This document shows, piece after piece, positions 1 through 64,000 of a stretch of DNA of 64,000 bases. Below the pieces are notes generated by a model, which was not told the DNA's origin, did not search any database, and worked only from the letters and a program-made list of their open reading frames with translations. Position 1 is the first letter of the stretch. Every line of letters begins with the position of its first letter. Position numbers and translations under genes: made by a program. Source of the DNA: Austropuccinia psidii (taxonomy: Eukaryota > Basidiomycota > Pucciniomycetes > Pucciniales > Sphaerophragmiaceae); NCBI GenBank assembly GCA_023105745.1, contig JALGQZ010000004.1, positions 61,435,112-61,499,111 of the forward strand, in the 5' to 3' direction.

Positions 1-1295
1 AAGCATTTTTCAATTGGGTGCTTTCCACCACAATAAGTACACAACCCCTCTTTAATCCTCCTCTCCTTTTCAGAACCGATTAATTTGTTGTCCTTATTGA
101 GGAGAGCAGCATGAGGCTTGTCTTTGGACATTTGAAAATTCTTCCCCTTCTTATTCTTATTGTGATAAGGCTTCTTGGATGATGAACTTGGAGGAGGCTT
201 GGAGGAATTGGATCCAATGACTGGAGGCTTCTTCTCTTGATGACTGCCCTTTTCCTTTTGCCTCTCATGATATCTTGTGTCTAATTCTAGAGTGACATCC
301 ATAAGTTCTTGAAGAGTATCAAAAGTTCCAGGGTGAGAAGCCAACTGATCCAATAATCTTGATGCCAATCCTCTTCTGTAAACATGGATATAAGCTCTTT
401 CCCCCCAATCTCCAATTCTTGACATTAAGCTTCTGAAATCTGCTATGTACAAGGAAACATGACCACTTTCCTTAATCCTCAAATTGTCCAACTCTTGTTC
501 AGCTTTCCTGACTTCATTGGGGTCACCAAACAGAGTGAATAACTGAGATTCAAACAAGGGCCAATTATTGAGGAGGTAGGAAGGGTCTTCATTGGAAATA
601 TTTGAGAGGTAAGGTTCAATCCATTTGCCAGCTCTACCAGTAAGAAAAGAAGTTGAGTACAAAACCTTCTTCCTGTCAGAGAAGAAGTTTGCTGGATCAT
701 TATGGAAAATTAGTTGACAGGATTGGATAAATCCTCTCAACTTATGAGCTTGAGTACCATCAAAAGAATCAGGCGCCTTCATGGATGGAGTCTTGAAAGC
801 AGGGGCTTTGGAATTGTCCCTGGGGGCAACTGCTTGAGTGAGTTGTCCCATGAATTGAGTCATCTGCTCCATCATCTTGAGGAGACTTGGGTCAGTTTGA
901 GAGACAAGAGGTTGACTAGAAAGGGCTAGATTAGAACCCTGAGGCACCTCTGGAGCATTTGCCAAGGCATCTGCCACTTCAGTTTCCCCAGAATCATCCT
1001 CTTCCACAGACTCTTCCCCCTCTTCATCTTCAACTTCCCCTAATCTTGCTCTTGCACCTTCAGACATGCCAGGGTAGCCACCCAAAAGTCCAGAAAAGGA
1101 TCTTGATCTTCTAGATTTCATTCCACCTCTTCTTGAGGGTGCTGCTCCTTCCATTGGTGGTCCTCTGTCCAAGTTTGCACTCAGTTGATGAACTGATGGT
1201 GTGCGGTCAAGAGGAGCCCTTGCTGTAGGAGTGAGAACAGCTGGAATTTTCTGGGATCTAGTATTCTTGGCTGGGGGGCTATGCTGAACTGGCAT
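1..1295 (-). CDS. Gag polyprotein of gypsy element A (partial, runs off window)
   Basis: Minus-strand reading frame open from an ATG at 1293-1295 to the left edge, about 431 codons. It starts MPVQHS, has an acidic stretch near residues 85-110, then the conserved Gag core (SFDGT, SCQLIFHNDPANFFSDRKK, ADFRSLMSRIGDWGER) and a basic tail. The last residues form a zinc knuckle, CTYCGGKHPIEKC, a perfect C-x2-C-x4-H-x4-C that binds RNA in retroelement Gags. It is the intact relative of the broken gags at 9123 and 20655. I see no stop or frameshift, so A may be young. The C-terminus and pol lie outside the window. Confidence 0.88.
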   Translation of the reverse strand, partial: MPVQHSPPAKNTRSQKIPAVLTPTARAPLDRTPSVHQLSANLDRGPPMEGAAPSRRGGMKSRRSRSFSGLLGGYPGMSEGARARLGEVEDEEGEESVEEDDSGETEVADALANAPEVPQGSNLALSSQPLVSQTDPSLLKMMEQMTQFMGQLTQAVAPRDNSKAPAFKTPSMKAPDSFDGTQAHKLRGFIQSCQLIFHNDPANFFSDRKKVLYSTSFLTGRAGKWIEPYLSNISNEDPSYLLNNWPLFESQLFTLFGDPNEVRKAEQELDNLRIKESGHVSLYIADFRSLMSRIGDWGERAYIHVYRRGLASRLLDQLASHPGTFDTLQELMDVTLELDTRYHERQKEKGSHQEKKPPVIGSNSSKPPPSSSSKKPYHNKNKKGKNFQMSKDKPHAALLNKDNKLIGSEKERRIKEGLCTYCGGKHPIEKC

Positions 1296-1981
1296 CATGA
1301 AAAGAATTAAAGTAACTTGATGGTATTAAGAAGAATAATCAGATTTGGCCAAATCAATCACGATAAAATCTTGATGAATCTTGAGGAATCAATTCAAATC
1401 TTGAGGAATCAAATTCAATCAACAATCAAATCAATTCAATCAATCAACAATCAATTCAAATCAAATATCAATCAATAAGTGTCTTCAATATGAAATCAAG
1501 TCTTGAGGAATCAATCATTCAGTTCAAAATCTTCAGAAATCAATTCAATATCTTGATGAGTTAAATCAAATCAATAATCAAAATCAATTCTTGAGGATCA
1601 ATCAATATCTTGAGAGTTCAAAAGTCAGTCAATAATCCAAATGAAATCCTGAATCAATAACCAATCAACCAATGAATCCCAATGAATAAACCAATCAAAT
1701 GACCAATCAATTACTCCTGAATAAGACCTGAATAAAAACACAGAGAAAATTTGATTTGATAAAAATAAAATGAAGTGATGAAATGGTCAGCAATGATTAA
1801 GAAAGGAAAAGAATCAATTTTCATGAGAATGAAAAGAATGAGATGAAAATTGATAAGAGAATGGAAATTCATAAAAAATCATAAAAATCATAAAATCATG
1901 AAAAGGTCATAATTGATGAATGAGAGGAAATGAATGTAAATGAATGAAAAGAAAGAATCAAATATGAGTTAATTAATTTAA
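1296..1981 (-). other. 5' leader of element A
   Basis: Non-coding stretch between the LTR and gag of A, reading on the minus strand. It is full of short AATCAA/TCTTGA words. The leaders of elements B and C have the same style, which supports a shared family. Confidence 0.6.
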
Positions 1982-2748
1982 TGTCACAGGGGCTCTTCGA
2001 AGTGAAGAGGGCCTGGCACTCAGTAAACTGGGACTCACTTATGGAGGGCTCAAGGATAGGATAAGATGAGATACACTTAAGAGTGTTAAAGATGAGTTAC
2101 TAAAAGGATGAATATAAGAAAAGCAGCAACAAAAGAAATAAGAAGAAGAAAATAGAAGAGCCAACCACAAACAAGTCCAAGTCCACTGTTTCAACCTGTC
2201 AGAATGGAAAGAGAAGGGTTAATAAGGATATGGCCACCCAACTCATACTGTACAGGCGAAGAAAGAAAAGAGGCAAAGACTAACTTAAGATTAAATAAAT
2301 ATAATACCCAAAATATAAGGATAAGAATATTCAGTTAATAATAAATCAACTAAATTAATTAACTGGGGAAAAGTCCCCAGGGGGGAGAAAGAGGGGCTGG
2401 TATATGTGAGAATCACCAGCCCTCATCCAGAGAAGAATTTTCATGAGAATAATTGATTGTTGAATTGAGTCTGGCCAATACAGGTCCTGTACAGCTGTAC
2501 AGGACCTGTACAAGAGGTGTGGTGTATTTGAGTGATCATACAGTTTCATACTGGTGTATTGAAACTGTATTGGGTGAATCCATCCTGTACAAGTATTGAC
2601 AGGCTGTATTGATGTATCAAACTGTATGCATGTTTCAGAATGAAGATTGCTGAAACTGACTGCTGATGCAGATACTGGATTTGCTGATTTGAGGTGTTTG
2701 AGTGGGTGTATGAATGAATACCCTTACCCCTGATGGATGGTTGTTACA
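1982..2748 (-). repeat. 5' LTR of element A (minus orientation)
   Basis: On the minus strand it runs from TGTAACAACC to CCCCTGTGACA, the end shared with the LTRs of B and G. The start differs from the family TGTCACA by one base. It lies just upstream of the minus-strand gag and interrupts an older F-type LTR whose remainder resumes at 2749. The partner LTR is outside the window, so no TSD can be tested. Confidence 0.75.
2479..2510. repeat. 32-bp perfect palindrome
   Basis: A perfect inverted repeat centred between 2494 and 2495, inside the LTR of element A. Each 16-base arm contains AGGTCCTGTACAG or its complement. It could form a cruciform or hairpin. Function unknown. Confidence 0.9.
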
Positions 2749-3098
2749 CCACCTCCCACTACCCCAGAACAAGATAAAAGGAGGCTTTGCCTCACCAGGA
2801 AGCAAATCCAGCATCCTGTTCTTAATATTTGTATGTGGTATAACCTCTCACAAAAAGTGGTACTTTTAGAATTTAACAGGTATAATTATAAATTATAATT
2901 ATTGTAGGGTTTATTATTGTAAACCAACAGATAAACACTGCAACCAGGGCTATCAACAGTACTCACCATCACTAAATTAATTTAGTATAGCCCTTTTAAC
3001 CATCTATTATCTTAATTCTCATTTTTAATTTCGTGTCACACTCATAGCTATAGCATTCATTTGTCATTGTAAAGCTATATCCTAGAGTCACCCTGACA
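2749..3098 (+). repeat. Remnant of F-type LTR (3' part)
   Basis: Aligns by eye with the F 3' LTR around 6820-7160: shared GATAAAAGGAGGC promoter-like box, AACAG-x-TATA stretch, CTCACCA and CATCTATTATC blocks. It ends in CCCTGACA at 3098. Its 5' part was replaced by the insertion of A. A pol remnant starts immediately after it, so gag, protease and the first half of RT are missing. Confidence 0.7.
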
Positions 3099-5735
3099 AT
3101 CATGGACACAATATTTCAAGAAGAAATATTGGAAGGCTGGATGGTAGTATATATTGATGACATAATTATATACTCAGAGACATGGGAAGACCATGTGCAA
3201 TACATAGACAAAGCTCTAAGTAAATGCATACCCATAAACCTGAAAATTTCACTTAAAAAGTGCAATTTAGGCCAACAAGAGCTACTAGCTCTAGGACATA
3301 AAGTCTCAGGTCTTATTCTGGAAATTTACCAGAACAAAGTAGCAGCACTGCTGCAAAGGAAAGTACCAAGAAAAATCAAAGAGATGAAATCTTTACTTGG
3401 GTTTGCTAGCTACTATATAAACCACATCAAAAGGTTTTCCCACATAACTAGTAGTTTATACAAGTTATGTTCAAAAGATGTGGTTTTTAAAATTACCAAG
3501 GAAAGAAGGGATTCATATGAGAGGATCAAACATGAGCTCACAAATGCACCTGTACTCATCTTTCCCGACTTTGAGCTACCATTCAAGTTATACATAGATG
3601 CAGCATGTAGCCAAGGCTTGGGAGCAGCCCTTCACCAGAGACAAATTGTAGATGGTGAACCCAGAGAGGGAGTAATATGTTAAATCTCTAGGCAGCTGAA
3701 GTATTCAGAAGCCAGGTATGGGTCCACCCAGACTTAATGTCTATGCTTAGCCTGGGCTCTAGAGAAACCTCATCATTATTTGGAGGTTGCACTCTTTGAA
3801 GTCTACACAGACTGCACAGCCTTGAAGGTTTTACTCAAAATGAAGACTACCAATAGACACATGTTGAGGTGGCAAATAGCCATCCAAGAGTATAGAGGGA
3901 ACATGACCATCATATACAAAGAAGGTAAGAGTCATACCAATTCAGATGGCCTCAGCAGATGGCCACTGGATAATGTCAAAAGCAATACAGCTTATGACCC
4001 TGAAGTAGAAGGCAAGATCCCTATCCATTTCAAGGAAAGAGTTAGGAGGAAAAACTTCAAATTTTCTGAATGGGAACCAGAAAGTGGTACCCCAGACAGT
4101 GGAAACACTGATTCAAAAGGAACAGAGACTCCCATATTGGGAGTAAGCTCCTCAGAACTGCATAATGCATTTTTCAATGCAGTGATGAAGACATATGCCA
4201 AATACAAAAAGTGTGGCATATTGTTGCAACTCATTCAACAAAAGTACAGGAACCCAGAACTGGAATCCCAGCTAGAGGAACCCTGGTTGAGGGACTATAA
4301 CGACAACAAATTTTTCCTTATAGATGGCCTGCTCTAACATAGAGAGAAGCACACTAGTGCACTCACAATAATAGACAGAGACCATATATCCTTGATCCCA
4401 AGAGAATGCCATGACTTGCCCTATATGGGACACATGAGTGAAGACAGGCCCAAGAAAAGGGTAGCAAGCCCAGCTTGGTGGCCTAAATGGGAGCAAGAGT
4501 TGAGTGAATACATCAACACTTGTGAGAGATGCCAGAAGGAAAATGGGGAACATGGGAAGAAGTATGGGTTACCTCAACACATAGAAGAACCCAAGCACCC
4601 ATGGGAAACCATCAACATGGACTGGGCTACAGGACTTGCACCAAGAGGAAAAGAGAAGTTCAGAGCCTGCTTGATCATAGTTGATAGGTTCTGCAAGAGT
4701 GTAAGGTGCGTACCATGTCACAAAGAGGATACAGCCATGGATATTGCACTGTTATTTTGGAATAACATAATATCCACCTGTGGAGTCCCTAACATTATCA
4801 TTAGTGATAGGGACCCAAAATTCACATCAGAATTTGGGACCAACCTCTATGACATGCTGGGTACTAAACTTGCTGTTTATACAGCTTACCATCCACAAAC
4901 AGATGGATTAGCTGAAAGGATGATCCAAACCATGGAGGATATCCTTAGAAGGCTCTGTGCATATGGAATGGAATACAAGGACCATCAAGGATACACCCAT
5001 GAGTGGGTTTCCCTTCTACCAGCAGTCTAACTGGCTTATAACACTAGCCAGCATTCTACCACAGGGAAATCACCTTTACTGGTATAAAAAGGGTGGAACC
5101 CCCTATTGCCTGTGGATCACTTGAAGAAGAATTTTCTAACTATCCACCCCACAGCCAAGGAATTCCATGATATGGGGAAGAAGGCTTGTGACAAAGATTC
5201 CAAATGCATAGCTGAGGAAAAGGAATATAATAAGCAGAGGTCAGAAAAATCACACATAGAGCCTGACTTTAAAGAAGGGGACCAAGTGTTAGTGTCTACA
5301 CTGAACTTTAATAATCTCAAAAGACCTAAGAAGATGAGAGACTCATTTGTAGGGCCCTTCAATATCATTAAATTGATAGGGAAAAATGAAGTGGAAGTCA
5401 AACTCACAGAGGAATATTTCAGGAAACACCCATTCTTTCCAGGGAGTTTAGTCAAGCCATACTTCCAGACAGAGGAGGACAAATTCCCTTCCAGGAAGAA
5501 GAACCCCACCCCACCAGAAATAGTGTAAGTGGAGGATTCCCCTGGACCTGTGAAGAAAATCATCAAGGCCAGGAAGATCAGACTTAATGGTAAGGATCAA
5601 AGACAGTACTTAGTCAGATCCAGGAACCAGACAGCTGACAAAGACAAGTGGTTGGCATAAGATGCCATACGAGATGGGAACCTTCATCTAAGGAGAATCA
5701 GGGCCTCTAGGAGGACTGAACAGTCTCATCAGTGA
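3099..5735 (+). pseudogene. Gypsy element F pol remnant (RT end, RNase H, integrase, chromodomain-like)
   Basis: A single frame stays readable from 3102 to a terminal TGA at 5733, broken by seven in-frame stops, all TAA (3681, 3738, 4335, 5028, 5085, 5526, 5658). Domains in order: second half of reverse transcriptase with the YIDD catalytic motif near 3150; RNase H (YIDAACSQGLGAALHQ near 3590; DCTALK near 3810); integrase with zinc-binding CERC, then the D-D-E core ([26 protein letters not shown]); the integrase C-terminal GDQVLVST block; and a chromodomain-like tail (QYLVRSRNQTADKDKW). Gag, protease and RT fingers are absent. Pol of this type copies and integrates an LTR element; this copy is dead. 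Confidence 0.88.
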
Positions 5736-5759
5736 TGAGCCTTTTTTAGAGGGAAGGTA

Positions 5760-7161
5760 TGTCAGCCTATGACTCAAAACCAGAGCACAGGGATGACAGC
5801 CAAATACCATGAATCAATGGTATAGCCAAGATAGCAGCAAGACATAGAACTGAGCCAAATAAGCTCAAAAAGTATCAAAGACAAGAGGAAACCCACCAAT
5901 TTCCATATACACAAGTCCCACCATCATGGCACAAGGAATAACAAAGTTATTCTTGCTCAAAGTTGCTGAGAATAAAAGTTCTTTTTCACCTCCCATCTGA
6001 AATACAGAGGAAGAGGCTTAACCTCATCAAATGGGTATTCTCATTGAAGATCTAAGTCAGGCCTCTCCAATGGGACTGGCTAAACTTAGCTAGAAACAGA
6101 ACTACAGGAGTTATGACCAAAATAAGGTCAAATAAATGTGAATAAAATATTCACCTCCCATCCAACTTCTACAGTTTTAGTGTGAGATAGTTAAGGTGAG
6201 GTCTTTTGGAAAGAGCCCAATAAGGGATATCTGATGGTGCCATCCATTTCCCCATATCTCATCTAGAACAAAAACTATGGAGCAAACAAGCTCCATACAG
6301 TTTTTGGACAAATCATAAATGTGTATAAGAAATCCTGTAAATGGGATAACTTTGCCATGTTTAATGATAGCCATACCAAATGAGGTACCATTGTGTAGAA
6401 TACATTGAGGGATTATCAATGAACCAAATTTGAGCTTGATATCTCAAAAACTGACAAATCTATGGCAGTTTTAACCTCAAAATTCCACAATTAGACCAAC
6501 ACAGTCTTACTGTGGGATATTCTCCCATAAGTATGATTATGAGGTATCAAACAGACAACGGAGCTTTTTTATACTTCAATACGTCATAATCAATTCAATA
6601 CTGGGGTCCCATACAGATTCTGTACAGCATTCTACATGTCATACACGTCAGAAGAGGGCTATGTGGTCCCCAGATGAAATTTTTCACCCTGTATTGGTGA
6701 AAACTGCACAGATGTGTTTTCAAAGCCACATCTGAGCCAAATATGGAGCATAAAGGCACTATGAAAACCACAAGCCAGTACTCTGAAGTAAAACCCTCTA
6801 CAATTCCTCTACCTGGATGGTTTAGAGGGCCATTCTACCCCATTTTAGGATAAAAGGAGGCCTTTTCTCCACCAGAAAAGGTTTCCTCATCCTTCTCTTG
6901 AATTCCTATGTAGTAAAACTGTTAAAAACAGCTATACTCTTGGAGAATAAACAGGTTATACTTTAAGCTTAAGTATTGTAGTTCTTATTATAGTAATGCC
7001 ACTGGTAAGACTGCACCGCGGGCTTTCAGCAGCGCTCACCACCACTATATTATTATAGTGAAGCCCTTAATATCTTATTTTGAAACCATCTATTATCATT
7101 ATCAAAAACATTTTATATCATTTTCACTGTGTCACAGTCATAGTTAAAGTTTGGAAATACC
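5760..7161 (+). repeat. 3' LTR of element F (left part, split by C)
   Basis: Starts TGTCAGCC directly after the purine-rich TTAGAGGGAAGGTA (polypurine tract) at the end of the F pol. It shares a GATAAAAGGAGGC-type promoter box (about 6848) with the LTR remnant at 2749-3098. It is cut at 7161 by element C; the last 30 or so bases reappear from 59737, ending near 59770. Confidence 0.75.
7157..7161. repeat. TSD of element C, left copy (ATACC)
   Basis: ATACC lies immediately before the TGTCACA start of C, and the identical pentamer lies at 59737-59741 immediately after the last base of C's 3' LTR. Confidence 0.88.
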
Positions 7162-7587
7162 TGTCACAACCATGGAAATTCACCTCCTTGGATTCCTGTA
7201 TGGCATATCAAGCCACAGTCCTTTTATGGCCAATTGGCCATATCCATCACCAGTGGCCAATATGGCCACGGCATCATCTTATGGACCATTTGTCTTTTTG
7301 GGCCTTCATGGCCCTTCACCTCAATCCAGAAGCCATAGTGGAAATTTATGCCCAATTGGGTATTTCTGGTCATTTCCCTCAAAACCAGGGGAAATGGCAC
7401 AAATTGCTCATAATGCGCATTTGCGCTATTTTGTGCACTTTGATGCAAAGTGTCCAAAAGACACTTTCCCGCCCTTTGGGCCAGTTTTTGGCTCAGAACC
7501 CAAAATTGGCCAAAATCCCCAAAGGATCCAGAAACACCTTTCCAAGCTCTGAAGCCATCATATCCATCTTTTTCCCCTCTGTATTTC
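7162..7587 (+). repeat. 5' LTR of C, first segment
   Basis: From TGTCACAACC to the insertion point of B. Bases from about 7414 match the start of the truncated 3' LTR at 58578 (AATGCGCATTTG, then CAAAGTGTCCAAAAGACAC). The LTR resumes at 19011. Confidence 0.82.
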
Positions 7588-8312
7588 TGTCACAGCCATG
7601 GAGACAGGCAGGGCATTGCCACTCATTACTAATGGAAAATCTTCCAACACCTAATCAGCAAAAGGTTTCATGGAAGATTCACCAAATACAGTTTCAAACC
7701 TCAATACAGCTCAATAAAAGCAAAACCCAAATACAAGATTCACCAAATACAGGCCTGTCCTCAATACAGGCACAAATACCTGTATTGATTCAAATAACTG
7801 TATTGGATACACCAATACAGTTTCAAATCTCAAATACAGGTTCCTCAATCATACAATCATGGTTTCTGAACACTCAAACACCAGGCTGGCACTTTTTCAC
7901 ATATACCAGCCCCCTTTCACCCACCTGGGGGGCTTTCCCCCAGTTAATTAAAATATTGGATTTACTATTTAATATTATTTTATTTCTCATTAAGAAATAT
8001 TATTTTATTAATTATTAAGTTAGTCTTTACCTTCCCTCACCTGTTCAGTAGAGTCCTGGTGGCCATATTCTTTATTAATCCTTTTCTCTTTTCTGAACAT
8101 GTTGAAACAGTGGTACAGGATTATTTGTGGTTGGCTCTTTATTATTGATTTTGTTTTTCTCTCATATCTCTTAATGCTTATTATTTTATGACTAGGAATT
8201 TATCCTCTTATTTCATTACTCTTATCAATTGAGTATTTTATTCTGAGCCCTCCATAAGTAAGTCTGTTCACTGAGTGCCAGGCCCTCTTCACTTAGAAGA
8301 GCCCCTGTGACA
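7588..8312 (+). repeat. 5' LTR of element B
   Basis: 725 bp, TGTCACAGCC to CTGTGACA. It includes several CAATACAG/CTGTATTG words, a run of cytosines and guanines before CCCAGTTAATTAA, and a CCTCCATAAGTAAGTC block shared with the 3' copy at 18313-19010. Confidence 0.92.
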
Positions 8313-9122
8313 TTATTTTCATTAATTCATAATTTCTTCTTTTTCTTTCATTCATTCTTATTCATTTCTCTCATTCTCAATTATGATTTTTTCATGATTT
8401 TGTTATTTTTATGATTTCATTATCTCTCATCAATTTTTATCTCATTCATTTCATTCAAATGAAAATTGATTCTCTTTCTCATTTCAAAAATTTTGCTGAC
8501 CATTTCATTTTCTTCTTAATTCTCAATCAAATTTCATTTTCATTTTCATTTTCTGTCTGAATTCAGGTTCTTTTATCAGGTCTAATTGATTGGAATTTGG
8601 GATTAATTGATTCATTGTTTCAGGAGTTTATTCAATTGGGGATATCATTGTTGATTTGAAATTCTCAAGAATTAATCATTGATTGATCTGATTATTCAAG
8701 AAATTGACTTTACCTCAAGACTCTTATTTGATTTAATTGATTTATCTGATTTGATTCCTCAAGATAGCTGATTTATCCTCAAGATTTGATTTAATTGATT
8801 GATTTGAATTTGATTCCTTAAGAAAATTGAATTGACTTTTGAAGATATTGATTGCATTCCTCAAGACCCCATTGATTTGATTTTGAATTGACTTGATTTA
8901 TTTTATTTGATGTATTGATTGACCTGATTTGTTTTATTGATTGAAATTAATTATTCATAAGAATTTGACTTTGTCATCTTCCCTCTTCAAGATTTGTTCA
9001 TATTGATTCACTTCAAGACTATTGATTGATTTCTCAAGTTCATCAATATTCACATTTGATTGTTTTTGTTCAATCCTTGTTTATTCTCAAGTATCATCAA
9101 ATTTTATTTTCTTTCTTCAATA
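8313..9122 (+). other. 5' leader of element B
   Basis: Non-coding. It begins with TTAATTCATAATTTC, a block also seen just inside the LTR of C and, more weakly, A. The rest is TTGATTGA/CTCAAGA-rich low-complexity sequence. There is no primer-binding site beginning TGG next to the LTR. Confidence 0.6.
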
Positions 9123-10481
9123 ATGCCAGTTCAGCATAGCCTGCCAGCCAAGAATAAAAGATCTCAAAGACATCAAGCTGTTCTCACTCCTACAGCAAAG
9201 GCTCCTCTTGACCGCACACCAACAGTTCATCAACTGAGTGCAAACTTGGACAGAGGACCACCAATGGAAGGAGGAGAACCCTCCAGCAGAGGAGATGTGA
9301 TGTCAAGAAGGTCAAGATCATTCTCCGGTTTGTTGGGTGGCTATCCAAGCATTCCTCAAGGGCCTAGAAGCAGATTAGGGGAAGCTGAAGATGAAGAGGG
9401 GGAGGAGTATGTGGAAGAGGAGGAGTGTGAAGAAAATGAAGTAGCAGCTGCCTTGGCAGATGCCCCTGAGGCTTCTGAAGCTCCAAATCTAGCCCTTTCT
9501 AATCAAATTCTTGTCTCTCAAGCTGAACCAAATTTTCTCAAAATGATGGAGCGTATGACTCAATCCATGTGTCAGCTCACTCAAGCAGTTGCCCCAAGGG
9601 ACACTTCAAAAGCCTCTGCATTCAAGACTCCATCAATGAAGGCACGTGATTCTTTTGATGGTACTAAAGCTGATAAATTGAGAGGATTTATCCAATCCTG
9701 TCAATTAATTTTCCATAATGACCCAGCAAACTTCTTCTCTGACAGGAAGAAGGTCTTATACTCAACTTCCTTTCTTACTGGTAGAGCTGGCGAATGGATT
9801 GAACCTTACCTCTCAAATATCTCCAATGAAGACCCTTCTTATCTCCTCAATAACTGGCAGTGGTTTGAAACGCAGTTATTCACTCTGTTTGGTGATCCTA
9901 ATGAAGTCAGGAAGGCTGAACAAGAGTTAGACAATCTCAGGATGAAAGAAAGTGGTCAAGTTTCCTTGTACATAGCAGATTTCAGAAGTTTAATGTCAAG
10001 AATTGGAGACTGGGGGGAAAGGGCCTATATTCATGTGTAGAGGAGAGGGTTGGCATCAAGAGTGTTGGAACAATTGGCTTCTCACCCTCAAAACTTTGAT
10101 AGCCTTCAAGAGCTCATGGAAATCACTTTGGAATTGGATACCAGATACCATGAGAGGCAGAAGTAAAAGGGTAATCATCAAGAGAAGAAGCCTCCAATCA
10201 GTGGATCCAACTCCTCCAAGCCCCCTCAAAGTTCATCATCAAAGAAGCCTTATCACAAGAAGAATAAGAAGGGGAAGAATTTTCAAGTGTCCAAAGACAA
10301 GCCCCATGCTGCTCTCCTCAATAAGGACAGCAAATTAATTGGTTCTGAAAAGGAGAGGAGGATCAAAGAAGGCTTGTGAAATTATTGTGGTGGAAAGCAC
10401 CCATTTGTAAAATTCTTCAAGAGGCCTGAGAATAGGCAAGGGTCATCAAAAGGCTTCCCTAGCAAGCAGGGAAAAGCCTGA
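9123..10481 (+). pseudogene. Gag of element B (degenerate)
   Basis: Starts MPVQHSLPAKNK at 9123. An upstream in-frame codon at 9060 opens the frame further, but the match to the gags of A and C begins at 9123. The acidic region and Gag core are well preserved (DSFDGTKADKLRGFIQSC; ADFRSLMSRIGDWGER). Stops occur at 10038 (TAG) and 10163 (TAA). The zinc knuckle is destroyed: its first Cys codon reads TGA and its last Cys is Phe, leaving NYCGGKHPFVKFF. It ends GKA-stop at 10479-10481. Confidence 0.88.
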
Positions 10482-10576
10482 GTGGGAATCATGATGTGTT
10501 CAATGGTTCTCACTTATTTCCTTCAAGAGCACAATTGTGCACTCTGAATACTAGTGTCAAGAAATCTTTATAATTT

Positions 10577-12383
10577 TTTATTTTCTCTTCTCTCTCTGAT
10601 ATTTTTTATAGTATTCTCATTGATTCTGGTGCTACAAACTCTTTTATTGCAACGAATTTTGTTCTCAAGTACTCATTGACCATGCCAGAGCTTCCTGAAA
10701 AGATTCCTCTTTTCATTTTGGATTCCAATGAATCCACTTCCCTGTTCATCACCCATCATACCAAATGGGTTGTTGACCTGCCTTCATTCCGAAGCGTTGA
10801 ATGGGATTTCTTTATCATAGATTCACCCAAGGGAGAAGACCTAATATTGGGCTATGATTTTCTTTACCATTTGAATCCCATTATTGATTGGAAAAATGGA
10901 TTGATCACCTATGATTCTAGTCATAAGGTACTAGTAATGACTTTGCCGCTGCTGTCAACAGTGCTGCTCTCGTTGGTGAACTTAAGACACCATCCCTTCT
11001 TCCTTCTGTCCATATCCATTCCATCATTCCCTCTCAGTCATTACTTCCGTCAAGAGATGAAGTCTTTAAAGAGATAAAAGATGTTGGAGAAGGTGTTGCT
11101 ATATCTTCACTTCATCTTTTTCAAGGGGATATGGACCTTCCTCCTTTATCTTTTCATGCCTCCCTGGAGGAGCAGTGGGATGAGGGGGAAGAGCCAGAAG
11201 AGATTGAAGCTGTGCTGAAATTAGTCCCTCCTGTTTATCACAAATATTTGGATGTATTCTCCAAGGTGAAAGCAGAGAAACTTCCTCCACACTGCGCCTG
11301 TGATCATCATATTGAACTGGAGGGTCTTCAACCTCCAGTTGGTGTTATCTACTCTTTATCAAAGAATGAGTCAGAAACACTGCCGGCCTACATGTCAGAG
11401 AATTTAGAGAAGGGTTTCATCAGGCAAAACTCCTCTTCAACAGGAGCACCTGTCCTTTTTGTTAAGAAAAAGGATGGTGGACTTTGTTTGTGTGTTGACT
11501 ACCGCAAACTTAATGCTGTCACTAGGAAGAACAGGTATCCTGTTCCTCCAATGAATCAGCTTCTTACCATCTTTAACGGTGCTACTATCTTCTCCAAGAT
11601 AGATTTGTGTGGTGCTTATAACCTCTTGAGAATCAAAGAGGGGGATGAGCACTTAACTGCCTTTAGAACTAAATATCGCAGTTATGAATATTTGGTTATG
11701 CCATTTGGCTTGACCAATGCTCCTGCTTCATTCCAGAATCTTGTGAATGATATCTTTGCAGATTTCTTGGATATTTTGGCTGTAGTATACTTAGATGATA
11801 TTATGGTCTTCTCTAGTTCTCAGGAGGAACATGTCAAACATGTGGCCTCTGTCCTCCAAAGACTGAGGGACAATAATTTGTTTGCCAAAGCCTCAAAGTT
11901 TGTATTCCATGCCTCAAGTGTGGAATACTTGAGCTATGTTGTTTCCAGTGAAGGCCTCAAGATGGATTCTTCCAAAGTTCAGCAAATCCTCAATTGGCCT
12001 CAGCCAAAGAACATCAAAGCCCTCCAATCTTTCCTTGGCTTTGCCAACTTTTATCGTCGTTTCATTAAAAATTATTACAAAAATATCTCTGCTCTCACTT
12101 CCCTCCTTGAAAAAGATTCTCCTTTCATCTTCAATGAGGAAGCTCTTAGTCAGTCTCAAATACTCAAAGAAGCTTTCACCACTGCTCCTATCCTATCCCA
12201 TTTCAATCCTTCTCTACCAACTAATGTAGAGACTGATGCTTCTGATTATGCCTTGGGTGCCATACTGAGTCAGGTGAATGACTCAGGAAAGCATCCCATT
12301 GCATTTGATAGTTGCAAGCTCCTCCCAGCTGAGCTCAACTATGAAATTCATGACAAGGATCTCCTTGGAATAGTTTGGGCTCT
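10577..12383 (+). pseudogene. Protease and reverse transcriptase of element B (5' part of pol)
   Basis: Retropepsin active site LIDSGATNSF, with its catalytic Asp codon at 10622. A frameshift near 10925 separates the protease from the frame that runs 11131-12383. The RT is otherwise good: VKKKDGG and CVDYRKLNAVT fingers, motif A FSKIDLCGAY with the catalytic Asp, VMPFGLTNAPASFQ, motif C VVYLDDIMVF near 11785, then connection and RNase H start (ETDASDYALGAIL). The coding sequence is cut at WAL (12383) by solo LTR H and continues at 14312. Confidence 0.88.
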
Positions 12384-14306
12384 TGTAAGATGTGACTATA
12401 AAACTGATGATAATATTACTATTAATCAACAGTACTATGTCTGTTCTTATGAAATATAATAATAAAGTATTATTATAACCACAATTAAATAATTAAAAAA
12501 AATTATTTCTTTCATGTGTTAAGCACTACTAGTGATTTTAACAGTGAGCAAGTAATTGTCTACTAGAATCAATTACAAGAAGAATTTAATAATAAAAACT
12601 TCTTTATTAAAATAATAAAAGTATTTTAATATATAATTATCTTTTGCAAGAGTAATTATAAAGATAATTCCTGAAGAAAACTATTACTAGAGAAAAACTT
12701 TAAGAATTAAGAATAAATGACTCACTAATACTCCAAAGAACTTATTGATAGATAAGAGTAGAGAAATTTGACGTGGAATTGTGGATTTAAGGGATCAAAA
12801 GGATTTATAACAGTATTACAACAATATATAGTTGGATTCTATGATTTCACGTCTTTCTGATTGATTCTAAAAGATTTAAAACACTTAAGAATAGTTGAAC
12901 TAATACTTACTTGTTGGTAATAATGATTTAATAAATTTATAAGATGATCATATGGAAAAAACAGCAAGAATAGGCTTCTTTTAAGTCAAAAACAGCTCAC
13001 AGAGGCGTGCCATGGAGCAAACTGAAAAACCAGTGAGTGAGAAAACAATAAAACCTTTTGGATTAATGATTGCATCATCTGTTGTCACGTAAGATTATCA
13101 TAATTACTTAATTGATGCTTTTACATGACTACCAACCCCAATATGGTTAAGAATAAAAGGAGTAACATCTGTAAATCTTCTTTTATTCTAAAATAATCAT
13201 TTATTTCTCAAAGTTATCAATGTTATTGCCAATTTCATCACAGGTTGTAATTTCTGTGAATTTTTGAAGATTCAGTGTTTCACGTAGAATGGTCAAAAAT
13301 GGACTGTAAGTAAAACTTTTAATTTTACTAGTAAAACCATAATTCTTTTTGGTTGTACCATAGATAATACAGTTCTTCATTGGTCCTGAAAGTTTCAGGA
13401 AGATTCATTAATAATTGTATTTTTAATGAATTTTTGAAGTTTTTACCTCATTTCTACGTAGAATTGCAAATAGCAGTATTTTGCTGGTTGCTATGAGGTA
13501 CATCAATGAATATGGATCCCAAAAGGGTTTAATTACTCTTTTAGGGTCTAGTCATGGAAAGTCATCAAGAATTGACGTGGTTACAGGAGCCTAAGTAGCT
13601 TATTACCTCCTTGGCACGTCAAAATAGCAGGTTATTTGCTATTTTTCTTATGATTACAGTAGGTGTAACTTGGTAACCAAGTTCCCAAAGAGTTTTAGTT
13701 TACCAATTGGGCCAAGATGAGCCATGGATCCATGCTCTGGAGCTATCCATGCCTCTGAGGCCTCAGAAGTTGGGTATCCTGGCTCTCTTTGATGTCTTTT
13801 GTCCCCCTTGCTTAATTTTTACGTCAAAATAGTAATTTAAGCTTAAAGTGAGATATCCACTATGGGTGTACCAAAAGTCTATGTAAGAATACCATAATAT
13901 TAAGTGCTCAAAACATGCATAACACTATTCTTAGTGTATATGTAACATGGGATTTCTCACTTTCCCATTATTTTGGCAAAAAATCAAGAAAAACAAAAAT
14001 TTTCACGGATCTTTTATGTGGTATTAATTATGTGGTATTGAAGTATTTTCCATTTTACCACCTTAAATACTTAAATTGAGCTTATTCACTCTATGGAGCT
14101 ACCCTAGGTGAATTTTTGTGTAGAATCCAAATCTGGTCTTAAATCCATGGATTTACTTACTCAATAAAAAGTTATTCATCTTTTCTGAAATTAAAAATGA
14201 TGAATTTTGGATATATGCATGACTTATGAGTTTTGCATAATTCAAAATTTCTTTTTAAGATAATTGTGGCCTATTTGGGTATGTAAAATATACCTCAAGG
14301 CTCACA
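12384..14306 (+). mobile_element. Solo LTR, family H, inserted in RNase H of B
   Basis: A 1,923-bp AT-rich block from TGTAAGATGT to AAGGCTCACA, flanked by perfect 5-bp duplications GCTCT (12379-12383 and 14307-14311). Removing it rejoins the RNase H reading WAL|KLWRAFLLS. It contains no coding potential. The TG...CA ends and 5-bp TSD identify a solo LTR, left by recombination between two LTRs or a small non-autonomous element. A distantly similar end, CTAAGGCTCACAG, occurs near 63710. Orientation is arbitrary. Confidence 0.85.
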
Positions 14307-14311
14307 GCTCT

Positions 14312-15209
14312 CAAGCTCTGGAGAGCCTTTCTTCTTTCTCATGCTCATTCCTTTGAAGTCTTGATAGACCAAAGTTGAATTATTCTCAGATTTAGTTCAT
14401 CAAATTCAGAAGGAAGTATGGCAACACAAATATTATAAGGAAATTCTCAAGCAATTAGCAAGAGGTGAATCAATCTCAGATTATACTCTTGAGCCTAAAG
14501 TCAAATTGTTATTATTCAAAGATAGAGTAGTCATCCCAAGAAATCATGAAATTCAATTGGATATCCTTCAACAGCATCATGACTCACCGTTGGCTGGCCA
14601 CCCTGGCAAGGAGAAGACCCTCAAGCTCATTAAGAGGGATTTTTATTGGGCTGGCATGAATCAAATAATCAAGTATTATGTGTCCTCATGTCAGCAATGT
14701 TCAAGAAACAAGAACATTCACCATAAGAAGTTTGGATTACTCAAGCCTTTTCAAATTCCATCTGGTCCTTGGAATTCACTATCAATGGACTTTATCACTC
14801 AATTGCCCTTGTCAAGCGACTTTGATTCAATTTTAGTAGTTTTATACAGATTTTCAAAAATGAAAATATTTATTCCAACTTATTCAACAATCACTGCTTT
14901 GAAATTAGCTCAAATCTTTATTAGTCATGTCTTTTCCAAACATGGTCTTCCAATCAGTATTGTTAGTGATAGAGGTTCATTATTTGTTTCATCATTTTGG
15001 AATCAATTGTGTCAGCAGCTCAAGATATCGAGAGATCTTTCAACTGCCTTCCACCCTGAAACAGATGAACAGACAGAGAGGGTAAATCAGATTCTAGAAC
15101 AGTATCTTTGGATGTATGTCAGTTACCATCAAGATGACTGGCACACCTGGCTCCCTCTGGCTGAATCTTCCTATAATAATGCAGAACATTCATCAACAAA
15201 ACAGTCAAC
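14312..15209 (+). pseudogene. RNase H remnant and integrase of element B
   Basis: KLWRAFLLSHAHSFEVLID continues RNase H to about 14370. The rest of RNase H appears deleted, because the next frame (14377 on) reads straight into the spacer ELFSDLVHQIQKEVWQ. The integrase then follows: HHCC zinc-binding part (HHDSPLAGHPG ... CQQC), first catalytic Asp in MDFITQLP, second in VSDRGSLF, Glu in HPETDEQTERVNQ. The usual DGQTE reads DEQTE here. The frame is cut at KQS (15209) by solo LTR G and resumes at 15946. An integrase of this kind inserts the cDNA; this copy is inactive because it is interrupted. Confidence 0.88.
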
Positions 15210-15945
15210 TGTCACAGGGGCTCTTCTAAATGAAGAGGGCCTGGCACTCAGTGAACAGACTTACTTATGGAGGGCTCAGAATAAAATACTCAAATGGTAA
15301 GAGTAATGAAAAAAGATAATAAATTTCTAGTCATAAAATAATAAGAATCAAAAGATATGAGAGGAAAAAAAAAGCAATAATAAAGAGCCAACCACAAATA
15401 ATCCTGTACCACTGTTTCAACCTGTTCAGAAAAGAGAAAAGGATTAATAAAGAATATGGCCACCAGGACTCTACTGAACAGGTGAGGGAAGGCAAAGACT
15501 AACTTAATAAATAATAAAATAATATTTCTTAATGAGAAATAAAATAATATTAAATAATAAATCCAATATTTTAATTAACTGGGGGAAAAACCCCCAGGTG
15601 GATGAAGAGGGGCTGGTATATGTGAGAAATACCAGCCTTGGAGTTTGTGTGTTGAGATACTTGCCTGTATTCTGGAAGAAGTTGGATGTGGGATTGAATC
15701 CTGTATTGTTGAATACAATACAGGTTATACAGTCAATACAGGTATTTGCGCCTTTATTGATGACAGGCCTATATTTGGTGACTCCTGTATTTGGGTCTTG
15801 CCTGTATGAAACTGTATTGAGGTCTGAAAACTGTATTTGGAGAATGTTGAATGAAACCCCCTTGGTGATTGGGTTTTGAAGGGTATCAATGAAGTAATGA
15901 TTGTTGAAGATGATTGGTAATACCCCTGCCTCCTTGGCTGTGACA
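15210..15945 (-). mobile_element. Solo LTR G (B-family LTR, minus orientation) in the integrase of B
   Basis: 736 bp. Read on the minus strand it runs TGTCACAGCCAAGG to CCCCTGTGACA and matches the LTRs of A and B (CTGTATT words, CCAGCCCC block, GGACTC/AGCC blocks). Flanks are TCAAC (15205-15209) and TCATC (15946-15950), a TSD with one difference. Removing it restores the integrase frame. Confidence 0.88.
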
Positions 15946-16592
15946 TCATCATTTTTCACCATTTATGGAAGAAATCCCAGCTTTGGCTCAATTCACATTT
16001 CTCAAGATACACCTGCTGGAAAGTTATCAACAAAACTCCGATCAATACAGCAAGTTGCCAGAGAAGAATTAGAGTCAGCAATAACGCCTTTTAAGAAGTA
16101 TGCAGATAGAAATAGAGAAATTCCACCTGATTTCCAACCTGGGGACAAAGTATGGCTAGCTTCCAAGAGCATCAAGACAACAAGACCCACCAAGAAACTT
16201 TCAGAAAATGGTTGGGACCCTTTGAAGTTCTCAAGAAGATTGGCAGCCATGCATATCACCTCAAGTTGCCTCAACAATGGAAGTCAGTTCACCCTGTCTT
16301 CCATGTGTCCTTGTTAGAACCAGTGAAGCAATCAACTATCCCAAGTTGACACCAATTGCCACCACCTCCAGTAATAGTTGAAGAGCAAGAAGAATGGGAA
16401 GTGGCTCAGGTTCTGGACCCAAAACTCAAGAGAGGTACATTATGGTATCTATTGGAGTGGAAAGGATTCAATGAAGACCCAGAAAGAACAACTTGGGAGC
16501 CAGCTTCCAACCTTACCAGCTCCCCAGACCTTGTCAAGGATCGTCACACTTTTTATCCAGACAAGCCTGGCCCAAATTCCTCGAGAGTTTGA
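15946..16592 (+). pseudogene. Integrase C-terminus and chromodomain of element B
   Basis: Continues SSFFTIYGRNPSF after solo LTR G, then the integrase C-terminal GDKVWL motif. A frameshift near 16203 moves it to KWLGPFEVLKKIGSHAYHLK and HPVFHVSLLEP. A TGA at about 16347 interrupts a proline-rich linker (LPPPPVIVEEQ). A chromodomain follows: EWEVAQVLD, YLLEWKGFNEDPERTTWEP, ending NSSRV-stop. Chromodomains of this class steer integration to modified histones. This places B among the chromoviruses. Confidence 0.9.
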
Positions 16593-18312
16593 TTTATGGT
16601 GCTTGGTGGGGATTGGAGTTTATGAAAGTAGGTTCCTCTCCTGGCATGCACCTTTAAGGGGGTATTCTACCCAAATATGTTGTAAGAATCACCTTGGCCA
16701 CTTTGTGAGCACTTGTCAATTTCTTTCAACAGGTATAGAAGGCCTTGAAACATCAATACCCTGAATTTGGACCTTTCATCAAGATATGGCCAAATTCCCT
16801 TTTTTCTTTTTTATTCTTTTTCTTTCTTTCACAAATATTATTCCAGATTATGCCATTAAATATTATTAAAGACATTCTTTAACTCAAATTCATTTATGGC
16901 AAAGCTTTCTATTCTGTTATGATGCTTGGTGGGGAGTGGAAGTTATGAAAGTAAGTTCCATCTCCTGGTATGCATCTCTGAGGGTTCAACTTCTTTTGAA
17001 ACAACACCTTGGCCACTCTGTGAGCATCAAATGTTTGGTTTTATCTTTTCAGGAAAAATCTTGGCCAAAATCAAGCAAATCACCACAAGAAGATCAATCC
17101 TCAGAAGTTTTCTTATTTCTGTTTCTTTACTCTCTTTTTCTCTCAATTCTTTTTCATTTTTATTTTATTTCATTTTCTTTTACTTGTATGTTTTATTTTT
17201 ATTTTTATTTCTTGTTTCACAAGCAGCAGTCATCACTCCCATATCATGTTTGGGGAGTGAATTCATTCAATAATCAAAGAGCAAAACACTAGTAATGGTA
17301 AAGACCAGCTACAGATAACCCTCATCAAAATTTCTTCAAGTCAGCCTTGAACTCATCTTCAAGTCAAATTTCAAAGTCAAGACCAAGCAAATCATGGGAG
17401 AATCCAAGTCAGAAAGTCAAATATGGCAATTTGAACTTCATGAACAGAGTAAAGCACAAGAAAATAGAAGAAATTATCATAAAAAACTGTTTCATAGGCC
17501 AAATCGGCCATTTTCATGCATTTGCACACTTTTGCACATTTTTGGCTTCATTCTTCTTCAAAAATAAAAATCTATGTTTTATTCAATTCTTCAGCAAAAT
17601 ATGCCATTGTGACCATTTTGGCACGTTTGCACATTTTGGCGTCATTTCTCTTCACAACCTTCAAAAACTCATTTTTATTCAATTATTCATCAAATATGCC
17701 ATTTTAATGATATGGGCATATTTGCACACTTTTGCGCATTTATGGCTATTTCAGCTTCAAAGCATTTAGAAAAGGGCAAAAACACCAATTTCAATCAAAA
17801 AATCATCCAAAACTTCATTATCTTTCATTTTGCACACTTTGGCCATTTTGACCAAAAAAAACCACAAAACCACAATTTTGGGGAACGATTCAAGGACTTC
17901 TGAAATGGTCCAAGAAAGAAAAAAGGCCAAGTTGGCCCAACCTCCAAATGAAGACAAAATTGATGGAATGGCAGTGGGTTCTTAGGACATGGACCTGAAT
18001 TCACTTTTTATCATGAGCCATGAGGACTCAAGACAAAATGAGTGAAGAACTCTGCAATGAGGAGAAGATCAAAGAAATAAAAGAAAGAAATTGATTGAGT
18101 GAAGACAGTTCTTAAGTGAAGAAGAATCAGAATGAAGACAAAGAAGAAGGACCTACAAGTTATGAAGCTGAAAGGGGTTGAAATTATGATTTATGAGGAG
18201 GAACTTTGAGAGATGACACTTGGGAATTGGGGGGGAAAACAAATCAGTTGATCTTATCAAGAGTCATTACTTTTATGGTGCTGAGAGCTCACCACTTTCA
18301 AGAGGGGGATAA
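16593..18312 (+). other. Long 3' non-coding region of element B with direct repeats and polypurine tract
   Basis: About 1.7 kb between the chromodomain and the 3' LTR without a conserved frame. Two imperfect direct repeats (about 16602-16710 and 16920-17030) start GCTTGGTGGGGA and share TATGAAAGTA and CACCTTGGCCACT. From about 17510 to 17850 the words TTTGCACA, TTTTGCAC and TTTTGGC recur. The tract AAGAGGGGGATAA at 18300-18312 just before the LTR is the plus-strand priming site. Confidence 0.7.
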
Positions 18313-19010
18313 TGTCACAGCCATGAAGACAGGCAGGGCATTGCCACTCATTACTAATGGAAAATCTTCCAACACCTAATCAGCAAGGGGTTTCATGGAA
18401 GATTCACCAAGTACAGTTTCAAACCTCAATACAGCTCAATACAGGCAAAAACCAAGTACAGGATCCACCAAATAAAGGCCTGTCCTCAACACAGGCACAA
18501 ATACCTGTATTGATTCAAATAACTGTATTGGATACACCAATACGGTTTCACATCTCAAATACAGGTTCCTCAATCATACAATCATAGTTTCTGAACACTC
18601 AAACACCAGGCTGGCACATTTTCACATATACAAGCCCCCTTTCACCCACCTGGGGGTTTCCCCCAGTTAATTAAAACATTGGATTTACTATTTAATATTA
18701 TTTTATTAACTATCAAGTTAGTCTTTGCCTTCCCTCACCTCTTCAGTAGAGTCCTGGTGGCCATATGCTTTATTAATCCTTTTCTCTTTTCTGAACAGGT
18801 TGAAACATTGGTACAGTATTATTTGTGGTTGGCTCTTTATTATTGCTTTTGTTTTTCTCTCATATCTTTTAATGCTTATTATTTTATGACTAGGAATTTA
18901 TCCTGTTATTTCATTACTCTTATGAATTGAGTATTTTATTCTGAGCCCTCCATAAGTAGGTCTGTTTACTGAGTGCCAGGCCCTCTTTGCTTAGAAGAGC
19001 CCCTGTGACA
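18313..19010 (+). repeat. 3' LTR of element B
   Basis: 698 bp, TGTCACAGCCATGAAGAC to CCCCTGTGACA, closely matching 7588-8312. It lacks a short block present in the 5' copy around 7980-8005. Confidence 0.92.
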
Positions 19011-19980
19011 ATTTACATCTCAAGACCTTTAGATGTAATCTTCTTTCCAATGAACCAATATGCCATAAATGATGTTATATATTATTATGCATCATTTTTA
19101 AACAGAAATTCAATGGTGGCAATATCAAATGGTCATTTCAATACTCCAACATATCATCACGTCATCAAGGCACCCAATCATTCAGAGGACTCATCAAGGC
19201 TCAAGAGCAAGTGTTTCAGCGTCAAAGACCAATCACGCCATCAAGACGTCATTGGATAATTTCATTAACATTATTCCTCCAAGGAAATACTGTTCAACCA
19301 TTCTCAAGGGAGTCAAGAGGCAGTTTATTCATTCATTCATTAATTTTTCAAGTGTCAAAGCTCCACTCAATCCATCTTGGCAACCACCTTCATTTCAATA
19401 CAGTCTGGATCCATCAAGAACTGTATTTCATTTTCAAATATGGGAAATTCATTAAAACCATTTCAATTTCAATATTAGCCAGCTGTATCAATTCCCAAAA
19501 GAATTAATACAGATCATTTTTCAGCCTGAAGAACTCAAGCTCCCAACTTTTCACATATACCGGCTACCCTTTCCACCCTGGGGGGGTTTTTCCCCAGTTA
19601 ATTAATATATTTTGATTTTATTTTCTCTTTATTAATCTTGCCATTTCTTTTAAGTGAATACTGATATTTTCAAGTCAGTCATTTAGCACCTTTTCTCTTT
19701 TCTTTCTTTGCCTGTAAATGGATATTTGGTGGTCATATCCTTACAAATTTCATTGTTCATTTTAGCAGGTTGAAACAGTGATTAACAAATTACTTGGTTG
19801 GCTCTTTGGCCATTGGGCTTCTCATTTCGCTTATTGCATCTCATCTTTGTACTTGCATCCTTCTTAGAGAAATTGATTCTTTTATTTTATGTTCTTTCTT
19901 CTTTGGAGCCTTCCAAGTGAGTTCCCTGATTTCTGAGTGCCAGGCCACTCTTGTTTTTCTGTCCAAGAGCCCCTGTGACC
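19011..19980 (+). repeat. 5' LTR of C, second segment
   Basis: Continues the C LTR after B and matches 58755-59736 nearly base for base (AGACCTTTRGAYGTAATC, AATGAACCAATATGCC, TTCACATATACCGGCTACCC). It ends AGAGCCCCTGTGACC, where the expected final A is C. Confidence 0.85.
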
Positions 19981-20654
19981 TTATACTAATTAACTCATAA
20001 TTTCTTTTCATTCTGTTCATTCTTTCTTTATAATTTCATTCACTAATTTCATATAAATATGACTTGTTAATGCTTATGAACCTTATGATTCATTGTCACC
20101 TCTCAATTTTCTCTCATGCATTCTTCATTCTGAAAATTGAAAGCTGACCCAAATCTTCTTCTTTATTTCTCTTTCTTAAAAATCCTATCTCGAATCATCA
20201 TTTTAAATTCATTCATAATTCAGGTGTCATCTTAATTTTCATTTGATTTCAAATTTTTCATCAAGTTATTCAGACAAATTCTTCACATCAAGATTCATAT
20301 TTGATTCATTCTTCAAGAATTTTGATTTTTCAAGAAGAACTCACTTGATTTTGATTTGACTGATTGATTTGACATAAATTGATTTTGCCTCAAGAATTCA
20401 TTTTATTGATTGATTGATTTTGAAAGATTTTGATTTTGATTGGTGTGACATATTTGATTCATTGACTTCAAGATTTCAGTTGATATTTAATTGATTGATT
20501 TACCTGAAGATCTCATTTGATTTATTGATTTTTTATTGATTTTCTTCAAGATATTGATTTTGACTTTGATTTCAATCATTATTTCAAATTGCCTCAAGTT
20601 TTCATCTTCAAATTTTGATTCTTGTTCATTTTATTTCATTTTTATCCTGAAATC
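19981..20654 (+). other. 5' leader of element C
   Basis: Non-coding. It begins TTATACTAATTAACTCATAATTTC (in two parts: TTATACTAATTAAC, then TCATAATTTC), like B's leader, followed by TTGATTGA/TCAAGA low-complexity sequence. Confidence 0.6.
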
Positions 20655-21475
20655 ATGCCCATCAAATACTCACCTCCTGCAAGGAAGACAAGATCTCAGG
20701 CCAGAACTCAAGCTGTTCTCACTCTAACTCCAAGGGCTCCTCTTGATGGCACCACAGCCTTTTCTCAACTGAGGGCCAAATTGGACAGATGACCCATTTT
20801 GGAAGGAGCAGCACCATCCAGGAAGGAAGGAAGAGGGCCCAGAAGATCGAGTTCATTTTCAGGAGTAGTTGGCAAATTCCCAGGAACTTCACGGACCATT
20901 TTCAGAGGTCCAGGTGCAGATGGTGAAGAGGAGGAGGAGAATTCTGTGGAAGAGGAAGAGTCTGATGATACTGAAGGTGTCCCTGCTCCTGTGGGGGCAT
21001 CCCAAGGTATTGGAGGGCCAACTCTAGCCCAGTCTAATTAGCCTGTCTCTCATCAGTCTGAACCATTTTTATTGGTCATTATGCAGCAAATGTCTCAAAT
21101 TCTGGCCAATCTTCAAGCAGCTTCATCCTCTGAAGCATCAAGACCACCAGCCTTCAAGACTCCATCTATGAAGGCACCAGAATGCTTTGATGGGACTCAA
21201 CCGCTCAAAGTTAGAAGCTTTATTCAGTATTCTCAACTGATTTTTCATAATGATCTGGCAAACTTTGCTCAAGACAGATAGAAGGTCCTTTATGCCACTT
21301 CATTTCTCATTGGCAGGGCTGAAAAATGGCTTGAGCCTTATCTTTCCAATCTCACCAATCAAGATCCAAATTACCTTCTCAATTCATGGAAATTATTTTA
21401 ATCTCAACTCTTTACCTTATTTGGGGAGCCAAATGAAGTCAGAAAAGCTGAAGCATAATTGGATTCTTCAAGAAT
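20655..21475 (+). pseudogene. Gag of element C, 5' part (interrupted by D)
   Basis: Starts MPIKYSPPARKTRSQ at 20655. It is homologous to the gags at 1-1295 (minus) and 9123, but has in-frame stops at about 20790, 21039, 21279, 21399 and 21456. The frame ends ...LDSSR at 21474, where giant transposon D begins; the same gag sentence continues at 55971 as KEGEHGSLDIADFRSL. Confidence 0.88.
21473..21475. repeat. TSD of D, left copy (AAT)
   Basis: AAT abuts the CACC end at 21476; the second AAT is at 55968-55970. Collapsing one copy restores the gag reading SSR-M-KEG. A 3-bp duplication is typical of CACTA/CMC transposons. Confidence 0.88.
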
Positions 21476-21521
21476 CACCAGGGCGAATCTCGCGTCAATC
21501 GTCGGCGATTGACTTCACGTC
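21476..21521 (+). repeat. Left terminal inverted repeat of D
   Basis: Begins CACCAGGGCGAATCT and ends GACTTCACGTC. Against the reverse complement of 55922-55967 it differs at positions 5, 16, 18 and 31. It contains an internal inverted repeat, GTCAATCG then TCGG then CGATTGAC. Confidence 0.93.
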
Positions 21522-21837
21522 GCACCGCGGTCAGTATAAAATCTTGCTTCAGTCGCGTTATGTCACTTTATAGTCACTGGATTTAGTGGGTCACGTCACG
21601 TCAGCGTCAAGACAACGTCAATCGTCACATGTGTCACATGAGAATGTCACTCAAAGCCCAAACCCATTTCAACACTATGCGCAACGTTCGTGTAATTTCA
21701 CCTCATTGGCTTCCGCCTCCCCAACGCTTAGCATGCTCACGCACCCGCACCGCCCTCCATCCAGATGAGACTCCGACACTGCCCGCCCCTCTCCGTCCTC
21801 ACCACTCCTTACGCTTTCACACCCCCGCCCCTACCAT
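21522..21837. promoter_or_regulatory. Left subterminal region of D with CGTCA/GTCAC repeats
   Basis: Non-coding. Between 21560 and 21655 the words GTCAC, CGTCA and ACGTCA occur about ten times (for example GGGTCACGTCACGTCAGCG). CACTA transposases bind short repeated subterminal motifs, so these are candidate binding sites; that assignment is inference. Confidence 0.55.
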
Positions 21838-22205
21838 CCTTACGCTTGTGTAGTACCCTCCCGACATGCCTCCGACAACGCTTACCATCCTTACGCTCAT
21901 GTAGTGCCCTCCCGACATGCCCCCGACAACGCTTACTCTCCCTCCCGACATTCTCCCGACACTGCTTACCATCCTTACGCTCATGTAGTGCCCTCCCGAC
22001 ATGCCCCCGACAACGCTTACCCTCCCTCCCGACATTCTCCCGACACTGCTTACCATCCTTACGCTCATGTAGTGCCCTCCCGACATGCCTCCGACAACAG
22101 TTACCCTCCCTCCCAACATTTTCCCGACACTGCTTACCATCCTTACGCTCATGTCGTGCCCTCCCGACATGCCTCCGACAACAGTTACCCTCCTCACGCT
22201 TCCGT
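21838..22205. repeat. 84-bp GC-rich minisatellite near the left end of D
   Basis: The phrase TTACGCTCATGTAGTGCCC recurs at 21891, 21975, 22059 and 22143, an exact 84-bp period, preceded by a shortened 51-bp unit at 21840. Units are made of CCCGACATGCC, CCGACAACG and CCCGACACTGC blocks. All long ORFs here, in several frames, are by-products of the repeat. Confidence 0.92.
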
Positions 22206-22746
22206 ATTACATCCATAGTGTACAGTACGGTGGCTTGTTGGCATACACGATGAACGCAATTGCCGAAATATGCTGAGTGGCCTTCTCTGCCAACAGGACC
22301 TAAGGGGATATTGGTCAGTATATTCACCATGTTGTGGTTAGGGTTTAAATCATGAGACTCACAAATTAAAACCTAATAAGTGGACTATTTAAGACAAGAA
22401 TTGTGTCTCCTGTTTCGCCGACAAAACCATTTTATTTCATATCAATCAAATGAACACTTTGCTTAGTCCTTACCTCATGAGCGTTGAATAGTTCAAAAGT
22501 TGACTTTAGTAGGTTTCTCACTAGTCAACTTTATTCAATGTCTCACAGGGAAGTGATTTCATTTGCATGATATGAAGTAATTTGCAAAACATTGCCTCCT
22601 TCAATTTCCCGACAAATCGCATTTTGCAAATGCGATTATTTTACTTGCACCTTTTTTCTTGAATTTGGATCTTTTTATTCAAAAATTTTCAAACAAGTTA
22701 TCAATCAACTCGTCACCATCTATTTGCATAATAAACTACCTCCGCT
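22206..22746. other. Intergenic stretch upstream of the 677-aa gene
   Basis: No coding sequence seen. A degenerate copy of the palindrome family may lie at 22217-22250 (TACGGTGGC ... GGCATACAC). The 3' half probably holds the promoter of the gene starting at 22747. Confidence 0.4.
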
Positions 22747-24983
22747 ATGGCCCGAACCCCGGGAAACTCAACTGAATTGAATGAACGACCAACTTCAGCC
22801 CCAGAGAGTGGAAGTGAAATCTCTGATATCGCCAGTAGTCGTGAATTAGGCATTGAAGTAGAGAGCCAGTCACATGAAGATAATCAAGATCCACCAGTTC
22901 TTCCAGAATGTGAGTATGCATCCATCTTGAATATTTCAAATCTCTCAAAACCTGATATTGTGTCATAGCCTTTATTTCAGGTCAACCTCCAAGCGCTCAG
23001 AAACCGAATTTTAAAACTTATGAGAAGGAAAAGACTGTTGAACCTTGTTCACCGACAGAAGATGATGGGCAAGATGATGTAATTTTCAGTGGGGAGGTGG
23101 AAATTATATCCAAGGAACAATTTGTCTCCAACATTGCTCAAACAATCCCAAGGCTCGAAAAAATTCAAAATGATAGTAAAATTCCTGATTATGTGCGTCA
23201 AAAGATTGCTGAAGCCATGAGCCTGCTCAAAATGGATTTGAACCGTAAGTCCATTAATAATTCAAAACAAAATTGATAAAAATAGCTGCTTACAATATAT
23301 GGGCAGGTGTGGAGGTGAGAGAATCTCTACCTGAAGGATCTCGAGTCGTAATTGGATTTCCAGGCAAAGGATTAGGAAAAAGACCAAATATACATGCGAC
23401 CAAAAAAACAAAGAAAAAACGCCGTACCTTTGAAGCCGCAAACGATTCGGGCGATCAAGGTCATGAAATTATCAATGTTGAAGGGGACCATATTGATAAT
23501 CAACCTCCGCATACTGAAACCCCCCCAATACTCAATGAAACAATCCATGATGAAGCTCCACATACTGAAAGCCCCCCGATACCCAATGAAACAATGCATG
23601 ATGCAACCCCTGCCGCCTCTCCTTGGAATATTCAAGCCTTTCAAGAAAGGGAAACAATTAAACATGATACAATGGGACGAGATATGACTGATATAATTCC
23701 CAACGCTGAGCCCGAAGTGTCATCCGCTGCGAATTTTCAAGGAATATTCTTATCCCGCATGGAAGAGTTTGCAGGCATTTTGAATTATCATTCCAATATT
23801 TCTCAACAATCATGGAAAAGGGGGCTTGATAATATCAATAGGATTTACAAAAATAGATGGGACAATTTACCAACAAAGGATGCTCATACATTCCTTCCTG
23901 TTGGTATTAAGGTGATCAGTAACCGAGAGCTTAAAATGTCGGCCTGGCTGGAGGACCTTGAGATGGCAGGTGAGTTTTATCTTTGTGCATGATACATGAT
24001 TATTGGCTGTTGACTGGTGATATAAATTGCAATTTACAGGGTTAGATTTTTTTAAGCCAACCGAAACAGAAGCGTTTTTTGATCACAACATTTGGAATAT
24101 CAAATTGATGAAGGAATCAGCTAAACCTCCAGATAATCTCCCAAAATCAGAACACTCCTTCTTCAAAATGGTTCAGAGCCTTCTTTACCCCGCCAATCCA
24201 GTTAAACATTTTTGGGCAAATGTTATGTTTGAATCCATTAGTTTAGTCTCATACGATGTGATTGCACCCAAACCATATGTTGCACCAACATCAAATTCGA
24301 CCGATCCTCTTGGACTCGAACGGGGAGCAGTTGAATACCTTGCCTCCTGCTTGAGTAAATTGAAGCAACGTGCAACCCAACTCAGCATTGAAGGTGGCGG
24401 GGCTGACAATGAGATATCCACAAAGCCGCACAAGAACCTGGAGGATCTAATGGATACAGTTATCCATTTGATGATTGCGTACAACATGGTACGTGCACAT
24501 ACAAAGGTCGAAGTTAATGGCATCAAAGGCAAACTCACAAACTCAAAAAAAAATGAGGCCATCAAAGATCTTTTGACATGTCACAAGAATCTCGGAATAA
24601 ATCAAATTTTCTATGGTATATTAGCGGCATTCTGTGCGGTGGGGGTTCGTGGTTTGATGGTATGCTCAGATGACTGGAGAACAAGCTCAGTTAAAGGGGC
24701 TTTATCACTAATTGACATTTCCGCAAAACTTTCAGAAAGTAAAAATCTAGTGGAGCCAGTATGGCTACGTACTAATAAGTATATATGTGATTTACTGAAT
24801 AAAAGTTTCTTCTCATCAGAGTCTTTTAACCCCGCTGTACCTCTTAGATTTGAATTTGCACGATGCTTAGTATTAGACTTTGGTGATGCCTGGGTGGCAA
24901 AACGCGGGCTTGGTTCAAGTGATGAGGTCACCTTGACGGTACCCAGGTCAGCTAAACTCACAACCAGGATTGACCCGTTTTAG
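22747..24983 (+). CDS. Unknown 677-aa cargo protein of D
   Basis: Four exons by consensus splice sites: 22747-22909, 22981-23244, 23307-23969, 24040-24983 (introns 71, 62 and 70 nt; GTGAGT, GTAAGT, GTGAGT donors and CAG acceptors). The frame is continuous over 678 codons. The protein starts MARTPGNSTELNE, is acidic and Ser/Pro-rich for about 140 residues, has a basic patch (TKKTKKKRR) that could be a nuclear localisation signal, then a compact C-terminal half with conserved-looking VRGLMVCSDDWRTSSVKGA and RFEFARCLVLDFGDAW. I do not recognise a domain. It resembles a multi-copy A. psidii protein from memory. The intact frame in a decayed neighbourhood suggests it is, or recently was, under selection. 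Confidence 0.8.
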
Positions 24984-25100
24984 ATTAGCTTTGTACTAGA
25001 TAGATTGTAATTGAATTTTGCAAAGTTATTTATGAATTTAATAATCATGACTTCCTATCCTACTACTGCCCGGATACCACAGTCTGAGTACCAATAGTAA

Positions 25101-25126
25101 TTGTACGGCGGCATGCCTCTGTACAT
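25101..25126. repeat. Palindrome family member (degenerate)
   Basis: Halves TTGTACGGCGGCA and TGCCTCTGTACAT, 10 of 13 pairs complementary. It lies between the 677-aa gene and the Tet-like gene. Confidence 0.65.
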
Positions 25127-25560
25127 CATTGCAAAGACTCCGACAAGACGCAAGCTGAGTCAGGCGATGTGCCCGCGAGTAGCACACGCGGGTGCATTGC
25201 GGGAAGTTGCGTTTATCACTTCCCGCCAGCCCATAATAGGCCAAATGTTCCTGTGTCTTTCAAGAGGACTAGGATAGCTAGGGATCCGCAGCAGGATGCA
25301 TATTGCATTTGCGTGTGCTTGCAATATTCCAAATGGTTGGATTGGAAAGTGATTGCATGGGAACATCAATGTGTAAAATTGAATAATGCACTATCCACTG
25401 CAATTTTCAGGTTCAGGTATTTGAGATCGTGAATTTGCCAAGGTCAGGCGTGAGCTTTCTTTTTAGCCGCAATTAAAAAAGATTCATCCACCGCAATCCA
25501 ATTTAGGTGATATTAAGAAATCAGTAATCATTCGGTATCATTTCATTTTCTGCTGAAAGC

Positions 25561-26877
25561 ATGCCATTCACAAAAAAAGGAAAAGAACGTAAAAGGGAAC
25601 TCGCGAGAAAGCGTCGGGCTGAGGAAGGAAAGTGTGAGTTACTCGCTTAATCTCAGTGTATATATGCTTCCACATTTATGTGGCACCCTCATTGGGCCCC
25701 ACGGAAGAACATTGGCTTTAGTCGGTTCAGATTGTGCCAATGTCATGTGGGCTCCAACAGGGAAGTCAAAGGATGTGTGCCGAAGAAAGCTCCTTGGCAG
25801 TATCTGATATCTTGTGTGCTTCAACACATAGTGATCCCTCAACCACTCGGGAATAGTAGCAGATCCCAAAAGACAAATGAGCGCAAAACGACCCGAATGA
25901 ATAGGTTGTTTTCCTCCTCTTGTCCAACAGCACAAATATCAATGCCAGTATCAGCAAATATCACCCCAAGTGAAATTCGGAGGGTTGTGGATGTCAATCA
26001 GATCAAACGCATTCACTTTGGGCGTGTGGCAATTTTCTCTTCAACCGGATTACTCATTGCCCTTGTCGAATTCCGACCATTCACAACAATGAGTGAAGTC
26101 GAGGTCAATCAATGGGATGAATTATCACAATTCTTATTTCGCGAAAAGAGGTTCACTGACCCTATTGCAACAAATGGAGCATTACTGGAGGGATTTATGT
26201 TCGCGATTGGGTGGCGCAAATGCACCACGAAGAATGAACAATTTGCTCTGTATGGAAGTGCTGGCAAAATTGAAAATGCAAAAGATGAATGGCGGGACCG
26301 AGGTGCCAATCTTAGCTCGGTGGGTCGCATTCTAGGTCAATCCTTACGATATGTTGGGGATAATTTGTTTGAGAAGATTCAAAATTTCTACAATTCATTG
26401 GGGGTTCCGTCTTTTGATCAAGTCAACTATGAAGGCAATATTCCGGCAAATCAGGGTGCATTCGAGTTTGCTTCCGCACTCACTTTCACCATGAATGGAT
26501 TCAAAAATTCACCTCATCTTGATAAGGATGCATCGCTGTATGCTTCGGGATGGTGGTTTCAAGCTGATAAGCGGACTGGCCAAATTCAAAGAGATGCGTC
26601 AAAGCGGTGTACAGGTGGAAAATTGATTTTCCCAAATGAACATTTTTGGATTGATCTATCCGCATGTCATGGGCTCATTCAGGTAGTGTGGGCCAGTAGT
26701 ACATTTGTTCATTATACTGATCCAGCACAGGACAACGAAAGCACGACACTAGTGGGTATGTCCGCACAATGCTCAAGCAGGTTAGCAAAAACAATGCGTC
26801 AAAAAAGCCATGGCTATTATGAGATTGCCGAGAGAGCGGGCTATCAAATCAGGGATGGTAATACAATCTCATGCTGA
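25561..26877 (+). CDS. Tet/JBP-like 2-oxoglutarate Fe(II) oxygenase
   Basis: Two exons, 25561-25633 and 25931-26877 (intron 297 nt), giving 339 aa. It starts MPFTKKGKERKRELARKRR, a strongly basic, nuclear-type N-terminus. The body resembles the Tet-like 2OG-Fe(II) oxygenases expanded in rust fungi: iron-binding HxD at H220-L-D222 (SPHLDKDASLYASGWWF), a GGKLIFP strand, then a distal His at 285 (STFVHYTDP) and SAQCSSRLA, where the 2OG-binding Arg is expected. TET/JBP enzymes oxidise methylcytosine or thymine in DNA. In fungi such genes are known to travel with transposons (the KDZ class of Iyer and colleagues). The frame is intact and metal ligands are present. The exon 1 junction is the less certain part, because this intron is longer than the others. 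The substrate is unknown. Confidence 0.78.
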
Positions 26878-27013
26878 TTCAAAGAATGAGGAGATTTGCA
26901 TGTGGGTTGGGTAAGTAATGGTGGGATAAGGCAGAGGACAATATACACCAGGATTGGCTAGATTCGAGTGCGGGAGATGGGGTGTCTGACATGAAAAAGG
27001 GGTGAAGTGGATT
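26878..27013. other. Short 3' flank of the Tet-like gene
   Basis: No gene or repeat recognised. It separates the oxygenase stop codon from the palindrome at 27014. Confidence 0.4.
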
Positions 27014-27039
27014 ATGTACGGTGGCATGCCATCGTACAT
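27014..27039. repeat. Palindrome family member (best copy)
   Basis: Halves ATGTACGGTGGCA and TGCCATCGTACAT; 12 of 13 base pairs match. It lies 140 bp after the stop of the Tet-like gene. Confidence 0.85.
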
Positions 27040-27059
27040 CTGTCCTGGTTTGTTGCTAT

Positions 27060-27545
27060 TGTCCAGGATGCCAATGCTTCACACGCGAATCCTTATGCTT
27101 GTGCAGGTTCTGAGAATGCTAAAAGTTCCTTACGCCTATGCGGGGTGCCAGCGCTACACACGCCAATCCTTGGGCCTGTGCAGGCTCCCGAAAATTTACA
27201 CGCCAATGCTTACGCCTTTACAGGCTTTCGACGATTCACACGCCAATTATTACGCTTGTGAAGCTTCCCCACAATGCTGAAATTTTCTTGGCCTGTGCAG
27301 GATCCCAAGAATTCACACGCCAATTCTCACGCCTGTGCAGGCTCCCAACAATTCACACGCCAATCCTTATGCTTGTGAAGGGTCCCAAAAGTGCTAAAAT
27401 TCCTTACGCCTGTACAGGCTTCCGACGATTCACACGCCAATCCTTACGCTTGGGAAGGTTGCCAACAATGCTGACAAATTCTTACGCCTGTGCAGGCTCC
27501 CGAAAATTCACACGCCAATCCTTACGCTTGTGAAGGTTCCAGACA
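27060..27545. repeat. Interspersed minisatellite with about 40-bp units
   Basis: Repeated phrase CACACGCCAATCCTTACGC followed by CTGTGCAGGCTCCCGA or TTGTGAAGGTTCC, at least nine partial units. The repeat explains the overlapping ORFs here. It is not CRISPR-like: units are contiguous and diverged. Confidence 0.85.
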
Positions 27546-27970
27546 ATTTAAACAATTCAATACATGAGTAAGATTAATAGCGTGTGACCATAGGAAAGGC
27601 CATGTTTCACAAATCTGGACTGGATTGCTCACATACGGGAACCTGCCGCTTTTTTACAGTTAAGAATGGGGATGGCTCTAAACCATGGAAGAAGAAAATA
27701 TAGGAGAGGATAAGGGCAACTATTGGCGCATTTTGAGAAAAAGAGGTTCACGAAAACAAATACTCACTCAAACTCTTGGTGGGGCACTTACAAAAATAAT
27801 TCTCACGCAATCAGGGTTTTTCTCTAAGGTGGAAATAAATAATTTTTTACGTGAACAAAGAATGTAATAGAAATTGAACATAATAATAATAGAATACAAA
27901 TAATTTGTTTTGAAAGAAAGTAATACAAATTATAAAAAGTGGAAATAATGAGATTATTTTTTTGGAATTT
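27546..27970. other. AT-rich spacer
   Basis: Apart from a 60-codon ATG frame at 27685 without recognisable features, nothing is seen. It is probably the 3' flank of the minus-strand Zn-cluster gene. Confidence 0.4.
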
Positions 27971-29348
27971 TTATTTTTCTAGGAATTTGGAGACTATCCC
28001 GGTTATGTCCTCCTTTGGATAAGCCTCCAGTGCCTGGGCAAGGAGGCGGTTGAGTTCGTCCCGGAAGTCCCGGTGCATCTCATTTCGATGAGTTGCATCC
28101 ACGAAAGGAATCATGTGGAGCAAGCGACGATGCTCCAACAAGATTCGGTTGATCGAATCGTGGACGATTGCTCGAGGAATCATTAGGGTCGGTCGCAGGT
28201 CGGTGAATTCCTGGCGAGCGTCATCGTGGGAATGAGACGAGCTTGGCACCGGGGGGGAGGAGGCGTTGGGGTTCTCGGGGGCACTGGAAGGGATCTCTGG
28301 GGAGGGAACCGGGGTTGGAGTGGAGGGGGGGGGAATGGAAGGGGAAGGTGGGCGAGTCGGGTAAGAAGAAGGGGGATGGGGAACTGGGGATCCCACGGGC
28401 GTATCGTCGATGATGATTATTGAGCGAGGAGTGGCGGGACGATCTGGAGATGGTTGAAAAAATGGTGAGGAAAAGTTGAGAAGAGTGAAGAAGGAGAAGT
28501 GGTGACTTACCAAAAGGTTCCTCCGTGGATTGCGTAGGAGCCACCTCAGGTTCTGGCTCACGAGTCGTATCGTCCTCAGGTTGTTGGGACGCTGGACTTG
28601 GGCCAGGAATAGGTGGCTCTTCGGTTCGGGAGGGTTCTAAAAAAGGAGGAAGAGTCAGTTCACTCGACTCAAAAGTGAAAGTGAAAATGAAATGAAACTT
28701 TGGCTGCTTACCGCGGAATAATTCCTCAGACCGTCGGGTGCCACTCGGGCCTGGAGTGGGTTGCCGGGGGGTTTGCTCGCGAGGCAAACTAGCAACGGGA
28801 GAGTCTTGTCGGGGGGGATTCGGGGGGTTTTGTTCTATGAGAAATGGAAAAAAGTCAATATTATTGCATGAAGATAAATGAGATAAGGAGGAGAAATAAA
28901 ACTTACTTTGGCGTTTGAATCCCATCGGTGACAAGACATGGTGACGATCAGCCCAAGCTCAAATGTCCTCTCGCCATCGCCATCCTTCATCGGCCGGATA
29001 ATCACTTCGCTCCGGTCGAGGAGTGAAGTGACCATCGGATGGTGGCCTAGGAGGGGGAGTGGACAAATCGATACTGGAGGGGACAGGGCTAATCGTCCGG
29101 AATCGTTCCCGTTGGCCTGTTTGGGGGCCCGGCGTCCATTCACGCTCGGAAATGGTTCCATCATCGTCGACCACAAAGGAGTCCTCGCGAGGGCGTCTTG
29201 GGCGAGAACTCCTCTGGCCTCGTGGTCGGAAGGGGCGGACAACGAACGAACATTTCTTATGTGCTTGTCGGCAAGCATCACAAGCGTCGTTCGTCGTCGA
29301 GGAACGAATGCAGGGGATACCCCGCTTGGTGCATAAAGTGCACGACAT
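27971..29348 (-). pseudogene. Zn2Cys6-type cluster protein with proline-rich body, one nonsense codon
   Basis: Four minus-strand exons: 29348-28907, 28834-28712, 28636-28511, 28443-27971 (introns 72, 75 and 67 nt), total 388 codons. The N-terminus has C3-x2-C6-x6-C13-x9-C23-x2-C26-x6-C33, matching the fungal Zn(II)2Cys6 binuclear DNA-binding consensus (CTLCTKRGIPC, then CDACRQAHKKC). A basic RPRGQRSSRPRRPR stretch, a long Pro/Ser-rich region and a conserved-looking C-terminus (RNEMHRDFRDELNRLLAQAL) follow. One TGA at 28959-28961 interrupts exon 1 between REDI and AWADRHHVLS. The frame is clean on both sides, so this could be a single CGA-to-TGA change or a readthrough/recoded codon. Fungal Zn2Cys6 proteins are usually transcription factors. 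Role here unknown. Confidence 0.75.
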
Positions 29349-29902
29349 CTAAAAACAAAACAAGCGAGGTTAGTAACTGCATACAAAGTAAACAATAAAG
29401 AAAGAAAATGAAGGCATACAATGAATTATATAAATTTAAAACGGAAGCAAATTGAAAATGCTCTAGTCGGAAGTTTTTAAAACTCTGGAAGGAAGTCGTG
29501 AAGAAAGAAAAATATTAATATCGGTACATAATGTTGACAAAAGTTAAAAAAAGAGGTAACGCACAAGGTGGATAGAAGGGAGCTTCTGAACGGATCAGAA
29601 GAATAAACAAAAAGCGAGCAGAAAGGGGAGTGGGGTTAGTCGAGTGCGAAAGAAAAGACTGGAAAGGAAGGAAGACGAGGGGGAATACGCACAAGGACAA
29701 ACGCGGGTGAGGTTGAACAAAGTGGAGCGGGTGAGAAAGAAAGTGAAGTGCGTGTCGTGTGAAGATGGTCTTTTATACCATGGTGAAGCTGAGACGATCT
29801 CAGCAGTTTCAGCACCCGCAAGAGTCTCAGCTTCAAGGCGTGTGGGCAAAATTGAAGCTGAGTCTCAGCGAATGCTGCAACTGAGAAGTGAAATGCTCGC
29901 GT
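29349..29902. other. Upstream region of the Zn-cluster gene, up to element E
   Basis: Non-coding. From 29780 to 29890 it is rich in GCTGAG/CTCAGC words (AAGCTGAGACGATCTCAGC), like the sequence on the far side of E at 43600-44190. That suggests both were one intergenic region before E inserted. Confidence 0.5.
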
Positions 29903-31682
29903 TGTGGTATGCCATACCATATCAGCTTAATAAAATTTTTTGAGGGGAGTGAAAAGTAGCAGTACCCCTATGGGTAGCTTCTGTTGGAAACAAAAGAAAA
30001 GGATATTTGTCCCAGTTGGTAAGGTGATGCCTTGTGTCAAGGAAACTGGCCATGTCATTGGTTCAAGCCACATTGAAGACATAAAAAAAAAAAAAAAAAA
30101 AAAATGTCAAAATTTTTGGAAAATCCTTTTAAAGTTTGGAAAATACCTGAAACCTAACCCTAAAATAAATTAGGTTTCAACCCACAAATTGGCCTAAAAA
30201 AAAGTTCTAAATTCAAGACAGCAGAAGGAGGATACATAAACAGATTACATAAGCAGGAAGGAGTTAAGAAAGTATTAGTAATCAGATTACTTGATTAGTA
30301 ATACTTAGGGAGTTAAAGGATGCAGGTACCATGGAGTATTAGTCAGCAAGTCTAAGGATTAGTAATAAAGTTCAAATAAGCACCAGCAAAAACACCTCAA
30401 ATTAGTAAGCAACCCAACAAATGACATCATCAAGCAAACAAATGATGCAATGATCTACATAAATGACATCATTTAGGTGGGACCACCAGAAAAAAATTTT
30501 CCCAGCCAAAAGAAACTGAAAAATTCTAAGTCCCTCTTTTTGAACACCTCCCATGGAGAGCCCAAAAATTATAAATAGAGGGCCTCTCCCCCCAAATTTT
30601 TCCTCTTTCCCTCATGTCTTTTATCCCCCCAAAAGTGGAAAGTGGATTTAAATTCATCCCTGACTATCAGGTTAACTAGTCTACAAATATATAATTCTAT
30701 TATATAAAGGATAAAAAGGCCTTATATAATAGTCTTATCAAAAAAATAAAAAAAAAAGTCTTATAAAAAAAAAAGAAGAGCTTTATAATATAATTTTATT
30801 ATATAAAGGATAAAAAGGCCTTATATAATAGTCTTATAAAAAAAGAAAAATTCTTAAAATAAAGAAGCAGTCTTATAAAAAAAAGTATTATAAAAAAGAA
30901 CAACTTTATAATATAATTTGATTACATAAAGGATAAAAAGGCTTTACATAATAGTCTTATAAGCTTAAATTAAATAAAATAGTATTTTAAAAAAAAAAGA
31001 TTTTACCTTATTATAAGCAATCAAAGCTTTGAAGAAGGAAAAGAAGGGTCACTTAGTTATTTTATTAAGAAATTATTATTATTTCATTTCAAAAAGTCAT
31101 ATTTTGGTTACTACAAGGACATTTTATTAATTATAAAAGAAAATACCTATTATAGGAATACAGTAGTGCTATTCTTATTAAAAAGAAAGAATTATTATCA
31201 AATTAAATTATTAAAGAGTGGCTATTATTTAGTCTGGTCATATCAGAATTTCATTTCATTCAAAATAATAAATCATATAAAAAAAGTGTTTGATTGTTTG
31301 TTCAGTATTATTATTAGTCTAGTGTCTCCATATTATATTGAGTTATTGTTGTAGTAGTATTTTGTGTGATTTGTGTTAGTTTTTTTCTTTTGGTTAATTA
31401 AATAGTGTTATATTTAAAAGGTTAAATAAATATTTTGAGATCAAGCAAAGTCTGATTGAGTCTGTTGAATACACTTTTCTGAATTAGCCACCATCAATAA
31501 ATAAATTGATTGTGAACTCAAGTTAAGATAATTCAGCATTTTTCAGGAAGGGCAGTCTAGATTATTCTAGCACACGAGCAGAGCAAGGGTTACAAGCTTG
31601 AACAGCAATTCAAAACTGTTTTCTTGTAATTTCCCCTTCCAGGTACTGCCTCATTTTATCCCACACAAGAGGAGTTCCCACA
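29903..31682 (+). repeat. 5' LTR of element E
   Basis: 1,780 bp. Starts TGTGGTATGCCATACC (short palindrome at the tip) and ends GAGTTCCCACA. It contains a TATA box at 30570, poly-A tracts and three roughly 100-bp tandem units around 30690-30960, each with AAGGATAAAAAGG between arms related to TATTATATAA. Confidence 0.94.
30570..30579 (+). promoter_or_regulatory. TATA box of the E LTR
   Basis: TATAAATAGA inside the 5' LTR; the same box is at 42430 in the 3' LTR. A pyrimidine-rich stretch follows within about 40 bp, so transcription probably starts near 30600. Position is inference from the motif. Confidence 0.65.
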
Positions 31683-31684
31683 TC

Positions 31685-31702
31685 TGGTGTCCCAACAGTG
31701 GC
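31685..31702 (+). promoter_or_regulatory. Primer-binding site of E
   Basis: TGGTGTCCCAACAGTGGC begins two bases after the LTR. The leading TGG is complementary to a tRNA 3' CCA end. The tRNA species cannot be named without a tRNA set. Confidence 0.7.
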
Positions 31703-32045
31703 TGTCTGATAGGAATATCATCAGATTCAATTCAGCTTGATATCAAAATATATATATTTATTAAACCTGGAATCATATAATCATCTAAATAAACCATTGT
31801 CATCATCATCAAAATCTCATTCATCATCATCATCATCTGAATCTTATCATTACAAATTACTACTAAAATCAAAATCACCAGGACAGATATCACAAGAAAG
31901 CTTGAGTAATCTAATATCAACACCAAATACAAGAAGAAAAGAAGAAGATAGGCTAAAAGAATTCTTCTTTAACCTAATCAAAGAGTATAAAGAAAGAAAA
32001 CAGGAAGAAGCAAAATTTGAAGGCAAAACATACAAAGTAGAAAAA

Positions 32046-35000
32046 ATGGATCAACAGTCAACATCAAAATTACCACCATTACCTGAAGATACTGTGGAAG
32101 GTCAGTATGAAGAAGAAGATGTAGAAGAAGATCAAACTGTGAAAATACAGAGCTTTATGAAGCAAATGCAAGATTTTTTGTTAAGTCAAACCAGTAAAAA
32201 AGGAAAAAGAAGACAATCAATACCAAATACACCAGGGAATAGCCCTAGTGAATCAACATTACCAAGGCATATAAGACCAGAAGATTCACCAATATCACCA
32301 ACACCTGGACCAAGAGCAACCTCTACTCCAGAAACAAATCCAAGAGTTAACAATATTCCAAGAAGAGCTTTTGTCTCTACACCTAATAACCCAAGTCCAT
32401 TACAGCAGCAAGTGTTAAAGCAGGAAAGGCCTGTGGTTAAAATTAAAGCAAAAGATTATAATCTCAATTTTAATGGAGAGGAAGTAGAGAAGTTTATTAA
32501 GAAGGTTGAAAGAATTGCTCAAATTGAAGGAGCAACAGATGAAGATTTAGCAATGCAAATGGCATTTTGGACAACTGATCCAAGAATTAGTGATGCCATA
32601 GAAGCTATGCCAGGATATGAAGAAGGTAATTGGACACAACTGAAGAAAGACCTTATAACCAAATGGGGAAGAGTTGAACCAGAAAGAAGATATAGAAAAG
32701 ATTCCCTTATTCAGCTTTTCAATGATACACAAGATGAAGGAGGAATTAGTACCTTATCAGAATATAAAAAGTTTATTGGAGAATATGAAACCATCATTAC
32801 TTACCTTTTAAGATACAAGTATATTCCCCAAGAGAATATGTTCCATGAAGATGTATTTGATTGTCTCTCTGCAGATATCAAAGGTGCTATCAGCAAGGAA
32901 ATGATTAAAGATAATGTTATGGTTAGAGCAGAAGATGGAGGATATCTCATACCACCTATGAGAATATTAAAGAAGTATATTGAACAAGAATTGGAAGCAA
33001 GAATATTAGTCACCAAAAGACTATCATATCCAAGAATTAAAACAGTAAAGAATGAATCAATCACCAAGGAAAATAATGTCAAATTTAAGGAAGAATTCTT
33101 TCCAGGAATGCAGGAAGCTTTGAAGAAGATGAAGGAGCTTACCAAAACTCTCAAGGAACAGCAAGTAGTGGTTAATAAAGAAGTACCTAGAGAAAAAGAA
33201 GTTTCTAAACAGTTTATGGAGCAACTGGATGAATTAAGTAAAATTGCTAAACCACAAAAAATAGCTTATGCTAACCCTCAAGCTGAAAATTTAGGATTTA
33301 GATCAAAAGAAAACTTACCACCAGCATCATCAAGATATGTGCCATATGCACCAGCTCAAAATGCACCAAAACCATTTGTTAGATGTTATTACTGTTCAGA
33401 AGAAGGACACTCCACAGGAAGATGTAATGAGCTTATTGAAGACCAAAACAAGAAATGGGTAATAAGACAAGGGTTCAATTACTTATATCCTAATTGGGCA
33501 AGAATTCCAACTGATGGGAAATTATCACCAAAGCAATTGGTAAGGGAATTTCAGAAGGAACAAGAAGAATTGAAGAAGAAATTGGAAGAAAAAGCAAAAG
33601 AAGAGGAACAAAAGAAGAAAGAAAAGTCAACTGCATTTATTACCATGGACAATTGGGAAGATTGGCAACCACCATCAATATCAACAGGAAGAGAACCTCT
33701 AGGATATGCCTATGGGTTAAGGAATACCAAGCAAAGAAGAGAAAATGAAGATAGAGCTAAGGCTCAATCACAGCCATTACCTGAAAGAGAAGCAACTCAA
33801 CCTCAAGAAATACTTAAGAAAAAGACTAGTATCCCAGGTGGATTTATTGATAATGATGATCAGGAAGAAGAAAAAGTAATTATACCTACAAGATATAAAT
33901 CACCAAGGCCTTTAGAGGCTAATAAGGAGGAAGAAGGAGCCATACATAAGAATAAAACACCACAAAAGCAACCTATGGATGAAGTTAAAACCATAATTAA
34001 AGCACCCAAAGAAGTTAGAGCAGTTATCAAGCCAAAGAGAGAGGATAAAGAAGAAGTACCAATAGTTGAAAAAGTCATTAACAAAGTTTTGGATCAGAAA
34101 ATAAATCTTACTTTAGAAGAAATATTCACCATATCACCAAGGTTCATGAATGAATTAAGATTCCTTCCTGATAGAGAAAAGAAATATTTGATGTCTCTTA
34201 AGTCAATCAATAATGAAGAGAAAGTGGAAGATCAAGAAGGCAATCAGCAAGATATAATAATTGAAGAAAGAATGCATTATGCATGTCCTCTTGGAATGAT
34301 TGAAGTTTCCATAGGATTGGAAGGTCATAAAGTAAAAGCATTAGTAGATACTGGAGCAGAATTGAGTATAATACCAGAAATTGAATCCATAAAAGCAGGA
34401 ATACCAATGAGAGCACTGAACATGAGGTTGAAAGGAATTGGAGGACATAGTACAGCAATTGTTGGCTTATCTGAGAATACTTTACTTATTTTACCATCTG
34501 GTGATGAAAGAAAAATTCATTTCTTTGTAGCCAGAGGGGCAGTTCATACTGTTATTGGGAGACCATTTTTGGCTGACAATGGTATTAGACTTGAACACTC
34601 ACAGACTCAGGGTGAAATTTTAAGTTTCAGAGAATTGGATGGAAGAAGATTATGCATACCTATATGCTCACCAGAAAGCAAAGGATGGCATGCACAACCA
34701 CCAAAGGGAATGGAGTTGTGTAATATGGCAAAAGTGGATAAAATGGAAGTACAAGATAATAATGAAGAATCAAGGTTTGAAGAAATAAGCTCAGGGGAAG
34801 TTCAGGAGAAGAAGAAGAAGAAAGAGGATAAATTTGGAAACATACCCAATATGGAAGAATATCCTAGCATAGAAAAGGGTTTAGAACAGAAAAAGGACTC
34901 CAAGGCTAAAAGTTTATTCAAAAAGATCTCCAAGAAATATAGCAAACAGGGTACCATTTGGAAGAAGAAACAAAAAGATAGTATTTCAAAAGAAGAACAT

Positions 35001-36758
35001 CCCAGTGCTCCAAAAATGAATAATTCACCAAGAATCAAGGTATTTATTTCCAAAATTGTCAGTAAAATAAAAAGGAATCATCAAGATTCAGTTAAATGGG
35101 ATTTTAAATCCTCAGAGAAAGAACCAACCTCAGAAGAAGAATTAAGCAAGGAAGAAGAGATAAATAATCAAATGAACCTTCAAGTCAACAGTATTACACC
35201 TGGAAAAGAACCAAGGAAAAAGGAACCAGAAATAAAAATGTCAGAAGGATTACCAAGTGAAACCCAATCTGAAGCCAACATAAGTAATGACCATATGGAA
35301 TTGAATAATATTGATTTATCAGAAGAAATTATTGAAGAAGAAATCAAGAGAAAGAAGAAAAGAGATGCCAAGAATTTTAATCTCAATATATGTAACTTAG
35401 AAGGGAAAAAGCCCAGTGAGGAGGCTTCAACTGAAAATATAATTGCAGAAAATCATCATGTTGGAATTGATCATAGCCTTAAAAACTTTTCAACCACTTA
35501 TATAAGGCTGGGCTATGAGACAATACCAATTAAGGCAATTTTGGATGAAACTTCACCTTTGAATATTATACCCATAAAAATGGCAACAGAAATGGGTATA
35601 GGACTCAAGAATACTCAGATGCATATATGGAAGAATCATATTTTAAGAAATAAAACTGCTGGAAAGGTTTTGGTAACACTCACAGCTGGAGAAACTACTT
35701 ATTTGAAATTTTCAGCAACAAGAATTGATTATGTTGTTTTGGGTCAACAATTTTGTGATTATTTCAACATAGTAAGAAGATTAAGGAATTACCCTCAAGA
35801 AGAAGGAAAGAATAAGGAATTAAGAGCATCAAGATCAGGAATTGAAGAATACAAGGGTCATAATTTAGAAAAGGAAGACAAAAAATATGGAAATTTGGAT
35901 TTGGAAGAATATGATAGGTTATTAAAAAGACAGTATAATATGGGATACTACTATGATCATCAAAGAGAAGAGGAAAGTGCTGCAAGAGCAAAATTGGACT
36001 ATGTCAATGACAGCATTAAGGAAATTAATGGCATAAATGAACCAATGGAAGGAACAGACTTAAAATGGACAGAAAGTCAAAGTAATAAAGAAGAAGAAGC
36101 TACAGAAGGCTATCAAGCATTCAATTTGGCCTTATCAGACTATAATGAAGAGGAAAATATGGAAATTAATGATTATTCTTTGTTCAATCAGCAAATACCT
36201 GAAAAAGAAGTTAACTGGGAAGAATTAATTTTTGGAAGAAACTTGGAAGATAAAGAAAAAAGTGTTACTAGAGCTTCAAGTCCAGCTCTGAAGGGGAATT
36301 TATATGAAGAAAATAACATGAATTTTCCCCTTGATAACAATAAACAAATGAATGAAAATAATATTTCAGATGAAGAAATATTAAGGCAAATAACAGAATT
36401 TTTGAAAGAAACCACCAATAAGGAACAGGAAAAAATACCTCAGATACCTCAAGTTACAGAATTTCCCATATGCAGCAATAAAAAGAAGTTGCAAAAGAGG
36501 AAATTCAAGCATAAAATACAAAATAATACTTCAAAATTAATAAAAAATATCAAAATGAACATAAATCTCACTTTGGAAATGAATCATAAAAAGAACAAAA
36601 AGATTTTTTTAAATAAAAGAAGTTTGAGGGAAGAAATATTTTCCTTTATAAATAATTTTTTCTTTACTAATGAAGAAAGGTTTAAAAATAACATTAATAG
36701 ACAGAGTAAAGGAAGAGTTAAGGGTCAAAGGAAGGGTAAATCTTCCCAAGAGGCCTAA
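32046..36758 (+). CDS. Gag-protease polyprotein of E, 1570 aa, with a second degenerate retropepsin-like domain
   Basis: The frame is open from 31737, but the first ATG is at 32046 (MDQQSTSKLPPLPED). Order: acidic and Pro-rich N-terminus; capsid-like helical region (about residues 130-350); zinc knuckle CYYCSEEGHSTGRC from residue 447; charged coiled-coil-like stretch; retropepsin with LVDTGAELSIIPE (catalytic Asp 768) and VIGRPFLADNGI; a long lysine/glutamate-rich linker; then a second segment with the same layout, AILDETSPLNIIPI (Asp 1167) and VVLGQQFCDYFNI, where the catalytic DTGA reads DETS. The tail is basic. Gag packages RNA and protease matures it. Why a dead second domain is retained is unknown; it might pair with the active domain. 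The frame is intact, so this gene is probably functional. Confidence 0.9.
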   Translation: MDQQSTSKLPPLPEDTVEGQYEEEDVEEDQTVKIQSFMKQMQDFLLSQTSKKGKRRQSIPNTPGNSPSESTLPRHIRPEDSPISPTPGPRATSTPETNPRVNNIPRRAFVSTPNNPSPLQQQVLKQERPVVKIKAKDYNLNFNGEEVEKFIKKVERIAQIEGATDEDLAMQMAFWTTDPRISDAIEAMPGYEEGNWTQLKKDLITKWGRVEPERRYRKDSLIQLFNDTQDEGGISTLSEYKKFIGEYETIITYLLRYKYIPQENMFHEDVFDCLSADIKGAISKEMIKDNVMVRAEDGGYLIPPMRILKKYIEQELEARILVTKRLSYPRIKTVKNESITKENNVKFKEEFFPGMQEALKKMKELTKTLKEQQVVVNKEVPREKEVSKQFMEQLDELSKIAKPQKIAYANPQAENLGFRSKENLPPASSRYVPYAPAQNAPKPFVRCYYCSEEGHSTGRCNELIEDQNKKWVIRQGFNYLYPNWARIPTDGKLSPKQLVREFQKEQEELKKKLEEKAKEEEQKKKEKSTAFITMDNWEDWQPPSISTGREPLGYAYGLRNTKQRRENEDRAKAQSQPLPEREATQPQEILKKKTSIPGGFIDNDDQEEEKVIIPTRYKSPRPLEANKEEEGAIHKNKTPQKQPMDEVKTIIKAPKEVRAVIKPKREDKEEVPIVEKVINKVLDQKINLTLEEIFTISPRFMNELRFLPDREKKYLMSLKSINNEEKVEDQEGNQQDIIIEERMHYACPLGMIEVSIGLEGHKVKALVDTGAELSIIPEIESIKAGIPMRALNMRLKGIGGHSTAIVGLSENTLLILPSGDERKIHFFVARGAVHTVIGRPFLADNGIRLEHSQTQGEILSFRELDGRRLCIPICSPESKGWHAQPPKGMELCNMAKVDKMEVQDNNEESRFEEISSGEVQEKKKKKEDKFGNIPNMEEYPSIEKGLEQKKDSKAKSLFKKISKKYSKQGTIWKKKQKDSISKEEHPSAPKMNNSPRIKVFISKIVSKIKRNHQDSVKWDFKSSEKEPTSEEELSKEEEINNQMNLQVNSITPGKEPRKKEPEIKMSEGLPSETQSEANISNDHMELNNIDLSEEIIEEEIKRKKKRDAKNFNLNICNLEGKKPSEEASTENIIAENHHVGIDHSLKNFSTTYIRLGYETIPIKAILDETSPLNIIPIKMATEMGIGLKNTQMHIWKNHILRNKTAGKVLVTLTAGETTYLKFSATRIDYVVLGQQFCDYFNIVRRLRNYPQEEGKNKELRASRSGIEEYKGHNLEKEDKKYGNLDLEEYDRLLKRQYNMGYYYDHQREEESAARAKLDYVNDSIKEINGINEPMEGTDLKWTESQSNKEEEATEGYQAFNLALSDYNEEENMEINDYSLFNQQIPEKEVNWEELIFGRNLEDKEKSVTRASSPALKGNLYEENNMNFPLDNNKQMNENNISDEEILRQITEFLKETTNKEQEKIPQIPQVTEFPICSNKKKLQKRKFKHKIQNNTSKLIKNIKMNINLTLEMNHKKNKKIFLNKRSLREEIFSFINNFFFTNEERFKNNINRQSKGRVKGQRKGKSSQEA

Positions 36759-37383
36759 AATTCTCCATTTATTTGTATTATTAATTTTCTTTGAATAAAA
36801 TAAAAAAAAAAATAAAAAAAAAAAATAAAATAAAATAAAATAAAAATAAAAATCAAAAATTAAAAAAATATATATATATTTGTATTATTATGTGGCTGGG
36901 CAATTCAGGCTCTTTTACCTTATACAAGCATTTTATTGAATGTATTTTGTTTTTTGTATTTTTTATTTTATTTTTTATTATTGTTCTTTTTTATTCATGA
37001 TCTTAGAAAATAATTTATAAAATTAATCCAATATATAAATATATATATATATATATAAAAGTAATGAAAGTAAAAAAAAAAAAAAAGAAATAAAATAAAA
37101 TAAAATATATATATAAATACAGATAGTATATAATGAACTATTTAAGATGATTTTTTATGGTTTAAATAAGAATTATTATTATTTATTCTTTTTTTTACTT
37201 TATTTTTATTTTATTTTATCTTTTTAACTTTTTCTTTTTTTAACTAAATAACTAAAAAATATAATATAATATAATATAAAAAAAAAACTAAAAAATCTAT
37301 TATTTTTTAGTTTATAGTAAAAAAAATTATTAATAAATAAATAAACATATATGTATATTTAAAATAAATAAAAAAATATATTT

Positions 37384-37403
37384 AATGTCCTCAGTAAGAC
37401 ATT
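37384..37403 (+). repeat. Covarying hairpin, copy 1
   Basis: Stem AATGTC (37384) with GACATT (ending 37403), followed by AAACTGC. The stem differs from the later copies, but both arms changed together. Confidence 0.75.
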
Positions 37404-37906
37404 AAACTGCTTAAACTTAAAAGTTATATTTAAGCTTAAACTTTTTTTTATTAAATTTTTTACTTAATACTTATTTTGCACGATGGTATCCACAGCCTAA
37501 AGGCTGTTTTCTTAAAAAGCGCAACAGTTTATGGATCCGGGCAGATAGTCGCATATAAATTCCAGCAGCAGTACCAAGAAAGTCAATAAAATAAATAAAT
37601 AAAATAATATAAGAATAATAAAAATACAAATAACAATAATAATATTAAATCAAAACAACCTAGCAAAACTCAGACAATAAAACCGAACAAACTAAAGAAA
37701 CATTAAACATTTATTTTATCGCTTACAACTCAGATTACATGGGTTTTTTTTTTTTAGTTCATTTTTTATTTATTTTTTATTATTTTTTTTCTATATATAT
37801 AATTTTTTTTTTTAATAGTTCATTTAGAAAATAAATAAATAATAATAAGAATAACTAAAATAAAAACTAATAATGGCACTTTAGGCGGTAAAACAATAAG
37901 CCTAAG

Positions 37907-38790
37907 AACCGCCGGCGTGGTAAATTTCTTCGTACGGTCCGTTTGTAGGGTAGTAGGTGGGTTCGGACGGTGGTTGCTGTTCAGCAATGAGGATCAAGAT
38001 CCTTGGTAACATAAAAAAAAAAATAATAAATAAAAATAAATTAAATTAAATTAAAAAAAATAAAAATAAATAAATAAATAAAGAGTACTTACTCCTCTAA
38101 GTGGGTGTACCAAAGTACAATGGATCGAACGGAGGCCATGATGATGTCGTGAGCATCGCGAAAGGTATCGTAGGCGGGAGGTGTTGTACCAAAAAATAGG
38201 TGCATGTTAGCACCAAGCTGATTCATCTCAGCGTCGAAAAGGAAAAAGTAATAACCGAAGTCGATTTTCAACTCGTCAATTGTTGGAATTAAAGGGGGAG
38301 TTGGGATCTCAGATTGAGCCCAGGATGGTGTAGCAGGGGAGGCAACGGAAACGTTAGGTAAAACTGGAGGTGGAGAAGAGTCGTCCGAATCGGAAAACAT
38401 ATTTGAAAAGGGCAAAATCGCGGCTATGGGATCGGAACCCAGGCTCGCATCCATAGGAGAGTTCTGAATGGTCGTAGCAGCAGACGACGAATTATTGTTC
38501 GAGTTCGTACTACTAATCAAAGAACCATTTGGCTCGCTATCGTTATTCGGCGGTGGATTAGGAGGGGTAAGATTCAAGGACGGATTATAAAAAGACGGGT
38601 GAAGGAAATTGTTTGACACTGTATATAAATTGAAAAAGGACCGCTTGGAAGCGGTAAATTGAAACTATAACGAATGTTGTTGAAATGAATAACAACATTC
38701 TGCTCGCCAGAAGTGTCAGGGCGAACTTCGAAGGAAAAAGACATACCACACTATCCGTAGCAAAGAAATAAAATGAGCTAACAACCAAAA
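37907..38790 (-). CDS. Antisense spliced ORF inside E, unknown function
   Basis: Minus strand. A long frame at 38619-38089 encodes a Pro/Asn/Ser-rich protein (NLTPPNPPPNN ... TIDELKIDFGYYFFLFDAEM ... VRSIVLWYTHLEE). A GTAAGT donor at about 38091 and an acceptor near 38000 join it in frame to a last exon reading EQQPPSEPTYYPTNGPYEE ... GGS-stop at about 37907. Upstream, 38755-38630 encodes MSFSFEVRPDTSGEQNVV in another frame; its join to the main exon is unclear (an unseen intron, or a frameshift). More GTAAGT-bounded exon-like pieces lie at 38900-39100. No domain recognised. It could be a captured host gene or an antisense ORF of the element. Confidence 0.5.
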
Positions 38791-39292
38791 TAGGGGAAGA
38801 TATTTATAGAAAAAAAATAATAGTAATAATAATAAGAAATAAAAAAAAAATAATAATAATAATAAATAATTAATCAATATAAACCAGCAAAGCATGGGTA
38901 GGAAGAAAATGGCTTACCTAAAAGTCGGCCAATTCTTTTTGACATGCTGGACGTAAGTTAGGGGACCTTACAAATAAAAAAAATAAATAAATGTCAGCAA
39001 AGGTTAAAAAAAAAAAAAAAAAAAAAAAAAGACTTACGTAGAGAAGCAGTGAAATCAAACGAGATCGGCCATTTTTCCTTGCCGATCAACAACAGTAAAA
39101 AAAAATAAATAATAATAATAAATAAAAAAAAAAAAAATTAATTATAAATAAACAAAACGTAAAAGGTATATATAAAAAAAATAATAAACAAATAAAATAA
39201 AAGAAACCCACGGCGGCGAACCGGAATAAAGAGTAATAAATAATTTGATGCCACAAATAAAGAACTACAAAAAAAAAAATAAATAAATAAAT

Positions 39293-39324
<32 letters not shown>

Positions 39325-39722
39325 AAGAAGAACAAACTCACAATGACGGGGGGAAATAAAGATGATGTCGTGAGTCACAGTGACGTAAAAAAAAGAAGAC
39401 AAACGAAAGTAGCAATAAGATAAAAAAAAAAAAAATAAATAATAAAATAAAATAAAGTAGAGAGTGGGTTTGGACAGGTGCGCGTCCAAACACCGTCGAC
39501 AAGTAATACAATGACGAAGGCCATGCAGCTGCTGCGTAGCAGCCGCGCGACCTGTTACAGGATTTTTTTTACATATGCTACGTTGCATATGTAAATGAAT
39601 AATAATTTTAATATTTTTTTTAATATTTTATTCATTTTGGGTACATAAGATTAAAATAAAATAAAAAAAAAAAAAAGAATTAATATAATAATTAAAATTA
39701 AAAAAAAAAAATATAAAAATAT

Positions 39723-39753
<31 letters not shown>

Positions 39754-40298
39754 ACATAATAATAAAATAATAAATAGTATTATTATAATAAAATAAACAG
39801 GATTAAAATTAAAAAAAATTCTACAAATATATTAAAATTTAAAATTAAATTTAAAATTATATATATAAAGATTAACTTAATATATATATAATTGAGTATT
39901 GATTTTATTGTATTTAATTTATTTTTTTAATATTTCATTTATTTTAATATATAAAATATATATATATATATAAAATAAAATAAATAAATAAATATATGAT
40001 CCAGTTTATTTATTTTCAATCATAAAGCAATAAAATAAAATAATGTTTGAAAAAAAATATAAATTTGAATTTATTTTTTTTCAATTCTTTATTGGGAACA
40101 GCAAAGTATACATATGAAAGTATGAATAAATAAATAAAATATATATATTATTAAGATTTATATATATTTAATTAATAATTTATTTAATTTTCAATAGCTT
40201 CATCAAATAATATAAAGAAATGTTAAAGCTACATCAGATGTAGCATTCACATATAAAATTAATCAATAAAAGTTATACAAATACATAAATAAAATGAT

Positions 40299-41190
40299 AA
40301 GTCCCTAGTAAGACTTTAAAAGGCTAAATTTATATTAATTTATATTAAATTCAACATTTAATTAGTATTCTCTACTTGTTTATTATTTATTAAAAAAAAT
40401 GGAGAGGGGAATATTCCCCTCAATCTTATCAATTCATAGTTATTATATAAAAGGTAATAATAAATACTATAGTCAAAATTGTTTTTGTTTTATTATTATC
40501 TCATTTTGTTATGTAATAATAGAAGGATTTATTAGTTCATGGTAGTGTTATAAAAAAAAATAAAGGAAAATAAAGAATAAAAAAAATGGAGAGGGGATGA
40601 ACCCTCAGCCATATAATCCATATTTAATGGAAATGGTTTTATTTCAGTTTCATTGCATATTCTTTATATATGTAATGTAAATATACACATTTGATTTAGT
40701 TTTTTTTATATTATCTGGTTGGGAAGTTGGTTTGTGTATTGGGTTATTTCTCATTTTATCAGTGTAGTCTTAGTGTGTTTTAATAATCATAAAAAAAAAC
40801 AGAGGTCCTAGACAAGACCTTAAACTGTCCAAATCATTTTTTTATATATGTACTTTATCTGAAGGTCTTAGACAAGACCTTAAACTGTCCAAATCATCTT
40901 ATATCTTTTTTATTTTTATCAAGAAACTTTAATAATTTAACCAAAGGTCCTTAGTATGACCTTAAACTGCCTCATAAAGATTTCTTTATTTCAATTATAG
41001 TCTCAGGGCAAAAACAGAGGTCCTAGACAAGACCTTAAACTGTCCAAATCATCTTATATTTATTTATTTTTTTATCCAGAAGCTGTAATAATTCAATCAA
41101 AGGTCCTTAGTATGACCTTAAACTGCCTCATAAAGATATTTTACCATAATTATAGGATCAGAACTAAAACAGAGGTCCTGGACAAGACCT
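40299..41190 (+). repeat. Cluster of seven covarying hairpins (copies 2-8)
   Basis: Starts of stems: 40299 (AAGTC/GACTT), 40803 (AGGTC/GACCT), 40862 (AAGGTCTT/AAGACCTT), 40944 (AAGGTC/GACCTT), 41018 (AGGTC/GACCT), 41100 (AAGGTC/GACCTT), 41173 (AGGTC/GACCT). Loops are about 4-9 nt. Nearly all are followed by TTAAACTG or a close variant, and the later ones by CC(A/T). Two alternating subtypes: one with loop CTAGACAA, one with CTTAGTAT. Confidence 0.85.
40399..40410 (+). repeat. Extra polypurine-tract-like motif 1
   Basis: ATGGAGAGGGGA, identical in core to the tract before the 3' LTR. Further copies at 40586-40597 and 41270-41280. Confidence 0.7.
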
Positions 41191-41316
41191 TAAATTGTAC
41201 CAAATTATTTTTTATTTATTTTTTATGGAAAATTATGGTGGAAATAGTCAATAAGAAGGGATTTATTAAATGGAGAGGGAAATTGCCATCAAGATGGAAG
41301 AATGGAACTGGAACAG

Positions 41317-41362
<46 letters not shown>

Positions 41363-41744
41363 CATAAAAAAAAAAATAAAAAATAAAAAAAATAAAACAA
41401 GGGGTGGTACTTATTTCTTCTCATCACTCCTTATGATGTTAAGTTTTGGGGGAGTAGTGGGAAATAATCAGTTATTCATTATTTTCATTAGCATTTATCT
41501 AATTTTATATTATATAAAACAAGCAGAATTAGAAAATCAGACATTAAATCAGTTAAAAAAGCAGGGAGATTCAAAATCAATATAAAGAACCATCAACAGA
41601 CAATCTCAACATAATTAAGGTGTGAAAATAAAATATGGCATACTTGCCATAATCAATCAAGATCAACATAAAAGATTTGGAAGAAGAAACAGGGAAAATT
41701 TCATTAAGCTTCAGTTGGATAATGAATGCTGGGGACAGCATTAA

Positions 41745-41757
41745 ATGGAGAGGGGGA
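41745..41757 (+). promoter_or_regulatory. Polypurine tract of E
   Basis: ATGGAGAGGGGGA ends one base before the 3' LTR starts at 41758, the expected place for plus-strand DNA priming. Confidence 0.85.
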
Positions 41758-43543
41758 TGTGGTATGCCATACCATATCAGCTTAATAAATTTTTTCAGGG
41801 GAGTGAAAAGTAGCAGTACCCCTATGGGTAGCTTCTGTTGGAAACAAAAGAAAAGGATATTTGTCCCAGTTGGTAAGGTGATTCCTTGTGTCAAGGAAAC
41901 TGGCCATGTCATTGGTTCAAGCCACATTGAAGACATAAAGAAAAGAAAAAAAAAAAAAAAAAAATGTCAAAATTTTTGGAAAATCCTTTTAAAGTTTGGA
42001 AAATACCTGAAACCTAACCCTAAAATAAATTAGGTTTCAACCCACAAATTGGCCTAAAAAAAAGTTCTAAATTCAAGACAGCAGAAGGAGGATACATAAA
42101 CAGATTACATAAGCAGGAAGGAGTTAAGAAAGTATTAGTAATCAGATTACTTGATTAGTAATACTTAGGGAGTTAAAGGATGCAGGTACCATGGAGTATT
42201 AGTCAGCAAGTCTAAGGATTAGTAATAAAGTTCAAATAAGCACCAGCAAAAACACCTCAAATTAGTAAGCAACCCAACAAATGACATCATCAAGCAAACA
42301 AATGATGCAATGATCTACATAAATGACATCATTTAGGTGGGACCACCAGAAAAGAATTTTCCCAGCCAAAAGAAACTGAAAAATTCTAAGTCCCTCTTTT
42401 TGAACACCTCCCATGGAGAGCCCAAAAATTATAAATAGAGGGCCTCTCCCCCCAAATTTTTCCTCTTTCCCTCATGTCTTTTATCCCCCCAAAAGTGGAA
42501 AGTGGATTTAAATTCATCCCTGACTATCAGGTTAACTAGTCTACAAATATATAATTCTATTATATAAAGGATAAAAAGGCCTTATATAATAGTCTTATCA
42601 AAAAAATAAAAAAAAAAGTCTTATAAAAAAAAAGAAGAGCTTTATAATATAATTTTATTATATAAAGGATAAAAAGGCCTTATATAATAGTCTTATAAAA
42701 AAAGAAAAATTCTTAAAATAAAGAAGCAGTCTTATAAAAAAAAGTATTATAAAAAAGAACAACTTTATAATATAATTTGATTACATAAAGGATAAAAAGG
42801 CTTTACATAATAGTCTTATAAGCTTAAATTAAATAAAATAGTATTTTTAAAAAAAAAGATTTTACCTTATTATAAGCAATCAAAGCTTTGAAGAAGGAAA
42901 AGAAGGGTCACTTAGTTATTTTATTAAGAAATTATTATTATTTCATTTCAAAAAGTCATATTTTGGTTACTACAAGGACATTTTATTAATTATAAAAGAA
43001 AATACCTATTATAGGAATACAGTAGTGCTATTCTTATTAAAAAGAAAGAATTATTATCAAATTAAATTATTAAAGAGTGGCTATTATTTAGTCTGGTCAT
43101 ATCAGAATTTCATTTCATTCAAAATAATAAATCATACAAAAAAAAAGTGTTTGATTGTTTGTTCAGTATTATTATTAGTCTAGTGTCTCCATATTATATT
43201 GAGTTATTGTTGTAGTAGTATTTTGTGTGATTTGTGTTAGTTTTTTTCTTTTGGTTAATTAAATAGTGTTATATTTAAAAGGTTAAATAAATATTTTGAG
43301 ATCAAGCAAAGTCTGATTGAGTCTGTTGAATACACTTTTCTGAATTAGCCACCATCAATAAATAAATTGATTGTGAACTCAAGTTAAGATAATTCAGCAT
43401 TTTTCAGGAAGGGCAGTCTAGATTATTCTAGCACACAAGCAGAGCAAGGGTTACAAGCTTGAACAGCAATTCAAAACTGTTTTCTTGTAATTTCCCCTTC
43501 CAGGTACTGCCTCATTTTATCCCACACAAGAGGAGTTCCCACA
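41758..43543 (+). repeat. 3' LTR of element E
   Basis: 1,786 bp, nearly identical to 29903-31682. It has the same TATA box at 42430 and ends GTTCCCACA at 43543. Confidence 0.94.
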
Positions 43544-45137
43544 GCATGAGGCAGAAGAACAATGGGGGTCTGGCTGAGTATTGCAATTTATTGAATTGTC
43601 AAGCTGAGTCAAATCCCCTTTGTTTCCTTAAATTGCCACCCGATCACCCAGGAGGGTGGTCGTGAGGCCCTTGTTGAATGTGCATTCAACGTGCAATGCA
43701 CAAGTGACTCATGCAGAAATGCACCCGGTGCATTTGGTCACAAGTGACCGCGGCAAGATCACCGGCCGTATGGCCTGGTGATAGTCTTTGAACAAAGGGG
43801 GGGGCTGTAAGACAAGTGAATACAGCGTGAGCTTGCCTTGACCCATTGCTCAGGTTTGCTTTCGGGTCATAATTGAAATGCTCAGTGGCTGAACATTTTA
43901 ATGGCACAGTTATTCAACTATTGATATAACAATATCAAATGCACCATGCTGAGCCATTGCTCAGTCGTTTTTGTATGCCCACAATCTGAGCATTTGGCAC
44001 AGCATCGGGTGACATTTCAGCCAGCTGCAGCATTTCACACGCTTTGGTGAAGTGCTCCAAACTGAGCCTTCCAATGAACTATTGCAAAAATAGTTCATTC
44101 AATGGCTTTACTGAGCACTTTCACACAGTGCTTTTGACCATGATATGCTCAGCTTGCGTGTGCAAATCGGGTGAGATGCGAAGCTGAGCATGTGGCACAT
44201 GAGCTACGTATATGCAAACGATCGGAAGGTGCATGCACATTCGCTATATGCATGCAGGCTCAAGCAGTATAACACCTTCCTGATCTGTACAGCCAACACT
44301 GTAGTACGCAGTACACCTGTGTAAATGTATGCTGCGGGGCAGAGCAAAAGCTGTTCAGCAATGTAACATGAAAATCACGTCAAGCCATTGAGTCATATAT
44401 CTCAACTGCATCCCTTTGGTGCACCTTTTTGCAGAGCTCTGCCTAACAATGGCATAGACGCGGGTGTAATCCGAGTTAATGAAAGTGGGTCATAATGGGA
44501 TGACTTATTATTTGGGTAATACACAAACAATGGATTCACTCCGGTGCCATTGTCGGGGCCAACAATGACTGGCCCTGCTTGTTCATTGTCGGGCAGCCAC
44601 ACGCTTTCATACGCACCCCCGATGGGTCATACACAGGCAGCTTTCACACGCCTGGAAGACATTTTACTGCCAGTGTTCCGACCGGCTAGTTTCTTGGTCG
44701 GGTGGTCAGCTTTACTGCAGACGCTCACCCGCTTGCGCGTGGAAACCTGAGGCCAATCAGTGTGGATTTGCTTCAGCCTCATCCACATCAGAATAATCCC
44801 AGCCTATGATTGCTGAGGCTGGTTATGTTTGCGTGGGTATCTCCCACCGCGGGTAATTTTCTTCACGTTCTCACACGCCCCGCGCAAGTTGGGGCACCTG
44901 GCTTGCAGCCAGAAATTCCCTTGGGTGGGTGGCCTCTTTCTCCGGAGTTTTGTACATGCGTGAGGCAAAGACCGTGATCCCAATCTCGGGGGATAAACTG
45001 CCTCCTCAAACGCAATAGGGGTGAATGTAGATGTGGATCATGCCTCACGGTCGGTGCCCCGTTTGATCATGCCACACTTCCGCCCCTGAAGCCCAGTTCG
45101 AATCCGTCATCAGAAAACTTCACGCAAAACCAAAGTC

Positions 45138-45163
45138 ATGTTTGGTGGCACGCCACCGAACAT
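45138..45163. repeat. Palindrome family member
   Basis: Halves ATGTTTGGTGGCA and CGCCACCGAACAT; 11 of 13 pairs. A sister copy lies about 110 bp downstream. Confidence 0.75.
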
Positions 45164-45273
45164 ATCTCACCCACCCACACACAAACATCCCCACAGTGAG
45201 ATTGCCCTTTGAAACGGCCAACATTGCCCAGTAGGTCCCTGTGCGACAATTAACCTGGGGAAGATATGCATCC

Positions 45274-45299
45274 ATGTTTGCTGTCACACCAGCGAACAT
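45274..45299. repeat. Palindrome family member
   Basis: Halves ATGTTTGCTGTCA and CACCAGCGAACAT; 10 of 13 pairs, extended by C/G at the outer ends. Confidence 0.7.
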
Positions 45300-46100
45300 G
45301 ACTGCATGCGTCTAATATGCCCTCCACAATAAGTTTCTACAACCCACCCAATTTCGGATATGCTAATGTCAACCTTGTTCCACCAAAGGATTTGTACCTT
45401 GCTGAAGATCCAGCAGTCATATCGGTGCACCCACATTTTGGCCACCTTGCCTTGATATATGCCCCAAATCGGATATGAAAATTATAAGCCCAAGAGGCCC
45501 AAGCCCATCAAGACCATGCACGTAACCACAGGCCATCCCCCTTTTGGCCTGTGGCTGCCACTCATATAAGTTTCCCACCTGCGCTTATTCCTCTTCATTC
45601 CCTTTAGCTAACCCCTCCCGATCATATAATTTCCAACTGTCCCCGAATAATTTCAAATAGCCATCATGTCAACCCCTTCACAACCACTTTGCATTGGGAT
45701 TATTAATATTTGTATTCAAATAAATAGTGATATAGCCTTAAATCCTGAGGATTCCCACTTAGCCTCTTGGATTATCATATGGCACAATTAACACAACATA
45801 TTTGTTTATCTCCCCAATCACCAGCATGCTATTGGCTCTCTACCTGGAACCCTTTCCAAAACGTTGATACCATTCCTTGGGGCACCAAAAACGTTCATGC
45901 ACTGTGGTCCTGGTGGCGCATGGATTGAAAATTGCCAATCCAATCCTACTCAAATATTATTCGTTGAGGGAGTATTTATGACTGATGCAAATGATCCCTC
46001 CTCATCTCAGAAACCCAATCTAGCATTGATGTTCTTCACATGGTATCCAAACCTTTTATTCATAATGGAAAGCTTTTGAACACAAGATTTCAAGCTTAAA

Positions 46101-48099
46101 ATGCCCAAAGAATATGACTGTAATACTCATAGTCAATGTCAACTTTTTACTCCATCATTTCCCGCTTCAAACTCAACGCAAGCTTCATATCCTGCTGTTT
46201 CATCATTGATTTCCAAGCAAAAACTGATACAATTACCCAGTGGATCAGACCTCCCCATGATGACCCCGCCCCATGCCATTATTCAAACCCCCCTCCTCCC
46301 TCATCAAAAGACCGGACTAGCTTTTCTCTGGGATCGAGAAATCCCCAATGGCCAATCAGCCCGTAACCTTTGGGCCACCTCACCCCCAGGATCCACTTTC
46401 AATTCCAGGCACATCATTACAAACAGGGTCGTTAGCTCATTTGAATCCCTTTCGACCAATACCCCTCTTGGGGGACTGCTCGCGGATGATATGGGATTAG
46501 GTAAAGCCATTCAGGCCATTGCTCTAATTGGTACCTCCAAAGAGCGGATGATTGCAAACCCCCATCGCTCCATGCCCACCATGATCATCTGCCCCCCTCG
46601 CTTAATTACCAACTGGCAATCAGAAATATCCAAGCATGCTCAGGCTGGAGCGCTGCATTCCAAAATCTACCATGGTCCCACTCGTCACTCATTATCCAAA
46701 GACGACATCTTAAAATATGATATCATCATCACTTCTTACAATACTATCACCCAAGAATTTAAGCAAACCAATCCCTCTACATCATTCATTTTTCAAATCA
46801 ATTGGCATCGTATAATCTTGGATGAAGCACAGTGAGTGGCTGAGCTTAAATGATTCAAATTACCTTTTATATCCAATAACCCTTTCCCCCTCTTATAGCT
46901 ATATTCGCTCTCAATACACTGCCACTCACCGTGCCATTAATAGCCTCCTTTCATCCCGTCGAATATGTTTAACGGGCACACCTATTCACAACACCATTTA
47001 TGACCTTTTGGGCATAATATCATTCATCACTCAACCCCAGAGCGCCGATCAAGATAACTGGTCACCATTCATCCTGAGTAGTCTTTCCAAAGGTTGCAAT
47101 GATATCTTGCATTTGGCATTGCGGCATTTAAGTTTGCGCCGCACAAAAACCACACATCTCGAATCCCTCCCCACTATTAGCCATCATTATGAGCTGCTCC
47201 CACTCAACCAGACCATGCAGCAAGAATATTCCATATTATATGAAGAATTCCTATCATCCAAAAGCAAAGGACCAGGAGAATTTTTCAGAAATATTAATAA
47301 GCTGCAAATATGTTGTAACCATCACATCATGCTTAACACAATTGCGGAGGCGGATTTGGAAGACCCCGAGGGCAGGAGCACTCAGGATAAATCGCCAACA
47401 ATCACACAAACTCTTGTGGATGTCGAAACATGCATGATGAGTAGTAAAATTGCACACCTCCTACAAAGCTTAATGAAGAACAAACAAACAAGGTGTGGTC
47501 CAACCAAATCGGTGGTTTACTCCCAATGGACCCAATTTCTAGATTTGTGCGTTAATTCTAATATGCATCCATTACCAATTGAATCCATCTGACTTTTTCA
47601 TATTGTAGAATTGGTATTGCCCTTGCCCATCACTCTATCCTTTCAGCACGAATTGATGGAACAATTACAGCACGAGCACAGGAGAAGGCACTGGAGAATT
47701 TCTTCAATAATCCTGAATGTGAAGTACTGATTGCATCCATTGCCGCAGCTGGAACTGGCCTCAATATAACTTGTGCTAATACGGTCTATTTAATGGTGAG
47801 GGGACCCCCAAAATTCTGCCCTGATTTGCGGCCCCTGACATCCACATTTCCAGGAGCCCAATTGGAACCCAGCCATTGAGGCTCAGGCTGTTGATCGACT
47901 CCATCGTATTGGCCAACAACAACCTGTAAAGGTCATCCACTATATAACTCCTCATTCAGTTGAGGTCAACATGCGGAAGGTACCTTTCAAGATCATCTTT
48001 GACCCTAATTGTATTGCTATTCTAAAGCCCTTCCTTATGGAAATGCCATTTTCCAAACACCAATAGGTCCAAGAAAAGAAAAAATCATTAACTGCGTGA
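46101..48099 (+). CDS. SNF2-family ATPase/helicase-like protein
   Basis: Five exons: 46101-46831, 46899-47546, 47609-47795, 47854-47979, 48067-48099 (introns 67, 62, 58 and 87 nt). All joins keep frame, giving 574 aa. SNF2 motifs in order: LLPHQKTGLAFLW; motif I LADDMGLGKAIQAIAL (Lys135; the usual Thr after it is Ala136); motif II DEAH at 241-244, restored across intron 1; motif III LTGTPIHNTIYDLL; motif IV SVVYSQWTQFLDL; motifs V-VI IAAAGTGLNIT and AQAVDRLHRIGQQ. The order resembles the RAD5/RAD16/HLTF branch, but no RING finger is seen. SNF2 proteins use ATP to move along DNA and remodel chromatin. The last exon ends early (KKKSLTA-stop) and the Ala136 change may weaken Mg-ATP binding, so activity is uncertain. 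Confidence 0.85.
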
Positions 48100-48401
48100 G
48101 CCTTACTGATATTATATAATTTGTGTTTGACCAAGTTGATAACTCTTGTTTACCCTGGCATAGGTCCACAATTATGAACACCATGAGTTGGATCGAACTC
48201 CTTCAATATTTTCTCAATGAAAATGAGCAATAGAGTATTATTTCTAAGGGAGACGGTGATACAGTCCAACTCATATTGTCTATATTCTGACATATTTAGC
48301 AAGTTGCATCTTTAAGGATTAATACTCAGATTTTATTACACCTGCACAAATAATTCACAAAATGTTAATTTGTAACGGTGCTATACATTTATATTACTAA
48401 G
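48100..48401. other. Convergent 3' intergenic region
   Basis: Between the SNF2 stop and the stop of the minus-strand gene. AT-rich, no gene. It likely contains both polyadenylation regions. Confidence 0.45.
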
Positions 48402-50463
48402 TTATTGCAGAGCATCACCATTCGGCCTAATAACTGGCATGTCAAGTATCTTGAGGGCGCTAGTTTGCATCTTACTACAGCCTTTGAGCCAATCTTGATC
48501 AAATACCTGAAATGATAAGCCTTCTGGAATATCACCATCATCTGTCGATTGTAATTCTGGCAATCTATCAATAGTTTTTTTACCCTTTTTTTTAATGTGA
48601 TTACAAAACTCTATGTCTCGATCCATTTTTAATACCAATTCATTAAATAACTGGGAGCGCCAGCGTAATCCCACTTTGCGGTAAACTTGACGGCCATTTT
48701 CCAGTACCTCCTCAGTATCTGAACATACTCGAGGGTCATTGAATTGTGATGCTAGAATGGGAAATTTAGCCGTATCACACCATTCACGACGGCGCTCACA
48801 GGTATGCACATAATGAAGTAGATCATGATCAGTCTTTTCTCACAATGAAGAAGAGAGACATTAACTAACCCTTTGACGAATCTTTGCGAGTTTTTGATTC
48901 TCCTTCTTTTTAACCAAATACTCGGCATCCTTTTGAATAGACTTCCATTCTCTTTTCAAATAAGTGAAATATCGCTCCATTAAAGCCGCTACGACCCCAT
49001 AGTTATTATGATCCTTGTTCCAACAGTAATGATGATACTCGGTGCTGACCAGTGCAAGACGGAATGTACGGTAAAACACCATAGACATCAGCTCATTGAA
49101 CGGATGTTGCCATGAGCTCTCCCAGTCCCAAGTGAATCGCTTTAGTCCTAGCTTGTGGAGCTCATTTTCGCAGTAGCTTTGGAAACCCTGAGACTGAACC
49201 TGTGTTGATGGCTCATTGAAAACATCCTCGGGGATATAACCGAGATGACCAGCCACTTGAATTGCAATCTCACGCTCTTCTGTGCTTGGTGGTGCTGGTA
49301 GTGAGGAAAAATCCTTATCCCTAACTTTGAGTAGGAACAGGCAATGTGCGTGTACTGCTGATCTCATTCCATGGACATTCTCTGGAAGTTCTGCTTTCAG
49401 CCATTTTTGTTGCTCCTTCTGGCTTGCACGTTTCGCCACATTGTGAGCTTTACGAGCCTGGTTCCTTTGCTGTCTGACCTCGGATTGTTCAAGCATACTC
49501 TGGGCAAGGGGCATTTGAGGATGGGTGAACTCATTATTTGACTGAGTGCCATGATCATGCGCCGTGAAATTGTCACTCCTTGCTTCATCATTTGTTTCGA
49601 TTTGAGTCGGAGACATGTTCTCATCCTCATCATCCACCATTTTTTCTCTTGATGAACTGGCATGAGCTGTTCTTGGTTTGGAGGAATATGGATGATGACG
49701 TCCAGTGACTTTCTCTTTATGGACCAGAGGTGAAGATGCATACAGTTCATCACCTGCCATGCACATCATCAGTTAACACATCAAAAAATGAATGAAGACT
49801 GGTCATACTCACAATCTTCAATTGGCTCCTGAGATCGGACTGACTTGCCTTTAGGTGCCATATCTAACCCATGAAACAAACATATCAAATTGTGAAAAAG
49901 GTTATACACCGAAATTAAAATGACTTACTTTGATGAAGCGTCAATCCTGGATTTCCCTCCGACAGACCACTCCAAGTTACATTCTCCAATGGTCTTTTTC
50001 GTCGTCCCCCATCCACGTGCCTTTCATGAACCACATGAACCTGAGATCCTGATGGAATATTGAGGGTTGGCTGTTTACTTTGGCCAAAGGGATCCTGGGA
50101 TGCGACTGGATTCCGACCGGGATTAAGGAGGAACTCACATGGATATTTTGATTGGGGATTAGCGTGTGATGAGATTTGAGGTGTGCCTTCCGGCCCCTCA
50201 GACACATGCATTTGTGTATTAGTGGGATTCGGGGGAATTGGAGTGACGGAAATATTTGGGATCGACCAAGTGCTTGAAGTTGGAGCCTTTGGATTGCCCA
50301 CATCAATGTTAAGACCTGATACATTCATTGAGGATGCGATAGGGGTTGTGAGAGGAATGTTGGGGCTCAATGGTGACTGTGTTTGAACATATTCTATGCT
50401 AGATTCACTATTTGAGTCATGAACAGAACCTGAACGGGATTTATGTGACTTGAAAGATGACAT
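48402..50463 (-). CDS. Unknown charged cargo protein of D
   Basis: Minus-strand exons: 50463-49929, 49863-49813, 49753-48870, then a last exon from about 48830 or 48800 to the stop at 48402. The first two introns (65 and 59 nt) have good GTAAGT/GTGAGT donors. The last junction is uncertain: the simplest in-frame join gives only a 36-nt intron. Ser/Pro-rich N-terminal 180 residues, a GGRRKRP basic patch, then a Gln/Lys-rich helical stretch (QQRNQARKAHNVAKRASQKE) and a conserved-looking block with Trp/His/Tyr (RFTWDWESSWQHPFNELMSMVFY, given here in two parts: RFTWDWESSW, QHPFNELMSMVFY) and ALMERYFTYLKREWKSIQK. No domain recognised. It faces away from the transposase, possibly sharing the 0.96-kb promoter region between them. 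Confidence 0.72.
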
Positions 50464-51423
50464 AAGGGCCGAAAAAGTACAGTAATATTTTTAACTAGAT
50501 AAAACACCTAAGTATTATGATAAAATAGAGTGATATGAGATGAAATCTTTTCAAATTTAGAATAGAGAAATTCTATGAATAGTTGGAACTAAGTGTTGCG
50601 TGAAAGTCCAATAAGCCTCTTTTTAGGAGAATCCTCCCTGCCTCCTCTTGAGCTCCTCCGCTTCTATCGGAAACCACCTGGCACGGCCTACCACCATATA
50701 ATGTAATATCTCCTTGATCTCAAAGGGGACCCATCATCCATAAGTAATCGTATTTGGTAACATTTCTGCCTCCCCATTGTCACATTTTGTGAATTATCCA
50801 AACTGCCAATATATGCATTGAAATCCACAGCATTGTACATCTGTAAAGGGGTATATTCATGAAGGATTTACCCACAAAAGAGACATCACCTTTACAAGAA
50901 AGGCAAAACAATCCAAATCACACTCCAACCGATTAAAAGCCTGCTGCACTCAAACCAAATACCAAGACTTTAGGTACACTCCAACCTTTTATGTAATAGA
51001 GTTATATCGTTATGTCTGTAATAAGGTTCAAGCCATGTACGATGGCGTGCCAGCGTACATGGTTTGAATGTCAATCCCCTCAAATCAATGTTGACACATC
51101 CCTATTGAAACACCCCTCAAGGGTCAAAACCGCAGTATCGCCATGTGTAAATAAAATAGTATATGTATGAGCATTGAGCAGCATGGCATTTTACCCAATT
51201 AAACTCCTAACCAATTCCGCCATCCAGATGAGACATGTTACACTCCATCAGCTGCAGCTCACGCACCATTACAAATGGGATAAAATTCTCAGATGGCTCA
51301 AATCATCTCCCCCTTCATAAATACTCACTCAATTTTTTTGCCAATTAATAACACTCCTAAACACTTTCACATCAGCCATAGATATTTATACACAAACCAA
51401 CCGTACTCCCAATTCCTGCAACA
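50464..51423. promoter_or_regulatory. Divergent promoter region between the unknown gene and the transposase
   Basis: 960 bp with no gene. Contains the palindrome at 51033-51062. A 5' leader with ATAAATAC near 51320 precedes the transposase ATG. Promoter role is inferred from the head-to-head gene order. Confidence 0.45.
51033..51062. repeat. Palindrome family member (30 bp)
   Basis: Halves CCATGTACGATGGCG and TGCCAGCGTACATGG; 13 of 15 pairs. It lies between two divergent genes. Confidence 0.8.
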
Positions 51424-54400
51424 ATGACAACCCGCCGCTATTCCTCAATGCGTATATGCATGTGTCAACACTGCTCAACTCAAACACACTCTTCCCCTGA
51501 GGGTGATAGGCCTGGAGTTGCCTTCACACCTTTCCAATATAAACAGCACATTAAAAAGCTCAAATCAACCATTGCACCCAAATCTCTTCCAAACATCCCT
51601 ACTTCTGCATCAGGATCTGAGTGCCCACAACTTCTATTGGATCAAATCTTCCCAGCTGATTATTCACGTTTGACCCAAAGCACTTTCCCAACTCCAGCGG
51701 GTCTCAATTCAACTGCACAGAAACCATATAGTGGCAGTCAAACCCTTCCCCCACAAGACCTAGGAATGATAATATCTGCCATTCTATCATTAAGGTATGA
51801 TATACCCCGCACGGCTTCACGCATTCTGCACCCCTCCCTAAACCTGCTGATCAAGTCCAGCATCTCAAGCTCCGGTGGTCTCCCCATTCCTGCATTCCAT
51901 ATACCTCAAGATCTGAGTACCATATTTGAACATCTCCAATTGGAGCCAGTGATTCAAAACTATATATGTTGTCCTCAATGTTTCTCTCTTAATGGCCTTA
52001 CTGAATCAGTCACAACTGACCAACCCCACTGTCAACGCCATAATGACCCAAATGATCATGATCCCCCTTGCACACAATCATTAGGCAAATTCATCTATTC
52101 ATCTGAACCCCACACCCAAAACACCACCAACATGAAGCAAAAATTTATACCAACAAAACATTTCATTTATCAACCATTCAAAAATTGGCTTGCCAGATTT
52201 CTCCAGCAGGCTGGAATTATGGAAATTCTGCATCAACATCAACAATCCCAAACTCCCGAAGATTCCCCAAAATGTGACGTCTGGGATGGATTGGTCTGGA
52301 GACGCTTCACTGGCACTAGAAATATCCATGACCCCCCATTCATGTCCATTCCTGGTGCATTGGCCTTCTCCATTTATGTGGACTGGTTTAATGCACATGG
52401 AAAGTCCACCCAGTTGGCCAGCATTGGACCTATCATGCTTATTTGTCTTAATCTCCCCCCAAGTGAAAGATTGAAGCCAGAGAATGTCTATGTTGCAGGA
52501 ATAATCCCTGGTCCAAAGGAGCCAACTTCCCTTCAATTGAATTATTTATTAATGCCACTCATCAAGGAGCTCAAAGAGCTATGGCAAGGTTACCATTTTT
52601 CACCCACCTCAACAGGTCCATCAGGATCCTTTATCCGTGTTGCCATCCTCACAGCCATTGCGGATGTGGTTGCCATGCGCAAGCTTACTGGATTTATTTC
52701 CCATTCAGGCAACCACTTTTGTAATTTTTGCACCATTCACAAAGCTCAAATTGAAGAAATTGGTCCTCAATTTCACTACACACGCTCATATCAAAATCAT
52801 AAATCAACCATTGCCAAATGGCTTCGGGCAACCCCGCAACAAAGACAAGCAATTTTCTCTGAGTATGGAGTGCGATATTCAATTTTAGAAGACCTTCCGT
52901 ATTGGGATGCCACCAGAATGGTTAATCTTGACATAATGCATAACTTAATACTTGGAATTTTGAAGGATCATGCAACTTTCAAATTGTGCATTCCAGAGGC
53001 GAAATCAAAAATTTACTTCAGGTCCCGCAGGAAATCCAATGACACCAACAGTTCAGACTCAGATTCCAAGACCTCCAACAGCTCTCTTGATAAAATCACA
53101 TTGAGAGAGGCCCGCTCCCTGAGAAGAGACGCAGCAAAAATAATAAATGAGCCACTCCCCACTACTTCCACCCGAAAAAACTACTTCCCAATGCCCACCC
53201 CTAACACAGAACATCCATCTAGTGGTTCTGCGGAGATTCCTTCATTTGATGCCGATTACATCCCCACTTCTGAAATCCCCTCTGAATTGGATATCACTGC
53301 ACTGAGTGATCACCAGATCAAGGGTGAGGCTCTGGAGCATCTCCGACAAATCATATCTGAGACAATAATTCCCTCATCATGGACAAGAGTACCTCGCAAC
53401 ATGGGTTCCCCCTCTCATGGTAGCTTAAAAGCCGCTGAATGGGCTCTCTTATATAAGGTCTATATTCCATTTTTAATTCTCAGTCAACAGATGTCATCAG
53501 ATGTACACCAATCCGCCAACATTCAAAGGCAAATGGGTCAGTCAGAAGAACTTGGAAATGAACTAACCAAGAATACATTCAATTTGATTAGTGCTATCAA
53601 CATTGCCACAAGTTGGACTGTTTCAATAGGAGATGCGACTGAATTTGCTGAACATTGGAAAAAATTCCGCCTTTCCAATCAACTCCTGTTCCCAAAACAG
53701 AAAAGTAAACCAAATCATCATTTTGCTGACCATATTCCCGAACTCTTCCAACGTTGGGGCCCAGCACAAGCCTCAGCCACATGGGGTTATGAGCGCTTGA
53801 TTGGAGTATTTGCAAAAATGCCAACAAATAAAAAAATATGTACGTCAATTAATAAGATCAATATATTCACATTGATTAAACACCTGAACTGAATAAGATT
53901 AACTTCTTGCAACTCTAAATAGATGATATAGATAAAACCTTACTTCAACATATCTGTCGATGTTCCAACCTTTCCGTTCTCCTGAAATCCCCATCCATGC
54001 CATGTGAAATAAAACAGCTTTTCGAATCACAGCCACCTGCCCTGTTCAATGACCATAAATATAACAAACCATCCCGCCATGACCAAGAAAATTATGATTG
54101 CCTGGTTGAGTACTTACAGAATTTTCATGCAACAAGGGAAATAGTTGATTGGATCAGCTTAGACACTACCGTGCAATCCACAAGTCATCTCACTTCAAGG
54201 ATTGTCTCACCTTGGTATTTTCCAGTTTCAAACATTAATATTGGGAACAATATATTTCCAACTGAATCCAAAAATGTCAGCAACAGTGTGATATGTTTTC
54301 TGAGGGGCAACTCACGACGCTTTGGTATTATTAATAGCATTTTTAAAGTCTCTGAGCCATCTAGCATACTGAAGAATAACTTTCTGATCTTAAAAACTTT

Positions 54401-54584
54401 GAAGATTGATGTGAATTTCTTACCAGATTGGCCGCATCTGAATATTTATAAAGCTGTTGGTTTTGATGATGGACACTTGATTATATCTGAAGAAGAAATA
54501 GAAGGTAACTGTGGATTGTATGATAACAAAGCTCTGTCATGTGGACTGCTTGTAATGATAAAGCCGTTATTTCATGAAATTTAG
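51424..54584 (+). CDS. Tnp2-domain transposase of D (CACTA/CMC, Plavaka-like)
   Basis: Two exons, 51424-53839 and 53923-54584 (intron 83 nt, GTACGT...TAG), 1025 aa. The N-terminal CQHC with a following His may be a zinc finger. The Tnp2-type core starts near W287 (VWDGLVWRRFTG). YVDWFNAHG (Asp320) and the downstream IADVVAMRKLTGFISHSGN (Asp414), followed by CNFC, match the usual D-P-A...G...C-x-x-C pattern. LDIMHNLILGILKDH (Asp503) matches the conserved D-x-M-H-N motif. An acidic/Ser-rich insert (540-610) precedes a helical C-terminus. The enzyme would cut at the TIRs. Length fits the family and the frame is intact, so D may still move. It lies nearest the right end of D. Confidence 0.9.
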
Positions 54585-54819
54585 TCTACAGAAATGCAAA
54601 TATCTCAGATTCATTAGCAATTTTGCTAGTGAAATAACTGCCTCAAAATTTAGTGACAGAGACATGCCATTGTGACAAGCAAAGCCCATTATTTCACATT
54701 GCCACAAAGAACTTACTATTTTGACATTGGGTACAGTGTGAATAAGCCAAGTTCAATGATCAAATGACCCACACACTCACCTTTCACAGCATCCAAAATT
54801 TCTAACTGAGCCATCATCA
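54585..54819. other. 3' flank of the transposase gene
   Basis: No feature recognised. It leads into the GC-rich right subterminal repeats. Confidence 0.45.
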
Positions 54820-55205
54820 TGTTGGAAGGGGAAGCGGCCCTTGCACACACGCCAATGCACACGCAAGCGCACCCGCACCCACACACGCGGTATTGTGCGG
54901 CGGGCTCTACCAGTGTCACCTGCAAAACGACAATCCTGCTCAGGCGGAGTCCTTTCATGGACGACCTGGTGAAGTCAAACCCCCCGCCAAAATTTCTAAC
55001 GGTGCCATCATCATGCAGGAAGGGGAAGCGACCCTTGCGCACCCGCACCCGCACGTGCCAATGCACACGCAAGCGCACCCGCACCCGCACACGCCAATGC
55101 ACACGCAAGCGCACCCGCACCTGCACACGCACACGCGGTATTGTGCGGCGGGCCCTACCAGTGTCACCTGCAAAACGACAATCCCGCTCAGGCGGAGTCC
55201 TTTTA
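54820..55205. repeat. GC-rich minisatellite and direct repeats, right subterminal region of D
   Basis: Short units ACACGCCAATGCACACGC and AAGCGCACCCGCACC repeat around 54845-54885 and 55030-55135. A 100-bp block starting near 54889 (TATTGTGCGGCGGGC) is repeated at 55138. ORFs here in several frames are repeat by-products. Confidence 0.85.
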
Positions 55206-55533
55206 TGGATGACCTGGTGAAGTCAAACCCCCCGCCTACATCAAGACTGGCTGAAGGACCTCTTTGATGTGTGTGTTTGCAAACAGGCGGGTCTTGGGTA
55301 ATTTTTACCAACCATTGGACGGTTGCGGGATGATCAGGTGGTGAGGAATCTGAGTTGAAGGCACAGCGGAACCAATATTGGTGGATGTCACAGGATTTGG
55401 TGTAAGACAAGAGTAGGACGTGTGCTCGACGTTTGCTTGATTTTTGCTTGACGTGAGCTTGACTTTTATCCTGCTTGACGTTTGCTTGACGTGAAGTCAA
55501 TCGCCGACAATTGACACGAGATTCGCCCTGGTG
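55206..55533. repeat. Right-end direct repeat of D, inner copy, with an internal TIR
   Basis: 328-bp block from TGGATGACCTGGTGAAG to GCCCTGGTG, repeated as 55639-55967. Its last 46 bases (55488-55533) are a full TIR copy that matches the left TIR at 44 of 46 positions, better than the outermost end does (42 of 46). It includes repeated TTGACGTGA/GCTTGACG motifs. Confidence 0.9.
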
Positions 55534-55638
55534 AAACCCACCCCCGCACACGCCAATGCACAAGCAAACCCACCCGCACACGCCAATGCACACGCAAACC
55601 CACCCGCACACGCAAAACCACCCGCACATGCACACTTC
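55534..55638. repeat. Minisatellite between the two right-end copies
   Basis: CACCCGCACACGCCAATGCA-type units, the same kind as at 54845-55135. Confidence 0.8.
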
Positions 55639-55967
55639 ATGGATGACCTGGTGAAGTCAAACCCCCCGCCTACATCAAGACTGGCTGAAGGACATCTTTG
55701 ATGTCTGTGTGTGCAAACAGGCGGGTCTGGTGTAATTTTTACGAATCATCGGACGGTTGTGGGATGATCAGGTGGTGCGGAATCTGAGTTGAAGGCACAG
55801 GGGAACCAATATTATTGGATGTCACAGGATTTGGTGTAAGACCAGAGTGTGACGTGTGCTCAACGTTCGCTTGATTTTTGCTTGACGTGAGCTCGACTTT
55901 TATCCTGCTTGATGTTTGCTTGACGTGAAGTCAATCCCCGACGATTGACACAAGATTCGCCCCGGTG
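55639..55967. repeat. Right-end direct repeat of D, outer copy
   Basis: 329-bp block homologous to 55206-55533. It ends in the outer TIR at 55922-55967, which abuts the TSD AAT, so this copy was the one used in the last transposition. Confidence 0.9.
55922..55967 (-). repeat. Right terminal inverted repeat of D
   Basis: Read on the minus strand it begins CACCGGGGCGAATCT and ends GACTTCACGTC, pairing with 21476-21521. Confidence 0.93.
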
Positions 55968-56483
55968 AATGAAAGAAGGTGAGCATGGATCCTTAGACAT
56001 TGCTGATTTCAGAAGTCTTGTGTCAAGAATTGGAGATTGGGGTGAAAGGGCTCTTATCCATAATTTCAGGAAGGGATTTCCATCCAGGACTTTGGATCAA
56101 TTGGCCTCCCATCCTTCAAGAATTGACTCTCTTCAAGACTTAATGGATATTACCCTAGAGCTTGATACCAGGTACCATGAGCACCAAAATGAAAAGAGTC
56201 ATCATCAAGAGAAGAAGCCAGAAGCCTCAAAGTCAAGTTCTCATCCTCAAATTTCTTCAAGCTCAAGTCAAAAGAAGAAGAAGAATTTTCAGAGGAGGGA
56301 CAAGCCCCATTCTTCTTTATTGAAAAGGATTTTAAGTTGATGAATTCTGAAAAAGCAATAAGAATCAAGGAGGGTCTATGTACCTATTGTGGTGGGAAGC
56401 ATAGTCTTGAGTCCTTTTTCAAAAGGCCTAAAAACAAGGTTACCCAACCGTCAGGCAAATTTCCCAGACAGGGAAAAGCCTGA
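55968..56483 (+). pseudogene. Gag of element C, 3' part
   Basis: TSD AAT at 55968-55970, then the gag frame resumes KEGEHGSLDIADFRSLVSRIGDWGER. A frameshift near 56330 separates this from LMNSEKAIRIKEGLCTYC. The zinc knuckle CTYCGGKHSLESFF lacks its last Cys. Ends GKA-stop at 56481-56483, like B. Confidence 0.88.
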
Positions 56484-56497
56484 GTGAAGATCATGTT

Positions 56498-58577
56498 GTG
56501 TTCAATGGTCTTCACTTTTTTCCATCCAGAGCACAATTGTGCATTCTGAACACTGGTGTCAAAAATTCTCTTAAATATTTTGTTTGCTCTTCTCTCTCTG
56601 ATATGTTTTACAGTATTCTCATTTATTCTGGTGCTAACAACTCATTTATTTCAAAGCAGTTTGTTAACAAGTATTCTTTGACCATGTCAGAACTCCCAGA
56701 GAAGATTCTCCTTATTATTCTTGACTCCTCAGAGCCTCCTTCTCTATTTGTGACTCACCATACTAAATATATGGTTGAGCTCCCTTCCTTCCCAAGCTTT
56801 GAATGGGACTTTTTAGTCATTGATACTCCCAAGGGAGAAGACCTCATATTGGGATTTGACTTTCTCAATCATTTGAATCCTTCTATTGATTGGAAGCAAA
56901 GGCTGATCACTTCTAATGCTGATCAAAAGGACTATTATGATCCTTCAAAATCTGTCAGTAATTACTTTTCTTCTGCCAAATCATATGCAGCTCTGGTTGG
57001 TGATTCTAGAACACCATCACTCTCATCTTCTGTCCATATTCCTTTCCTTAATTCCCATCAGTCATTACTATCATCTAGAGATGAAGTCTTCAAAGAGATT
57101 CATAATGTTGGAGAAGATCATTCTGTATCTTCACTTCATCTCTTGTTTGGGAATATGGACCTTCCTCCTTCATCTTATAATGACTCCCTGGAAGAGTTGT
57201 GGGATGAAGTGGAAGAGCCAGAAGAGAAAGAAACCATGATGAAGGTTGTTCCTCCTGTCTATAACCAGTACTTGGATGTATTCTCCAAGATGAAAGCAGA
57301 GAAACTTCCTCCTCACCACGCCTGTGATCATCATATTGAGCTGGAGGGGTCTCTACCTCCAGTTGGGGTGATCTACTCTTTATCAAGCCAAGAGTCAGAT
57401 ACAATCAGGGCCTACATTTCAGAGAATGTAGAGAAAGGTTTCATCTGGCCAAGCTCCTCTTCAAGAGGAGCACCTGTCCTCTTTGTAAAAAAGAAAGATG
57501 GTGGCCTCCGTTTGTGTGTTGATTACCGCAAACTCAATGCTGTTACTAGGAAGAACAAGTATCATGTTCCTCCTATGAATCAGCTTATTACTGTTTTCAA
57601 TGGTTCTTCTATCTTCTCCAAGATTTATTTGTGTGGTGCATATAACCTGCTCAGAATCAAGGAAGGTGATGAAGATTTGACTTGTTTTAGAACCAAATAT
57701 GGTAGTTATGAGTATTTGGTTATGCCATTTGGGCTCACCAATGCTCCAGCCTCTTTCCAAAACCTTGTCAATGATATTTTTTATGATCTTCTTGATATTT
57801 ATGTGGTGGTTTATTTGGATGACATTATGGTCTTTTCCAAATCTGAAGAAGAGCATGTCACTCATGTGTCCACTGTTCTTTCCAGACTCAGAGCCAATAA
57901 CCTCTTTGCTAAGGCCTCCAAGTGCCTGTTTCATGTTACTAGTGTAGAGTATTTGGGTTATGTTGTTTCTTCTGAAGGCCTCAAGATGAACCAAGCAAAA
58001 GTCCAGAAAATACTCAATTGGCCACCTCCAAGAAACCTCAAGGCTCTTCAATCATTCCTTGGCTTTGCCAATTTTTACCGCTGTTTCATCAAGAATTATT
58101 CAAAGAAGATTAGTTCACTCAAAAGTTTCCTCAAGAAAGATTCCTGTTTTCCCCTCAATGAGGAAGCTCTTAGACAGTTTCATCAACTCAAAGAGGTATT
58201 CACCATTGCTCCAATCCTTTCTCACTTTGATCCTTCTCTACCCTCCATTGTAGAGACTGATACATCAGATTATGCCTTGGGTGCTGTACTGAGTCATATT
58301 TCTGACTGAGGAAAACATCCCATTGCATTTGATAGCCACAAGCCTCTCCCAGCTGAGCTCAATTATGAGATTCATGACAAGGAACTCCTTGGCATAGTCT
58401 GTCCTCTCAAGTGCTGGAGAGCTTTTCTCCTTTCTCTTTCTTCCTCTTTTGAAGTTCTCACTGATCATTCCTCACTTCAATATTTCATGTCATCAAAGAT
58501 TCTTACTTGCCGTCAAGCCCTCTGGGCTGAATTTCTCTCTGCATTCCATTTTTCAATCACTTACCGCACTGGCCACC
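56498..58577 (+). pseudogene. Protease, reverse transcriptase and partial RNase H of element C
   Basis: A 603-codon frame (56498-58309) starting at a non-ATG codon. The retropepsin active site reads LIYSGANNSF: the catalytic Asp is Tyr. RT motifs are good (CVDYRKLNAVT, VMPFGLTNAPASFQ, VVYLDDIMVF), but motif A reads FSKIYLCGAY, again Asp to Tyr. RNase H ETDTSDYALGAVL follows; a TGA at 58307 interrupts SD-GKHP; the frame continues to FSITYRTGHLN at about 58577. Integrase and chromodomain are missing, and the 3' LTR begins at once. Dead for catalysis on three counts. Confidence 0.9.
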
Positions 58578-59736
58578 TGAATGCGCATTTGCACATTTGC
58601 GCACTTTGACGCAAAGTGTCCAAAAGACACTTCCCTGCACTTTGGGCCAGTTTTTGGCTCAGAACCCAAAAGTGGCCAAAAACCCCAAAGGACCCAGAAA
58701 CACCTTTCCAAGCTCTGAAGCCATAACATCCATCTTTTTCCCCTCTGTCTTTCCATTGCAAGACCTTTGGACGTAATCTTCTTTCCAATGAACCAATATG
58801 CCATAAATGATGCTATATATCATTATGCATCATTTTTCAACAGAAATTCAATGGTGGCAATATCAAATGGTCATTTCAATATTCCAACATATCATCACGT
58901 CATTAAGGCACCCAATCATTCAGAGGACTCATCAAGGCTCAAGAGCAAGTGTTTCAGCGTCAAAGACCAATCACGACATCAAGACGTCATTGGATAATTT
59001 CATTCACAGTATTCCTCCAAGGAAATACTGTTCAACCATTCTCAGGGGATTCAAGCGGCAGTTCATTTATTCATTCATTAATTTGTCAAGTGTCAAAGCT
59101 CCACTCAATCCATCTTGGCAACCACCTTCATTTCAATACAGTCTGGATCCATCAAGAACTGTATTTCATTTTCAAGTATGGGAAATTCATTAAACCCATT
59201 TCAATTTCAATATTAGCCAGCTGTATCAATTCCCAAAACAATCAATACAGCCTCAAGGATTAATACAGATCAGCTTTCAGCCTGAAGAACTCAAGCTCCC
59301 AACTTTTCACATATACCGGCTACCCTTTCCACCCTGGGGGGGTTTTTCCCCAGTTAATTAATATATTTTGATTTTATTTTATCTTTCTTTATCTTACCAT
59401 TTTTGTTAAGTGAATACTGATATTATCAAGTCAGTCATTTAGCACCTTTTCTCTTTTCTTTCTTTGCCTGTCAATGGATATTTGGTGGTCATATCCTTAC
59501 AAATTCCATTGTTCATTTTGGCAGGTTGAAACAGTGATTAAGGACTTACTTGGCTGGCTCTTTGGCCATTTGGCTTCTCATTTCTCTTATTGCATCTCAT
59601 CTTTGTACTTGCATCCTTCTTACAGAAATTTATTCTTTTATTTTATTTTCTTTATTCTTTGGAGTCTTCCAAGTGAGTTCCCTGATTGCTGAGTGCCAGG
59701 CCACTCTTGTGTTTCTGTCCAAGAGCCTTTGTGACA
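58578..59736 (+). repeat. 3' LTR of element C, 5'-truncated
   Basis: Starts within AATGCGCATTTG, matching the 5' LTR from about 7414, so its first 252 or so bases are lost. It is an uninterrupted version of 7414-7587 joined to 19011-19980 and confirms the insertion site of B. Ends TTTGTGACA at 59736, followed by ATACC. Confidence 0.88.
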
Positions 59737-59770
59737 ATACCAGTATACACCTTTATCATAGGATCAGCCA
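59737..59770 (+). repeat. TSD of C (ATACC) and end of the F 3' LTR
   Basis: ATACC at 59737-59741 repeats 7157-7161. The next 30 bases (ATCATAGGATCAGCC) resemble the last bases of the F LTR (ATCCTAGAGTCACCC at 3079). The exact LTR end is uncertain. Confidence 0.6.
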
Positions 59771-62700
59771 GAAAATATGTCTTTATTAATGACTTGATGT
59801 TTTTTTAGAAATACCTATTCTTATTTCTTATTAAAAAATTGGCTCACAAAAACCAAAATCAGCTGTTTCAAGCTTTTGCCTCCTCTTTAGAAACCAGATT
59901 GATGAGTATTTGCTTTCAGTTGCTTTTCTAAAAAGTTTGCAGCCTCAGAAAGAAAAGATAAAGGATGTTATAATTTTTAAATAAAATTATTTCCCCAAAG
60001 ATACAAAAATTTATATATACTTTTTTGTTTATTGATTCAAGTTACAAAAAATTATTTCATATTTTTTTCATTTGCTGATTCCTTTTTATCATTGATGAAT
60101 TTGATCAATTTCTACTATAAGCAAAAAACATTCATATTTTTTATTGAGACAGTCAATTAATCTGGCTTGTTTGCAGTTTTTATTTATAAGCTCAAAAGCA
60201 AAGTAGTGGGCTTTATTCAAAAAAGACCCTGCTACTGGAGGAAATCAATAACTTTAAAATGAAATGACAGTAAAAGGACCATAACGGCAGCTCCTGTGAA
60301 ATTTTGAATTATCTTTGACAATATTACATATGCAGGAATTACAGTTACTGTGCTGTAATAGCCTTCATATATTTCAAACTTGTTATAGTAATAGTCCTTG
60401 TAAAGGCCTGTTACCGTACCTCTTATTGAAAAACAAGATACAAAAATAAATCAAAACTAGTTTTCAAATATAAAAGCCAAACTAATAAAGCTCAATAAAA
60501 ACATAAAAAAGAAAAAACTCATAAAAAAATCAAAATAACATATTTCCATAAAGCATGGATAAAAAATTCAAAAAAATGATTAAAAACATAAAGAAAACCT
60601 TTTCATAGTAGCAGAAAGGCAGTTCCTTATACTGTCTTTCACCAAAACATATAATATGAGCTTTGTTTAAGTAATGAAAGTAAACTCAATGAAGATCTTA
60701 TGAATTCTACTATGTTTAATATTTCTGAGTTAACTATATCATTTTGGGTTGATTATTTTATATAAAGAAAATAGTTTTAGGATATTTTTATGGCTTTTTT
60801 ATTACTGTTTTCTTTTGCAAAAATAAATTTAAATTATATTTATGCTTAAGAGAAAATTCCGAAATACAAATAGGAGGATATATTGTATATAACATAATTC
60901 CAAACATATTAATCAGAAATTAATTTTTTTATTGTAATGAATATGGACCACTTAACTTAATTTCTGAGAGCTCTCTGCCCATGAAGCATAGTATTATGTC
61001 AAAAAAATATCAAAAAGATTTGAATTTACTTCAATCCTGTTCAAATCTCCGTAATATTCATATTAATTATATTTTTCTTCTTTTGAAATTTTCAAAAGAA
61101 TTTTTTGAAATTTTGAATACATATTTTTGCAAATTTATATCACAATCTCATTGATAAAGAGAATAAAACTCATGGTTTATTGTGATAATGGATTCATTGT
61201 TTGTCAAGAAAGTTATTAATAGTTTCAAGAATTTCTGAATAGAAACCTTTCAAATATTTCTATCAAAAGATGATATTAATGGTGTCAATTCCTTTGTAAA
61301 CTATTTTTAATGAGAATTGAATAATTAAAACATTATTCAGAGGAGGTCTTCATTATAAGTGGATATGGATCTGAAGTTATCATTTTCCCACTTGAATCTC
61401 AATTCCCAACAAGGTCTACCTTTCTAATGGGGCCTACCTCTATTGAATTATACTGATATAAACTCCTTAATGCTTTCATTGAGCATAAAAACTAAATAAA
61501 AACACAAAATGTTACTGTATTATCCTTTGAAAAAATTTGAAAGAGCTAGAAACATGTTTTTCTTAAACCAATCTTACAAAAAGCTGTTTATTGTTGATTT
61601 ATCATTTCTTGAGGCTGTAAAATATATAAAATTAGCCCCAAGCTCACAAACCTACCATAATCTTTATAGATATTCTTTGAGAAATGAATTTTTTGAAGGA
61701 AACAATTTCTAGCAGTTGTTTTTCCTTCATTTGATATGGAATAACCATTCTTTGAAAATAACCAATTGAATTGTTTTATTTATACATGAATATGATTTTT
61801 CAATTATTTTAAATGGCTGTTCAAGATTTTTATTAGCTTGAATGAAATTATTAATAGAGTTTTGTGAATTTCTCCCTGATACATTTAAGGAAATATTATT
61901 GTAGAGAAGTGCAAAACTTATGTTTTGTATGAGTTTGGATAATATTGGTTTTTTAATTTTTAGTATTGAGAAAGTAAATGTAAGGTGTGGATATGAAACT
62001 TTTGATAAAATATCAAGTACGTTTTTTTGAAAATATTAAGAAATAGTATTTTTAAAGAGAAAACACACCAATTTTATTGTTTTTAACTATGTAAGTATAA
62101 AACATTAATATAATAAACATTTATCCAAAAATACTCTACAAGAGATATTTGAGACTACAAAAGAAATTTATTCAAAAGCAATTTCAATTGGAATGAATTG
62201 AGAAAAGAACTGCAAGCAATTAATTAAAGAGCAAAGTCTTTAAAAATATATTTCAAGAGAAAACATGCCCAAAAGTGACCAGAATGAATTTGGAAACAAA
62301 GTGACAAGGTTAAAAGTGATGAAAGATGCTTTAATTCACTTTTGGGGTGGTTCAGGGGTAAAAATGATTATAAGAGTTACAAAAAATGATTATAGTTATT
62401 TTTACACGTGGTTCAAATGTTAAAAATTATCTATAAAGGCTTGTTTGAGTCTTTTATTTATTGCTTTAACAATGTTTAAACTAATTATAAAAGCATAAGA
62501 TTCTAACATGAAGAGAAAAGTGGGGCAAAGAAGCAATTCTTTCATAGCCATCAATTTTGTTACTCCAAAATTAAACTTTACTCTTTTCAGTCTTGGAAAA
62601 CACTCTGACAATAGAAAAGCCAACTATGGCATCATTGAACCCTGGTTTAGACCAAAAAGGGCCCGTTTTAGCCATTTTAGACCCTTAAATCAGCCATTAC

Positions 62701-63590
62701 TATAGTAATACCTGGCCTAGAGCCTTCACAACACATCAGAATGAGTGTAGGATACGTAGAAACCAGTAAAAACTGTTTTTACTAAGATTGTTTTATCTTA
62801 AGGGTATTTTACCCTCTTGGCAACAGTTACAACTGCCCTGCTTGGTATATAAACCATATCATCAATTGAGTCACAGACACTGTGAATCAATTCCAGGGCA
62901 AAGGTGATGAACGTTTGCGTGAACCTTGAAATCTCACGCCAGTCAGCAAGGATTTTGGGGGTCTGGCTCCCCCTCAGAGCTAGAGTTACTTTCCCCCCCA
63001 AATTTAATCTTTCCAATTTATTTTTTCCTTTAATTCCTCATCATGTATTATACTTATAATTTACATATGTAATTCAATTGAGTTTTACAGTACACTACTG
63101 TAATAAATGACACCTCATATGTAAATCAAAGTTCACTTATGTAATACACGCTCACATTTTGACAATTCAATTGAATTCAATTGAAAATACTTCAATTCCT
63201 CATAGCTTCTCAGCTATACACAACACCCCAATTTTAGCACAAAAGTTGATGATTAACACTACATATAATGTGAATTAAATTCAGGTTTTGAGGATTTACA
63301 ACTTTTATACAGAAAATACAAAAAACTTAATTTAAGCTTATTTAGAGTTGAGTTACAGAAATTTCACTGAGAGGTGAGCCCACCTAATTTTTTATAAGGA
63401 ATCCAATGGTGAAATAGATTTTAAATTTTTATTTGTTAGATAAAAAGTTATGATAAATTTTATTTAAATTTTTTCCAAAATTATTTTATTTTGGGTAATT
63501 TTGTTAAAAATTCATTTTTTACAATTTTCAAATTTTAATGTTTTTTTGTTTTTAAATTATAATTCAATTTTTTAATTTTGTATATAAAGT
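59771..63590. other. AT-rich region without recognised genes
   Basis: About 3.8 kb of very AT-rich DNA. ORFs are all under 75 codons and lack features. A less AT-rich stretch at 62790-63000 contains GGGGGTCTGGCTCCCCCTCAG and TCAATTGAATTCAATTGA occurs near 63170. I see no LTR pair, transposase or RNA gene. Confidence 0.5.
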
Positions 63591-63711
63591 CATAATTATA
63601 TTTTAATTTTTATTTTCATAATATAAATAAATTTATTTTATTTGTGTTTGTATATTAATTTTTTGTTTGTGGTCTTTTGCGCATATGAAAATACCTCTAA
63701 GGCTCACAGTA
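63591..63711 (+). repeat. Possible H-like LTR end
   Basis: AATACCTCTAAGGCTCACA ends near 63711 and resembles the last bases of solo LTR H (ATACCTCAAGGCTCACA at 14306). Upstream, CCACCTAATTTTT ... AAGGAATCC near 63380 resembles CCCTAGGTGAATTTTT ... AGAATCC in H near 14103. Start not located. Confidence 0.35.
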
Positions 63712-64000
63712 AGGATCCATTTTTAGATACTTGAAGCTATAAACCAACAAAGTTCAGATACAATTTTTAATTTTCTGTTGCATTGAGAGCTCTCCATAAA
63801 TCCTCATAGCTAGAAAATGGGGTTAGTATTAGGGAAATTGTATTGAAATTTTAGATAAAATATACAGTACAACCAATATGATCCAAGAATTAATTACAAA
63901 GAAATCTATCTTTATGAAGTATTTTGAAATTATCAAATGATTGCTCAAATTAATTTTTTTAGTAATATTCATACATAAAGATTAAATTTAATCAAATTTC

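What the first reader, a model, noticed from the sequence alone, without database searches (positions are those of the whole stretch)
21476..55967. A 34.5-kb CACTA-like transposon carrying a Tet-like oxygenase, an SNF2 ATPase and a Zn2Cys6-type protein
Boundaries are visible: 46-bp TIRs (42/46), CACC ends, a 3-bp AAT duplication, and a gag frame interrupted and resumed across 34 kb. The Tnp2 transposase inside fits those ends. The other cargo points to DNA or chromatin modification. Fungal TET/JBP genes are known to travel with KDZ transposons; a CMC/Plavaka vehicle with this gene set would be a different and, to my knowledge, undescribed arrangement. A possible logic is that the element edits the methylation or chromatin of itself or its targets.
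Basis: partly seen in the sequence, partly recalled or inferred. Interest (0 to 1): 0.95.

Follow-up and report, generated by a model that had tools for sequence, protein, structure and literature searches.

The report
Rust-fungus transposon carrying chromatin enzymes
A 21-kb jumping gene, present in many copies in a giant rust-fungus genome, carries its own DNA-demethylase-like and chromatin-remodeller-like enzymes, and both show signs of being preserved by selection, which suggests that it fights the host's silencing of it; the apparent 34.5 kb comes from a second mobile element that landed inside this copy.

Summary
21476-55967 is a CACTA/EnSpm transposon (CACC..GGTG, 3-bp TSD AAT, frame-preserving empty site), but 29903-43543 is a nested 13.6-kb LTR retroelement, absent from all 19 other copies that show the junction. 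The element proper is about 20.85 kb; three complete copies are 20.87-21.08 kb. The genome is almost certainly Austropuccinia psidii. TET, the Zn2Cys6-type gene, SNF2 and Tnp2 recur in one order and strand (65 of 65 pairs among lists of best hits, 10 of them the window's own). TET inside EnSpm or Plavaka is already published (Kojima 2025); SNF2 as partner is absent from that main text and from my capped searches. Between two subfamilies SNF2 evolves under purifying selection as strong as the transposase (0.19 and 0.24 of neutral; spacer 1.35); TET and gene A show constraint too, TET on fewer sites. Copies carry heavy TCG-to-TTG change. New: a 26-bp CpG-bearing palindrome in the gene spacers, 3,604 places genome-wide, control 0. 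Best reading: an autonomous EnSpm with a selected anti-silencing set, a new variant of a known kind. The mechanism is inferred; no activity was measured.

The parts
21476..55967 (.). CACTA/EnSpm element (this copy, interrupted by an LTR retroelement)
   Evidence: ends, TSD, empty site
21473..21475 (.). target site duplication AAT, left
55968..55970 (.). target site duplication AAT, right
21476..21521 (+). left terminal inverted repeat
   Evidence: 17 of 17 copies (window included) that reach the left end start CACC
55922..55967 (-). right terminal inverted repeat (outer of two tandem right ends; inner at 55488-55533)
   Evidence: three other complete copies end at the inner one's homologue
21832..22200 (+). 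left subterminal 84-bp tandem repeats (CTTACGC six times in the left end)
22747..24983 (+). gene A, 4 exons, 677 aa, unknown function
   Evidence: gene model; selection
25561..26877 (+). TET/JBP-like dioxygenase gene (start exon tentative; domain 25897-26877)
   Evidence: Pfam PF20515 1.5e-46; HxD nearly invariant; selection
27060..27553 (+). internal tandem repeat array, CTTACGC six times
27971..29348 (-). gene C, opens with a Zn2Cys6-type motif; later exons not settled
   Evidence: Zn_clus 17.6 bits, below cut-off; region at 40 of 40 scored places at 93% or more
29903..43543 (.). nested LTR retroelement, not part of the transposon
   Evidence: LTRs 29903-31682 and 41758-43543; 4-bp TSD GCGT/GCAT; empty in the 19 other copies that show the junction
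46101..48099 (+). SNF2-family ATPase gene, 5 exons, 574 aa, Rad5-like core without RING or HIRAN found
   Evidence: selection
48861..50463 (-). gene E, unknown function, multi-exon, exon ends not all settled
   Evidence: selection
51424..54584 (+). Tnp2 transposase gene (two open stretches, 51424-53892 and 53919-54584)
   Evidence: PF02992 3.6e-15; 40 of 40 scored places at 99% or more
25101..25126 (.). 26-bp palindrome (4 mismatches in this copy), between gene A and TET
27014..27039 (.). 26-bp palindrome after TET
45138..45163 (.). 26-bp palindrome upstream of SNF2
45274..45299 (.). 26-bp palindrome upstream of SNF2, second
51035..51060 (.). 26-bp palindrome between the divergent gene E and Tnp2

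Best explanation
This is one copy of a young, multi-copy, autonomous CACTA/EnSpm DNA transposon of about 21 kb in Austropuccinia psidii. Shown: it moves as a unit with CACC..GGTG ends and 3-bp TSDs, with gene A, TET, the Zn2Cys6-type gene, SNF2, gene E and Tnp2 in that order in 4 of 4 complete copies (window included); SNF2 and gene E are constrained as strongly as the transposase, gene A and TET somewhat less and TET on fewer sites; copies show strong C-to-T change at TCG and CG relative to the majority base. Inferred: the host methylates the element and mutates it at CG sites; the element's TET oxidises 5-methylcytosine on its own DNA, and its SNF2 motor opens or clears its chromatin so that TET, transcription or transposase can reach it, which keeps at least some copies expressed. 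Also inferred: the 26-bp CpG-bearing palindromes in the gene spacers are shared control sites of its genes.
For: Unit and mobility. Three complete copies of 20,869, 20,887 and about 21,079 bp with TSDs ATT, TTT and CCT. Order: 65 of 65 pairs among five lists of 40 best hits lie on one strand, 54 within 1 kb of the expected spacing; 10 of the 65 are the window's own, which leaves 55 of 55 and 50; the 200 hits fall into 149 places. Selection, fixed differences between subfamilies (4 copies against 2) relative to neutral expectation: SNF2 0.19 (16 N, 25 S), Tnp2 0.24 (24, 32), gene E exon 0.24 (17, 24), spacer 1.35 (88, 22); 9 copies against 1: gene A 0.30 (14, 15), TET 0.33 (only 4, 4), spacer 1.28 (11, 2). 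Within the family, changes shared by two or more of 19 copies: TET 0.47 (29, 22), gene A 0.46 (31, 29), spacer 1.02 (11, 4); singletons 0.97, 0.87, 1.37. Mutation: C-to-T per cell TCG 0.1147, other CG 0.0313, non-CG 0.0028-0.0039 in 19 copies. Host: young TE families of A. psidii have higher 5mCpG ratios than old (PMC12774611, passages); CACTA is its second largest TE class. Palindrome.
Against: No activity, expression or methylation was measured here. TCG decay is heavy although the element carries TET, so any protection is incomplete or acts in trans. The window's SNF2 departs from the residue that RAD5 has in ATPase motif I, so this copy's SNF2 may be weak; the one other complete copy with an open SNF2 frame, c12, does not. 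Of 4 complete copies, the same two (c15a, c15b) have a frame-breaking deletion in SNF2 and stops in Tnp2. Gene C exon 1 shows no constraint (shared 14 N, 3 S; expected 11.8, 5.2). The TET test between subfamilies has 8 changes. The higher CpG content of the element may be youth alone.
Confidence: 0.66

Rival explanations
1. TET and SNF2 serve the act of transposition, not escape from silencing: the SNF2 motor strips or reloads protein at the ends or helps repair of excision gaps, as its likeness to the repair translocase Rad5 would allow, and TET opens target or donor sites.
For: Best solved relative is RAD5 (3e-59); names such as RAD5, helicase-like transcription factor and transcription termination factor 2 occur among the 120 relatives listed. 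Selection on SNF2 equals that on Tnp2.
Against: RING and HIRAN of Rad5 not found. The host genome shows the CG mutation and methylation that an anti-silencing role would answer.
Confidence: 0.22
2. TET writes a mark rather than erasing one: it makes a hydroxymethylated or otherwise modified base that labels or protects the element.
For: Kojima 2025 leaves other activities open for PU-type proteins. No solved relative of TET by sequence.
Against: No glycosyltransferase-like domain among the 10 frames scanned; the scan did not cover every exon.
Confidence: 0.1
3. The cargo are passengers caught by the transposon and carried without function.
For: Some copies carry broken cargo genes; gene C exon 1 shows no constraint.
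Against: Purifying selection on SNF2, TET, gene A and gene E against spacers.
Confidence: 0.04
4. The two ends belong to different insertions and the interval is a composite.
For: The right end is present twice in this copy and a retroelement lies inside.
Against: Matching 3-bp TSD, frame-preserving empty site, and three complete copies with the same content.
Confidence: 0.01

Closest known systems
TET+ EnSpm families of Puccinia striiformis and related EnSpm families of other rusts including A. psidii (Kojima 2025, PMC12730594)
   Same: EnSpm/CACTA, 3-bp TSD, CAC..GTG ends, transposase with likeness to Plavaka; HxD-type TET
   Different: SNF2 does not occur in its main text; SNF2 gene, gene order, selection and palindromes are from this work.
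PlavakaB TET+ families of Agaricus bisporus and Gymnopus confluens (Kojima 2025)
   Same: CMC-like transposon with a TET gene
   Different: CATCA..TGATG ends and PE-type (HxE) TET there; CACC..GGTG and HxD here
KDZ transposons with TET/JBP (Iyer et al. 2014, recalled; not held)
   Same: TET/JBP carried by a fungal DNA transposon, with extra proteins (recalled)
   Different: Different transposase class; Kojima gives 7-8 bp TSDs
VANDAL/VANC anti-silencing of Arabidopsis (search listing and start of abstract only)
   Same: A transposon that encodes its own protein against silencing; action on short non-coding sites of the element is recalled
   Different: VANC is not a dioxygenase or SNF2 protein (recalled); Vandal is a MuDR family
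Rad5-type SNF2 ATPases
   Same: SNF2 core and C-terminal helicase lobe, best match RAD5
   Different: No RING and no HIRAN found; 574 aa

Membership tests
CACTA/EnSpm (CMC) | termini CAC..GTG | tested here: met
   CACC..GGTG in the window and three complete copies; 17 of 17 left ends, window included
CACTA/EnSpm (CMC) | 3-bp TSD | tested here: met
   AAT, ATT, TTT, CCT in 4 of 4 copies with both ends read
CACTA/EnSpm (CMC) | Tnp2-type transposase | tested here: met
   Transposase_21 56.2 bits, cut-off 28.6
CACTA/EnSpm (CMC) | DDE with C(2)C and H(3-4)H | tested here: inconclusive
   Candidate D, CxxC, HxxxH and E found by eye in the translation; not aligned to a reference
Plavaka | Plavaka transposase profile | tested here: not met
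   25.3 bits, cut-off 26.3, profile positions 237-321 of 325 only
Plavaka | CATCA..TGATG (B) or TGT..ACA (A) ends | tested here: not met
   CACC..GGTG; Plavaka ends from Kojima
KDZ | 7-8 bp TSD | tested here: not met
   3-bp TSD in 4 of 4
TET/JBP dioxygenase, PU type | Tet-like 2OG profile | tested here: met
   PF20515 159.5 bits, cut-off 27
TET/JBP dioxygenase, PU type | HxD (not HxE) metal motif | tested here: met
   H207 and D209 90% or more in 22 sequences; a few rows differ; the distal H was not tested against a reference
TET/JBP dioxygenase, PU type | fold | tested here: inconclusive
   structure model failed, mean pLDDT 33.1
TET/JBP dioxygenase, PU type | activity on 5mC | not testable with these tools
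   needs biochemical data
SNF2 ATPase | SNF2 N-lobe and helicase C-lobe | tested here: met
   PF00176 176.3 bits, PF00271 59.8 bits
Rad5 subgroup | RING insert and HIRAN | tested here: not met
   neither listed at E up to 1
Fungal Zn2Cys6 factor | Zn_clus profile above cut-off | tested here: not met
   17.6 bits, cut-off 21; cysteine spacing fits by eye

The most novel reading that the evidence does not exclude
The element is a self-contained anti-silencing regulon. A protein it encodes (the Zn2Cys6-type protein, or gene A or E) binds the 26-bp palindromes in the spacers of its own genes. All carry CpGs in their arms, and the undecayed form of the SNF2-spacer site (and in some copies the site before TET) contains CGG-N10-CCG, the layout of a Zn2Cys6 site (recalled). 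Methylation and TCG decay of those CpGs, as seen at 45138 in this copy, would switch the element off, and the element's TET and SNF2, brought to the same sites, keep them clean and open. The transposon would carry operator, reader, eraser and remodeller together.
Probability: 0.2. Interest if true: 0.88.

Novelty: new variant of a known kind. Interest (0 to 1): 0.62.

Why it matters
Whether transposon-borne TET genes help the transposon is an open question in fungal epigenetics. Here is a young, multi-copy family in a sequenced genome with published 5mC data, in which a second, chromatin-moving enzyme travels with TET and both show selection, and in which short CpG-bearing palindromes give defined sites to look at. 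That makes the anti-silencing idea directly testable with existing long reads, and it bears on how rust genomes swelled to a gigabase.

Tried and rejected
A 34.5-kb single unit: rejected, LTR retroelement inside. Plavaka assignment: rejected on profile (narrowly) and ends. Composite of unrelated ends: rejected. Structure of TET: AlphaFold gave mean pLDDT 33.1 and was not used. Solved relatives of TET by sequence: none at E up to 1. Rfam: 0 matches. Neighbouring gene tags in A. psidii MF-1: tags seem to run in order of contig length, so pairs 5-8 tags apart on equal lengths may be coincidence; only O181_024241/024242 (TET, gene E) is worth noting, and I do not lean on it. Two MF-1 proteins (P0200, P0211) read from gene A-like into TET sequence in the alignment, which fits the neighbourhood but may be gene-model fusions. 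My first TET selection run used a wrong frame and was replaced; the first context count included a misaligned copy, L012, and was replaced, which dropped L012. L014 was never in those alignments. My notebook line that 19 of 20 carry the whole left half is loose: L012 and L014 lack most of it within the fetched stretch, apparently because other retroelements lie inside them. Gene-by-gene and TIR counts by pattern did not complete, so copy number rests on first-look candidates that were not scored (1,537 to 3,486) and on the palindrome count.
Full report
What was checked. The window lies in a genome of 1,015,390,075 bases in 84 contigs, at C4:61435112-61499111. No tool names it. Its SNF2, TET and gene E proteins find Austropuccinia psidii MF-1 proteins as nearest relatives (SNF2: 24 of the first 26 rows at 73-89%, two at 61-62%; TET: first ten rows 80-95%; gene E: 120 of 120 rows listed of 425 hits), and the size fits the published 1.02-Gb assembly (PMC8063080, passages). 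I take it as A. psidii, the myrtle rust.

Boundaries. The element starts with CACC at 21476 and ends with GGTG at 55967, flanked by AAT on both sides. The terminal repeats align. A related gypsy copy in the same window serves as empty site: its 9144-9920 and 9942-12383 match 20676-21452 and 55969-58407, and the flanks joined with one AAT align across the junction; by eye the lengths agree, so the gag frame is kept.

The nested element. Two direct repeats of about 1.78 kb at 29903-31682 and 41758-43543 (99.1% identical, TG..CA ends) bound a 13.6-kb LTR retroelement with a 1,681-residue open frame that has a retroviral-type protease. Of 20 left halves fetched from the best other transposase hits, 19 show 29902 joined to 43544 and the twentieth ends before it. 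The insertion made a 4-bp duplication, GCGT/GCAT; a solo LTR of the same family in L018 also sits in a 4-bp overlap. The transposon itself is therefore about 20.85 kb. Three complete copies measure 20,869, 20,887 and about 21,079 bp, each with its own 3-bp duplication (ATT, TTT, CCT); the four copies are 98.2-98.7% alike in pairs. One of them lies in a retroelement copy whose empty form is at 5760-7159 of this window, with the expected 3-bp overlap. In the window the right end is doubled in tandem.

Genes. Left to right in the uninterrupted element: gene A (677 aa, four exons, unknown), TET, a minus-strand gene that opens with two C-x2-C-x6-C motifs, SNF2 (574 aa, five exons; splicing creates the DEAH box), minus-strand gene E (unknown) and Tnp2. 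The SNF2 core is nearest to RAD5 among solved structures, with no RING or HIRAN listed.

A family, not one copy. Tnp2, TET and SNF2 each have 40 of 40 scored places at 98% or more and the gene C region 40 of 40 at 93% or more, the window included each time; the first looks gave 3,302, 3,044, 3,231 and 3,486 candidates, of which only 40 each were scored. Pairing these four lists and the list of 40 left ends gives 65 pairs within 60 kb, all on one strand, 54 within 1 kb of the spacing expected from the uninterrupted element. Ten pairs are the window's own; without them 55 of 55 are on one strand and 50 at the expected spacing. The 200 hits form 149 places. Most hits of one list have no partner in another, because each list holds only the best 40. 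Seventeen of 17 copies that reach the left end, window included, start CACC. A sister subfamily with one more C at the end has the same right half at 94.4-94.5% in 2 of 2 copies fetched, and gene A and TET in the one whose left part was fetched.

Selection. Using spacers as controls and the observed base changes as expectation, fixed differences between the subfamilies (four copies against two) give N/S relative to neutral of 0.19 for SNF2, 0.24 for Tnp2, 0.24 for a gene E exon and 1.35 for a spacer; one-sided binomial p 2.3e-7, 2.0e-7, 7.9e-6 and 0.92. Gene A gives 0.30 and TET 0.33, TET on 8 changes only, spacer 1.28 on 13. Within the family, changes shared by two or more of 19 copies are constrained in TET (0.47) and gene A (0.46) and not in a spacer (1.02, 15 changes), while singletons are near neutral. 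This is the pattern of genes that must work for the element to multiply and that decay after insertion. Gene C exon 1 shows no such constraint. Broken genes: in the left-half sample 5 of 19 copies have a stop or frame-shifting deletion in TET and 9 of 19 in gene A, insertions not counted; of four complete copies the same two have a frame-breaking SNF2 deletion and stops in Tnp2, while the two sister copies are open in both.

Mutation and methylation. Against the majority base of 19 copies over 22200-27000, C-to-T change is 0.1147 per TCG cell, 0.0313 per other CG cell and 0.0028-0.0039 elsewhere; 75 of 95 TCG sites have changed in at least one copy, 22 of them in one only, so shared changes are counted more than once. 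Per copy 6-22 of 95 TCG sites differ. Kojima cites TCG hypermutation in Pucciniomycotina. CpG observed/expected is 0.75 and 0.48 in the two halves of the transposon, 0.29 in the nested retroelement and 0.10 and 0.14 in the flanks, which age alone may explain. Published data say that younger TE families of A. psidii have higher 5mCpG ratios (PMC12774611, passages) and that CACTA follows Ty3 as its most abundant TE class.

Palindrome. In the spacers lie copies of a 26-bp palindrome, ideal form ATGTWCGSTGGCRYGCCASCGWACAT: four in the window with up to 3 mismatches to a looser form (shuffles 0.00), a fifth with 4, and the same five places in 3 of 3 complete copies; 3 of 3 expected places in each of two sister copies and one in a further sister stretch. 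The pattern was drawn from these sites, so the window count is not independent. Genome-wide it occurs 3,604 times with at most one mismatch, the pattern read backwards 0 times. Of 16 left-end hits on C1 inside the listed range, 9 have a listed perfect site at 10.4-10.8 kb, where the SNF2 spacer should be, and 7 do not; of nine other gene hits on C1, six have one at the expected place. Sites lie between gene A and TET, after TET, upstream of SNF2 (two) and between the divergent gene E and Tnp2; a weaker one lies before gene A. Constraint is not shown: non-CpG changes per cell are 0.0077, 0.0040 and 0.0000 in three sites against 0.0032-0.0154 in flanks. Control of the element's genes is the natural reading; which protein binds is open, and the missing constraint on gene C speaks against that candidate.

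How it most likely works. Tnp2 moves the unit by its ends; TET and SNF2 keep it, or part of its copies, from being silenced. The first step is as well supported as sequence allows; the second rests on domain identity, selection, and the host's methylation and mutation, with no biochemical proof. Kojima proposes the same role for TET (outline, parts 1-5 of 7 and figure legends read).

Novelty. TET in EnSpm and in Plavaka is in print (PMC12730594). SNF2 does not occur in that main text. Five full-text searches with SNF2 and transposon, fungal or silencing terms (listings only, 20 of 213, 3 of 3, 13 of 15, 20 of 47 and 1 of 1 papers shown) and one for CACTA, Austropuccinia and transposase (2 papers) showed no title or abstract start that describes it in a fungal transposon. 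Kojima's supplement and Iyer 2014 could not be read. I therefore call it a new variant of a known kind.

Noticed in passing
25101-25126, 27014-27039, 45138-45163, 45274-45299, 51035-51060: Repeated 26-bp CpG-bearing palindrome in the gene spacers of the element; 3,604 places genome-wide with at most 1 mismatch, control 0.
   Followed up: yes
29903-43543: Nested LTR retroelement with a 1,681-residue gag-protease frame; the longest frame overlapping 36760-41757 after it is 194 aa, so no evident reverse transcriptase; not searched by profile there.
   Followed up: partly
29349-29902 with 43548-44400: Nineteen GCTGAG/GCTCAG-type hexamers (either strand) in 1.4 kb upstream of gene C, contiguous in uninterrupted copies.
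   Followed up: no
55077-55967: Right end of the transposon duplicated in tandem in this copy (84% alike), with an inner and an outer terminal repeat; 3 of 3 other complete copies match the inner end.
   Followed up: partly
21832-22200 and 27060-27553: CTTACGC occurs six times in the left end and six times in an internal array and nowhere else in the window; a possible binding site of a TnpA-like protein.
   Followed up: no
L012, L014, L018: Other copies of the transposon also seem to carry retroelements inside (L012, L014) or a solo LTR (L018): with the window, 4 of 21 copies in the part examined.
   Followed up: partly
2482-2507: A perfect 26-bp palindrome AGGTCCTGTACAGCTGTACAGGACCT outside the element.
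   Followed up: no
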